Under the pieces are notes generated by a model that had not been told where the DNA came from, searched no databases, and was given only the letters and a program-made list of their open reading frames with translations. Position numbers and translations under genes: made by a program. DNA of 64,000 nt, taken from positions 1,302,001-1,366,000 of the forward strand of contig JAYKKR010000001.1 in assembly GCA_036971615.1 (NCBI GenBank), read 5' to 3'. Shown piece after piece: positions 1 through 64,000 of this stretch. Within the stretch, counting starts at the first letter, position 1. The number at the start of each line of letters is the position of its first letter. Source of the stretch: Amyloporia xantha. Lineage: Eukaryota > Basidiomycota > Agaricomycetes > Polyporales > Adustoporiaceae.

Positions 1-2059
1 ACATACGTCTGCACTTCTGACGCAGTCAGAGGCGGATATTGTTCCAACTCGCAACTCGGTCGGTTCATCATTGACCTACCGGGAGACAGGTCTCTGAACG
101 AAACGAGCTTCTGGTCCGCAAGAGTGAGCTTCCCCCGCAACGGAACAACATCCACCCTCTCGCCTTCTTCGGACGCTAAATCAAGTGGGTTTTGGGACAA
201 TCCTGAGGGGAATCCTACACCTCCCGAGGGTAACTACACAACTCCCTGGCGTCGTGATGTCGCTCTGCTGGACAGGCACAGCAAGCGTCAAGCCTTAAAC
301 CCGAATCATTCCGGAATTCTAGCATATATACACGACCAATTCAGTACAATGTTCGCAAGACTGGATACTACTGTGTCGGTACGATCTTATTCTTTTTCAC
401 CTCCGTCAGATTGCCTCATAGCTATTTCACCATTCAGCAATCGTTCCAGTTACTGTATTGCCAAATTCGGCTCGTCAAGCTTCCACCGACGTTCCTTACC
501 ATCCTTCATACACTGGCACCGTTTTCTTTCGCAACACTTTCGGTGGCAAACTTCCAGCGACGGATTATCCAAAAGTTAACGTGAGTTCCATGATTGCTTC
601 CTGCTACCGTCTCAACAACGCATCCCTTCAAGTTCTACTTTGCGATGTTCATAGTGTACACTGCGGTAGCATGCGGCTGGGGCTGGCTTTGTTACCAAAA
701 CTTTCAGGACCTTCTTCCGATCCAGGTAGGTATCTCAGATAGCTTATGGCTATAAGTCTTTACTGATCGCATGCAGTACTACCTATCCAGCCTGTTGGGC
801 TTTCTCATCATCGAGATGGTTGCGAACTGGGGTAAATGTCCCCTTAAGAAGGACTGACTCGGCGTACTGACTTCAAAATTTAAAGGATACTATCGCTATC
901 TGAATGCTCACGGGAAAGGCGCTGCATCAACCGTCTTCCTAATTGTTGGTTAGTGAAATGTGTAAAAAGAAGTAGTCAGACAAGCTGAGCTGCACTTTAG
1001 TGGCCATCCTGGATGCCGGTCGTAATGCTCTCTCATTCTTTCTGCTGCTCATTGTATCGCTTGGCCTGAGTGTCGTTCGCGAAAATCTCGGCAAGACGAT
1101 GCTCAAGTGTCAAGGGCTCGCTGCTGCCCACTTCCTGTTCGGAGGTGTGTCTATGGCGCATTTCTCGGAGGCAGTGCTGCAGTGCTGATAATTATTGCGC
1201 AGTGTTATATGCGGTCGGCATAGTTGAACTTGAGATGGAGTCAACGTCCGGTCTGGTGCTATTGATCTTCGTTATACCGTTGGCATTCACTCTCAGTGGT
1301 TTCCTGCTATGGATATTGTATGCTCTCAATGGTGCGCGGCAGTCTACGAGTTTAGTCTGGCTTTACTAATGACTATTGCAGCTACCATCTCGCAGCTAGC
1401 AGCACGAAAGCAACACTACAAGCTTTCCATGTTCAGATGGCTACATCGCATCCTCTTGATGACAGTGCTTGTCATCGCAGTCTTCTTTGTTGTATCTTCC
1501 CTGACCTTCTCAGGACGTCTCGCGGAAGGTAAGTTGCCTTACGTTCTGTAGGTGATTGTTCTCACAGTAGACGTTACTCATCCGGTGCAGACTACGGTGC
1601 TAAGTCATGGAAAGTTCAATGGTGGCTTCTTGATGGCTGGTTGGCGCTCCTCTATTTGGTCGATTTCATAGCCATCGCGTACTTGTGGCGTCCATCTCCC
1701 AACAACAGAAGATACGTCTTACATTTATCTATCAATCGAATACTGACTAATTTCCGCCGATATCTACGCTGGCTATGTTCGATGAGCTTGCCCAAGACCC
1801 TGATGACGCTGAGGATTACGATTTGGAATCACTACAACGACACGCAGAGGCAAGGGCGGTAGTAGACGGCGATGATGACGCAGCGACTTTGGTTGGGCAT
1901 CGGGGACCCGGTTCCATCGCTGAGGACGCGGTTGTGTTTGACATCGGAGAAGAGGAAGGCGATGACGACGAATCTACTACCCATAAAAAGTATCGAGCAG
2001 GGGCGGGGCACGAAGACGGCGAAGATCATGAGAGGGAAGGCTTGATGAAGGACGATTAG
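1..2059 (+). CDS. Lung seven-transmembrane (Lu7TM/PTM1-like) protein, 5' partial
   Basis: The gene enters the window already in frame and ends at the TAG at 2057-2059. The first ~600 bases encode a lumenal/extracellular region with Cys and N-glycosylation-type NET/NYT sites. It is followed by conserved text around GWGWLCYQNF, then a run of hydrophobic segments between ~640 and 1760 broken by short introns (e.g. GT at 725, 1530). The C-terminal tail (1775-2059) is very acidic, DD/EE-rich and cytosolic in type, with the ATLVGH motif that I associate with fungal PTM1/YHL017W-like proteins. The family (Lu7TM/GOST) acts in Golgi-endosome trafficking in yeast; the role here is inferred. Its stop lies 83 bp from the convergent RPB2 stop. 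This gene is one I recall as linked to the HD mating-type locus in other mushrooms. Family call is firm; exact exon borders and start are not. Confidence 0.82.
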
Positions 2060-2141
2060 AGTACATGTGCTCAACGGTCGTTACATTACTTCGCGTCATT
2101 TGTAGTATACATGCAAGATATCTCGGAGAATGTCGTGATAA

Positions 2142-5100
2142 TTAATCTCTGATTCGCCCTGTAGATACCGTGTACAGACGTGCTGCAATGTTCATGCTTT
2201 GCAGCTCCTAAAGATAAAGCCAAAGGGTCAGCGACGAGATGTGATGGGACAAATTTTTATGCGTACCTGAAACAGTAACTTGGCGGCATAAGGGATATAA
2301 AGTTGTGAGCATGCTGTCTTGTTTTTACATGACCGGCACTCGAACGTTTGCTTTTTCTGGAAGGACAAAAGTGAGTGGACAGTTGCAGTGATATTTTGCT
2401 AACTTACCAGGTTCGCGATAGCCGTTAGCCCGCAACTAAAAAATAAGTCAGTCGGGAGATATGTAGCTACATCACCAAGTGGCTTACATATCACAAACGT
2501 GCAGCCGGTATGCATCACTGGCCTCGAAAAGACGTTCCTTCAGGAAAGCCGCGACACCATGCGATATCATACAATCACGCTCCATCTCTCCGAATCGAAG
2601 ACCACCATCACGACTACGACCCTCGACAGGTTGTCTCGTGAGGATCTGCACGGGTCCTCTCGCACGAGAGTGAATCTTGTCGTCTACCATGTGCTTCAGT
2701 CGCTGGTAGTAGGTCGGGCCCAGATAAACTTGAGCTTGGAGCTTGCGACCAGTGTGTCCATGGTACATGACTTCCAGACCACGAGATTGGTATCCCTTTT
2801 GCCGTAGGAATTGGGAGACTGATTCAACAGTTAAATCGGTAAATGGTGTAGCGTCGCCTTCATTCCCGATGAGAGTCGCAACCTTCGACAATAGACACTC
2901 CACTAAATGCCCGATGGTCATACGAGATGGGATGGCATGGGGGTTGATGATGATGTCTGGGGTGATTCCTTCGCCAGTGAAGGGCATGTCCTCCTGGCGG
3001 TACGTAATACCAATCGTACCCTTCTGACCATGGCGAGAAGCAAATTTATCACCAATCTGAGGGATGCGGGTCGATCGAACGCGAATCTTGACGAATTTCT
3101 GACCTTCAGCATTGGTGGTGATCAGAACCTGGTCAATGATGCCGCTCTCGGTACTCTTCAGAGGGGTAGACACGTCCCGCCTAGTGTGCGCCCTTGTCCG
3201 CTGACCCAGCTCTTCGCTGTCAGGTGGTATAGGTGCCGTCTTTCCAATGATGATGTCCTCCCCATTGACACCGGTCCCCGGGGCGATGAGACCATCATCT
3301 TCGAGCTTATCGTACGTGCCGTGTTTCATACGAAGGGTATTCTCTCGCGTCGGCTTCTCGAATTCCTCGAGTTGCTGTATGCCACTCTTCTTCTCCAGAT
3401 CCATGTAGCTGCGGTAGTACATACTCCGGAATAGACCACGATCAATGGAGCTTTGGTTCATGATAACGGAATCTTCTTGGTTGTATCCACTATAACAGAG
3501 AATCGCGACGACGGCATTCTGACCTGCAGGCAGTTCTCGGAACCGCAAATATTCCATGGAGCGAGTAGTCGCTAGAGGCTTTTGCGGGTAGTAGAGGATA
3601 TTCGCCATCGTGTCCATTCGGACCAGGAAGTTGGTGAGATAGATACCCATGGCTTGCTTACCCATGGCAGATTGGTAGGTATTACGAGGAGACTAGAGAG
3701 ATGTGAGGATCTCGCAGACAAAGCATGTGACCGAGACATTTACCTGATTGTGATCGGGGAACGGAATAATACTAGCACACACACCTAAGATCATACTGGG
3801 ATGGATTTCGCAGTGTGTCCAGGTGTGCGTGTTGGTACCGGCCTTTAGACGCGCGGCAGGATCGAATTCGTCGTTCGCATGAGGATCGACACCTCCGGAT
3901 TGGAGTCTTGAGTTCTCCAGATCCTCGGGCGTCATGGAGATCATGACAGTCTCCTCTTCTTCTGCATCCAGCAACTCGATCACACCACCTTTGACCAACT
4001 GATCCCACTTGTACGGTTTGCCCTCTTCATCATTGCCGTCATTCAGGTACTTGATGTGCTTCTTGCCCAGTAGTAGCTGTTGGTTCTCAACGATGAACAA
4101 GGGTCGACATACACGACCTGCGTCTGTGTATAGACGAAGTTCCCTTTCGCGAATATCTCGAACGACTGATACTTCTGGACTGATATCGTCCTTCCTTCGC
4201 AGCTTCTTGATCGTCTTCACAAGGTTAGCAGGGTCACGGTGAACTCCCATCCACACACCGTTCACGAAGACCTTCGTGCATGGCGTCGCGGAATGTGCAT
4301 TCTCCTCGAGCGATTCGAGACCCCACTCCTCCAGGAACTCGATGACAGGAGCTGAAAGAGAACCGACAGAGATACACGACATGAGTGACAAATTCTTGAC
4401 AAGACCACAAGCTTGTCCTTCGGGGGTTTCCGCTGGACATACCATGCCCCAGTGCGTGTTGTGTAACTGACGAGGTTTCGCAATTTTGCCCTCGCGTCCG
4501 AGAGGGGTATTACACCGACGCAGATGCGACAAAGTAGATGCGTAGGTGTATCTGTTCAATACCTGAGATACACCAGCCTTTGACGCCATTGACTTTTTCT
4601 GGTCACCCCAATTCCCTGTGGCAAGAGAGTACTTGAGTCCGTTTGTAATTGTGTTGTGCTTAACAGCCAAGTTTAAGTTGAACTCTTTGTGAGTTTCAAC
4701 ACACTGCGAATAATCATAAATATCACAGCAGCACTTGAAAGTAAAAGTGGAATACCTTTTGCAGATATCGGTACACATCCTTCGTCAATTTACGGAAGAG
4801 CATACGGAACAAATTCGCCAACAGGGGGCCGGCCAGGTCCAGCCTCTTCTTCCCGAAGTGATCACGATCGTCCAGGTCTCTGCGCTCCATCGCCGCAAGT
4901 AACAGTCGATGAATCATGTACCCGAAGAAGTAGGCTTTCTTAGACTCGGAGCCTTCAGCCATAGAGACGTGAGGAAGCATTTCCTTCTGCAAGATTTCCT
5001 GCGCATATCTCAATCGACGTTCACGGTTCAGACCAGTGGTCGTCCCACGGTTTCCGATGAAGTCCAAAGCAACCTGGACCCGTGTTAACGTTAAGATAAC

Positions 5101-6305
5101 AGGATGAAGTCAGTATACGAACCTCGCGATCCTGGATCACGAAGCCGTCGTCAATACATGGCTTGAGCATCTCTAGCATTTGTGCGTCTTGCATGTCGTA
5201 GCAAATGTGCTCAAGGATGTCACGATCTGAAATAACACCCAGCGCACGGAAAACGACCCAGATGGGAATGTCAACCTTGATGTAAGGTATCGTTGCCTTC
5301 ATAACATTTCCTAACTTGTCACCAGAAAAGATGTCAACAACGTCTTCCAAGGTTGTCTACAGGGTAAACTCACCGAGCGCTCCTGGTTCCGGTGGTACAG
5401 TTTCACCTGGAATTGACTGATCGTTTTTCCACCTCGCTCGACAGCGCTACGAATCTCTGCGAGGAAACTGATCGGGGACGGTTGGGCTTTGGCGAAGACA
5501 TATACATGGTTGGTCGCCATGCGTTCTTGGGCAATGAGCACTTTCTCGGACCCGTTGATAATGAAGTACCCTCCAGAGTCAAATGGGCATTCGTTGAGAT
5601 CATATAATTCGTCGTCGTTCAACTCATGGAGGATGCAGAATGACGACCGAAGCATGATCGGAACCTGAACGACATATAGGCATCAGAGTGTAGAGCCGGG
5701 CATGTTCCGGGCGCACCTTTCCAATCCAAACCTTCCTCGTGTCTTCAGGGTTCTCTTCCTGCTCAGCCTCCCAAACCATGTCACCGGTAAGGCTGTCTGG
5801 GTCCTCCCTTCCAATCAAGACCTGTTTTTTCATTTCGATATATAGCGGCGCGGAGTACGTCAAATTCCGCAATCGAGCCTCCTGTGGGAAGACAGGTACG
5901 ACTGAACCATCTGCTTCTGTCACAGTTGGTCTCGACAAGTAAATTTGCCCAAACTTGATTTCGTAGCGCCGGTTCACATCCCCGGTGTGTCCCGTATGTT
6001 GGTCGCTCTGGTCAAGAATGAGATCGGCGTTTTCGTCGACGAGTTCCTGCATTGTGTTTTGCACGAACTCGTCGAAGGAGTCTAGCTGTTGTCGGACCAG
6101 CCCTTTCTGGTCGAAGAAGCTGGTGATAACTGTCCAACAATCCTCCTGCGTGATCTCTTCATACTCCTCGTCCTCGTCCTCAAAGCCATATCCGGTTTCG
6201 TCAATATAGGTGCTCTGAGTGGGGTCAAAATCAGCAGCTTAAAAATAATGGTCAACTACAAGTGTTACTCCGATGAGATTGTCAGCGAGACATACCTTGG
6301 CTCAT
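2142..6305 (-). CDS. RPB2: DNA-directed RNA polymerase II second largest subunit RPB2
   Basis: This is the core catalytic-cleft subunit of RNA polymerase II, nuclear. Read on the minus strand, translation starts at 6305 (MSQ, split by an intron) and continues with an acidic N-terminus ([13 protein letters not shown]). About ten further exons follow. The fork/protrusion region lies at ~6240-4700, the hybrid-binding domain at ~3660-2490 with the signature [12 protein letters not shown], and the C-terminal zinc-binding clamp is built from HVCDICGL and FECRSCKN in three tiny exons. Splicing GAT-AT to TTGCGGG at 2484/2448 restores HVCDICGL, and the last exon ends ARLYT...RIRD with TAA at 2142-2144. 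No stop or frameshift was seen outside introns. The length fits the ~1250-residue family. RPB2 is a housekeeping gene reported near MAT-A in several Agaricomycetes. Confidence is very high for identity. Confidence 0.97.
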
Positions 6306-6647
6306 GTTTGAAGGCAACCGTGAGTGTCACGGATAAGTAAGTGCAAGAGACTCAAGGGGGAAGCAGAAAAAGAACGCAAGAAACAAGATTACACGAGCGG
6401 AACAGGCGAACAGTGGGTGGCAGGTGGTTAGACGACTCCGAGCCGCTACCACTGAGTTGTCTCTGGTTCAATATTGGCGCTGACCAAGCACTGGCCGCTT
6501 GTTTACAGTTGTTGTGGCAGTCGCGCAACAGCGATTGGGATTGACATGTGTCACGGTCAGGGCGCTGCATGTCACACTAGTGACGAGACGCGTCGTGCGC
6601 CACGAAGTTTGATGACCGTGCCTCACTATCGACGTCCACATAACCCA
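6306..6647. other. Intergenic, RPB2 upstream region
   Basis: This 342-bp stretch lies between the RPB2 start and the broken F-box gene. It must carry the RPB2 promoter. I see no clear TATA box and no supported ORF; the short ORFs here have no recognisable domain. Confidence 0.4.
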
Positions 6648-7370
6648 ATGGGCACACTTCATCGTCCATATCTTGACATGTTCCCTAACGAGTTTATGCT
6701 GGAGATTATCTGTGGCCTCGGTGTACGAAAGAATATTATATGTCCTATCGCAGGTGAACGGCCGTCTGCGCGCGTTGACTTTGCCGTTGCTGGCGCGAGA
6801 AATTGTAGTTCCAGCATCGGAAGAAATTCTTGCAGCGGTTCTTGAATTTGAGCAACCAAGAAGGGAACTTGTAAGCTACATCCGGTGGGTATTGAGATCT
6901 CACCGCGTATTTCTACCTGCTTATATCTAAATTGAAAATGCCCTAGTATCTCCAAAACTGCCTACTCTGTTAATCCGATGAAGGCATCTCGTTCGGCTTC
7001 GACGAGCTGCATCCGTGGATAACCTATCACTACCGAATGTTACAGTTCGAAGGGATGGTGCCAGTGTTACGGGCCATCCTCGGTGAGGACTTCGACTTTG
7101 AAGCGAATGCACACGACCGACATGTCCTAATTCAAGCATGGGAGACACGCAACCTACCGCGTCGCAGCGAGGATGCATCAGCTTGCAGAATGCTACCCTA
7201 GCTTGGAGGAGATCGACTGGTATCCTGTAGGACCACAAATCATAGGTTCACCAGTGCGGTGGCTGCCTGTGTGGAAGATTTGCAGAAAGAAGATCGGGAA
7301 TAAAGTGCGCATGATGATTGGGGATCTCGCATTCAAGGGATGCATCAAGGGAATCCAGTTCCTTTCTTAA
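6648..7370 (+). pseudogene. Broken F-box protein gene, paralogue of the 21.2-23.2 kb gene
   Basis: Translations from this strand match three separate pieces of the intact F-box gene at 21244-23245. The N-terminus has an F-box-like start (LDMFPNEFMLEII versus FDRLPNELVLEVI), then, in another frame, YVLSQVNGRLRALTLPLLAR versus YVLSQVNRRLHALILPILAR. The C-terminal part has GISFGFDEL, ILGEDFDFEA, HDRHVLIQAWE and, after another frame change, CYPSLEEIDWYPVGP and MMIGDL. The LRR-like middle, well over 1 kb in the intact gene, is missing. At least two frame changes plus the internal deletion make it non-coding as it stands. It is a dispersed duplicate about 15 kb from its relative and on the opposite strand. 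F-box proteins normally recruit substrates to SCF ubiquitin ligases; no activity is expected here. Confidence 0.78.
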
Positions 7371-7853
7371 CTCTCGTTGGTCCAGAGCGAGAGGTTGTCC
7401 TTTCGCAGCTCGACATGGTATGTTAGCGGTCCACGTTCTCCAAGCGGCCGGCTTTTTTCCCGACATCATTTTGCTTGCTATAGGGTGCGATTGTTGATGC
7501 GCAGTGAGGGCAGAGGTTCCTCAGAATTGTGAGAGTTTTTCTTGCTTGATCATATGATGTACCTCTTATCATGCCAATTGCTGAGATTGTTTATGGAGCA
7601 TTTACCAAAAGATACACATTACTTCATCTGGTTTGCTAGTGTCTACGCAACCTTATTATCGTGTTTGCAACAATGGTAATCCGTCCATATCTCCCCCACC
7701 GATACCTCTCGCTTCCAGTTTCTCTCTAAGCTATGGTGATCCTCAGACTTGGAATTGCCATCTAGGCAGGCAGCGCCTTGAAGAGACTGTTCATTTTCTG
7801 CTTCGCACTGCTGGCGTAGGCACCCTGTCAAGGAAACATCAGTGTCATCCGAG
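7371..7853. other. Intergenic, no feature seen
   Basis: This 483-bp AT-leaning spacer lies between the F-box pseudogene and the convergent end of the FN3K-like gene. The ORFs here are short, and I see no repeat or RNA gene. Confidence 0.3.
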
Positions 7854-8956
7854 CTACCGTTGGTCAATGGCACGCACTCCGAACAATACGGTGTGATTCA
7901 GATAGTGATAAAGCTCGTACAGATCACCACGGAGCTCATATTGGTCTTCCGGTTCGGACTTCGGTAAGTATTCGTGGTACGTCTTGAAGAATGACGCAGG
8001 GATTCCGCCAAAGATTCTCGCAATCGCCAGACTGAGGATTGTGATTCAAATCATGGTGAACAGGTTACATCCCATGCTTCAATTTTTCACTCACTCTGCT
8101 TCGTTGTGACCAAAGTACGAAGAAGGGTCGAAGATTACAGGCTGCCCCGACTTCCTATTAGTTCCTGTGTTTCCGCTCTGCAGGAGATAGGTCAGATTTA
8201 TACTTGAAGTAAGTTGTGCTATCGTGCCATTTACCCATAGGTCACCATGCAGAAGGACTGGCTGGATTACAAGGGGGCCAAGCAGAGCAGGGATCACTCT
8301 GGAGATGGCAGTCAGAAAGGCCTAGCGAAACAACAGAGTGCAATACCATACCGTTTCCGTACCTCTTCTCCTTGCTTACATAGGCCCTCGTATCCTCCCT
8401 GGTTCTTCAACAAATCCAGCAAGCTACCTAGGAGTGCGTCGAAGCACTTGTCCCACGAATCGAACCAGCCATTTTCCTGTCTTGTCCTGCCGCAATAGGT
8501 GGGCACATGGAAACCGAATCCGTCGGTGCTCTTGTAGCCATGCATCTCCGTCGCAAGCCTCTTTGCAAGGACTTTGGCAGCGCTCTCCGATAGCGGCCCC
8601 ATGTCTATGTACTCCGACAGGAAATACGGCTTCCCGACCTCGCGCTCTGTCTCTGCCGTGTCCTTGTCAATCACGCCGCATGAAATCAGGCGGGGAGCGA
8701 GGCCCGGGGCAGCGATATGCATAGCCCTAAGCGATTCTGCCTCTCCGATGTACTGCTCCTTTTCGCTAGGGGAGCCTATCTTTCCGACGTAGCCGGCTCC
8801 AGAGGACGACTGGATGGGAGGCGACGAGGAAGCAGTGACTGTAGCATCTGGTTCTTCGTTCTTGATACTCTGCACGAAGACGCGGTGGACGTGAGCGGGC
8901 ATGGTTGCTTGTCGGAGGAGTCTATGTACGCTGGAGAACGGATGGACCATGACCAT
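7854..8956 (-). CDS. Fructosamine-3-kinase / ketosamine-3-kinase-like protein
   Basis: Predicted cytosolic protein-repair kinase of the FN3K family, which phosphorylates the sugar of glycated lysines so that the adduct falls off. The minus-strand reading has the family landmarks in order: GYVGKIG-like Lys strand, GEAESLRAM, SEYIDMGPL, LATEMHG and FGFHVPTYCGRT. After an intron come VIPALLGPLVIQPVLLHGDLW and, after a second intron, SGN, restoring the catalytic HGDLWSGN. Then come PVIFDPSSYFGHNEAD, which carries the metal-binding Asp, and a C-terminus with FGGIPASFFKTYHEYLPK and YELYHYLNH. Stop TAG is at 7854-7856, start ATG at 8956; an upstream exon cannot be excluded because an AG acceptor-like site lies just before it. 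Introns are 50-75 nt. Not one of the genes usually cited for MAT-A synteny. Confidence 0.88.
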
Positions 8957-9178
8957 AGGCCGAGCGTGGGCAGCTACACCAGGTCATGACGTACTTTCGT
9001 AATGCCGATTAGATTTGATCGAGTAGTACTTATACGATCACCCGTCTCGATTACAAGATGTCGCCATGCTCTGTCATCCTCGCACTGGATGCTCTCTGTT
9101 ATCCGGCCCATTGCACTTGTTACTCATCCCCCTCTTAGGCTAGCTCTACGTGCAAGCTTGAGATACAAGTCTACTGCC

Positions 9179-10855
9179 ATGGCCTTCTACAAAAGCGTAC
9201 CTGACGCGGATCAGTTCTATCCTCTCAATGAACCTGCAATCGGCGCGGCTTTTCCAGAGGTAACAATCCTTGTCTAAATTGTGTTGTTTAACGTAGATCG
9301 GTTGACGCAACTGACCTTAAACAGACCGTCTACCCTCAGAATGCCAAATTACCTGTTCTGTTCCAGCCGCTGACGCTGAAGGGGGTCACATTTAAGAACA
9401 GGATCTTTGTCGTGAGTAGAATTAAGCAATAATTACGAACAGTGAGCGTTGATCAACTATCCTGTGCAGGCGCCGATGTGTCAGTACAGCTCAGACAACG
9501 GGCATGCAACGGATTGGCACTTGGTTCACATCGGGGTGGGTTTAGCTTTTGACAGCCCCTCGTAGGGACCCTTGCTCATGGTACGGCGACCGGGTTATGT
9601 TAGGGATACGCGACCCGCGGCGTTGGAGGAATCTGTCTGGAAGCTACAGCAGTTGTCCCTGAAGGGCGTATCTCCCCGCAGGATGCAGTGAGTGCCCAAC
9701 TCGATCTAGATATCCGCCTTAGCCCGACCTTTCTCGCCCCAAGGGTCTCTGGACCGACAGCCAAATCGCACCCCTCCAGCGCATCGTCAACTTCGCGCAC
9801 GCTCACGGGACCCCGATCGGCGTCCAGCTCGCGCACGCAGGCAGGAAAGCGTCCACCCTCGCGCCGTGGGTGCACTCCGACGCAGCCCACAGCCACGTCG
9901 CCAAGTCGTGGGTCTCTCCGAAGGAAGACGGCGGGTGGCCGGACGAAGGTACCCGTTCATGCCGTTTCCGCCTTCCTTCTCATGGTCTAAAAATATGCAG
10001 TGTATTCCGCCAGTGACCTGCCCTTCTCGGAAGATTATCCCAAGCCCAAGGCGATGGACGAAGCCCATATGGCCTACGTCGAGGACGCCTGGCTTAAATC
10101 CGTAGAGCGCTGCAAAACCCTCGGCTGTATGTTCCGTTCCTATTCCACTCCTCATATCCCCTGACCTGGTCTAATTCCGGCGCGCATAGTCGACTTCATC
10201 GAGATCCACGGCGCCCATGGCTACCTCATGCACCAATTCCTCTCCCCGCTTTCCAACAAGCGCACTGATGCCTACGGCGGCCAGTCCCTTGAGAACCGTC
10301 TTCGCTGGCCCCTCCGTCTCATATCGCGTATTCGCGCTGCGTGGGACAAGCCGTTATTCGTCCGCCTGAGCGCGACCGACTGGGCGGAGGGCCCCGAGAA
10401 AGGCCCGGACGGCGAGTGGAAGCAGTGGGGGATCGAGCAGACGAAGGTGTTCGTGGGCGAGATGGAGAAGATCGGTGTGGACCTGATCGACTGCAGTACG
10501 GGCGGGCTGTGGGTGCAGCAGAAGATCTCACTCGGGCCTGGTTACCAGGTAAGTGTCCCCATTCAGGATCCCAAGTCATGCCGTATTCATGAGCTCCGCA
10601 CAGGTTCCCTTCTCCGAGGCGATCAAGAAGGCGTACCCGAACATGCCCGTCGGGACGGTAGGATTGATCACAGAGCCAGACCAGGCCGAGTCCTATCTGA
10701 AGGGTGGCAAGGCCGACGCGATTTTCCTCGCTCGAGAGCTCATCCGCACGCCCCACTGGCCGCTGGTCGCCGCGCAGCAACTGGGCGTCGCTATCAAGCC
10801 GGCGAACCAGTACGAACGAGGCTGGGTAGACATAATCACGCCTGCGAAAGCGTAG
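9179..10855 (+). CDS. NADH:flavin oxidoreductase / old yellow enzyme (YqjM/NamA type)
   Basis: FMN-dependent ene-reductase of the OYE family. Exons join cleanly at GT-AG introns near 9259, 9412, 9537, 9688, 9951, 10128 and 10549. The protein runs [86 protein letters not shown] and [12 protein letters not shown], then a C-terminal TIM-barrel strand with [12 protein letters not shown] and the end [10 protein letters not shown]. These are the classic YqjM-like substrate and FMN-binding blocks, and APMCQY carries the modulating Cys. I chose ATG 9179 (MAFYKSV) because it starts the conserved protein. The frame is open upstream to 9002, with other ATGs whose extra N-terminus looks like a mitochondrial presequence (see findings). 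Convergent with the ABC1 kinase gene. Confidence 0.92.
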
Positions 10856-11179
10856 AATACCACTAGAAGATCGAATGTTGTGATAAGAGATGGTGTTAGA
10901 AGTCATACAATGTGTAGCGATATGGTGATCTAGTCGAGCTCGTTGGGAAATAAAAAGAATATTTGCTGGTAAGAACGCCTTTGGGCGAACATGCGTCAGG
11001 CAGGGGAAAGTATAATCTGTATGATTTGAGACAAGAAGACGTAAGATTGTAGTGTATCGCGATCAAGATGTCATTATGGTAGGATGCTTTGAATGCTTTC
11101 CAATGGGTTGTATCTACTACCGTGAGTCTGGTCCATTGCATTGTGATATACATAATTGCTGGATTGATTGCTCTAAATG
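10856..11179. other. Convergent 3' spacer
   Basis: 324 bp between the stops of the OYE gene (plus) and the ABC1 kinase gene (minus). It should hold both 3' untranslated regions. AT-rich stretches such as aaataaaaag near 10948 could serve in polyadenylation. No gene was seen. Confidence 0.35.
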
Positions 11180-14020
11180 TTAGGCGTCAGCCTACAAGCA
11201 AAAAAGGCGCCAACGTGAGTTATAGGTAAGCACAGGAAATGTGTATGCACGCACCAGTCATACATGACCAGTTTATCCGCGTCTATCAATGCTGATGAGG
11301 CCAACTCGCGGGCCTCCATGTATACCCAGACCTATAATATAGGGAGCCATGAACACACATTCTTGTTGAGCAGTGCAAGAATGACCCGTACCTTCAAGAA
11401 AGCACCAAGATTCCCCGACGGCATATTTGCAATCGTCTCCTGCGTCGACATCTGCCTCCCCAACTGCCTCAAAATCGGCAATGCACTCTTAAACAGATCC
11501 AGCCCCGGATCCAGCTGCCTTCCAATCCCCTCCAGCAGCAATATCGAAATCACCGTGTTTACAAAGTCCGCCTCCATCTTCACATGGTGCTGCCTCACCG
11601 CGCGCAGTACCTCCGTCAAGATGTCCGAGATCTTGATTTGCCCGAGCGAGAACGTCTTGCGCTTGACGTTCAGGCACGATATGCTGCATCCGCAGCGCGA
11701 ACGTCTCCTGGGTCGACCGCGAGGTGCGGCGTGCGGCAGCGCGCGACCATGAGCGTTCCCGCGCGATACCCGTCGAACTCGGCGACGGCGCGGAAGAGAT
11801 CGAGGAAGTTCGTGCGGTTCACGTCGTTGAGCGTCGTGACGAGCCCGGCGTCGACGAAGACGATCTCGGGGACGTAACCCTCGGCGTGCAGGGACGTGAG
11901 CTCGGCGCGCCACGCAGGCGGGTCGGCCATGAGCGTGCGCAGGTGGTCGACGATGTGGTCGGAGGAGACTTCCGAGTCGGAGGGGGAGCTTGATTCGGTA
12001 GGCACGGGGTCGTGTCTGTGGATAACGGACGACGCTGTGTTCCTGAGTGACAGTGTGGTCGGCTTCGTGAACTTGATCATGATGTTTCCCGGGTGTAAAT
12101 CCGAGTGCACGAAGTTGTCCAGCAGTAGCATGTTCTACAGCCTCTTCAGTATCCCGTTCACCGCCGAGTCGAGCAACATGCGACTCACCAAGAACGTGTC
12201 CAGCCCTACCTCCGCCAGCAAATCATTATACGGCCCCCCGCCATTCTTCAAAAATACCTCCAGCGACAGGGCGTTCTGATACTCCTCCACCAGCACCTCC
12301 CTGCTCGTCCACACGGTCAACGGCCTTGGGAACGTCACCGGCAGCTTCCTCGCCGCAAAATTGCGCTCGAACGCCTCCAAGTTCCGCGCCTCCACCCGCA
12401 GGTCGAGCTGCTCGTGCATCATCCGCCCGAACACCGCGACCTCTTCGGGGAGCGAGAGCCACTCCATCCCTGGGACCAATGTTAACGCGCGCGCGAAGAA
12501 GTCCATGATCGCGAGGTCCCGCTTGATGAGCTTCGACACGTGTGGGTGCAAGACCTTGATAGCGACGGCAGCGGAGGGGACCAGAGGAGGGGGCTCCGAG
12601 GTAAGGGCGGGTGGGAGCATATTTTTGCGCTGCCGTTTTGGTGTGAGATGCGAGGGCGGGATGAGATCCTTCTTGAGCGTGCCCTTGTACACCTACAGTG
12701 GTGTGAGATATACAGTAAGAGAATAAGAGAAGAGGATGCGTACCTGGGCTATGGCACCTGTTCCGATAGGTGTCTCGTCGAACTCCTCAAAAACCTCGTC
12801 AAACGGACGTTGGAAAACGTGTTCGATGACGCGTTTTGTGTGCGAGAATGGATGCGCTTTTCCGCGAGAGTGCAGTGCGCCTAATCGTTCACATAGTAGG
12901 GCAGGGAAGAGGTCTGCACGAGAGGCGGCCCATTGGGCTAGCTAGGGATTTATTCGTAAGTGGCTTGTTCGGTATTGGGTGTTGGTAGCAGTCATAGCTG
13001 CAGCAGTGGAAAATAAATGATAGAGCAGCTCAAAATGCATGGTAGGGAGCTCTATTATATAAAGATCAACGCATATATGCGACAGCCTACGAAGAAACCC
13101 ATCGCTCAAAGAGACATTTTCAAAGATTCGTATGCAACATTCATAGAAGTGAAAGCTGGTGGACACAACTGTGAAATAAGTGAAAGTTACCCATATCTGC
13201 TCTGTGGACCATAGTCCAGACATATATTAATAATCGCACACATAATTTTCAAGGAGAGAAGGCCGCGAAAATCCCTCCGCACCGAGCAAATCGACGAAGT
13301 CGAGGAGTGAGGAAAATGAAGATGACCGTTAACTTGCTTTGCCACTTTTTCCAAGCAGAGCAATAAAACGCCAAAGAAAAATAACAAGATTCCAACGTAT
13401 GAACCGCAACAACGAGCACATACCTTAATGAACGTCGGCCCCGCCTTCTGCATCTGACTCGTCAAATAGCCATACCACCACACCGCGCCCCATTTGTCCC
13501 CCTGAAACCTTGCCTCCGGTCTCCCTACAAGCACAATTGGTGCGCTGAACAGGACAGGCACAAACAGCCAGAGCAGATACACGAAGCGCCGCGCGGTGAG
13601 CACGGGCTCGAGCACATAGTCGTGGAGGAAGACCTGGATGCGCGCGAGTATGCGCGTATCGGAGGCCTCTGCGGGGGAGAGAATAGTGGGGGCAATGTCA
13701 GCGGGAGGCGCAGGAGCGGGACAAGGTATGAGGGTGGGTGAAGCGAAGACAGAGGGCAGCAGGAGAGTGGAGCGGTCCGGGGAGGCGTACAGGGCGAGTC
13801 CGCCGGCGAGGGGGAGAAGCCATAAGAATCTACGGCGGAAAAAGGGCGTCGGGCCGGGGGTGCGGGTGAAGAAGTTGTAGGAGAAGGAACGCGAGGGCGG
13901 ACGGTAGGGAAGGCGGGCGTGTCCGAGGGAGAGAAGGGTCTGACCGGGCCTCGGGGTGCGCGTCGGGGCTAGGACAGCGTGTCGGAGGCCAGAGGGCAGG
14001 GAGCAGAAACGAAGGGCCAT
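11180..14020 (-). CDS. ABC1/UbiB-family kinase, ADCK2/YPL109C-like, reading frame disrupted
   Basis: Mitochondrial atypical kinase family (ADCK2/Cqd-like; lipid or ubiquinone homeostasis in yeast). Exon 1 (to ~13426) has an Arg-rich presequence and a hydrophobic segment FLWLLPLAGGLALYA, and ends AGPTFIK. A ~480-nt intron follows, then LAQWAASRADLFP and the Ala-rich loop GTGAIAQVYKG, the Lys strand VAIKVLHP, LDLRVEARNLEAF, and the catalytic NFVHSDLHPGNI with IVFVDAGL. After an intron near 11395 comes KVWVYMEAREL; a further ~60-nt intron gives ...WADA with TAA at 11180-11182. Problems: an in-frame TAG at 12135-12137 just before MLLLDNFVHSD; two +1 shifts between ~11709 and 11670 (AVDP to ETFALRMQHIV, then to KRKTFSLGQIK); and KxGQ reads KLAQ. 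This is either a recent pseudogene or a set of assembly errors. The family call is firm; function is doubtful. Confidence 0.82.
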
Positions 14021-15367
14021 AGAGAAGACGAAGAGGTAGGCTTAGCGGGTAAGCATGGCGGTCGTGGCGAGATGGTGAGCTCGAGGGAGTCGGCGACGGC
14101 GAGCAGTCGGGTGCGCCGTGTCGTCATCTGCCCGCCCGTCACGTGCCCTTGCAAATTCACCCCCTTGTCCCCGACGCGTTCCTCCGTCGCGTCTTGTCGA
14201 CTCTCTTATCGCTACATTGTTTTCAGACCTGAGCTTGTTTGCAACACTTATCTTTTACTCCCTGCTCATGGAGATCTACGCCGCACCTTCGGTCTGTCCT
14301 CCGAGGCTAGTGCCACCTAGTCTCTGTCTATATTCTCCTAGTTTCGGCACCATTGTCGGTGTCACTATCTGCACTCTAACTTCATCCCGTAGTCGAAGAC
14401 TGTGCTAAAACGTCAAAATGACGATTCTTTGACCTTACCTAGGTTCTGCATGCACAATAATAGGCTCGGCACCACTCTCCGGCACCATTGTCTACCCAGC
14501 TATATATTACTGCCAATCCGTAATGCTGAGAATAATACCTTCCGATGTCGCGAAAAGGCGATCCGGTTTCTCTCCCCGTTTCAATGGGTCTTGGCTGGTC
14601 TATGGCTCATCGATGAAGATGCGATGGGAGATGGCAGTCCATGCCGTAAAGATCATTGTACGATGTCTCCAATTTCCCTCACTGCGCACTTTCTATCACG
14701 AATGTCTGCGCCTCTGTTCGTATCACGCATGTCCTCCGACCATTATTATTGGCGGCGGTGGAGATACGGCGGTAGGCTGTTCTTTGTCTATTGCCGCCTG
14801 GGAATTTTTTCTGGGTCTTTCCAGTCATAACCTTACGTGTATAGACTCTGTATCAATTGCTTCAGCAGTAAATTTCACCTCCAGCTGGTTTGTGCGAATC
14901 ACAACGCGTGATACCACCCACGACGCCTCCCCGATATGGCAAATGCCCGCCCCCATGACGCGGTTGGTCGACGTTGAGCGCCTGGAATGAGCTCTTTTGA
15001 TAGCCGTGAGGAACCGTGAGATCGACTGCCTGCCCAACATCGCCAGCGACGAGCATCTCTCTGCGTCCGCACCGTGAGAGACGACTGGCTTGCTATGACC
15101 TCGCGCGGTGGCATTGGAAGCGGAAGACAAATGCGGGGAAAGAGAGTGAGCACGTGGCGGAGTGTGGAGATGGGAGGACCGGCGTATAGACGCCCGCGTA
15201 AACGTAACGAAGCTGTCAACGCGGGGAACCCTGATGAGCCGGGCGCCTAATTCATTCACTGTGGACCAGGCTTGTAAGCGCCCGCCTTACTTTCGAACCT
15301 CGATCCAGCCGACTCCATTCTGCTACGCGTCCCCGACGCCCTCCTCCCCCCTTGCGCTTGTCGCACC
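14021..15367. other. Long divergent intergenic region (ABC1 kinase / glycogenin)
   Basis: 1347 bp between two divergent starts, so it should contain both promoters. A 13-nt word (cggcaccattgtc) occurs near 14345 and again near 14481. ORFs up to 155 codons occur on both strands but have no recognisable domain and no supporting splice pattern, so I call no gene. A C/T-rich tract (15300-15366) leads up to the glycogenin ATG and fits a fungal core promoter. Confidence 0.4.
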
Positions 15368-18300
15368 ATGCCCGCTCCTTATGCCTTTGTCTCCCTCGTC
15401 ACCTCCGACCACTACCTCCCCGGCGCCCTCGCCCTCGCCGCTGCCCTCAAGGACGTCCACCCGTCTCCCCCCACGCCCCCAGAGGTCGACTTCCAGACCG
15501 TCTGTCTCGTCACTCCAGAGACCGTCGATGTCTCCACCATAAAGCTCCTCCGCCGCGCTTTTGACATCGTCGTCGGCGTAGAGCTCATTGAGCAGGAGGA
15601 CCAGAAGGGGCTGCAGCTGCTTGGTGAGTGGCATGTCTGCACAAAATTTGCTCAGTTCGCCGTCAGAGGCGCCGGCACATCCTGAGCCCCACCTCTTTCG
15701 ACGCGTGTCCCTCATGAGAGTAATCCATGCTCTACAGTGTCTTGAACACGCGTTAAGCCCGAGCCTTGACACGGGAATACAACCGCCTCAAATGGCGACG
15801 GCCTCGCCAACAGCTCATCCAGCCCTTCTCTGCCTCCACCCCACCTAATCTGCTGACTAACTCATACCCCTCCCGCAGGCCGCCCGGACCTCACCCACGT
15901 CCTCACCAAGCTCCACATCTTCCGCCTCACACAATATACCAAGCTAATCTTCCTCGACGCAGACGTCCTCCCCATTCGCCCGCTCTCCCACCTCTTCACC
16001 CTCCCCGCTGACTTTGCCGCCGTCCCCGACGTCGGATGGCCCGACATCTTCAACTCGGGCGTGCTCGTCCTCGCGCCAGGGGACGACAAGTTCGCCGCGC
16101 TCACGCGTCTGCTCAAGTCCAAGGGCTCCTGGGACGGCGGCGACCAGGGCTTGCTAAATGAGTGGCGCGGCGGCGACTGGCACCGCCTAAGCTTTACGTA
16201 CAACACCACCCCCACCGCGGCCTACACGTGAGTAGTCGAGCTTATACTGGCCACCTGACCGTCTGCTGACCCCGTCGGCCGCATCTTGCATCTTGCTGAC
16301 CTCCCGGATCTTCAGCTACGCACCCGCATATGAGCGGTTTGGCTCACAGATATCGGCCATCCACTTCATCGGGTCTCACAAGCCATGGGCCTCCCTCCCA
16401 TACCGCGCGCCTGGCGTTCAGAGCGCCCAAAAGCCCGTTTCGGGCGCCTCCCCGACACAAGCGGCACAGTTGCTACAAGGGGAAACTGGGAAGCAAAAGC
16501 CCCAGCAAGCGTATGACTTTGATTCCCTCGTTGATCGCTGGTTCGCCGTCTATGACAAGTACTACCGTTCCGACGCTCCCACAGCACGGGCGGAATTTGA
16601 AGTGCGAAGGTATGCGTCGGTCTGGGACGATAGCAGTGCGAGCGAGATGGGCGCAGAGATGCCCCCAATACAAGTGCAGCAGATGCAAGGCAGCGCAGCC
16701 GGAACATCCGCGCCTATCAGCGGTGTTTTGGGCTTGGAGGATCTGAGAAAGATCGCGGTGGAGGGAATTGGAAGTGGGCAATTCTCTGGGTCTACTCCAA
16801 ATGTCGAAGAGGGACCACGAGAGGGCGAGTACCGATCGATGCCGATGGAGGGTAGGGTGGACTTGATGAGGCCAAGGCGAGAGCCTGAGCCCGAACATAA
16901 AGAGGAAGGAGGTGAGGGCCAGCATGATCGAGACTTGACGCCCAGACAGGAGGAGTACAAGCCGCTGCAGAGCGGGGGCGGAGGCGATGACCACAGATTG
17001 GAGACGTTGCGGACATCTGGGCCACCCCCTGCGCCTTACCATCCGGGTCAGTCTTCGTTGCCGACGCCGTATTTCGCTCCACAGGAGCAGGGCGAGCCAT
17101 CTGGGCGCCATGGACAGGCTCAGCGGGGTGCTCAGCAATATCGGCGGCAGCATGACCAGCATGACCACTGGGATCATCAGCAGCATCACGATCAAAGTCA
17201 TCAGCTATATCGCGACGAAGTTCGTCAGCCAGGTCATCAGGAGCAGAGCCCCCATGTTCACCAGGAGTATCGGCTCGGGCAGCAGGAGCATCAGCATGAT
17301 CAGCAGTATCACGACCAAGGAAATCAACAATATTACGACCAAGGACGTCAGCAGGACCAAGGACAGCAACAGCCACAAACCTATTCACAGCCCTCACACT
17401 CACCTTCACACCAACATCACCATCATCCCCACAGCTCGCATGACCAGAATCATCCCGGCCAACATCAAGGCCAGTCTCCTTTGCACTCACCATCCCAACA
17501 CTCTCCACAACGACACCATCATCACCATCATCATCAACCTCCCCCTCGACCGCCATCTCCTCCTAAACTCTCCTGGAATCCCGCCATTGAACCACCACCA
17601 AACAACCCCCCCTCGGCGTTTGGATTTCCTGCCGACACCTACTTTGCCAATGTGTGGGACGCCGCTCCCTCGCAGCACCACGACGCGACGTTTCAGACTT
17701 TCGATCCCTCACCTGCGCACGTCCCTGCTCCGCACTCCGATGCGTTCTTCCACGCGCCGCCCCCCGCACACATCCCCGAGCAGCTTATTCGTCAGGGCGA
17801 GTACGCCAGTGTGATCGGGCACGCATCGCACGATCATGGGTCTGCGCACCCGACGCCAGACAGAAGCAAGGTGCATGCAGTCTTCCCGTGGGAGGAGAAG
17901 CCGAGGCATGTCCCACGGCGTGTGTTCCCTTCATCGGACTCGCCGCCGCCTTCGGTGAGGTACATTGAGGAGGAAGAGCCTAAGGCGCCGGAGCCGCCTG
18001 AGGACACGAGTGCGAGCGTGACGCCGTCGAACAGCAGGCCAATTTTGCATGTGCAGACGCCCTCGCCCACGCCAGGTCTCCCAGGGAATTTGGCGTATGC
18101 GAATGCGTGGGACTCGGTGCCGAGCATACAGCGGTACGCATCGCGCCTTGTGCGGCCGAACCAGTTCCAGTTCCCGCCTCATGCGCACCATGCACATCAT
18201 TCTCCCCACCCGCACACGCACGGGACCTCGGCGTCCCCCGGGCAGCGGCGCGAGGACGAGGGGTGGCGGCGGTTGGAGCGCGAGCGGGAAAGGTTCGTGC

Positions 18301-19484
18301 AGGCGAAACAGGACGCGAGCAGTATGGATGGAGACGATGAGGATGAGGGGGACGAAGAGGATGTCTGGGAGGAGGAAGCGCGGAAGAACGAGCCTGGAGG
18401 AGGAAGCGCGTCTGGGAGCAGGGGCGGAAGTGCGAGTGGGAGCGGGAGCACGTCGAGGAGGTCGCGGGCGAATAGCCTGGCGTCAATGGGGACGGTGGGG
18501 AAGGGGAAGAAGTACCGAGCGCGAGCGGTGCAGACGATTCCGGTCGAGATGAGAAACCAGGCTGTCCAGGTGAAAATTTCCTCAGCGGAGGACGTCGCGC
18601 TGCCCAAATCGAGAGATGCAAAGCCTTCGAGAGGGAGCGCACTGGGGAGCGTGCTGGGTCTCAAACGAGACATGTCGTCGAGCCCGTCGATGCCGACCAC
18701 CCTCCTTCCGCCTGCCCCCATGCGCGACTTTAGGATGGCAGACCAGATGGGCCTCGCGACGCCTGTTGTCACTCATGACCTCAAACATACAGTGCCCTTC
18801 CCCTCTGCAGCCACGCCCACGGGCCTGCGCTCTCCGCAGACGCTAGGCTCACCTCGGACATACTCTCCGCCTAAGATAGTGACCCCGCCAAACGCACCGT
18901 CCCCTCCGCGCGTGACGAGCCCGCCGAAGGGGCCGACGGCTCCTAGGATCTCTGTTACCGCCAAGTCGCCATCGCCTCCCAAAATCGCTACTCCGCCCAA
19001 AGCGCTGTCACCTCCAAAAGGGCCTACCCCCCGAAGACTGTCTTCGGCCCATCAACAGCAATTTGGGTCGCCTCGCACAGGTCCTTCGCCTCTCGGCACA
19101 CCGTCCAGCAAGCCTGCTTCGCCGGTTGTGGGGATGTTCACTCCGTCACAGAGCACGCCCTCTCCGAAGCTGTCCAAGCTCGCATCGCCCTTCTCCCCTC
19201 CCCTCGCGCGATCCTCGTCCAACGATACAGCACTCACTTCCTCGCCATCGACACAAGGGGCGCTCAATACGCCCAGGATCTCGCCAACCATCACTCCAGA
19301 GAGTACGCCGCTGATGACGAGCATGGGAAACGTCAATATGGGAAGCGTGCGCAAAGGCGGACGTGTATGGGACCCTGCTCGCGGCGTGGACGTGTTCAAG
19401 CGTAGCTCAGAAGAGGTGCTCGCGCGCTTCCTGCGCATGGGCTCGTTTGAAGAAGACGAGCGACGGCAGGTGCAACAAGATTAG
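15368..19484 (+). CDS. Glycogenin-like glycosyltransferase (GT8) with very long C-terminal tail
   Basis: Self-glucosylating primer of glycogen synthesis; UDP-glucose and Mn-dependent, cytosolic. Exon 1 (MPAPYAFVSLVTSDHYLPGA) ends at 15624. A 255-nt intron leads to RPDLTHVLTKLHIF, then FLDADVLP (DxD motif), FNSGVLVL, DGGDQGLLNEW and, across an intron at ~16229/16315, AAYT-YAPAYERFG. The last block has two Tyr at the spacing of the self-glucosylated IYSY segment of animal glycogenin. HFIGSHKPW closes the catalytic domain (~residue 260). The remaining ~1000 residues are one uninterrupted exon. It has a His/Gln-rich stretch (17100-17550), FANVWDAAP and YANAWDSVPS repeats, an FPWEE motif, a PP(K/R) repeat block (18840-19050), and a conserved end WDPARGVDVF...LARFLRMG that probably binds glycogen synthase. 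This is the GLGEN marker of the MAT-A neighbourhood. Confidence 0.93.
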
Positions 19485-19883
19485 TGTGTGGATGTGGATG
19501 TGTGATCATCCTGTTCCTTGTGTCTCTTTCATGATTTGAATCTCGCCTCTCTTTATGCCATAATTTGACCTACATCTATCCCCAATTCCTTGCCTCTTCT
19601 TTTTCTCATCTTCAATATCTGAGTATCGTTCAACCGTGATTCCTTTTCTTTCTGCATACGATTCGCCGGGAGTTAACCATCTCCCGCGATACCAAGTCAG
19701 CAAATCTTCATACCCAGATGCGACTATCCCGCTCCTTTGCTTTTTTTCATCATTATCCGTTGGTACTAGTAGCTGTTGTATGTACTAACACCGCGGACAC
19801 AACTATATAGTACTATCTCCTACTGAGAATGTGGCAGCCGGAGCACCGTCTCAGTTCAGAGCTCTAACTGCGCATTTGACGCG

Positions 19884-19891
19884 TGACGTCA
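19884..19891. promoter_or_regulatory. Palindromic CRE (TGACGTCA)
   Basis: Perfect 8-bp CRE/ATF site 221 bp upstream of the LEA-like start and 117 bp upstream of a TATA-like box. Fungal bZIP factors of the Atf1/Sko1 type bind this sequence in stress responses. Binding here is inferred from sequence only. Confidence 0.5.
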
Positions 19892-19934
19892 TTTCTCGTT
19901 AGTGCACGTGTACGTGACGCGCTCAGGGCGGGGA

Positions 19935-19942
19935 TGACGTCG
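19935..19942. promoter_or_regulatory. CRE-like site (TGACGTCG)
   Basis: Seven of eight bases match the CRE. It is 51 bp from the perfect copy, with a GC-rich STRE-like gggcgggga just before it. The pairing with the upstream site suggests a stress-regulated promoter. Confidence 0.4.
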
Positions 19943-20000
19943 TCCGCCAGTCCCACTGGCACTGGTTTGGATCCATTGCACCATTCGCGCCAACGCCCGC

Positions 20001-20007
20001 CTATAAG
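20001..20007 (+). promoter_or_regulatory. TATA-like box (CTATAAG)
   Basis: The only TATA-like sequence close upstream of the LEA-like ATG (about 100 bp). It is followed by a C/T-rich stretch typical of fungal transcription starts. Confidence 0.4.
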
Positions 20008-20104
20008 ATGGTCGCTCCCTTCAGCTTGTGCCCAGCAACATATCCATTTCTTTAAACTCACTCCCAACACCTGAATACTCTGAATACCCATCTACGAATT
20101 CATA

Positions 20105-20942
20105 ATGTCTACACGCACCAATTCCCAAGCCGTCTCTACCCCCGTTGCACCGTCTGGCCAGTAAGTGACTGGAAAGATTACAAGTAAGAGGTCGTCTGAC
20201 GTGCACCTACAGGAGCGACGCTCGCTTTGACACCACCGCTGCCTGGGCCGCCGCTGAGGCTTCGACGAAGAAACTCTCCCAGGAAGTCGGCCAGAACGCC
20301 GCACAGCTCCAGACCGCTGCCGGACAGGCAGCCTCCGAGGCGCAAGTTCGTACCTTAGACGTTTGTACGTGGGACTCTATTGACCGTCTCTCTGTTACAG
20401 CAAATCGAGCCTCAGGTCGTCTCCGCAGTGAACCAGCTCGAGTCGGGTCTCGATGCGAACGGGAAGATGAATCAGGCCTCTGCGCAGGGCAAGTTTGACG
20501 TCGAGGCTGCCAAAGCCACAGCTGCGAGCGCGGTAGAGCAGGCAAGGTCGATGGCTAACAGCGCTTATCAGACGGCTCAGGTATGTCTGCAATTTCGTTG
20601 ACTAGTCGCGAAGCTGACCTACATGTATGACAGTCTATGTTCAATGGCTCACAACCGTCTTCCGACGGCTCTGCCACAGACAGTCTCGCATCTACCGTCC
20701 AATCAACTGCCTCATCAGCCTACCAGACTGGTAAAGAATACCTCGCCTCGGCACAAACTGTAGTCCAGCCACATGTCGACAAGGCGATAGGTGCGGTCAG
20801 CAGCGCGACCAACGGTGGGGTAACGTCGAAACCAGACGAGGTCCCCGCTTCAACCGCACCACTCGAGTCGGGCAACGGGATCGTGGGCAGCCCATACCCC
20901 GCGACGACCACCGGCCAGACTACTAATGTCGGCGAAGTCTAA
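20105..20942 (+). CDS. Small Ala/Ser/Gln-rich LEA-like protein
   Basis: Four exons join at phase-consistent GT-AG introns (20161-20211, 20350-20400, 20581-20633) to give ~220 residues ending GEV with TAA at 20940-20942. The protein is hydrophilic and strongly helical, made of loosely repeated amphipathic units with A-K/Q spacing such as SAYQTAQ and SAYQTGKEYLASAQ. It has no Cys, no signal peptide and no membrane segment. That composition resembles group-3 late-embryogenesis-abundant proteins, which protect membranes and proteins during drying or heat. A stress role is also hinted at by CRE sites upstream. It could instead be an unrelated low-complexity protein; no catalytic motif exists to settle this. 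Confidence 0.7.
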
Positions 20943-21243
20943 GGAGATGGGATGTAACATCTCGATTGGACCATATGTCATGGCTGGATCTGTAGCATAG
21001 CATTGTATTATTATAGTTGCAAGTTTACGGTAATGTAGATTGTCACCTGAGACTATTGGTCATTTGGACCTGATGTATTTTTGAATGAATAAGTCCACAT
21101 TCATACACAGCAACAATACAAGGCTACCTTTCGAGGTAAATACACCGCTTGGTAGTGTCAAATGTACATGTCAACCCTATGCACGACATGTCTCAAACTC
21201 GCAACGTCCGTACGTATGGAAACACTTGATATCAGACTATCCC
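20943..21243. other. Convergent 3' spacer
   Basis: 301 bp between the LEA-like stop and the F-box gene stop. No gene, repeat or RNA feature was seen. Confidence 0.3.
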
Positions 21244-23245
21244 TTAGTACACGGCACGTTCCTGAGAAATCGCCCACTCCAACTCCTGCCCGACGAGCGT
21301 CCTGAAGGTGGGCGGAGCGACCCTCAAGCATCCCGACCACGTCAGATCACCCACTATCAACCGAACTTTGTCACTGTCCTTTTCCCTGTGCACTTTCCAC
21401 GCCCACCGCACGTGTTCTTCAGCGACGAACGGCCCGACAGGGTACCACTCGAACTCCTCCAGAGTCGGGCAGCATGCCGCAAGATTGTGCACCTTATCCC
21501 TAACGAACGGTTCGTTACATGCCTCCCAAGTATCTATGAGCACATGTCTGTCACGGGCATGGGCTTCGATGTCGAAGTCCTCGCCGAGGAACCACCTGAC
21601 CGCCGGTTCAATGTCACGGAGTGGGTCCTCATCCATCTTGTAAAAGCGACGCAACTCGTCGAAATTGAATGGGACGCCGTCGTAGTCCCACGAGGTATTC
21701 CCACGAGATGGCCAGGTAGCCGCGGTAAGATGGACAGGAGGAGTCGTGTTAGCGAACATCAGCCCTCTGTTTATGATGTCTGGAGAAGGGCGACCCCAGT
21801 TATAATCGTGAGTGGAGATCCAGCTGAGGGAGAGTTTTCGCAAGCGCTTCCAACCCTGGAGGCCTGTGGCACAGTCACTCTGTGCATGATATGAACAAAG
21901 CACAATGAGAGAGACTAAGGAAGCTGGACGCACCATGAAGTCGGCCCAGTTACTTCCATGCCACGTAGCGGACGCGATGCGCAACACTTCAAGTCGGGGG
22001 AGCCTTTCAGGCATTTTCCCCAAGAAACCAGGAATTAGGGTCACTTCGATTCCTTGATTCATCCATCGAGTCTGTGGTTCTACTGACAGAGCAAGGGCAG
22101 TGGCTGTATAACGTGGCTCACGAGATCCGCATGGTTTATCCCACCTCGTGGCTTCGGGAAATAGAGGAATACGTGTAAAGGCGAAGGAGGTGACGACGAT
22201 GTACGTTTCATCAACAGGCGGAACAGTAGTATCGTCGAAGCACGGATCATCGAGCTGTATTATGGGATACGTCTCACCCGGCGAGTAAACGCCCGAGCTA
22301 CGTGCTGCGCTTTCGGGCGAAACCCAGGTGCCAGTGCCATCGATAAGGTTCATGAGGCCCTCGAATTTGAGTCTCCAACCATTCAAACGATCAAATGAGA
22401 TATTGACCTCCAGGAGCGTCGGATGTCGATGGATAAAATGATATGTCCATGAAGGTGAGCACATCAGTCCTTGCAGACTCAGGACACGCAAGTTTGGGAA
22501 CGAGAGCAGCTTGTAGTGAGCACTCCACCAGTCGGCAAAGTGGTGATCTTGAATGGCAAGTGTCGTCAGATTACCGTAAACACTGGGCATAGACTGGGGG
22601 AGCCTGTGCACTTCGATCGTCTGAACAATGGAAATGCGAAGGCGCAGTGTTCGCAACTGAGGCCACTTCGATACATCAGGAAATGGATTTGCGAGGTCAT
22701 AAAGCAGATCAAGACTTGTCAGAAGAGGAGATGCTTCGAGGAGGGCCAACTGGTCAATCGCAAGACAGCCCTTCAGATAGATGAACGAACGGAGATTGGG
22801 GAAGGGAAATATAGAGTCGTTGCAGATCTCAATTAAGGATACCGGCATCCTTGGTATGGCCGTGTAGAACATCCCGCTGTCCTGATTACCAACCTGGATG
22901 CGGCTATCACATACGGTTAGTTCACTGTTCAATGTCATGCAGGTTACACACGACGCACCGAACACAGTCTGCACGGTCTTTACCGCGTTCGCAGAAATGC
23001 TTTACCACCACCGCGAATTCATGATTCGTGTGCACAGCGATGTGTCGTGCAAGGATGGGCAGTATGAGGGCGTGTAAACGACGGTTGACCTGGGAGAGCA
23101 CGTAGACACCTGTATATCGTTTCGGTACATTTGTTTGCTCGCCTAGTAAGTAGCCAATGACCTCGAGAACAAGCTCGTTCGGGAGCCTATCGAAGTACTG
23201 GTCATTCCCCAATGCCATGGTAGAAATGCTGTGTGAGTCCGACAC
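21244..23245 (-). CDS. F-box domain protein with LRR-like body
   Basis: Likely substrate-recruiting subunit of an SCF ubiquitin ligase, one of the many basidiomycete F-box genes. Exon 1 (23245 down to ~22970) has the F-box start FDRLPNELVLEVIGYLL and VYVLSQVNRRLHALILP. A ~49-nt intron (donor gtgcgt near 22968) restores DCVR-ELTVCDSRIQ. The long second part contains irregular leucine-rich segments (NLRSFIYL, PLLTSLDLL, LRTLRLRIS, NLRVLSLQGL, LEVLRIASA, LRKLSLSW), and a second short intron lies near 21930. The C-terminus has FLGEDFDIEAHARDRHVLID and LEEFEWYPVGP, blocks that recur in the broken copy at 6648-7370. The start could be 23245 or the internal Met at 23218. Substrate unknown. Confidence 0.8.
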
Positions 23246-23920
23246 GATGACCTCAAATAGATACCAGTAATGATTGTACTATCAGAAGGAAGATGATTCT
23301 GCAAGGATATCGTTGAGTTAGGTCGACATGGTGTAGCTCTCGCAAGAGCTGTGTGTGAGGAGACGCGTCGAGTTGACTGGAACCGTCCCTCCCTTACTCT
23401 CAAGGGGCGCTATTTTAAGTCTGCCGGCGCCTACACTAGATAATTACAACGATCGATACCATCGTTGTCTGCTTATGGTCGGCAAAATAGACTGGTACGT
23501 CAGATACGGATATCCTGAGCCTGCGAAGGTTGAAGAAAGTATCTACTCTGCTCACAGGAGACTAACCAGTACTAAGTACTGTATGATGTGGCCCGGAATC
23601 GCGCCGCTACAAATTGAACTAGCTAGACGTTCCCTTGTTGGAAAATTTGTCACTGCTGTTTGAATAGTATATTGTGAACGTCTGCATGCTACTATCGTAT
23701 ATGAATGGATTATGAAATATTATGCTATCCATGAATGCCCCCGTGCGGAGCGTTTCGTCTCATTCTCCGTAAATGCCACGTTGAAGACCCGAAGACCTTG
23801 AGTGTGCTTTACAAGTCAGCAATAAGAAACCGAATGCTAAGGTATAATATGTCTCGAAAAACACCGGGTATTCCAACTCCAACTTAATAAAAACAAAACA
23901 GAAAAAACTGCATGCGGCAT
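23246..23920. other. Intergenic, no feature seen
   Basis: 675 bp between the F-box gene start and the MFS transporter stop, both on the minus strand. AT-rich in its left-to-middle part (23650-23900). The short ORFs have no recognisable domain. Confidence 0.3.
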
Positions 23921-26218
23921 TCATTGCTTGCTCTTTTGAACAGCCATCGCTGACTGTCGCGCACGCTTGCTCATACCACGAATCCTGGCTCCATACTTGT
24001 AAAAGAGGACGACACTGTAAAATATGACCGTCAGGTCATTCGAACTTTTATGGCCGACAGAAAACGGGAATACGTACGCAGGACATCCAATACCAAAGGA
24101 GATAGCGGCAAGGATAGTATTACCCTTGCCGTATCCTAGCGCGTCATACATATATGGGGCGAAGAGAGGGAACCCGAACCCGGCCAGGGAACGGAAGCAT
24201 GAGACTGCCGCCAGGGCTGATGACGAGACATGTCAATTAAACTTTCACATGCAAGAGGAGAAATCCGCTTCTCACCTGACGCAGCATAGGCGGTGAACGC
24301 ATCTATGACATATGTCTGCATACCCTGGAACACGAGGATCAAACCAGCGCCAATGAAAGCCAATCCCTTCATGTCGGGAACAAGTCAATATGATATTGTG
24401 AAAGTTCATGATGGAACGATTGCTTACAATGTCGACAACGATCCAGGGTGTATGCTCCTGTGCACCCCACCCGGAGATGAGTAATCCGATAGGAAGGAAA
24501 ATGGTCCCGGGAATCACGGTAGCTAATGATACTCTCAGATACAGTTTCATAATGATGAAGAGCAAACACGTACGCAGACGGAACTCCGGCAGTCCAACCC
24601 CGCCGTTACGCTCTTTGTAGTATATGTAGACGCGATCAATTAGTCGGGCATTGATTTGCGAAGTGACGAACAACCCTAAACCACGCACACGTTGAGGATC
24701 AGTAAGACGGGAGGGGGGCATAGAAAACTTGAAGCTTACCGATTCCCAGCGCAATATAATGCAAACTACCGATACCAGGGTTCTCGTGGTATATGTCGGT
24801 AAATATAGCAGGAATGGTTGTCAGGACCACTGATGCATGGCTCAATATTAGCCAGGATGACAGGGAAAGGAGGCGAACATAGACGCACAATAAATGATCC
24901 CGTACACAAAGGCGAGATATGCACCGAGCAGTTGAATAATTGGCTCTTGAACGAAAAGCGCGAACGGTCGAATAAGTGCTTTCTGCATGATCTCACCCCA
25001 TCTACGGAAATCCAAAATGAAGAAGGTGTTTGACCGAATATTGAAGGACTCACGTTTTCTCTACATAGAAGACAGTCCGCACTTGACGCGTGTTTCCCTT
25101 TTCAATGTCCATCTGTTTCCGTATGAGGTCGGCCTTCTGTTCTAACAGTTTAGGTGCGAACGCTAGTGGTCAGACGACTGCATGTTAGTCCAGCCCAAAT
25201 CATGCATAAGACGCGACCCACTCTCTTGAAGGAAGAAGAGGCCAAATATTTGGATCGCGAAAGCGACGATGGTCGTGGACCGGAACACCCAGCGCCATGT
25301 CGATTTCTCAGCAATCCATCCACCAGCTACTGGACCAATAGCAGGACCCAAAAGTGGGGCAAGGGAGTAGATGGCAATGGCCTGTCCACGCTCCTCGGGT
25401 GTCCACATGTCACTGAGGACGGCACCACCAGTCTGCGGTAGTCATGTCGAATTAGCCGATATTTCCGTTCCAGTCAGTATTAGAACTTACCGCGAGGGGT
25501 GCGCTACCGCCCAGACCGGCCAGAAATCGAAAGGCGATTAGTTGGCCTTTGTTCTGAGCAAAGGCACATCCTAAATTCCATGCTATACGACGGAACGCGT
25601 CAAGGATAATCAACAATGGCTAGACTACGGACATACCGGTAAACCAAAGGTTGGCGGCTCTAAGGATATTTGCCCGCCCGTATATCTCGCTCAGGGGGCC
25701 GATAAATAGCGGACCAAAGGCTAATATGGAGGTAGAGTCATTAGGGGCGGCGCCACTAAGAGTTGGGCGGAATCCTACCATATGCGAGCACAAAGACTGA
25801 TATTGTCATTGAGACCTCAATACTGCTCGTGATGTGGAACTCCTCTGCGATTTGGGCGGCAGCTGGTGCGACCATGGACGATGAAATAGGCGAAATAAAA
25901 GTGAACGCCGAGACGACCATGGCGGCCGCCCATTTCTTCTTCGTTGCCCAGCTAGGTAGAAACGGTCTCAGCACTTGTGTGTTATAATACAATATAGTAT
26001 TCGACGAACTTCCTGGGATTCATGGGATCATCAGGACCTTCCCAATCGACTACAATGATATCAGACTGCTTTTCAGACGCATTAAGACCGTTAAGGGTTT
26101 CTTCATCGTGATGGGGCTCGGACTTGGTGATTTCACTGGACACGGGTGCAGATGTAGGCTCCGAAGGAGTTGCGGCTGATTGGAGGGTGGTGATATCGGC
26201 GGTAGTTGCGGATGCCAT
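23921..26218 (-). CDS. MFS transporter, drug:H+ antiporter (DHA1)-like
   Basis: Plasma-membrane 12-TM transporter, probably exporting small toxic compounds or metabolites. It starts at 26218 (MASATTADITT). The cytosolic N-terminus ends WEGPDDPMNPRN-WATKKKW once a short intron (donor gttcgt near 26012, acceptor before CTGGGCAACG) is removed. This is the typical entry to TM1 in Tpo/Flu-type proteins. Then come FTFISPISSSMVAPA, SVFVLAYG, GPLFIGPLSEIYGR (motif A loop), WTPEERGQAIAIYSLAPLLGPAIGPVAGG (motif C region) and WRWVFRSTT. After several more short introns, the C-terminal half has FIGAGLILVFQGMQTYVIDAF and FGFPLFAPYMYDALG. It ends in a Lys/Arg-rich tail (SKRARQSAMAVQKSKQ) at 23921. The substrate cannot be read from sequence. 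Confidence 0.88.
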
Positions 26219-26566
26219 TGGGAAATGAGGGGCGGATGGGACAAGGGAGCCATGCGAGGAGGCTGTTTATATAGGTCCTGTATAGGGATCGTCATGTGTC
26301 ACTTGTGGACAGTAAAAGTGGGCCAGTGTCGAACAAGACGAAACGAAGCCGAGTCCGTATCCGCTGCCGTCCCCTTCAGTCATCGGCATTGACTCACCCA
26401 AATTCCAAATATGGCAGCTCCTGCGATCACGGAGTTCGATAGGCGCGCATAGACTCCTCATTCGCCAAGACGCCGGCCGAGCGCATACGCAACAGCCACT
26501 CCTCTTTCTTTCCTCTTGCTTCCATTTGAAGATTACCTCTTTTGCACACTTTCTTACATAACAACC
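26219..26566. other. Divergent promoter region, MFS / beta-flanking gene
   Basis: 348 bp between two divergent starts. C/T-rich tracts occur near 26505-26560 before the beta-flanking ATG. No clear TATA box or repeat was seen. Confidence 0.4.
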
Positions 26567-28180
26567 ATGGTATGCTTGATGCGTACTCTGCACCCCCGCT
26601 CAATTGATCAATAGCTCTCCAGGAGTACGGCGAAGGATACGGAAGGCCCCAATGTAAGTAACCAGCATTCCTCGCGCATTCACGTCAGGGCCGTCCGATC
26701 CCCCATCGATCTTCATCGCGACATCCTCGCTCACGTTCTCCTCTTAAGCGAACGAGGAATACGGTGCTCCTCGCCGCAGACCAGAAGGTGGAGGTGGAGA
26801 GTACGAAGAAGGCCGTCGTCAAGAGTACGGCGGCGGCGAATATGCAGGAGAACGTCGCCCGCAGTATGAGGGCGCTCCAGGCCAGGAGTACGGCGGCGCG
26901 CCTCACCACCACCATCATCATCCCGAGGGAGGTGGACAGGGTTATGAGGGTGGTGGCGCGCCCCTCCACGAGTACCCGCCGACCGGGCGCAACCCGTACG
27001 AGGGCGGCCGCCAAGAATACGGCGATGCCCCTCAGTATGGAGGAGGACAACCTCCCTATGAGGGTGGTCGCCAGCAGCATGGTGCGCCTCAGTACCCTGG
27101 TGGCGGGGAACGACCGCAGTACGAAGGCGGTCGTCAAGCGTATGATGCTCCGCAGTATCCTGGCGAAGGAGGCCGCTCTCAGTATGGCGGCGAAGGAGGC
27201 CGGCCGCCGTACGAGGGCGAAGGCGAATACTCAGCTCCCCATCGCCGTCCAGAAGGACAACCGCAGTATGCGGGCGGTGAGCAACAGTATGGCGCCCCTC
27301 CCCACCGCGGCGCAGCCGAGGAATACTATGAGGGTGCTTCTGGCGCTCCCCAGCCCGCTGGCGGCAGGGGCGAACCGCAGTACTCGCAGACGGGTGGTCA
27401 ACAGTACAACTCCCCGTACCATTCGGGTGCGGGAGGGCAGCCGCAAGTCCACAGTGGTGGCCCGCAATGTGCGTGCTGCTCCCGAGGATCACGGCCAGAC
27501 GATCGTGCTGATTCATGTGTGTGTAGTCGATCCAGAGCAGGTTGCAAGCTCCGCAGTGCAACACGGCGGGGGCGACCCGTCCGCCTACGCGGCCGCGCTC
27601 CAGCACGTTCAACAACACTCGGTAAGCCGATCACAGTCATACCGTCGGCTAGAGCTCATCACCGCCCATCGTGATTCATCAGAGCGAGCATGAACAGCCC
27701 ATCGACGAACAGCACGTCCAGGATGCGCACAGGCAGGCATACCAAGAGGGTAACGCGGGCAACCTCAGCGCCAGCTCCATGGGCGGTGCAGCCGCTCTTC
27801 AGGTATACTCACAGCAATTCATATTTATTGCGATCTCGCGATCTCACCGCTCTTCATGTACAGGCGATGAAAAAGTTCACCTCTGGCGGTGCTGGAGGCG
27901 GGTCGGGCTCTTCGTCCGATCTCATCAGTATCGCCATGGCTGAGGCGTCTAAGCTGTTTGATTCGTCCGGTGGCGCCGCATCCGGCAACAAGCAGGATGC
28001 CCTCAACGGCGCCGCGTCGACTGTCATGAAGATGCTTGTGCAGTCGAAGTTCGGCGGCGGCACCACGGGCGGCGCCAGCAGCGGCGGACTGAGCAGCATC
28101 ATGGGTCTGGTAGGTCGCTTACGATGCTTGGGTGACTGTGGCTGATCCTGGACACGTTTTAGGCATCGAAGTTCTTGTGA
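26567..28180 (+). CDS. beta-fg: Beta-flanking protein (MAT-A-linked conserved fungal protein)
   Basis: Conserved basidiomycete protein of unknown function, the classic neighbour of the HD mating-type genes. The start ATG at 26567 is followed at once by an intron; joining to EYGEGYGRPQ and then to EEYGAPRRRPEG (acceptor just before CGAACGAGG near 26747) gives a long Tyr/Gly/Gln/Pro-rich N-terminus. It contains many EYGG/PQYGG/YEGGRQ-type repeats and a HHHHHH run (~26900). After introns at ~27470, 27620, 27800 and 28109 the conserved C-terminal domain follows: DPSAYAAALQHVQQH, DEQHVQDAHRQAYQ, SMGGAAALQAMKKFTSGG, ISIAMAEASKLFDSSGGAA, KQDALNGAASTVMKMLVQS, end ASKFL with TGA at 28178-28180. Long ORFs on the opposite strand here are shadows of the repeat codons. 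Confidence 0.87.
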
Positions 28181-31100
28181 GAGTGATCAGGAAGCGAACA
28201 GTTACCCCGTGGACGGTCGATCGAAGAACCGCACGTTGTACTAATTGTATACGTAGCTTTGTGTACATCTGATACATCTAACTGTAAAACCATGCCTGAT
28301 CTCGGACAACGCGTAGTCGTACAGAGTGTCCTAGAAACATCGAGCAGCACATAGAACCAAGGTCCAATAATATCACAAGGTAACCCGTCGCCAAGGATGT
28401 CGAGGATCACCTCGGAGAGGCTGAAAGATGTATGTTTGACTATGGCGAAGTGTGCAGAGATACAGTAATGAGGGGGTCCACTTGTCAATTCGCTGTGCAT
28501 GTATGGTCCCCGCAAGTGGCATTCCGGGAACGCAAGAGTGATCGAATATTTATACCGACGGCGACTCCATGCATGGATGACAGCGCGATCATTGCCCATC
28601 CAGTCGCCTGGGGTAATAGAGTGAAATGGGGATTGCCGGGCATGCGTAGGTCCAGATTTTGACCACTCATCAGGGCGTCTAAGCTAAAAGGTTCGATTGC
28701 CGAGTACTACGAATATGAATTTGACGCCTGCGAGACGACTTCGATGAGTGGGTCCATGAGCTGCTACAGCCTATCAGTGTCGGAACGGTAGCTCACGGTA
28801 AAGCGATATGTGATGAAAGTCTGTTCCTGAAGTCTGAGACTACGACTGCTATGAAACGGCGGTGGTATGGCGGATGCAGCAGAAGGTAGAACGTACCGTC
28901 GATGAGCCTTCAAATGAAGTTGCAGGATGGTCTTCTCGCTTTCGAGTGTTTGCATCCTAGCGGCCGCTACGTCTGCGGAGTATCGAAAGAGGGGAAAGTT
29001 GACGCTTAGAAACGAACGACGTCACATTTTCGTCAGAAGTCGATATCATACACTGATGCGGGGTTGAGAAAGAAGCGGACGCGGGTGAGAATTCGAATAC
29101 GAAAATACGATGCGCGTCTAGCGGTATGGACGAATGGTTTCGTGAACGCCACCGATAGATGACGCGACCCATGGATGTGCCGTATATGAGTGAGATGATT
29201 TCAAGAGTTGTTGAATGTGACATTTATGCGAGCCAACGAAGACACGGATGCCGGGCTAGCTAGAAAGCCGACATGAAGACACTCATTTGGATCACCGTCA
29301 CGGAGTGGATTACGTTGTCCAGAGAGCTTGGGGTCGTTCATGATGTCGCGACCCACCGGATGAAGCACAAAGAAATGGTATTTACAGTCGTGACCCAAAT
29401 CTGGGTGCACATGTGGGAGCTGGCGTATAGATGTGTCGGTCGGATACGCAGTCTTCGGTCCTCAAGCGCTGAGCATCCGTCGCCGCAAAAATCGTTGGGC
29501 GTGTAGATAATAGTGAAGGCAATCCGTCCATAGAACATACTTAAGACAGGCAATACTGTATTCCTGCGGAAGTCTTGCTGGCAACAAATCGTTTAAACAG
29601 ATCGCTGGAAAGCGTGTGATGTAACAAAGCGGCCTTTGGGAGACTCGTCATTGATCCAGGTAGTAGATGAGATGGCGGTTGGTCGGTGTTGGTCGTAGTA
29701 GTGTAAGGATAGCGGCACAAGATTCGTTGCAGACGACGGAGGTCGACGGCGAAAGCGTGAGAGTCGATGGAGGGAAAGAGCGAACCAATTGCCGATAGCG
29801 TCGCGGTGGCGAGCTGGCTGATCGATCAACGCAACACATATAAGGGTCAAGGCCTAGACAGACGTAGCGGGAGGACCACTTACAATCAATTCTTTCTTCC
29901 TTGCCAAAAGAACTGCTGAGGTCTACTTCGCGTCTTATTCTTCTACGTCCACGGGAAGGCTTGACATCGCTTTGCCGAGCGATGTTGCCCACAACTGGAC
30001 TCTGGAGGTTCCGACAGCGCTCGCGCCGCAGGCTCCGGGCCTGAATGGCCGCCATATCAAGAGCTACGCTCTCTTTCCTCCACCGACGGACTCACTTGTG
30101 ATTCACGGCGAAGGCGGCGCAATCACGACGAAGTCAAGTCGCTTCTCGGTGGGGTAGCATATGGGTACAATGCCGACTGCTATCGCGTCGGAGCCTGCAG
30201 CATTACTTCCACAACGCGAAAGCCCTCACAGCGAGATGGCGTAGCCCCTCGCTAAGAGACGACTCTCGCTGCAAGTTCGATGCGTGGAGGATCTGTTCCC
30301 TCAAAGTGCAACGGCGACACACGGTGAGTCATTCTGATTTACAGGGTACTCCGCGGCGTGATAGCGCCTCCGTGCACGTCGCCTGTATGAGCGAAGGCAG
30401 GTCGCAATATTGCGGAGTCGACAAAGAGTCAACTGCGACTGCCGCCTGCATCCATATCCACTGCATTACATATGCAGTGAGACGTTTTGCGTATATCTGC
30501 ATCGATTCCCGCATCCTACGGCGAGTCGCAGACAGCCGGCATTGCAGACCGCCATCGCCACTAAGGCAGCTCATCTACCGAGCATGCACTAAAGTGCATG
30601 TCTCGGTATGTTTAGGCTCTTCGAGAGGTTTTTCGCGGATGAGCTGCCTCTCGGGATACATATCGTCGCCCCTAAAGGATGTAAGACGGACTGTGAAGTA
30701 GGTCTGTCACAGAGCGTTATGTCACGTGTCACTCTCACGCTCACCTAAAGGTTCCCGCAAGCACCAACGAGCACCTTGCAAGTCGAGGAATGCTCGTAGC
30801 AAGGTGGATTTTTGTGCCATCGGGTAAAGCTGCTTTTCTCGAGCACAGACAGGTTGGACGAGCAGGAAACGTGACATTCCTCTCGTGTGGTAACCATAAC
30901 TAGCAATATGAAAGAGCATCCTGGGACTGTCACCCAGTAGACACGCTCTGCATGCGTCCTATCTCTCTCTGCATAGAATCTAGACCCGATGGATGCGATG
31001 AGCACCCGTCAGAGGATGAAATGCACCGTTTGGCGTCGCAATCGCGGATGCGGGGAAGCCATGTGCAGGATGGTCGCGTCAGAGGTGATACATGCCTTGC

Positions 31101-32023
31101 ACCCTGATCCACGGTGCGCCCTACGAGAGACAGTAGGTTTTCATAGATTCACCACCAGTATGCGGTTCGAAGTCCCCAAACGTACGGTGTATGTCTGAAT
31201 GGCCACAGACAGTAGGTCTCCAGCAATCACCCTCGATACTCGAAAGATGGCTGGTCCGACCGGCGATCAGTCTCATATTGGAGGTCATCGTCTGTCGGGA
31301 CACAACGTAGTAATTTCTCCATCTGATATATGTCTGACGGTGAATGGTGGTGACCTGTGGGTGCTTCCCCTAGCCGCCATGCTCGAAAGAGGCCAGATAC
31401 GACGACCGGCCAGTCTAACCGGCCAGTCTCACGTCGTTTGCCAGTATCGTATTTGCCTATCCGTTGTCGGCGAGCAGCGCTATACCAGAGAGAAACGAGC
31501 GGTGGGATCGTCGACCAGTGCGGGTGACAACTTAGCTGCCGCGGTGTCAGGCATACATTGAATTCAGAAGCAGGTTCGGCGAGCAAGCACGCCGATGAAT
31601 AGCAGGTTACGACGACCACCGCACGACCCACGATTGTCCAGCACAAGTTCCGCACCCGCCCATCACTCACTGCTGTCTATCCTCTGCGTCATCTAAGGGA
31701 TATCTGATCGGGGACGTAATATGGAGGTCATGCATTCCTAGGACACTGCGGCTCATCATAAAAATTTCAATCACAGCGCTCATCGCTAAGCTAGTGTTTT
31801 CCAAAGAGGTTATTCAGTCGGCTTCCAGACCAAGCAATTTTTGTCGGCGTATGGCGGGCGGGCACTGCGGAGAATAAAGCTCGTTTGAGGACCGTTCTCC
31901 CTCTCTTTCTCCCTTATTCTTCATTTTCCTCTCGATCTCAAATAACGCTCTTTGCTCTCTGTCTGTCTCGCATCACTCGCTCTCATCCTCGCTCTCGGTT
32001 CTACATTTATCGCGCCCTGGTCC
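28181..32023. other. 3.8-kb region without a supported gene
   Basis: Between the beta-flanking gene and the small gene at 32024 I find no ORF with a recognisable domain or a convincing splice chain; all ORFs are under ~150 codons on both strands. A nested hairpin at 30564-30649 is the only strong structure seen. From about 31890 a C/T-rich tract leads into the next gene and looks like its core promoter. The region may be decayed coding or mobile DNA. Confidence 0.35.
30564..30649. repeat. Nested inverted repeat (two-tier hairpin)
   Basis: The outer arms AGGCAGCTCATC (30564-30575) and GATGAGCTGCCT (30638-30649) are perfect complements. Directly inside the left arm, TACCGAGCATGCACT (30576-30590) pairs with 30593-30608 across a 2-nt loop with a single bulged base. 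A third short hairpin (cactgca/tgcagtg) lies upstream near 30459-30480. No coding context. Confidence 0.6.
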
Positions 32024-32604
32024 ATGTTCGGAACAGCGGCAACAAGCACCAACTACGGCAATAAATTTGCCGCCCCCGCCGCTCCTTTGCACCCACAAGG
32101 CTCTATGCGTCTGCCGGCCTATCGCCCGTCAACCATGGGTAGATTTCATCCCTATGGGATGCAAAAGCGTCCCAAGAAAACGGATTTGATGGTAAGCATG
32201 GCGCCCCAAGCTACATCGCGATAATCTGGATGCCTCATGCTTTCTACCTCACATATATATAGGAAACTATAGACCTGCGCTATGATGAAGATGCTGCGCT
32301 GGTGCGTTCTACGTCTCGGTCATCATGCTTAGTCGGCTGACCGCCATGGTCATACAAATAGTCCATCATCGTCGAGGAGGATGAGCTGGATTTGGTAAAT
32401 TTGGCTACCGCGTTGACGGATTCGGATACTCCCACTCCTTCTATCATCGAAAGAGCCAGGCAGGTCGGGATTGTTGGCGCAGTAATGGTACGCCCCGTCA
32501 TCACCAAGGCTTCCGCGTCACGAAATGACGTTATTACTGTCGCCAATCAGAGTCTTGCTCGCAGGATCCATCGTCGTATGCAACAGATTCACACCCCGCG
32601 CTGA
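32024..32604 (+). CDS. Small hypothetical protein, three exons
   Basis: Not recognised. Exons 32024-32191, 32263-32301 and 32362-32604 join at canonical GTAAGC/TATATATAG and GTGCGT/CAAATAG introns, all in phase 0, giving 149 residues. The N-terminus is basic and Pro-rich (LPAYRPSTMGRFHPYGMQ, then KRPKK). The middle is acidic (LRYDEDAAL, IIVEEDELDL) and the C-terminus is mixed with RRIHRRMQQ. There is no signal peptide and no membrane segment if the 32024 ATG is used. The upstream C/T-rich tract and in-phase short introns argue for a real gene; no homologue came to mind. It is the only candidate host gene between the beta-flanking gene and HD1, so it could be locus-specific. Confidence 0.5.
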
Positions 32605-33039
32605 TCTGATACCGCTCGGACACGACCACCGCGACGTCCATGATACCCACTGAAAATACTAATGAGGATCGCAGAAGCCATCTCACCTATCACTGATTTC
32701 TCGCTTGTGCAAATCCCAAGCTGACATTTAATGCAGTACTTAGTCACAACGTACATTATTAGATTTACATAATAGCCTGATGCCACTATGATCACTTATT
32801 CGTACGCTTATAGTCAGCAACTCAATGTGTATAATTGTATCCAAACTGCATAGTAGTGACAATCATACTAGCCGCTTTTGTCCTTGCTTTTTGGAGCCAT
32901 TTACGGCACGTTCAATTGCTACGGCGTGGGCAGCTCTCATCCATTTAGATACCGGACCCAGATGCCACTATGACACACAACTCACCCATTCAAAGAATAA
33001 CATCCGGAAATTTAGCAGGCCGATGGCTTAGACACATTA
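32605..33039. other. Intergenic, AT-rich
   Basis: 435-bp AT-rich spacer between the small gene and the foldback element. No feature seen. Confidence 0.3.
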
Positions 33040-33190
33040 GGGGAGTTCAGAGTAGGGTTTTCGAGGCGGTTTTCGCGCAGGTTTTCCGCTCAGCTTTCAG
33101 CCTCGGTGGAAACCGAAAACCGCGGTCAGCTTTGATCGTGGTGCGGAAAACCGCTTTCAGCTTTCGGCATGCGGACGCGGCATTGTGGTC
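33040..33190 (+). repeat. Left inverted arm of the foldback element
   Basis: Matches the reverse complement of 33450-33600 along its full length with scattered substitutions. Confidence 0.75.
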
Positions 33191-33449
33191 GGCACAATAG
33201 GGCTTTATGTAATATTCCATACTAGGCAGCTACTGTCCTCAGTTTAAGCACGACTATTATTCAACCTTGGCTCCCATTAAAATAAAATAAAATTCTTTCC
33301 GGCAGGTTATATCTAGTCAGTCAGAGATAATGTACCATGTTTGCACTCATAAGTTTAGCCCTAGAGGAGTGAGTACACACTGTTATGAGTAAGGTACAAT
33401 GCACAGACGCGCGGCTTTCCCCGTCCTTTCCCAGTATCTTTCGGACTCC

Positions 33450-33600
33450 GACCATGGTGCCGCGTCTGCGTGCCGAAAGCTGAAAGCGGTTTTCCGCACC
33501 ACGATCAAAGCTGACCGCAGTTTTCGGTTTCCACCGAGGCTGAAAGCTGAGCGGAAAACCTGCGCGAAAACCGCCTCGAAAACCCTACTCTGAACTCCCC
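33450..33600 (-). repeat. Right inverted arm of the foldback element
   Basis: Reverse-complement partner of 33040-33190; ends at gaactcccc followed by TA. Confidence 0.75.
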
Positions 33601-33692
33601 TATTGTCTTGCGGGATCAACGCGGGACGGACTCAAGATCAATGAAGCAGCGGCTCTTCAACAAAGTCTGCCGCACGGCACGACCCTGCGCGG

Positions 33693-34575
33693 TGATACGA
33701 CCTACGAAACCCTAACCCCTGCACAAGGTGCGAACAAAAGGGCAATGGAATCGTAATAGGAATGGTCTATGTGTGAGGGAGTTAGCAGCAAGGTGTCCTG
33801 CGTTTCGGCGAATGCGAAGCAACGTCTCGAAGGCGTACGGGGAATACTAGAAGGGCTCGAAGTATGTCGAAGAAGGGTCGAAAGGTCTCGAAGGATCGTG
33901 GTGTCAGAGCGCAGTCGGAATATCGAAGAATCGAAGGAAATCGGAGTAAATATCGAAGCGAGTCGTAGAAGAATCGAAGCGAAGCGTAGGCGTAGTCGTA
34001 GTAGAATCGAAGCGTAGTCGAACGATAGAGCGTAATCGAGGCTCTAGAGAGGAACTGAGGCGAACTCGACTTAAGAGCTCTGAACTGAGGGGGAAACTGG
34101 TGGAATATAACCTATTGAAAGAGATAGCTAAGACAGGATTTTATACTACTACTCAGAACGATCTACTACTAATTGGGAGTGGCACACTAGTACGAGTGGC
34201 TTGCATTGTCTAATGACGTTACTGATTTCTATATTAGGCTCGAAGATCGAATGGCCGAGAGACTCGGAGTGGCACGAAGCGATACATGCGTTCTCCTGCT
34301 GCTCTATTGTTCGCTCGAAATGGCTAGGCTTCTTCGAAGGAACGTCTCGAAACATCGAAGCGTCGGAGCATCGCGTCGAAGCATCGTAGGAACATCGAAG
34401 GTATCGGAGATCGAGTCGAAGAGTCGAAATGATCGGAGATGATCGAAGCTGATCGAAGCAATCGGAGTATGATCGTTGAGCGTCGAAGGTGATCGAGTGA
34501 GTCGAGTGTCGAATCGAAGAGGTAGAGCTGGCGTAGTGAGCCGTTTCTGAGCACAGACGGATCAAGTACCTATCA
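33693..34575 (-). repeat. 3' LTR (left copy)
   Basis: 883 bp, essentially identical to 37034-37916. It is dense in the word TCGAAG. ORFs inside it are repeated in the other LTR and are not genes. Confidence 0.9.
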
Positions 34576-34585
34576 TCCCCCCACA
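34576..34585 (-). other. Polypurine tract
   Basis: On the minus strand TGTGGGGGGA directly abuts the TGATAG start of the 3' LTR, as expected of the plus-strand primer site of an LTR retrotransposon. Confidence 0.65.
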
Positions 34586-34927
34586 AACTTAAATTTGGAC
34601 CGTCCTCGGTCCTCACATGACTGGACCTAGAGCAAAGACGAAAAACTTCGAAGAACTTCGAAATGTCGAGTGATAGGGGAGGGAAGTCGAAGCATCGTCG
34701 AAAGTAGCGTTGTGGAAGTGACGTCGAAGTCGAAGCTAGGAATGGAATGCATGATTATGTTGATAGTGGAAGGCATGGTGGAGTGCATATGAGCCAGGTA
34801 AAGATTGGATTCTCTGGTGGCGTCTGAAAAAGCTATGCAAAAAGTAAATAGACAGAAATGCTCCTAGAACGCCAGGGAATGCTGTAAAATCGTTTCTGAA
34901 AAAATCCAGAAAAAGTTGCTAAGGTCT

Positions 34928-36751
34928 TCAGGTCGAAGGTATGTCAGCCGCAATCGAAGATTTCGAAGCTGCATCGGAGTGCTTTTCTCGAAGCGCAGGC
35001 GAGATCGACAGGAGCTCTTCGCGAGAAATCGAAATGATGGGGGATTTCATTGACCGAACGAAGACTTCTTCCGCAAGACGAGGCTGATAGACCGGAGTGA
35101 CTGTCTTGTACGTCGAACCTTTTCCTTTTTCGTACGAAGGCTTCGAAGCGAAATTGCGAACGGCTGGCGGAGCGTAGGGAACCTTGGTAGCCTGAACGAA
35201 GGACGGAGCCGGCGTGGGCTGACTGTTCGAAGCGTAGCTCGAAGGCGAGTGGACTGTGTAGGAGGTCGGCGAAGAACGAACGAGGTAGGGAGACGAAATC
35301 GAAGGGAAAATCGAAGCGCGGGTCGTAGTCGTAGTCGTAGTTCTCGAGGTCGTAGGGACGGTTGCGGGCGAAGTCGAAGAGTCGAAGCGGAATATCGAAG
35401 GTGAAGGCGTGGGTACTCGAACTGTCGAAGCGATATTCGGAGGTGTCGAAGGCATTGAAGGCACAATCGAAGTCGTAGGCATGGTAGATTTGCGCTGTAG
35501 CAGCTCGACTCGATGCGGGGCCTGCTGAACCTTTCGAAGCTGATGCAATTCTCGTTCGAGGGCGTCAATGCGTGCAGCGGTGTTGAGCTTGTAATTCGAA
35601 GGATTGTCGTACAATCGCTGTGCTGGAGTCTGCGTCGAAGAGTGCTGTCTGTGCCATTCGAGGGTGCGATCGCGAATCGTAAAGCCGGGGGTCGATCGAG
35701 GGACGAAGCTACCTGTCGGAAGTACTATCTTGCCGTCGCTGTTGCGCTTGCATAACCCTGCTGCGATGTCTGCTGTGACCTGTGAACAAATACTAATCCA
35801 ACAATTCTCTTTTCCGCAATAATGGCAAAACTGCTTTGGCTGTACTGGTTCGATGCTCGTAGTGTAGATCGAAGCTGTCGAAGGCGCTGGGAGAGTCGTA
35901 GAATTCTTCGAAGGGTCTTGCGCCATAGATGCAATTGTCGAAGGGATCGAAGGGATCGAAGGGAGCGCACTGCCTGTCGAAGTATTCGTCGAAGGAGTCG
36001 AAGGAAGCGCAGGGACTGTCGAATGATTCGAAGCCGTAGGTGCTGTAATCGAGGCGGAGGGCGTAATTGAAGTACCATGTAGAAGGAATTTCGCTGCATC
36101 GAAGATTGCGTCGAAGGTGTATGGCTCATCGGGCAAGTGATCGGGATGCTTGATTTCGAGACGAGAGCGGATTCGAGCGAGGAATGCGGACTGGAAACCT
36201 TTGACGAAGATGTGGGACTGCTCGATAGACGATAGACGGCCTTTTGTAACGAGGGACTTCGAAACGACGAGGAACTCGCGATAGTAGCTGGCTAGGTCTG
36301 CGAGGTTGTGAACTCCGATGCGAGCCCGTTCTCCAACGAGCTGCTCGAGATCTGCTAGAGACCAATGGCTGGATTCGGAACCGGGGTAGAGCGACCGGAC
36401 GTCTTTTTCAAAATCGTCGAACGAAATCGAGGCATTGTCGAAGCTATCGAGGATCTCCCATAACTCGGAGACATCAAGGGACGTATAACGAACTGCCCAT
36501 TTCTTCTTGTCTGCATCGCGGGTGACTTGACAGCGTACGAAGAGCGTCTCGAGGTCCTGAAAATAACGTCGCAGGGAACGAACGTCCGTAGGATCGAAAG
36601 TCGGAGCTGTTTTATGTCCTCGAAGTGGCATAAACTCTGGCATAGCGGGAGCTGAGCGTACTGGACTTCGCAAAGGATGCGTACTCGAAGAGCGTCTAGT
36701 GGAATTAGCTGGACTGGGGATCTGGGATGGCTGAATCGAAGTGTGGCTCAT
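34928..36751 (-). CDS. Retrotransposon Gag protein
   Basis: 607-codon ORF, ATG at 36751 (MSHTSIQPSQIPSP). The capsid-like region (~residues 50-230) has FDPTDVRSLRRYFQDLETLF, KKKWAVRYTSLDVSELWEIL and SLYPGSESSHWSLADLEQLV, typical of fungal Ty3/gypsy-like Gag. Ser/Thr/Pro-rich linkers built from repeated codons follow. Then comes a zinc-knuckle-like CHYCGKENCWISIC (~residue 315), which lacks the usual His spacing, and a conserved block FVPRSTPGFTIRDRTLEWHRQH. A second low-complexity tail runs to 34928. There is no Pol downstream before the LTR. Gag packages element RNA into virus-like particles. Confidence 0.82.
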   Translation of the reverse strand: MSHTSIQPSQIPSPANSTRRSSSTHPLRSPVRSAPAMPEFMPLRGHKTAPTFDPTDVRSLRRYFQDLETLFVRCQVTRDADKKKWAVRYTSLDVSELWEILDSFDNASISFDDFEKDVRSLYPGSESSHWSLADLEQLVGERARIGVHNLADLASYYREFLVVSKSLVTKGRLSSIEQSHIFVKGFQSAFLARIRSRLEIKHPDHLPDEPYTFDAIFDAAKFLLHGTSITPSASITAPTASNHSTVPALPSTPSTNTSTGSALPSIPSIPSTIASMAQDPSKNSTTLPAPSTASIYTTSIEPVQPKQFCHYCGKENCWISICSQVTADIAAGLCKRNSDGKIVLPTGSFVPRSTPGFTIRDRTLEWHRQHSSTQTPAQRLYDNPSNYKLNTAARIDALERELHQLRKVQQAPHRVELLQRKSTMPTTSIVPSMPSTPPNIASTVRVPTPSPSIFRFDSSTSPATVPTTSRTTTTTTTRASIFPSISSPYLVRSSPTSYTVHSPSSYASNSQPTPAPSFVQATKVPYAPPAVRNFASKPSYEKGKGSTYKTVTPVYQPRLAEEVFVRSMKSPIISISREELLSISPALREKHSDAASKSSIAADIPST

Positions 36752-37012
36752 GTTGAAAACTTCGAAGGGAATCGTAGTGGATGTCGAAGGCTATCGTCGA
36801 ATCGAAGGGAAGTCGAAGGGAAGGTCCTGTAGTCGAAGCAAAGTCGAAGGGAACGACGTAAAACCGAAGGTACTTCGAAGGTAAAGCCGTAGTGCTGCTC
36901 GAGATCGAAGGCGACACTGTGGACGTGGATGTCGCAATATAGAGCACAGTGGATGCCGACTGTTGGCAGACGTGTTCGGAAACCCAAAAGCAGCGAATTC
37001 TTGCCTGTAACC

Positions 37013-37029
37013 CCTCGCGGTGGGCTCCA
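37013..37029 (-). other. Primer-binding site
   Basis: Four bases inside the 5' LTR the minus strand reads TGGAGCCCACCGCGAGG. It starts with TGG as needed to pair with a tRNA CCA end. Its complement could form a 7-nt acceptor strand plus a T-stem strand; I could not name the tRNA. Confidence 0.55.
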
Positions 37030-37033
37030 GAAA

Positions 37034-37916
37034 TGATACGACCTACGAAACCCTAACCCCTGCACAAGGTGCGAACAAAAGGGCAATGGAATCGTAATAG
37101 GAATGGTCTATGTGTGAGGGAGTTAGCAGCAAGGTGTCCTGCGTTTCGGCGAATGCGAAGCAACGTCTCGAAGGCGTACGGGGAATACTAGAAGGGCTCG
37201 AAGTATGTCGAAGAAGGGTCGAAAGGTCTCGAAGGATCGTGGTGTCAGAGCGCAGTCGGAATATCGAAGAATCGAAGGAAATCGGAGTAAATATCGAAGC
37301 GAGTCGTAGAAGAATCGAAGCGAAGCGTAGGCGTAGTCGTAGTAGAATCGAAGCGTAGTCGAACGATAGAGCGTAATCGAGGCTCTAGAGAGGAACTGAG
37401 GCGAACTCGACTTAAGAGCTCTGAACTGAGGGGGAAACTGGTGGAATATAACATATTGAAAGAGATAGCTAAGACAGGATTTTATACTACTACTCAGAAC
37501 GATCTACTACTAATTGGGAGTGGCACACTAGTACGAGTGGCTTGCATTGTCTAATGACGTTACTGATTTCTATATTAGGCTCGAAGATCGAATGGCCGAG
37601 AGACTCGGAGTGGCACGAAGCGATACATGCGTTCTCCTGCTGCTCTATTGTTCGCTCGAAATGGCTAGGCTTCTTCGAAGGAACGTCTCGAAACATCGAA
37701 GCGTCGGAGCATCGCGTCGAAGCATCGTAGGAACATCGAAGGTATCGGAGATCGAGTCGAAGAGTCGAAATGATCGGAGATGATCGAAGCTGATCGAAGC
37801 AATCGGAGTATGATCGTTGAGCGTCGAAGGTGATCGAGTGAGTCGAGTGTCGAATCGAAGAGGTAGAGCTGGCGTAGTGAGCCGTTTCTGAGCACAGACG
37901 GATCAAGTACCTATCA
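37034..37916 (-). repeat. 5' LTR (right copy)
   Basis: 883-bp direct copy of 33693-34575 at a constant offset of 3341 bp. Should contain the element promoter. Confidence 0.9.
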
Positions 37917-38484
37917 GCGGGCGAGAGGCGAAGTCCACTAAAGTCCCTCGGGCGATTCGGTCCAAGGACTCCAAATCTCCCTCATAATTATTCAATGTCA
38001 CTTCGAGTGTATTTACTGTCATCGCTGACAGTGTTGCAAGCTGAAGATTGAAAGGGCTACGGCTCACACTGAGAGATGACGTAAGTACTCCACAGCATCC
38101 CATAGTATGAGCTATTCTATGTTTCGAAGACTACGTCCAAGTTCGTCGGTTTGTTCAATAGTTAGAAGGTTTTCAGTTATCTAGCGACCTACGCCTGCTT
38201 CGTGGCCACATAAATTCTTCTAAAGTGTCGCTTTGCAAAAATACCTGATTCCATGGAAATATTTATTTAATCGTACGTGTTGATCATTTCTCTTGAAGTA
38301 AAGGAAGTAAAGGACTTGGACTTTGCGTGCTGCGAGAGCGGTACATCACGACTACACTTGCACACTTGCGCAATGGCAGTCACTGCAGAGCTTGAAAAGC
38401 CGTGCGAAGTTACTACAATGTGATAGTCGAGGAAGATAAAGATGCGGAGTATCTCCATTCTGATAGCATGTCGCTGGTAACTAA
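37917..38484. other. Spacer between LTR element and composite inverted-repeat structure
   Basis: 568 bp, AT-rich after 38100, with only short ORFs. No feature recognised. Confidence 0.3.
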
Positions 38485-38504
38485 CAGCCAACGAAAAAAC
38501 GATA

Positions 38505-38908
38505 TGGTGCGCGTCACTTAGCCACCACTACTTTTGTACAGTGTAAATAGCGCTCACAGGAAACAAGTTTTAGGAAATCTACTTTGATAGAAATGATTGT
38601 TTTCAGCATAGGAAACGATCTGCCAGACGGATTGTCTCGATTCTCAAAATTGAAGGAGTTATTTATTTTTACGAGCCTAAATTTGGCCGTTAACCATATA
38701 TAGAAAGTAAGCGCCCACTTGACTGTCACAAATCAGGTGCTAAAAGACACTAGAAATGATTGAAAATGGTACTTTTCGTATCACAAAACCCAGTTGTATC
38801 CGGCCTACGGCCGTTTGACTCAGCTATACATGTTAAAGTGGGGTCCGGGTTTTGGTTCAAGGATTTGGCCGCTGTACAAAAGTAGTGGTGACTAAGTGAC
38901 GCGCACCA
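38505..38908. mobile_element. 404-bp MITE with ~38-bp terminal inverted repeats and TA duplication
   Basis: The ends TGGTGCGCGTCACTTAG and CTAAGTGACGCGCACCA open inverted repeats that extend through ccactacttttgtacag with one mismatch. TA lies on both sides (38503-38504, 38909-38910). Removing the element plus one TA recreates exactly the sequence seen at the other inverted end (47050-47076). This empty site proves the insertion and its TA target. No ORF of note inside; Tc1/mariner-type mobilisation is inferred from the TA. Confidence 0.85.
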
Positions 38909-39131
38909 TAGACGTTTTGCCCTTCGTCAAATGATGTCTCTCAGCCACACGGCAGCTAGGCCTTTTAGGGCAGGAGGGCGGCCGACGAGGTGAGGGTATG
39001 ACGCACTCGATACCTCAGACGGTAAGCCCGAGGCCCTCGGAGCAAATTCTGTCCGTTTCCGTCACGTGATGTCTGCTCGGCCACTGAGCATTGTGGCTCA
39101 TTGTGAGAACGTCCTGTCCGCTGGGAGATTT

Positions 39132-39155
39132 GTTCACGGAACATGTTCCGTGAAC
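39132..39155. repeat. 24-bp perfect palindrome
   Basis: GTTCACGGAACA at 39132-39143 is followed directly by its own reverse complement. The half-site ACATGTTCC is repeated once more just downstream (39154-39162). It lies inside the left arm of the composite element; a transposase or regulator binding site is possible. Confidence 0.55.
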
Positions 39156-39622
39156 ATGTTCCGGGAACCGTGCCTGGTGATGTGACAAGTGTGACTATAG
39201 GGGATGGGCCACAGAGTCGCTTTGACCGTCAGGCGTCTCAGTGCGGAGGGCCACAGCGGCCCCTGACCATCACCCGTACATCCTATCGTGGACGCCCCCG
39301 GCGGATAGCTAGAACGCGGACACTGCGGCTGCTGGCAGCCACAGGCTGAGAGATGGGAATATTAATGTTTGATTGAAACTTAGTTCAATATTGATAATAT
39401 TGTAGTAGCCTGGGTAAATGCCATCATGCTCAGTGCCCGCCCGACCGTCATGGTCTACGTCTAGCAGTAACCCAGAAACGCTGGACCGTTAACCTAACAG
39501 AATCAGTGGTGCCGCTGCCCGACGCTCAGGAGACCGCGCGAGCGCTTAAGCTTCAGTGTGGCCGGCGTGACGGTGTGTCACTAAGGCGCCGATACGTGAC
39601 GTCCCGCGTTCCGGTGCCCTGT

Positions 39623-39768
39623 TGAGCGTCTCTAGGGAGAAGCGAGGTACGAGCGGATCTTAGAGTTATGTCTGTGCACACGCGGTGGCGAGCGCCTAAG
39701 CTTTCTCCTCTCGCCACCTCACCTGCTAACACTGAGACACCTGGCCTGAGACGTTTCATTCTGAAAAA
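39623..39768 (+). repeat. Repeat A1
   Basis: 146 bp repeated as A2 at 45234-45379. Contains a hairpin with arms GGTGGCGAG (39684-39692) and CTCGCCACC (39710-39718). Confidence 0.85.
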
Positions 39769-39844
39769 ATAATCTCTTTTCGTCTACACACTCTCAATTT
39801 AAAAGTCTTACTATCTAAAAGTCTCTCTTTAAATTCCTCAAATA

Positions 39845-41705
39845 ATGGCGGAGATCCCAGCCCGTCTGGCGTCAGATCCCGCACTGGACGTTTGCCCCGA
39901 CTACGACCGTCCAGCCTTTCAGAACATCAGGACAGTACTTATAGCCTCCGGCCTTTCCGAGGAAGAAGCTGTAGCATCTTTGAAAAACGCTTGGAACGCA
40001 CATCAAGCAGAGCGCCTGCTCGCATGGACAGCTCAGCAGCAGCACGACCGCGAAATCGCAGACGCAGCAGAAGAACATCGTTTAGCGGGGTTAGCAGAAC
40101 AAGTGGCGGCAGCAGCGAAGGAAGCCGACGCAGAGCGCAGAGCAGCGGAGAAGAAACGACCCAAGCTCTCCATCCTCAACAACGACCTTGCCCCGCCCGA
40201 CGTCATCGATGCCAAGACCCCAGCCTACGCAATCAACAAACTCAAGAACTTCGAATTCGTCGAGCTATGGTACTTCACCCCAGAAGGTTGCGCGGACGCT
40301 TCAAACAACCAGCGCACAACGGCAGAGGAGTCCTTTGGTATCGCGCGTGTTGACGATGTGCTGACCTTTAAGCCTTTGGCAGCCCACAAAGCATCCCGAA
40401 ACGTCGTCAAAGATCGTGACCTGCTGTGGGAGCAAGTCCAAACAGGTTTTCCGGCAATGCTCACAGAAATCCGCGCTCTCTCACAATGGCCCGTATCGTA
40501 CTACGACGCACTCAACACTTTCTTCTACACTTTAGTAATGCACCCTTTCCACCGGAGAAGTCACGGCGTAGCGGCGGTACTCTTGTACCAAGAGCGTGTA
40601 CGTCGGCTCTGGCACGACTCACTCTTAGCATCGGCGGAAGACCAAGAAGTTTTCAATATCGGGAGAATGAACATTTTGACGATGCAGAATTGTCTGCAGG
40701 AAGTAGTGCACGCGGCGCAGATGGCGGCCATCAATAAGGTTCGTCTGTCGTCCAGTCCCATTGGCAGATCCCAGGCTAACTCCCGTAACCCTTCTTCCCA
40801 CCTCGTCACCACCTTCCCCTCTCCCCCAATCCGTCTTTTCCCCTCGCGTGTAACCTCTGCGGCGTGCAACCGGGCGTGTGCCGGCGTGGCATCTAATCAC
40901 CCCGCGTTGAATCTTCGAACCTCACACTTCTGCGGGCCGGCGTGGCTTTATGCGTATCTCCATCGCGATGCCGGTCGGCGTGACCTGGGCTCCCCCTGCG
41001 TATCCTCTCTTCCCCCCCTTTTTTCCTCTCTCTATCTTTTGCGATCGGCATAATTGCCGTTTCTCCGTCGTAACTACTTGCGCGATTGGATCGGCGTGGT
41101 CCTCTACCCCCCCCCGCATACATAATATAAAAAAAAAAAAAAAAATACCACTGTTCCCTCTCGTCCATAATGCACGATCCTATTGCTTTGATACGATCGA
41201 ATCTTAGATGGATGGTATATCAAACCACCATCTGGAAGGGCCCAGAGGGCGTCGGACCTCATCAATGATGGTCAACCCCCATCAGAACCGACGCTCAGCA
41301 TCCCCGCCGAGGCGAGGCCGAGGAGACCAGGCTCGCGCCGGACCCTCTAAGGTAAAGCGAGAGGACTATCAGTACAGCGCGGCGAAAGGCTCCGGGTCGC
41401 GAGACAAAGAGGGGTTTTTTCCCCACGGCGCAGGCTCCACTGGCCGCATGGTCTGCGCAATATGCCTCGGCCGCCACGCCCGCGAAGAGATTGCGAAATG
41501 CAGATCACGAACCTTTTGGAATGGAGGAGTCGCCCGATGCCAACGAAATCGCTCCGGAAAGATCGTCAATCAAGACAATACGATCTTGTGCCTCGACTGG
41601 CAACGCCCCGCAGGGTGCGGCGCCTCCACCCACATTCACGAGTGCTCCGGCTGCGGAAGCCGCAGCCACGGCGCTCACCGATGCCATCTCGCAGAGGCGG
41701 CGTAA
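39845..41705 (+). CDS. Gag-like protein with zinc knuckles (two ORFs, possibly spliced)
   Basis: The first ORF starts at 39845 (MAEIPARLASD). It carries an Ala/Glu-rich coiled coil (~residues 55-105) and a capsid-like domain with KLKNFEFVELWYFTPEGC, YYDALNTFFYTLVMHP and YQERVRRLWHDS, typical of basidiomycete DIRS-type Gag. A GT at 40739 and AG before 41208 would join it in phase to the second ORF (41208-41705). That ORF has CAICLGRHAREEIAKC and a classic CX2CX4HX4C knuckle, CSGCGSRSHGAHRC. Without splicing, the first ORF runs on to 41053 through low-quality sequence. The 469-nt gap contains a 17-nt A run. The 3' end overlaps the RT ORF in another frame. Confidence 0.68.
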
Positions 41706-43656
41706 GCCCCTCACGCCATACAACGCGATCGCATGGGAACAGGCCATATCGATCGCTGGCCTCAATGCCCGGTACCCGGGCCTCGTGCACTCCCTCAAGC
41801 ACGGTTTCCATGTGGGGATCCCACCGATATCAGTCACCCACGCTCCTCCCAATCACCCGTCCCTCATCGCCCATCGCGCCGATTTCGAGCGCATTATTCA
41901 ACACGAAATTCAGCGCGGTAGATATCTGGGTCCTACGTCCCGAGCAACCATCGAATCTTGCCTGGGTCCGTTCCAAACCTCTCCCTTGTCCTTGGTCCCG
42001 AAACCCCACAAGCCCAACGCCTTTCGACCCGTACAGAATTTTTCTTTTCCTTACAATCCATCTCCTCACTATACATCCATTAATTACTCTATCACATCCA
42101 GTAACTACCCGTGCACCTGGGGCACGTTCTCAGCCTTCGCGTTGCTCTGTCACCGACTCCCCCCCGGATCCCAAGGCGCGGTGCGAGACGTTGCGGAAGC
42201 ATATCGCACGATACCCTTGGACCCATCTCAGTGGCCCGGGGCAGTGTTACGGTATTCGAACGGTGACGAATTCATCATCGATTCAAATGCCGCCTTCGGC
42301 GTGGCCTCGAACGGAGGAGTCTACGGGCATGTGGCCGACGCAGGCGCGGATATTATGCGATCCGAAGGCATCGGTCCCATCGCAAAGTGGGTGGACGACC
42401 ATACCTTCCTCCGTATCCACCTCCATCACCTCGACGACTACAACCAGCGACGAGAGTTGTGGCGCCAACAGATCGAACGACACGGCGGGCAGCATCACGA
42501 GCGTGGTCGGATTTGGTTCGGGGGGGACACCTTGCCCGATGGGCGCGTGGACGAATTCGTCGAGGACATGGTATTTCCGCTGCGCAATCTCTCCCTTTCG
42601 TCTCCCAGATCCCCCGAAGACTTACTATTCACATATAACTTCGCTGACATTAACACTCTCTCGTCCAGGCTGGGCATTCCTTGGCAGGAAGAAAAAGACC
42701 ACCAATTCAGCCATGAGTTCCCATTCACTGGATTCTCTTGGAACCTTGATACGAAGACTGTCGCGATCCCGCATCTTAAGGCTGCAAAGTACCTGCGCGC
42801 CATCGAAGATTGGCGCAAGACTCGAACGCATACGTTGGAAGACGTCCAGAAATTATATGGCAAACTTCTCCATGCGTCCCTGGTGGTCCCTGCAGGCCGC
42901 GCGTACCTCACGAACCTGGAGGCAATGTTGGGTATTTTCCATGACAATCCTTTTCTTCCCCGTACACCACCTTCCGGAACCCCCGCTGATCTCCAATGGT
43001 GGGCAAACGTTCTTGCTCAGCCCACCATACATCGACCCATCCCCGGCCCTTGCGAGGTCCTCGACGTCCGCGCTTTCTCTGACGCCAGCTCCGGCGCCGG
43101 CATCGGTATCGTCATCGGAACGCGATGGCGCGCCTGGAAGCTCCTCCCAGGCTGGCAAAGAGATAACCGGGACATCGGATGGGCAGAAGCAGTGGGTTTC
43201 GAACTCCTCGTGCGATGTCTCCTACGTTTCAACTCCCCGCACACTGACATCGTCGTCTTTGGCGATAACAACGGGGTCGTCGAGGGGTGGTGGAACGGGC
43301 GGAGCAGGAACCGTGCCACTAACGACGTCTTCAAGCGCATCCACGCTTTCCTCGAACCCACGGGCTGCCGTATCCACACCAGGTATGTCGAGAGCGCTTC
43401 CAACCCAGCGGACGACCCCTCCCGAGGTCGTTATCCCCCCACTCGCCTCCTATTACCTCCTATCCCAATACCGGCCGAAATTCGACAACTCATCACCGAC
43501 TTTGACGCACCCAGTCCCGCGGGAGAACCTTCTGGCACCTCCACCCTTGCCCCCACCAAGACCCGACCTGCCGCCGCCCAGCGAACAGAGGCCAACCGCA
43601 AGCTCAACTGTTCCCCCGAGAGTTATCTCTGGGAATATTCGTACTGGGACGACTGA
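41491..43656 (+). CDS. Reverse transcriptase-RNase H of the DIRS/Ngaro-like element
   Basis: 721-codon frame. RT blocks in order: FRPVQNFSFPYNPSPHY, then RDVAEAYRTIPLD (motif A, first catalytic Asp), FGVASNGGVYGHVADAGA (motif B) and KWVDDHTFLRI (motif C, VDD rather than YxDD, usual in this group). Then come FTGFSWNLDTKTVAIP and LYGKLLHASLVVPAGR (thumb/connection) and an RNase H with AFSDASSGAGIGI, AEAVGFELLVRCLL and VFGDNNGVVEGWW, ending in a Pro-rich tail. No protease or integrase. It copies element RNA into circular or double-stranded DNA for insertion by the recombinase. It overlaps Gag upstream by ~215 nt and is itself covered by an open second frame. The true start may be internal or reached by frameshifting. 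Confidence 0.85.
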   Translation: MRNADHEPFGMEESPDANEIAPERSSIKTIRSCASTGNAPQGAAPPPTFTSAPAAEAAATALTDAISQRRRKPLTPYNAIAWEQAISIAGLNARYPGLVHSLKHGFHVGIPPISVTHAPPNHPSLIAHRADFERIIQHEIQRGRYLGPTSRATIESCLGPFQTSPLSLVPKPHKPNAFRPVQNFSFPYNPSPHYTSINYSITSSNYPCTWGTFSAFALLCHRLPPGSQGAVRDVAEAYRTIPLDPSQWPGAVLRYSNGDEFIIDSNAAFGVASNGGVYGHVADAGADIMRSEGIGPIAKWVDDHTFLRIHLHHLDDYNQRRELWRQQIERHGGQHHERGRIWFGGDTLPDGRVDEFVEDMVFPLRNLSLSSPRSPEDLLFTYNFADINTLSSRLGIPWQEEKDHQFSHEFPFTGFSWNLDTKTVAIPHLKAAKYLRAIEDWRKTRTHTLEDVQKLYGKLLHASLVVPAGRAYLTNLEAMLGIFHDNPFLPRTPPSGTPADLQWWANVLAQPTIHRPIPGPCEVLDVRAFSDASSGAGIGIVIGTRWRAWKLLPGWQRDNRDIGWAEAVGFELLVRCLLRFNSPHTDIVVFGDNNGVVEGWWNGRSRNRATNDVFKRIHAFLEPTGCRIHTRYVESASNPADDPSRGRYPPTRLLLPPIPIPAEIRQLITDFDAPSPAGEPSGTSTLAPTKTRPAAAQRTEANRKLNCSPESYLWEYSYWDD

Positions 43657-43737
43657 GTCTCGTTTCGACTCTACCTTACCATCCGCAACAGTTTCTTCGA
43701 CCCAACCGCGTCCTTACACCCAAGGCTTAACCCCCAT

Positions 43738-44848
43738 GCCATCCCCGTTACGCCCGCACTGCCTGGCACGAGACCGCCTGCGTTTATGGCGACCGCTTAC
43801 GTCACGTCGTGCGATTGCGGCTGACGGCTCTCCAGTGTCCGTGTCAGACGATGACATCGCACGCATAAACGAGGTAACCGCGTTCGCATGGGCTACGAAG
43901 ACCGCCGAAACGTACGGGTCGGGTCTGCTTGCATACCACGTCATGTGCGATCTGAAGCAAATTCCAGAGCTCGAGCGTGCGCCAGCGAGCTCAATCCTAA
44001 TCCTCAGCTTCATAGCGTGTCTAGCCGGCTCTTATGCGGGAAGCACGGTCAGTAACTACTTCTTCGGAATCCGGGCCTGGCATATCCTACACGGCGTCCC
44101 ATGGCTCATCAACAAGATGGAAACGGAGGCTTTATTGCGCGCGGCGGAAAACGTGGAACCGAAGACCTCCAAGAAGAAAAAGCGACGTCCCTACACCGTA
44201 GATTACATCAGTGTTCTGCGCGAACACCTTGACTTGAACGTCCCCCTCGACGCCGCGGTATGGGCCTGTCTCGTGACAGCCTTCTATTCGGTTGCTAGAG
44301 TGGGTGAACTGACCATTCCGACCTTAACTGCATTTGATCCCGCGATCCACGTCAAGCGATCGGACGTTCGTCAGGTACGAGATCGAAACAACCTCGAGGA
44401 GACCGTTTTCTTCATCCCCAGGACAAAGTCGGCACCTGAAGGAGAAGACATCTTTTGGGCAACTCAGTCCGGCCCATCTGATCCGACCGCAGCCTTCGCG
44501 AATCACCTCCGCGTCAACAATCCACCGCCCGACGCGCCGCTCTTCACGCATTTGGTAAAAGGGAACAGTCGACCTCTAACCAAGCCCGCCTTCCTAGCAC
44601 GCGTCGTGAAAGCTTCCCGCGCGGCAGGTATCGACCCACTTCAGGGGCACGGCATCCGCATCGGGGGCACCCTAGAGTACCTCCTGCGCGGTGTTCCCTT
44701 CGACGTTGTCAAGTCGAAGGGTCGCTGGGCCAGCGAAGCCTTCACCGTCTACCTCCGTAAACACGCACAGGTTATGGCGCCTTACATGCAGGCAGTACCG
44801 GCGACACACGACTCCTTTATTCGTTATACCATGCCTCCGGTACGCTGA
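43738..44848 (+). CDS. Tyrosine recombinase (integrase) of the DIRS/Ngaro-like element
   Basis: C-terminal part of a frame that is open from 41462. I start it at the Met of MPSPLRPHCLARD (43738), after the RT stop. The N-terminal SAM-like domain has INEVTAFAWATKTAETYGSGLLAYH. The catalytic domain shows VTAFYSVARVGEL (Arg of the R-H-R-Y tetrad), GHGIRIGGTLEYLLRG (HxxR), RWASEAF (Trp position) and VYLRKHA (nucleophilic Tyr). All key residues are present, so the enzyme looks intact. It would insert the cDNA without a target duplication, which fits the lack of one around the element. Frame differs from RT by one base. Confidence 0.88.
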
Positions 44849-44930
44849 ATTATGGTGAGTCTTAGCTCCTACTCGTTCGGGGAATCCGCGGTCTCGCGAA
44901 TGCGTCGCTATCCTCCTAATATTTGGGAAT

Positions 44931-45234
44931 CGCTGCTCACCCGGTTCTTTCCCCGTAGCGCGTGGGGCGCTCATCGTGTCGGTCAGCCTGCCGGGCTGTC
45001 GCCCACTCTCGTTCTATCCTTTTGCTTTTGCTGTCCTTACTCTCTATGCTTTCGTTTCCATCTCGAACTGTCGCCACATGTCTTTCTCATCTTATCATAT
45101 CTACGTTGGTTAATCATTTGTAACATTTCAGTATCCTCGCCTGGTAATACACCTGCCTAACTCCGTATCTCCCCTATCTACTCCGATAAGGAGAGTCCTA
45201 TCGTCTCAGCGAGAGTTTTAGCACGTGCACAGAT
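44931..45234 (+). repeat. Repeat B1
   Basis: 304 bp matching B2 at 46621-46924; its last T is the first base of A2. Confidence 0.87.
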
Positions 45235-45379
45235 GAGCGTCTCTAGGGAGAAGCGAGGTACGAGCGGATCTTAGAGTTATGTCTGTGCACACGCGGTGGC
45301 GAGCGCCTAAGCTTTCTCCTCTCGCCACCTCACCTGCTAACACTGAGACACCTGGCCTGAGACGTTTCATTCTGAAAAA
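45234..45379 (+). repeat. Repeat A2
   Basis: 146-bp copy of A1, directly abutting B1 and carrying the same GGTGGCGAG/CTCGCCACC hairpin. Confidence 0.87.
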
Positions 45380-45595
45380 CCCTCCCTCCCTCTCCTTCAG
45401 ATAATGGGTCCACGGTCCAGTCCTAATGGTCACGCCGCCTTCCTTTCAAGGCCTCTTTTCCTTTTCTTGAATCAGAAGAAGCACCATCATGTCATTCCCT
45501 GCCTTTCTAGCGTGCACCACTAGCCGACGTCAAATTTTTTCCTTTATTTTCCCTCCAACCGACGACGACACCAACTCATCCTTTCCCTACCGACC

Positions 45596-46402
45596 ATGTC
45601 CTCCCAAGAGCTGGCTCCACCACCCTTATTAGCAACCCAAGCATTCGGTGTAGGGGCCCAGAACCTCCGTGTCTTGACAGATAACCACACCGCATCCGTT
45701 GTCTCCAACTCCCACAACACCACATATCCTCCGACAGAGGCCACCTCGTCCCTCCTCCCCATTGTAGTCTACCCGCAGACTTCTGGGCGCTGCGACAGTG
45801 ACATGTACCACTGGATAATGACCAAGAGGATACAACAGGATGTTTCCTTAGGTCTCTGGGTCCAACTTGAAACCCAAGACGGCGGGTTTCCCGTTTGTGC
45901 AGGTCAGATTGCACGAGTTTGGGCGTTGGACAAAAATTGGGTGGTATTCTGGGTGTCAGGACAGTCCTGCAGAAACGCTTTTCTTTGGACGCCCCGAGTC
46001 TGGTCTTGCCTGAGCTGGACGGAACGTTTCTTTGCCTGGCTCCAGGGCAAGAACTCCCTCGCAACGGTCCCCATTCATCCCTCCATGCAGTCCTACTCGT
46101 CCTTCCTTCCCACCTACCGCTATCATCGCTCAGTATCGCTCATTCCCTCCGAAGCTCCCCCCATCACTCCGGTAGAGGTCGACATCGCCCTAGCCCATGC
46201 GCAGCAAATAACAATGGCTCATGATGAAGTTTATCGCAACTCCAGTCACTCACCGGAGGAATCCCGAACCCCGACAGCGTCCTCCTACGACACAATCGAG
46301 AAGGATTTCCGGGGAATAGGCGAGAGGCACCAGGAGGGTGTTTGGCTCCAAGTTCCGAACGCCGTGCGCGCGCCCGACCGCAGCAAGCTCACCAAAGAGT
46401 GA
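45596..46402 (+). CDS. Unrecognised ORF between repeats A2 and B2
   Basis: 268 codons, ATG in a good context after a C/T-rich leader (accatgtcc). Not recognised. The protein has an N-terminal Ser/Thr/Asn-rich part. A hydrophobic/aromatic core follows at ~residues 65-155 (MYHWIMTKRIQQDVSLGLWVQ, WALDKNWVVFWVS, CLSWTERFFAWLQ) with several Trp and Cys. The C-terminus is charged and Ser/Pro-rich. It has no zinc knuckle, RT or recombinase motif and no signal peptide. The Trp-rich core could be a small globular domain. Being inside the split repeat it may travel with the element; it could also be captured host sequence. Confidence 0.5.
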   Translation: MSSQELAPPPLLATQAFGVGAQNLRVLTDNHTASVVSNSHNTTYPPTEATSSLLPIVVYPQTSGRCDSDMYHWIMTKRIQQDVSLGLWVQLETQDGGFPVCAGQIARVWALDKNWVVFWVSGQSCRNAFLWTPRVWSCLSWTERFFAWLQGKNSLATVPIHPSMQSYSSFLPTYRYHRSVSLIPSEAPPITPVEVDIALAHAQQITMAHDEVYRNSSHSPEESRTPTASSYDTIEKDFRGIGERHQEGVWLQVPNAVRAPDRSKLTKE

Positions 46403-46620
46403 TTCTAGGGTGCCCTCTCGGTCCCACCTTTATAGCCAATCTCTTATCGTTTTCGCGGCCTACGCCATGCGCACCCGATAGATACCCAAGGCCCAATGGT
46501 CGATTACTTTCCTTTTTCTTCGATTCCTGGACACGATGAACTCGTTTTTCTCCATCACACATTCCCAGCACAGTTCGGAATGGACCCGCCCTCCGCTCCC
46601 TTCTTTGCCCATCCCTCCCT

Positions 46621-46924
46621 CGCTGCTCACCCGGTTCTTTCCCCGTAGCGCGTGGGGCGCTCATCGTGTCGGTCAGCCTGCCGGGCTGTCGCCCACTCTC
46701 GTTCTATCCTTTTGCTTTTGCTGTCCTTACTCTCTATGCTTTCGTTTCCATCTCGAACTGTCGCCACATGTCTTTCTCATCTTATCATATCTACGTTGGT
46801 TAATCATTTGTAACATTTCAGTATCCTCGCCTGGTAATACACCTGCCTAACTCCGTATCTCCCCTATCTACTCCGATAAGGAGAGTCCTATCGTCTCAGC
46901 GAGAGTTTTAGCACGTGCACAGAT
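46621..46924 (+). repeat. Repeat B2
   Basis: 304-bp direct copy of B1; its end (gcacgtgcacagat) marks the right end of the retrotransposon. Confidence 0.87.
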
Positions 46925-47954
46925 CAGGGAACGAACCTCCCCGTGGACAGGACATTCTGCTCATTGTGGCTGGGCTGTGGCTGCTGTGGCTGCTGGCCCG
47001 TCGGCCGGGGGTGTGCCGTCGGCCGGAGAGATATCTTCGATAGTGTGCGAAACGTCTATCGTTTTTTCGTTGGCTGAAATCCCGGACTAAGTCACTTGAG
47101 GCGCAGCCATTTTCGCGGAGCTTGAGTCAAAGCACATATGCATATAGCGATCATCCATCTCTCTCTAAGGGCAATATTTAAGGTCTGCCTAGAGGAAACA
47201 ACGAGGTATACGTACAAAACTGTCGCTCGATTGCTATCGTTTATAGATGATCTCAAGTTATTTTTTAAGCATTTGCATAGACAACAAGATTTGATCGTGG
47301 TCATGTCGCACCCGCACAGACAACATCAGTTATGACATCTCAAACATTTCATTCCTGTGAATTGTAGCTTATTGTAATTCACTTATTACTACAGGCCAAA
47401 GGAAAGTCTTTGTTCATCGAGAGCAAGTCCATGATGTGCGAATTGTGCGAATTGCAAGTACAAAGCAAGGAGAACGACAGGAAAGAGACGAGGACAGATA
47501 TGGACTGGTATACGACAGTAACTGATGTGACAGGAAAGAGACGAGGAAAGATATGGACCATACGACAGCAACTGATATGTTACAAGATCTGCATTTAGAA
47601 ACTATGAAAAGCAAGCACGATGAGCGACAAAAAAGCGACATTAGAGGATCCTTTAAACTACTAGTACTTGGAAAGCATGGAAAGCACAGCGAGTAACGGA
47701 AAGCACGGGTTCAACGACGAGCTACGAACAAAGCACACAGCAGCAAAAACATGACAACGCAAGCAACATGAAAACACAAGGTTTGGCTCACTAGGATAAA
47801 TAAGACGAGTAATAATGATATATCAATATAGCAAATGCCGTATGTGGGCCTAAAGCAGGGTACCATTATACTGATGAGTGAACCGAAGTCAAGTGGATAA
47901 GCGCACCTAGGAGACTATAATCCCAGCCTCCATTCCTGAGCGTTAGGAATTCAA
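46925..47954. other. Right arm of composite element and HD1 3' flank
   Basis: 46925-47076 is the remaining right end of the composite element, with GGCTGCTGTGGCTGCTGG-type short repeats. 47077-47954 is AT-rich 3' flank of HD1 with a tandem duplication at 47476-47579. No gene supported. Confidence 0.4.
47476..47579. repeat. Tandem duplication, two ~52-bp units
   Basis: Units start gacaggaaagagacgagg at 47476 and 47529 and run through tacgacag(t/c)aactgat, with two small differences and a 2-bp length change. Confidence 0.75.
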
Positions 47955-50388
47955 CTACAATAATAACTTGTTTGGCACAAGAGCGGTCGGTGAAATATCG
48001 ACAACCATACAGTCTTTTGACTTGGGAAAGAAGGGCATAATATGGGGTATCTTGACGTCTATTGTCATGGACCCTTTGGCGAGAGACTTTGATGGATATT
48101 CCACTTCTTGGGAGCGGCAATAAGGAGGCGGAGGCAAACCGGGACTACTGTCAGGAAATTGATCAAATGGAATGTATTGCGGGGATGGAACGTATTGAGG
48201 GGGATTCCGTTCGAACCGAGGGAATGCGTTGTTGCTCTCGGTAAAGGGAGGAGGTGGTGACTCTGTACGCTGTCTATCGTACGGGGTGATACAAGCCAGA
48301 TCAGCACCGCAGGAAGCTGTCCCGCCATTCGCGAGGTCGATGTACGTTTCCGGAATGTCAGCCTTCGTCGGTTTACCTTTGGGCGGACTCTGACGGGACG
48401 CTTGGGGGACAAATGAACCGGCTGAAAGTGGTAGGTCCTGGGCAGTGCCAGAGGGGCTTTTGCCCGTCAAAGTGGGAGTCTCACGAGTAGACGAGGTGCT
48501 AGTCATCCCAGACTTCTTTGGCATCAAAGCGAGATGAGCCAAGGGAGTATTGCCAGCGACACTGCAATGACCGTGCCCCCCATCCGGTACATCCAAATCA
48601 ACCATGGAGGATACCTGGGTAATAGGAGAAGTGGCGATTGAGATCGATGATGAACCCTCTGAAACCGGATGCGCGCTCTGGACATCTGAATTCTCAGGTA
48701 AACTGGATTGTACCACTGAATCGACTGGACAAAAGTCAGCGCGACCCTTACAAGGCCTAGATAAATAGTACGAACCGACTGCTGTGGGGACATCGGTAGC
48801 ACTTCCTTGTAAATCCCCAGTCGACCTCCATCCCGTGAAAACCTTGATATCCAACGGGATGTCAGGATCGGGCTCAACCATTTCAACCTTCCCAGGAAGG
48901 TTGAACGACATGCTGTACCAATCATTGATATTGAAGGTTTCCTCCTCCAGCTCCGCAGCCACCTTCGGCAGGGGATCTGATGCCGCGTGCATACGGGAGC
49001 CTACAAGAAGGCTTTTGGGCCGCTTCGGTATGGGTTCACTATCTCCGTCAGACAAACGTCGCTTCCGGCGCGGCCTAGCACTATTGACGTCGTCGGTTGA
49101 AGACCCATGCGCCTTTATTAAAGCGGGAGAAGCATTGACACCGTCTGTATGACACGGGCACTCAGACAATGCCGATCGAGGAGCGTCGATAAAGCTGTTT
49201 TCGTATGGTCTACTACCAAAGACAAGGGGGGGAGAGGAGTTGGGTAGAGCCATCGTCGTTCTAAGGCGCCTTCAGTAAAGCACACCTGAAGCAAAGTGAA
49301 GACATACCTACGACGTTTCCCATCCCTTTTGTAAGCATTTGCATCCTCCACACGGTTACACAAAGAAGTAACAGAATGATTCCGGATTATTGGTTCCTGC
49401 TGCCACTCCTTACTGTCATCCGACGACGACCACGAAGACACACGTGACTGGGGAGACGTCGTGGGGACAGATGTCGAACGTGACTGTGAATCACATTTGT
49501 TGAACGATCCAGTGAGCAGTTCGTAATCGGAATCCGCAGTCATGGAAGACACACTGCGGTCCTCCCCTGATGCTGCAGTCATGGAGGCGGCGCTGCTTGT
49601 ATCCATAAGTTGGTGGGCTTTGTATTCGATCTGCGCGAAAGCAATTCCTAAATCAGGTGGAAGAGCGTCTTCAGGCTGATATTTGCCAAAGGCGCATGAT
49701 GCAGCCCTAATGATGGCAGTACGGGATCCTTGAAATTGGCCGACACGGAGTTCAGTCCAGCCTATACGTTTGCGCGCCCATTTGAACCATGAAGAGACAA
49801 GCTTCGCCGAGACAGCATAATCTGCCGCAATGTTCTTTTGCAGAACTTTCGAAGGATAGGGATTATGTAGATTGTCCAGCAGCCAGGTATACACGACTAG
49901 ACATGAAATAATTTGTTGGGTAGCTTTCTCAAGGCATCATAGCGGAACTTACCAGCAATAAACGACATTCCTTGATCTGATGAAGTGGAAGATAGAGCAG
50001 GAGTAGATGGTCGAGTCACTGATATGGGCGAGGGAAAATCCTCGAAAGGGGAAGACAGGTCTTTGGAAGGAGAGGATGTATCTTCGATCGTCATGCGCGA
50101 CAAGATCGCTTCAACTTCGTCTACCAAGCCGGATTTGACGGTGTCACATCCCGTGAGTAAACTGTGAAAGGATTCGGCCATTATGGTGACTCTCGCAGCG
50201 ACGGTGTGGGCCAAAGTCAGGATATCTACTGCCAGAGTATTTGAACGCACAGCGACATCGATATCATGTCGCAAACTTGACCAGGTCTTGTCGAATGCAG
50301 AGATTGCGTCACTGCCTATGGCGACAGCACGTAGTAAGTCCTCTTCGATGTGGAACAGTCGGTCCTCAATCGAGTGTGTGGACGCCAT
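47955..50388 (-). CDS. HD1: HD1 homeodomain mating-type protein (A locus)
   Basis: One half of the A mating-type switch; the nuclear HD1 class pairs with HD2 of a compatible mate. Exons 50388-49953, 49896-49308 and 49260-47955 (introns 56 and 47 nt) give 776 residues. Residues ~1-140 are helical (EEDLLRAVAIG, LTLAHTVAARVTIMAES) and form the allele-specific dimerisation region. The homeodomain (~145-205) has the HD1/TALE-type LHNPYPSKVLQKNIA and ends VSSWFKWARKRIGW. The helix-3 WFxN position is Trp instead of the invariant Asn. A bipartite nuclear signal (RPRRKRR with PKRPKS) lies at ~380-410, followed by a Ser/Pro-rich activation-type C-terminus (ESPPPPFTESN, SSPGLPPPPYC). Divergent from HD2 with 281 bp between starts. 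Confidence 0.93.
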
Positions 50389-50669
50389 TCAGTGGGGGCT
50401 AAGTTGAAATTCTATCAACAGTGAGAACGTGCATTTAGTAGCCCCACAGTTTACAGTTGTCCGGCCGTTGCCGAAATGGGACAATGTGGTGTTTAACACA
50501 ATCCACTCACGCAGGCACGTGAGCGTGGCTTAACGAAGCTACGAAAATGGAGTACAATGGGAATGACAACAATACTATGACAACAATACTAAGTATGTAT
50601 GTAGCGTTCTCACGTGTCGGCATCTTGTAAGGATTCGCTTGACATTTCGAGACTCAACTTGCTACTACC
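50389..50669. promoter_or_regulatory. Shared divergent HD1/HD2 promoter
   Basis: 281 bp between the two ATGs. It contains a direct repeat of atgacaacaatacta (50561 and 50577) and cacgtg-type E-box words (50515-50520, 50611-50616). This region should drive both mating genes and be the boundary of the allele-specific block. Confidence 0.6.
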
Positions 50670-52994
50670 ATGTCTCGTCGCTCTCGCATTGATGTGCTGC
50701 GACAGATCGCTTCCGTCGCACACAAGTTTGCAAAAATCCTACCCTCTTCTTGCACATCAAACTCATCGCTGGCGCGTTCGTCTCCGGATTCCAATGAGAT
50801 CAACCGTACCTTTCCAGTGCCTCAGCCGTTAACGCAAGAGCTCGTCGCTCTAGGACTTGACCTAGTCACAGCGGAACGCTTTTCATCCGTATATATGGAT
50901 ACGGCGTTGCGCTCCAAAGAATCGGTGGAGTTGCAATACCGCCGTGCACTTTTAGCCTGTCATCAAATCCCTCGTGGCCACAACTTGGACGATACAAGAA
51001 CACGGACCTCCCTCTATGATGCATTTCTATCGGCATATACCAGAAATTTAAAATTATGGGCCGATCGCATTGCCACCGATTATGTTCCACGGATTCTTAA
51101 GGCGAGACAGGCCCGCACACAGAAGTCACAGAACGCATCGGCCATTCGTAAAACAGCACGGCGTTCGTTTAACTATGTGCGTGCATTTGTGTCTTCCAGT
51201 TTCGCATATTTATTGATCCATTATGCAGAATGCGGTTCCCATTCTTGAAGAAGCCTTTGCCCTCAATAGACGCCCTTCGCGTGCAGAAAAGCTCGATCTT
51301 GCGAACACGACTAGCATGGAATACAGGCAAATAAATGTTTGGGTTGGTTGACTCGTTCTCCCATTGTACTGCCCGAAACTGAGATTACGTTAGTTCCAGA
51401 ACCGGCGGAACCGCTCGAAGAAGACTGACGGCGAGGTTGTCACTAGTTCCATTATTTCTGCGGAATTTGAGGAATCTGTGGCCGACATCCTCTCCGAAGA
51501 GTTAACAGACGCCATTGTCCCAGAAGAGAAGCATTTGGTACGTTGTATGACGTAACTAAACCCTAGTACTTGTCTTCACGTTTACCCTATCTTCAGCATC
51601 CCGTTTCTTCAGTCGTTCAATCCCCAGCATTAAACCTTGAGCGCCCACCTCACGTCTTTCCATCACCCTACCCGCCGACATGTGCTGATGATCCATTTCC
51701 CATTCATCCAAGTTCGCGCAATTTTGCGACCCCCTGGTACCGCACAAGCTCTGTATCTCGCAACTGTGTATCTGCTTCCACGGATATCACACGCTTGGCG
51801 GATTCATTTGCCAGGTTAAGTGTGTCAGATGACTCGAAGATACGGTCGTGCAAATTGTCTTCTGGCCAACTCCATAGACGACCTCATCCACTTCTAAAAG
51901 CATCATCCGCTGCAGAAATTGGCTTCACGACTGTCGTACCGCGTGCGCCTCTCCCTGCACTCGTACCTGTATCTGGCAGCAGACCATGTCCACCCCGTCC
52001 CACCTCTCCGACTTCAAGAAAAGTGTCGCGACACAAGATGTCAGCATCTAAAGCAGAAAGGGCTTCGTCAGACTATTATCTGGCGAGGTGTGCTGTCCCC
52101 ATCACCAGGTCTACCACCGCGACTGGCCTTTTTGGGACATCTACAAACTCGTCACCGGTTGCCCCTAGGCCCGTGGTGTCGTCTTCTACGCTCCGAAGCT
52201 GTTCATCTCCCATTGGCTTCCGCCAGTACTCATCCACATCTAGTCCAAAAGATCATCTATCATTATGTGCCAGCCGGCCACCATCTACCTCAGACGCCGG
52301 TCGGTTGCCCAGCGCTCGACCTGTGGCTGTTAATATCTTGTCTCCCGTGCCGAACACGTCGCCGAGGAAGACCATGTCGTGTGCACACTCATCACCCTCT
52401 TCTTCGTCACGACGACGAAAGTCGCGGGCCACCAGTGTCAGCGTGTCCTCATCGCTCTCGTCTTCTAGAAGTGTTAGAAGTATCTCGAGCCTAGATGATT
52501 GCGGTAGAGAAACACAACACTTCTATCGCCCTTACCCTCCATCAAAATCTTGTTCAATAAGAAAGGTTCACTCCCTTCCCAGACGCATGCCGCATGGTGC
52601 GGGTGCGAGTATACCTGCCGACCCTTTCATTACGCCTCCGCCGTCATCTAGTCGGTCTACCGCTATGTTGTCACGCGTATCATCAATTAGCTCTACATGC
52701 TCAATATCGTCAACTGATTCCAGCTCGTGCTCTGATTCGGAACCTCCTCTCACTCCACCTCCAATTTTCACTTCTCTCCCCGAACCTCTGATTTCGGTTT
52801 CTAGTTTCGAGTCGCAGGTTGATTCAGGTGCTCGTCCTTTCGTTGGAGATCAATTATTGGACGATTCATCTGGTGGCGGTTCACTGCAGAATTTCCTCAG
52901 TGATGATCTGGGGCATTTGGGACTTCGGACGTTCGATTTTGCATGGTGCGATCAGCTGCCAGTGACTGATTTTACTCCGTTCCGTGTTTTTTGA
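50670..52994 (+). CDS. HD2: HD2 homeodomain mating-type protein (A locus)
   Basis: Second half of the A mating-type switch; it supplies the sequence-specific DNA binding of the HD1-HD2 dimer. Exons 50670-51176, 51229-51342, 51394-51537 and 51597-52994 give 720 residues. The N-terminus is helical and allele-specific. The homeodomain (~150-213) reads FNYNAVPILEEAFALNRRPS, then LANTTSMEYRQINVW, then FQNRRNRSKK, a canonical WFQNRR helix 3 with an intron exactly between Trp48 and Phe49. The long C-terminus is very Ser/Pro/Arg-rich with SSSRRRKS-type basic patches, and ends TFDFAWCDQLPVTDFTPFRVF. The final codons lie in a tandem repeat that continues past the stop. Start ATG follows a typical actaccATG context. 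Confidence 0.94.
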
Positions 52995-53062
52995 ACTCTC
53001 ATCTTCTCTCGGTATCCTTTGCTCCTTTCCGTGTTTTTTTGAACTCTCATCCTCTCTCGGTA
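52981..53062. repeat. Tandem duplication covering the HD2 stop codon
   Basis: tccgtgttttttgaactctc (52981-53000) and the following catcttctctcggta recur as a second copy at 53028-53062 with one extra T and one change. The first copy holds the last HD2 codons and the TGA. Confidence 0.8.
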
Positions 53063-53120
53063 CTATTGACTGTATTTTTAGAGTTGGTTTTTCGATATGT
53101 GTATTTTGATCTGTCTGTGT

Positions 53121-53425
53121 GCTCTCCTTGTCCTGCTGTTCTCGCTTTGTCAATAACTGCTATCTCGTTGTGTCTTGCCTATCATTATTAGCACTCTTAC
53201 TGTATGATTCATCATGTTTCCCGCTTTGTTTGTCCTCCTGTTCTCGCTCAATTACTGCTATCTCGTTGTGTCTTGCCTATCATTATTAGCACTCTTACTG
53301 CATGATTATCATGTTTCCTGCTTTCCTTGTCCTCCTGTTCTCGCTTTGTCAATATTACTGCTATCTCGCTGTGTCTTGCCTATCATTATCAGCGCTTTTA
53401 CTATCTGATTCATCCTTTTTCCCGC
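53121..53425. repeat. Three tandem ~95-100-bp units downstream of HD2
   Basis: Each unit contains cttgtcct.ctgttctcgc, ctgctatctcg and tgtcttgcctatcattat, then a gc.cttttactg-type end. Units begin near 53121, 53222 and 53316. They differ by small indels and substitutions, so this is an older array in the HD2 3' region. Confidence 0.75.
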
Positions 53426-53716
53426 TACGAGAGTATTGGATTCTTGTCGTCAACCACTGTCGGCCAAAAACTGAAACTACTAAGGTATACGACGCGGCTA
53501 GGAACCACTACGTAGCCTTATGTGAGCGTTTGGCGCCGCCTCGTATTGCGACGGCGACTACAATTTTAATCATACTTATACCACGCCGCCAAGTAGCTCG
53601 CTTTTAACCTCAGACAGATCAGCCGAGAGCTGTGATTTAGAACAGAATCAATGTCTGGGGGAAGGCATCCGTCATACAGAAATGTAGTACAGGTACGCGA
53701 GATCATTGCTTCTCCA

Positions 53717-56231
53717 TCAATGCCTGCCAGGCATGGAGACTTCATCCTCAATTTTCCATCTCCCTACCTCTGCCATAGCTTCTGCATCTCCACACTCCAA
53801 CTCCGGCGCACCTAACAATTTGCTCACCATCACCCACGGGTCCTTCCCTCCGCCATGCTGCAATACTTCGCGTTTGAACTTCTCGCCTGTCCTTCGGTCA
53901 AGCGGATCGTGCGCAAAAAGCTTGCTCCATACCCGCGAAGCTATTGCACGATCAAAAAGGTAGGAGTAGTACGTCGCGCCGTATCCGAAGAGATGCCCGA
54001 ACTGGGTCTGCCAGGACGTCCCTGGAACGTACGGGATGAGCCCACGTGTGTCATACAGCTTCGCGAGTGCGGCCGTCGATTCAAAATTAGCATCAAGTGC
54101 TGCAGGTGAGTGATAAATTTGATCTAGGGCGGCGAGGAGGATCTGGGTGTGCGTGTCGATGGAGCGACAGGGGTCTTCGTGGTGGTTGCCGGTCTGCCTG
54201 ATGGCGAAGGTGCCGTCACGATCGAAAAGGGAGAGGACTGCAGGAGAGTTGAGGAAGTGTTCCATGAGAATGGAGGGAAGCTCGACGAAATCGGTGGCGC
54301 AACGCGTGCCAGAGACGTTCTGGTACTCTGTCCGTCCGATCATCGCTGCGAGCGCAATGTTAATAAGTACCGCATTTCAAAACTCCAAAGGACAACTACT
54401 CACAATGCATGGCGTGTCCCATCTCGTGAAAAAGCGTCATTACCTCATGCCATTCGAGAATGGTAGGCCCGCGAGTAATAGATGGTCTGGCAAACTCGCA
54501 TAGGAGGACAACCAGTGGAAGCTGAAACGTGCCTTCCTGACCAGGAAATTGCCGCCGGTGCGCAGACCCGAAATCGCGAGACATCTGCACAACCGCTCTG
54601 TCATGCTCATCGGCATGTATGAGGTCGCCTTCGACGTCGTCGTCATCCGTTCGCCGTGAACATCGTACAGTGTAATGTGCAGCTCCGCTCGGCTTCCCTC
54701 TCCGTGCGAAGAGGTCTGCGTAAATCCAGCCAAGCACGCCGGTCTCCTCGTCCACCACCTCTAGTTTCCGTACATCCGTGTGCCATACCTCCCCCGGAGA
54801 TACATCCGCTAGCCGGAGAGATATACCATACAGGTTCTGGAAAAGTCGAGACAAGCCCATGAACACCGTACCGAGCGTCAGCGGTGGTAATGTGACCGGC
54901 GGCGCTGGCGGTTCTGGCGGACAGTAGTAGTCCCTATCCCAAGCCTGGATAATTGGGAATGGAGGTGTGTTTAGATGTGCTTGTTTCCGCATGCTGAGCG
55001 TTCGTAGGGCGTTTCTGGCGTACGGCTGCGTGTGGTCCATCAGGGCGTCTAGGAAGTGTTGGACGTTTTCTAAGACGAAACCGAGAGTTTAAACACTCAA
55101 TTGGTCCGAAAACGCTCTAAAGAAACGCACCTGGTGATTTAGCCATCTTATCGGCAAGGGTCATATGCGCGAAACTGCTCTTCCCCACTAATCGAGCGAG
55201 TTCACCCCGCGCACGGAGAAGCCTTTCTAGGACTTCAATTTGCTCTGGTGAGCTCGCATTGGCCGCCATGTAGACCTTCCTCCGAGGTTCCTCGGCTGGC
55301 GCAGACCGCATGATCATCTGCGCCTGTAGGGAACCCGGGTAAACAAGTAGGTCCCGATTGGTGACCTGTGCTTGCAATCTAAGTCGGGCACCCATGCCCA
55401 TATCCTTCAGCCCCTGGAGTTCCGCCGGCTTGATGACAGCAGGAGGGCGAGCGCTGGCAGTCTCGTTGAGAAATTGCCGCCCGAGGAGCAAAATTTCGGT
55501 CGATAACGAGACGAAGCGATTGCGCTGTTCAGGAGGCAGGTCAATGCCAGACTTTTCGAAGTCCCGCCAGAATATGAGGGCTGTCTGGTACGCTTCGGGG
55601 CTGAGCGACTTTACGACTTCTGGATCGGAAAGTACAGCATGCAGAACCTGTAGATGATACATATTCAAGTCTACTCATGGAATAAGACTACTAAGTTCAT
55701 GCGTACCTCATACAACCCTACGTGGGTATTGAGAATGTTCATGAACTCGCATAACTTTTCGTAAACTTCGTCGGCGCTTTGAACCCAATATTTGTCAGGA
55801 TGTGCATTTCGGATCAGCTCCGCGAGGTCAATGACTCCGCATAGCAGGTCGCTGAGCCTATCCAGGTTCTTCACCACCTTGAACAGCTCTTCCCGGGACT
55901 CCCGAGCCCTCAACACACGTTCTGTGAGAAGTTGAGCACGGCGAAGAGTAGAGTCGGCTAGAGCGTTGAAGGCGGAAGGCGTGGTGAGTACAGGGTGTCC
56001 AAATAGTCCAGTATAGTGAGATGAGGTCGCGCGCTGTGCAGACTGAGGCTGGTCAAACAGGGCTACGACGTCCACATCGTCGCGTGAGGCCGGTAATGGG
56101 AGTACGGCGGTTGCGGTCGCAGGACGAGAGAAGACATGGGGTGCGTCTCGCTTAGCATTGAGACAGCCCTTGAATCTGAAAGTCGGTCTGGCGTGCTTTG
56201 GAAGCGCATTCCTCGCAGCTTTTGCGAGCAT
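53717..56231 (-). CDS. MIP: Mitochondrial intermediate peptidase (Oct1/MIP)
   Basis: Matrix zinc metallopeptidase (family M3) that trims octapeptides from imported proteins; the standard flank of the HD locus in Agaricomycetes. I start at the Met at 56231 because [20 protein letters not shown] is a good presequence. The frame is open up to an earlier Met at 56387 (MTARRRRC), which could be used instead. Exons join at introns near 55707-55640, 55127-55070 and 54405-54345. Landmarks: [54 protein letters not shown], then the active-site HEMGHAMH (54400), the downstream metal-ligand region [13 protein letters not shown], and [21 protein letters not shown] near the end. Stop at 53717. Length and motifs are complete. 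Confidence 0.95.
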
Positions 56232-56680
56232 GTACGCGAGATGAGAGTCAGCAAACAAGGTGTGATGGTGTAGGTAAATTCGGTCACCCAGGGCGAGATC
56301 TGCCTGGCCATCGTCGGTCAATGCCGAGTCATCGCCGACAGATCGGGATCGAGGCGCGTAGATGCATCGCCGGCGCCTCGCTGTCATCCTGCTAAAGTCA
56401 AACTACAGTAGTGGATCATAGGCCTCAGCTGTCCTCTCAAGCCACTCGCACACAACAGACATGTTCCAATCATATAACAACGGTGCGGTTCTCTGCGCAA
56501 CCCAAACTGAAACCTCTCGAGTACAATACTGTATTAGCTGTGGTACCGTGACTATGCTGTTCATAAAAAAGAATTTATGTAGATCGTAATTGCACTGGAA
56601 GGATATATCTGCGACGTGAACGATGCGGAATGACGATGGAAGCTGCAGGGAGATGGGGTAGGCCAGTAGAGGAACCAGGT

Positions 56681-58929
56681 TCATGATTCATCCATGCTGG
56701 ATGCTGGTGATAGACTTCCTTCTATACTCTTCTCGTAGATTTCAGCGTTCCCATTCGCTCGATAATCTGACCCACTGCCATGAGCGGACTCTGAATAGGA
56801 ATCATGGGGATGGCCGTTGGTTGTCGGTGATTCTGGTCCATTTGATGATGCGGAGGCTTCATTAATGGGAGGTGGAGGTTGTTGAACTCCAGCTACCGGT
56901 TCAACCGCATAATACCAGAATTTGCTCTTCTTTTTACCCGCAACTGCTTCGACTGCAGTCTCGGTTGGTTTCACCGCTGCCGCACCATGAATCTTGATCT
57001 TCAAGCTGTTGCCATTATGCGCGGAGATCGACTGTGCGTCGGCGGAATTGGTGCTGACAGCACTATCCTCTGTTCGTGCTCTCTTCGGCGGAGGTGCGTC
57101 CAGCTGTGTCTCTACAGGAGCTCCCAAACGAGTCGAGCGACGTTCACCGCGCCACTCATTCCACTCGTCATTCGCGCTGGCACCCCGCTTCCCATTAGTA
57201 GAGGAAGCATTAGATGTTCGGGTTGATCGCCGTCTCCCCGGGTTGGCAGCGGCACGACGAGTTGAAGTGGAAGGATCGCCTGGGCGAAAGTTCCCTAGGT
57301 CGTCGAATTCACCCTGATCGTCATACTCCTCATCTTCTTGCTCTTCCTGATAAGTATATTCATCTTGATCGTCCTTGCATACGTCCAAACTGACATTAGG
57401 ATTTGTAGAAGCAATAGCAAGTCGATGTGTACACACTTCACTTATGGGATCGTTCATGTAAGCATAGTCGGGTCGGGTCGTCCGTCTTCGAGTTCGGGTT
57501 TCCCGCACTTCTGCTTGCGCAATCAAGAGATTACGCTGCTCAATTTTCTTCCGGGCACGTTGAATTCGCTACAAGTAATAAATTGATTAGTCACGTGGAG
57601 CGATGATTGTCGCAAAATTGGAAATCATCATGGTTTGGTCTTTCTCGTCGTTTATATCCGTTTGATATGCGCTTTCCCATGTGAGATGATAAACGATACG
57701 GACGACACTCACCGCCAATTCAGCATCGATAGCTTCCAATCTCTCTTGCAGGAGCTTTGAGAGAGCTGTATGAGCCAGTTCCAGTTTTGTTCTCCGATCA
57801 CCAGTCTTAGGTTCCGGAGGTGCGCGCTCCTGCACTTTGTTCAGGACTGCCATATACTCTTCGCGGGTAGATGAGACGGTCTGGAATGTTGCAGTAATCT
57901 TCCAAGGATTGGTGGACATATATAATCGCGGAGAATCTGCATAGAGCAACCAATTAGGTGTCATTCAACGGCCAGATGTAATAAATCAACAGAAACCGCG
58001 AGATGCCGAGTACAGATGCATTGTCTCCCAGCGAGATGCAAATACACGCAAATACGAAATTTCGTTTGGAAGGCAGGAAAAAACGTGCACGGACCATCTA
58101 CTGCCCAGTAGCGTTTGCGATCCTTGTCCTGGCCGAGAGGGAGCAGTTGCAGATTCTCTTGACTATGAGGGTCGCCTGGCGGAGGCGGCGCAGACGTCGT
58201 CTCTGCCTTCTTATGTTTGTTGTGAATGACGCCCCAGGCACGGTCGATGGTAGCCTTGATCTCTGGACTGTGGCAAAGTTGAAGTTCGACAAGCTGTCGC
58301 ATCAACTTCAACTGGTTACGTCCAGCAAGTCTGAGTGAGCATCGCTATGGAATGTGCACGAAGTGAACATGTACCTTGAGATCCCAGGGTGCGGCGAAGA
58401 AAGCCATTCTGCATTTGCGGAAACGGATCCACGTTTCCCTGCAGGTCCTCATCCCAAAATACCGTCCTCTCCGATGACTTGAAGTAGTCTAGCATTACGG
58501 TGGCGAGGGTTGTGGATATCACGTCCGAACTGGGGCGACACCGCGTCGTATACACGTTCCAGCCACGAAGAAAGACACGCGGATACCCACTCACCTCAAG
58601 TTACGCGTCTGCGGTTTCAGGTTCAACACAAAACGCGCAAGAATCTGAGTTATGATTGGGTTCGCCTCCTGCGAAAGCAGTGCTTCCTCAAAGCTAGTAC
58701 CGTCGCCGTGGCACGGTCAGACCAGCAAAAACATATTGAAAACAGGCTTGAGCACTCACTCCATGGGTGTATCCAATCCCTCGACCTTACCCCGAAGCTG
58801 GGTGAACTTGCAAATGAATGAGTACACGAACGCCGACTCCCATCGGTCCCGTGGATGCGTCGCATTGGACGGCGGGCAGATGTGGCCCTTTTTATCGGCA
58901 GTCGAATCAGCAGCAGCGACAGCTTTCAT
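56681..58929 (-). CDS. DDT/WHIM-domain chromatin-type protein, apparent 1-nt frameshift
   Basis: Nuclear protein of the WHIM (WSTF/HB9/Itc1p/MBD9-type) group, which in other proteins reads linker DNA with ISWI remodellers. Start 58929 (MKAVAAADSTADKKGHICPPSN). The DDT-like part reads WESAFVYSFICKFTQLRGKVEG, then EALLSQEANPIITQILARF and SSDVISTTLATVMLDYFKSSERTVFWDE. The WHIM core follows: WDLK, LKLMRQLVELQLCHSPEIKA, IDRAWGVIHNKHKK and LLPLGQDKDRKRYWAVD, then SPRLYMSTNPWK. The tail is Ser/Asp-rich with RRRSTRTSN and PPPKRARTED basic patches (57526-56681). Between NVDPFPQMQN and FFAAPWDLK (~58411) the frame changes by one base within a TTT run. Either an assembly error or a mutation. Introns 50-70 nt. 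Confidence 0.78.
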
Positions 58930-59248
58930 GGCGGACTACAAGAGCACCGGCACAGTGGTTCCAGAAGAAGTGCATGGACAAGTGTGGCCGAGTGCAGGAG
59001 GTGGCGGTCACGTTTATACCCCCAATATTTTCTTAATTCTGTCATTACGAACAAATTTACGATAAGTACTAATTTGCTCATACGATCTCCACCGCGGGCT
59101 GCATATATGGTTCCAAGAATATGGCATTTTAACAGCGAATATGGAGTACATTGTAGTGACGAAAGGCGGCAAGATAACCCGGTAAACACCCTGGGGACAC
59201 GGCTGTACATAGACAATGCAGAAGACGACACGAGGACTGATGGCAGTC
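58930..59248. other. Spacer between WHIM gene start and FAM32A-like stop
   Basis: 319 bp, moderately AT-rich after 59020; it should hold the WHIM-gene promoter and the FAM32A-like 3' end. No other feature seen. Confidence 0.35.
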
Positions 59249-59818
59249 TTATCCTGGGCCGACCTGGGTTACACAGTAAGCGTGCAGTCAGCGATATAAC
59301 AATGGAGTCAGACATACCTTCGGAATGTCGTGGTGCTCGCTCAAAGCCTCCAACTTCGAATTGAACTCGTGAACGCGGTCCTTATGGGTCTGGTTGGCCA
59401 ATTTCGCTACCTTATCCGCAAGCTGGATGAGGTATGTTAAGTAGAATACATGTAAATGAACATTACGGAAGACATACCCGCTTCTTCTGCACTTCCTCAA
59501 ACCTCTTCTCAGCCGCCGTCTTCCTGTCACTACTACCAACCGCAGGAGAGTTCCTGCCACTGCTAGATGGCGAGGCAATCTTGGATTCTTCCTCCTTCAT
59601 CAACAGCTCCAGCTCCTTCAGGCGTTTATCCTCTGCAGCCTTATCCTTGCCCTTATCCTTGTCTTTGTCCTTCGACTTCGATTTCGACTTCTTCCTGAGT
59701 ATCTTATGAGCGCAGTCTCAAACCAGAGATGGCCTACTTACTTTTTGACAATACCGCCCTCAGCAACGCCACCCCTGAGCTTGAGGGCGCCGCCAGGGCG
59801 AAAGTCATAATCAGACAT
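59249..59818 (-). CDS. FAM32A-like protein
   Basis: Small conserved nuclear protein; human FAM32A sits in the catalytic spliceosome near the 3' splice site. Start at 59818 (MSDYDFRPGGALKLRGGVAE). A Lys/Ser/Asp-rich repeat (KSKSKSKDKDKDKGKDK) follows across an intron, then LKELEELLMKEEESK, KTAAEKRFEEVQKKR and, after another intron, the conserved C-terminus THKDRVHEFNSKLEALSEHH and DIPK. Splicing the last short intron (donor at ~59311, acceptor before GTCGGC) gives DIPKVGPG and TAA at 59249-59251, the usual fungal ending. About 140 residues, normal for the family. Confidence 0.9.
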
Positions 59819-60694
59819 CGCTGTCGTAGGCGTGGATCATAGACAAGGTAGAATAGTCACGACGTCACAGCTTCGCGAATTCTTCATACGCGGCCCTTGA
59901 GACGTCACGCGTCGTGAGTGACAGCTCCTTTCTGCTGCCCGCGTCTAGTGTCGCGTATACAACTCGACGTAAGAAACATGGATGTATCTTACATGTTTAA
60001 AACATGTTTTTTACAAGTAAAAAACACGGGCCAAAACTATTCATGTATATAATGTCATTAAGTCAGGACACGTGACGCTTCCCGTGAAGCAGCGACTCTA
60101 TGCATAGATAGAGGCCCACCGCACTGAAATAGGCAATTGGTTTAGATATGTTCACAATCTTGGAGGATGCAATGCGCCTTGGAATACCTCTATGCCTGAA
60201 GTTCTGCTATCCTGGACATTGGCAAGTCCAGGCGCGAGACGATGCGCATCCGGCAGATGCCGAAGTGTGTGAGATCTCGACGATCGTGTCTCGAATCTTG
60301 GCAATAACTCACTCAAATTCACATTTCTTCCTCTAATACCGGCTGAGAGCACAACTTTGTATGTTCCAAGGCATTCTGAAACCTATGGTCCACCCAGTGC
60401 GTCTCCACAGCCCTTTGCGCCGCAGGCAGAGAAATAGCACGTGACGTGTGTTTAAAACGTAAAAAACACCTGTATATAACTAACATAAAACCAGGACTTA
60501 CTTACATACCGTTTTAAACAGCCAATTAGTTTCATACGCAACACTACCCGCGTCCTCGTTCTACAGGCGCCTACCGTGCCGCCGCCAGCTCCTCTGCCTC
60601 ACTCTCTTCCTCTGTTACGACCAGTCAGTTCACGGTCGCGTGTTCTTGGGTCCTCAGTTTGCAGGAAAGACTGTGGAGAACGCTTCCCTGAAGC
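59819..60694. other. Divergent intergenic region, FAM32A-like / TMEM115-like
   Basis: 876 bp. Two related AT-rich blocks contain gtaaaaaacac with tttaaaac-type inverted words (near 59990-60030 and 60445-60475). cacgtgac motifs lie near 60070 and 60440. They may be remnants of a small repeat or promoter elements. ORFs here are short and unsupported. Confidence 0.4.
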
Positions 60695-62053
60695 ATGGCT
60701 GTCCTCTCTTTCAACCCGGCGCAGTTCATAGCTGCTGTCCCGCCTGCGACCCGTGCATTTACTGCGGCTACTATCGGCTGCTCGTTTCTATACTACTTTC
60801 TGGCATGGCGCGGCGGTGAAGAATTTGCTGCACCATACCTTGTGCTCATTCCGGGATCAAGTATATTCTACCCGTGGACGTTCTTGACTTCGGCATTGGT
60901 AGAAACGACCGTTATAGAGGTGAGCATGTGGTGTCCTGTGCGGGTTGCGTGTTCGTGGCTGATGCTTCTCCAGCTTATCTTTACTCTCTTAGTCATACCT
61001 GCCGCCCTTAGATATCTGGAGCGACTATGGGGAGCTGTGGAGCTGTTGAAATTCATTGCAGTCTCCATCACAGCCTCTAATATCATTGCTTTCGGATTGA
61101 ACTGGATCGAGTTCGTGGTGTTACGGAATCCGGTTTTCCTGTGAGTAAAATACCCGTGAAAAATTTTGCTTTCTCGTGAATCCTGCTTCGTAGCTATGGC
61201 CAGCAGTATCATGGCCAAATGGCGTTGCAGATAGCTGTTCTCGTTGCATTCAGACAAATCATTCCGGAACACCAAGTCCAGCTCTTTGGTGTTCTGAAGG
61301 CTCGCGTGAAGGCGCGTATTTGTCTACTTCCTGTGATGTGCCAGTAAATTCTCACCTCGCGATACCCAAAATTTATAGGCGCTCCCGATGGCCTATGTTA
61401 CATTCTCAACTGTTATGTGCATAATCGGATTCCAGTGTCCATTTATCGTCATTCAATTTGGGTGGCTTGTCGGGTACCTTTGGCTACGCTTTTACAAGAA
61501 AAATGTTGGAGACCTTGGAGGAGGACCACTGTACGGGGACAGGAGTGAAACATTCGCATTTGTGACGTGGTTCCCACCTCTTCTCCAGTGAGTCTTGCCC
61601 TGGTTACTCGGTTCTGGTTGCTCAATAATTCTTTTCACAGTGGACCCCTTACATGGCTGGGAAACACGGCCTTCATGCTAGCGACGAAGTTCCATTTGAT
61701 ACCCTCTTCGGGGACCGACGTAGAAGCAGGAGGTTATGCCCAGCTACCAGGTGGCGCGCGTGCAGAGGCTGAGAGGCGAAGGTAAGCCCTCCGTAATCTC
61801 AGTGATATGGTTGTTGAAGTAGCGGTATGGTAGAGCAATGGCCTTGAAAGCGCTTGACCAGCGACTGGCTGGAGGCGCATCGTCACCTTCGCCGACGCAA
61901 CGACCTGCGAACGGCTCAGTTGCCCCACCGCGCCCGGCCGCACCGAGTACTAGTTTGAATAGTGCCGAGGCATCTGGCCCCAAAAAGAATACAGGAGAGG
62001 CTGACATTGCTGATGGAGGAGAGGCACCAGCGAAGGTGACTGAGGACGACTGA
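60695..62053 (+). CDS. TMEM115/YOL107W-like Golgi membrane protein (rhomboid-like fold)
   Basis: Polytopic Golgi protein of the DUF1751/TMEM115 family, tied to retrograde Golgi-ER traffic in animals. Start 60695 (MAVLSFNPAQF). Exons join through introns near 60920, 61141, 61315, 61589 and 61783. The sequence runs TRAFTAATIGCSFLYYFLAWR (TM1), FYPWTFLTSALVE, LRYLERLWGAVELLKF (family block), ITASNIIAFGLNWI, MAYVTFSTVMCIIGFQCPFI, WLVGYLWLRFYKKNVGDLGG, then GDRSETFAFVTWFPPLLHG and a cytosolic Ala/Pro-rich tail that ends at 62053. The rhomboid catalytic Ser/His pair is absent, as is normal for this family. No disruption seen. Confidence 0.9.
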
Positions 62054-62414
62054 TGACATGAATCTCTCCGATTGTGCTGGTTACTTTTACATGCAGCTGG
62101 TTAATGATAGTTTCGCTTTCGCTTTCGCTTTCTCAAGGATCGGAGTCATCTTGATGGCTGCCGCTGGGTACTGTGTTTAAGTTTAGTCCGTAGAAGAAAT
62201 TCCTGTCTTCACTTTTGTCGCAAGTTGGAAGGCAGTGAGTGATATTCATGCCTCGGTGAATGGTATACACCATCAATTCCCACGGTTACAGCACTTCTGT
62301 GTGGAAGCTGCTCAAGTGCCTCTCACTTCACTTACAGCGTATTCGCCCAACGTTCGCCCTTCCACTGCGACCCCTACATAGTACTGGAGCTATAAGCTGG
62401 GTCTGCGGTTACCG
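62054..62414. other. Intergenic with short TTTCGC repeat
   Basis: 361 bp between two plus-strand genes. Contains gtttcgctttcgctttcgct near 62109, a short hexanucleotide run, in the TMEM115-like 3' region. No gene seen. Confidence 0.35.
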
Positions 62415-64000
62415 ATGGCTCGCCGACCCTCCATAGTATCTTTGGCTTCGTCCACGAGAACACAGTCTAAGACCAGCGGACAGCCAGGGCAGGCACCACG
62501 ATCTCTATCCCAGTATTCGGTCATGGACAGCACTCACGACAACCTCCGGACTTTGGAAGACTTTGATCCAGACGACCTGTTTGCCAGGTACACTGTCTCT
62601 GAAGTGAAGGCAATACAGCAGCGCTTGAGGTGCTTTGAGAGGTCGTTTGCAACTCATGAGGGTCACTGAGGCGTTCCCGCTCACAGAACAAATGCTGAGG
62701 CGAAACAAGAAGAGCTTCGTCTCATGGTTGGGTACGTTAATATTTGCGTCCTTGCAGTCTTTTTCTTGAATTGTACAACGAAAGCGCAGGGAACGGTATC
62801 GCGATTTGCTGCAAGCGTCGACCTCAATTATCTCAATGGCTCAGTCCTCAAAAAGCGTCCTAGAAGCATGTCATGAGATGCGACAGATAGTCGCATCTAC
62901 TCAGCTACCTCGAATGCCGATACGCCCGTTAGGTGGAGAAGGTCGCTTTCATCTGTGTTTAGTCTTGAGACGCTTTGCTGACACTCTTTCACAGATAAAC
63001 ACTTGCAAGCGCTGCAGTCACTATCGGCCCACCTAAAACTGCTGTTAGATGCACCGGAACATTTATGGCGCTTCATGGAACAGCGAAAGTACCTGCATGC
63101 TGCTTGGCTTTTCTTGACAGCGCGCGCAGTGCATCAGACAATGATACGAGGGGACCAAGACTCTCATCAGAGCTGGCAAGCGTATGGTATAGATGTCTCA
63201 GTACGTGGAGTATCGTCGATTTTTGTACTGTGCTCACGTTCCCATGGTAGGAAGATATGCCATTGGTACAGCGTCAGTGGGACACGGTCTCGCAATTTAG
63301 ATCTCAGATCGTTCACAAAGCCACGCTCTCTCTACGTGAACAAGTGGCCTCACCCGCGGTACGACAGTAATTATGTTTCGTGCTTGACAGGTCTGACGTA
63401 TACGCACAGGAGATCTGTGCTGCTCTCCTTACGCTACATTTACTTGAATCCCGTCCACTCACAGAGACATTGGGGATTTATCTAGCGCAAAGAACCAAAA
63501 CGCTGTCGTCCCTGCTGTCTCGCACCCAGGGCCAAGTGGGCAACGGTCATGCCCATGATGCTCCCAGAAGCAACGGCAAGCTGCCAGGAAGGTCGCGGAA
63601 AAATGTTATGCGTGATACAAGGCAGAGTCTTCAAGCTGTTTTAGAGCTTGTATCACAGACGTTGGGGACGGCGCGAGTCGTATTTTCCGACAGCCCTTCT
63701 GGTGAGCTCCCTTTGATGCAGCAGGTATTGCAATACATACAAGGAGAGAAGGGGTCCATCAGCTCGCTTCCGGCCGAGCTTCAATTAACGACGGAGTCAT
63801 TGCTCACTAGCTTGCCCTCCTCTACCCACTTCCTTTTGCTTCCCACCAGCATCAGATCCTATAAGCCATACGTCGATGGGACCTCCTTGTCTTCACTTGT
63901 TCCACAAGGACAACTTGCTCCCAAGCTAGAGACCTTTTTTACTCAGTCTCTGAAGACAATTCAAACGACTATGGGGAATTGGTTCGTGAATTTGGATAAC
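62415..64000 (+). CDS. COG1: Conserved oligomeric Golgi complex subunit 1, 3' partial
   Basis: COG1 belongs to the lobe A side of the COG tether for retrograde vesicles within the Golgi. Start 62415 (MARRPSIVSLASS). The conserved N-terminal helix reads LEDFDPDDLFARYTVSEVKA and IQQRLR, then, after short introns at ~62632 and 62732, NAEAKQEELRLMVG and ERYRDLLQASTSIISMAQSS. This is followed by ALQSLSAHLKLLLDAPEHLW and YLHAAWLFLTARAVHQ, characteristic of the CATCHR-type COG1/Vps51 N-terminus. After introns near 62991, 63198 and 63360 the frame runs open to the window end (QTTMGNWFVNLDN), so roughly the second half of the gene is missing. No frameshift seen. Confidence 0.88.

Follow-up and report, generated by a model that had tools for sequence, protein, structure and literature searches.

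The DNA analysed here, a window of 64,000 nucleotides (C1:1302001-1366000 of a 46.8-Mb assembly in 60 contigs), carries the MAT-A (HD) mating-type locus of a brown-rot Polyporales fungus in its haploid state, a reading to which we give a probability of about 95%. The identification as a single-pair locus follows from the domain content of the two homeodomain genes, their divergent order, the genes that flank them and their single-copy status in this one assembly. The layout is already known for Polyporales, and a complete single-pair locus is no surprise; what is gained is that one more brown-rot Polyporales genome has its HD locus described in full, and that the exon models of HD1, HD2, bfg and MIP could be used for mating-type primers.

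Gene content, flanks and copy number

The features of the locus are collected in Table 1. For HD1 and HD2, splice sites were picked by eye from GT-AG ends and open frames; the two introns of HD1, 56 and 47 bp long, are of the GT-AG type.

Table 1. Features of the MAT-A region, in positions of the window
Feature	Position	Strand	Description
RPB2	2484..6238	-	RPB2 domains; extent from ORFs; left flank, linked to MAT-A
ABC1 atypical kinase	11670..14041	-	ABC1 match on ORF 12135-12692 only; extent by eye
Glycogenin-like gene	15278..19484	+	Only ORF 15278-15685 matched; 3' extent inferred
Beta-flanking gene (bfg)	26567..28180	+	410 aa; modelled with 7 exons, the first being the ATG alone; DUF7721, 77.9 bits
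bfg-HD1 interval	28181..47954	.	19.8 kb, of which about 11.5 kb is two retrotransposons
LTR element	33693..37916	-	Gag-like ORF only; 883-bp LTRs with TG...CA ends
Ngaro-like retrotransposon	39614..46924	+	7.3 kb; split direct repeats; RT-like and tyrosine-recombinase-like ORFs; accessory 292-aa ORF
HD1	47955..50388	-	776 aa; 3 exons (50388-49953, 49896-49308, 49260-47955); Mating_N, Homeobox_KN, Mating_C
Divergent spacer	50389..50669	.	281 bp, between starts at 50388 (-) and 50670 (+)
HD2	50670..52994	+	720 aa; 4 exons (50670-51176, 51229-51342, 51394-51537, 51597-52994); PF00046
MIP, mitochondrial intermediate peptidase	53717..56231	-	778 aa; 4 exons; Peptidase_M3

The original prediction had named an HD1-class homeodomain from the motifs LHNPYPS and RKRIGW. 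Both are present, and the spliced protein matches PF05920 (Homeobox_KN) at 33.3 bits, above the cut-off of 24, together with Mating_N at 22.0 bits (cut-off 21.4). When single exons were scanned, the scores were 35.5 bits for Homeobox_KN, 25.8 for Mating_N and 37.2 for Mating_C, the last of which was recorded at exon level only and is absent from the listing for the spliced protein. HD1 thus has a TALE-type homeobox with the HNPYP motif at its centre, Mating_N at its N-terminus and Mating_C in its last exon. A structure model of the homeobox is a three-helix homeodomain whose nearest structures are TALE. The basic stretch at residues 404-425 (RPRRKRR...PKRPKS) looks, by eye, like the expected nuclear localisation signal; a script for the bipartite pattern gave no match in HD1. 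Protein searches with HD1 (one of which scored the 7991 candidates sharing most words) returned no named Polyporales HD1.

The neighbouring gene encodes the HD2-class homeodomain that had been predicted: the spliced protein gives a PF00046 match of 52.6 bits (E 3.9e-14) over all 57 positions, a classical homeodomain with the WFxNxR signature in the form WFQNRR in helix III. Two introns split this homeodomain, which is why the unspliced HD2 ORFs had no Pfam match. HD1 and HD2 are transcribed divergently and stand 281 bp apart, as foreseen, and the short spacer is presumably a shared promoter region.

The genes on either side are those of a MAT-A locus. MIP, expected beside HD2, is there, with Peptidase_M3 matched on three of its four exons, and its conserved start methionine at 56231 falls exactly where the original prediction had ended the locus; the bfg model starts at 26567, where the prediction had begun it. 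Among the best 120 of 750 listed matches, MIP shares 89% identity with the Postia placenta protein and 84-87% with those of Wolfiporia cocos, Laetiporus, Rhodofomes, Amylocystis, Fibroporia and Taiwanofungus. These relatives are brown-rot fungi, and the identities suggest that the species stands near the brown-rot Polyporales. Between HD2 and MIP, a 98-bp unit is repeated three times in tandem (53121-53426). The beta-flanking gene was also expected beyond HD1 and is indeed found on that side, but at a distance of 19.8 kb and across retrotransposons. To the left, where RPB2, glycogenin, Lu7TM and a YPL109C-like kinase had been named, RPB2 and the kinase (ABC1) were recovered, the glycogenin-like exon matched glycogenin-1 weakly (22.5 bits, E 0.0011), and Lu7TM was not found among the ORFs scanned, which included part of those in the left flank. 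The same flank holds a fructosamine-kinase domain and an old-yellow-enzyme domain, and ORF 25163-25441 matches MFS_1.

When the HD1 and HD2 proteins were used as queries against the assembly, the three matches of HD1 and the four of HD2 (E up to 0.001) were all exons of the MAT-A locus. Mating_C occurs a single time in the 46.8 Mb, and the MIP query, apart from the four exons of the gene itself, found one weak match, on contig C58 (29.7 bits). From these counts the assembly looks haploid at MAT-A, with the one HD pair that had been predicted.

Profile searches of the genome gave two matches for PF05920 and 11 for PF00046, HD1 and HD2 included. The other homeodomains are a TALE-type one on C58, three within 1.4 kb on C1 at about 1.714 Mb, and others on C1, C5, C34 and C45; these genes or pieces were considered as a second HD locus and rejected, none of them being found by the HD1 or HD2 protein queries (E up to 0.001). 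The three close neighbours (L004, L007 and L008, C1 at about 1.7138-1.7152 Mb) are apparently one gene, possibly, and this is a guess, of the kind of non-mating 'HD3' reported for the same chromosome in Wolfiporia hoelen. Two homeodomain pieces, L009 (C1:1417368) and L010 (C34:671231), are nearly identical (94.6% over 204 bp of DNA), and one of them is on the contig of HD2, about 64 kb to its right. For the pheromone receptor STE3, 24 genome matches were grouped into genes, of which six are on C3 (786-839 kb) and one is on C58. The receptors and the HD genes are thus on different contigs, which does not imply tetrapolarity, contigs not being chromosomes; bipolar Wolfiporia hoelen is described as retaining four receptors (PMC9503964).

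Retrotransposons between bfg and HD1

The LTRs of the element nearer to bfg differ at one of 883 sites and the element has GCGG on both sides, which suggests that it is probably a recent insertion. Its ORF had no Pfam match and was called gag-like by eye. Just before it stands a MITE-like inverted repeat (33034-33606), whose 159-bp arms (96%) enclose 255 bp. The second element was named Ngaro-like from its repeat layout (A1 39614-39768, B1 44930-45234, A2 45225-45379, B2 46620-46924) and from its ORFs as read by eye, these having no Pfam match above cut-off. Searched against the genome, its RT-like ORF gave 40 matches, a count that includes the ORF itself and fragments, with identities as low as 26-27%. 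No Pfam match was seen for five ORFs taken from elsewhere in the interval.

An ORF of 292 aa (45524-46402), also with no Pfam match, is situated between repeats A2 and B2. It was considered as an extra mating-locus gene and rejected, since it is inside the Ngaro-like element and repeated in the genome, where it has nine further matches, six of them weak (E 1.8e-5 to 9.3e-4). As in the present element, an RT match stands some 2 kb upstream of two of these, one on C2 and a weak one on C11. The distance to an RT match is 7.6 kb for a further match on C2 and about 20 kb for one on C23, and for the remaining five no RT match was seen close by. With moderate confidence, we regard this ORF as part of the retrotransposon.

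Helix III of HD1 and the role of the pair

In HD1 the canonical DNA-contact motif, the N of WFxNxR in helix III, is missing: the sequence of the helix is WFKWAR, W standing in the place usually taken by N. The N is present in six of 32 relatives and missing in 26, and a 33rd relative (P0153) also has it; W is found at this place in none of the 32, nor in any of the 33 overall. With W replacing N in its recognition helix, HD1 may not bind bases itself. It is possible, although we lean slightly against it, that HD1 of this lineage has kept the homeodomain fold and lost base-specific DNA contact, serving only in recognition, nuclear import and activation, so that the heterodimer would read DNA through HD2 alone. 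HD1 proteins without DNA contact of their own have already been discussed for Pycnoporus (PMC4101180) and Grifola (PMC10607315), and Pleurotus HD1 proteins reportedly retain WFxNxR (PMC10739230). What is new is the W in helix III, and not the loss of DNA contact by HD1 in general; the locus adds one more HD1 with a drifted DNA-contact motif beside an HD2 that keeps its own.

The drifted motif, together with the retrotransposons that adjoin HD1, one of them with almost identical LTRs, could be taken to mean that the pair no longer controls mating and is a remnant in a lineage that is homothallic or asexual. We consider this quite improbable: HD1 and HD2 are open through all modelled splice junctions and their N-terminal and homeobox domains are recognisable, the N is missing from 26 of the 32 relatives as well, and W. 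hoelen, which also lacks the motif, was confirmed as bipolar by mating tests (PMC9503964). Even less credible, to the point of being negligible, is that HD1 and HD2 are a pair of non-mating regulators with the true MAT-A elsewhere. Other homeodomain genes do exist in the genome, but the two proteins match only themselves (E up to 0.001), the assembly holds only one Mating_C domain, and it is this pair that MIP and bfg flank.

As a MAT-A locus, and by analogy with its family, the pair would act in self/non-self pairing, DNA binding and developmental control. HD1 and HD2 from one allele would not pair, while after mating the HD1 of one nucleus would join the HD2 of the other through their variable N-termini; the heterodimer would enter the nucleus and then switch on dikaryon genes, its DNA contact coming mainly from the intact HD2 homeodomain.

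Comparison with known MAT-A loci

The order found here is bfg, HD1, HD2, MIP, with HD1 on the bfg side and HD2 beside MIP. The original prediction took this arrangement as the one that defines MAT-A in Agaricomycetes, which is too broad, because HD2 next to MIP is the inverted order of Polyporales (PMC4101180) and because the pair flips in Taiwanofungus camphoratus. HD1 beside bfg is what PMC4101180 calls "inverted" in Phanerochaete, Postia and Pycnoporus, and the loci of Postia placenta, Phanerochaete chrysosporium and Pycnoporus cinnabarinus resemble ours in this and in having HD1 and mip in the same direction; the HD1 homeodomain of Pycnoporus, however, is more degenerate, with a deletion in helix II (PMC4101180). 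Grifola frondosa shares both the order and the common direction of HD1 and MIP, but its HD1 is reported to have no DNA-binding domain, and its bfg has six exons against the seven of our model (PMC10607315).

In Taiwanofungus camphoratus, HD1 and HD2 also lie between bfg and mip1, but their orientation varies among four monokaryons, one way in W1 and V5 and the opposite in W2 and V7, and the species is tetrapolar (PMC8865532). Trichaptum has the same flanks (bfg, GLGEN and MIP1), a 3-exon HD1 and a 4-exon HD2, and differs in having two HD complexes, alpha and beta (PMC8970355). For Laetiporus sulphureus, two mip genes are given in one paper and three HD1 genes in another, so that not all of these relatives have a single-pair layout.

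Wolfiporia hoelen, as described in PMC9503964, likewise has a single HD1/HD2 pair with rpb2 linked to it, an HD1 without and an HD2 with WFxNxR, and transposons beside HD1, those recognised here being an LTR and a Ngaro-like element. The distance between RPB2 and HD1 is about 42 kb here and 82 kb in that species (PMC9503964), and the HD1 homeobox is recognised here by Pfam and by the structure model, while in W. hoelen the three-helix motif went undetected (PMC9503964). With W. hoelen, our locus makes two cases in which retrotransposons lie between HD1 and its neighbour on the bfg side.
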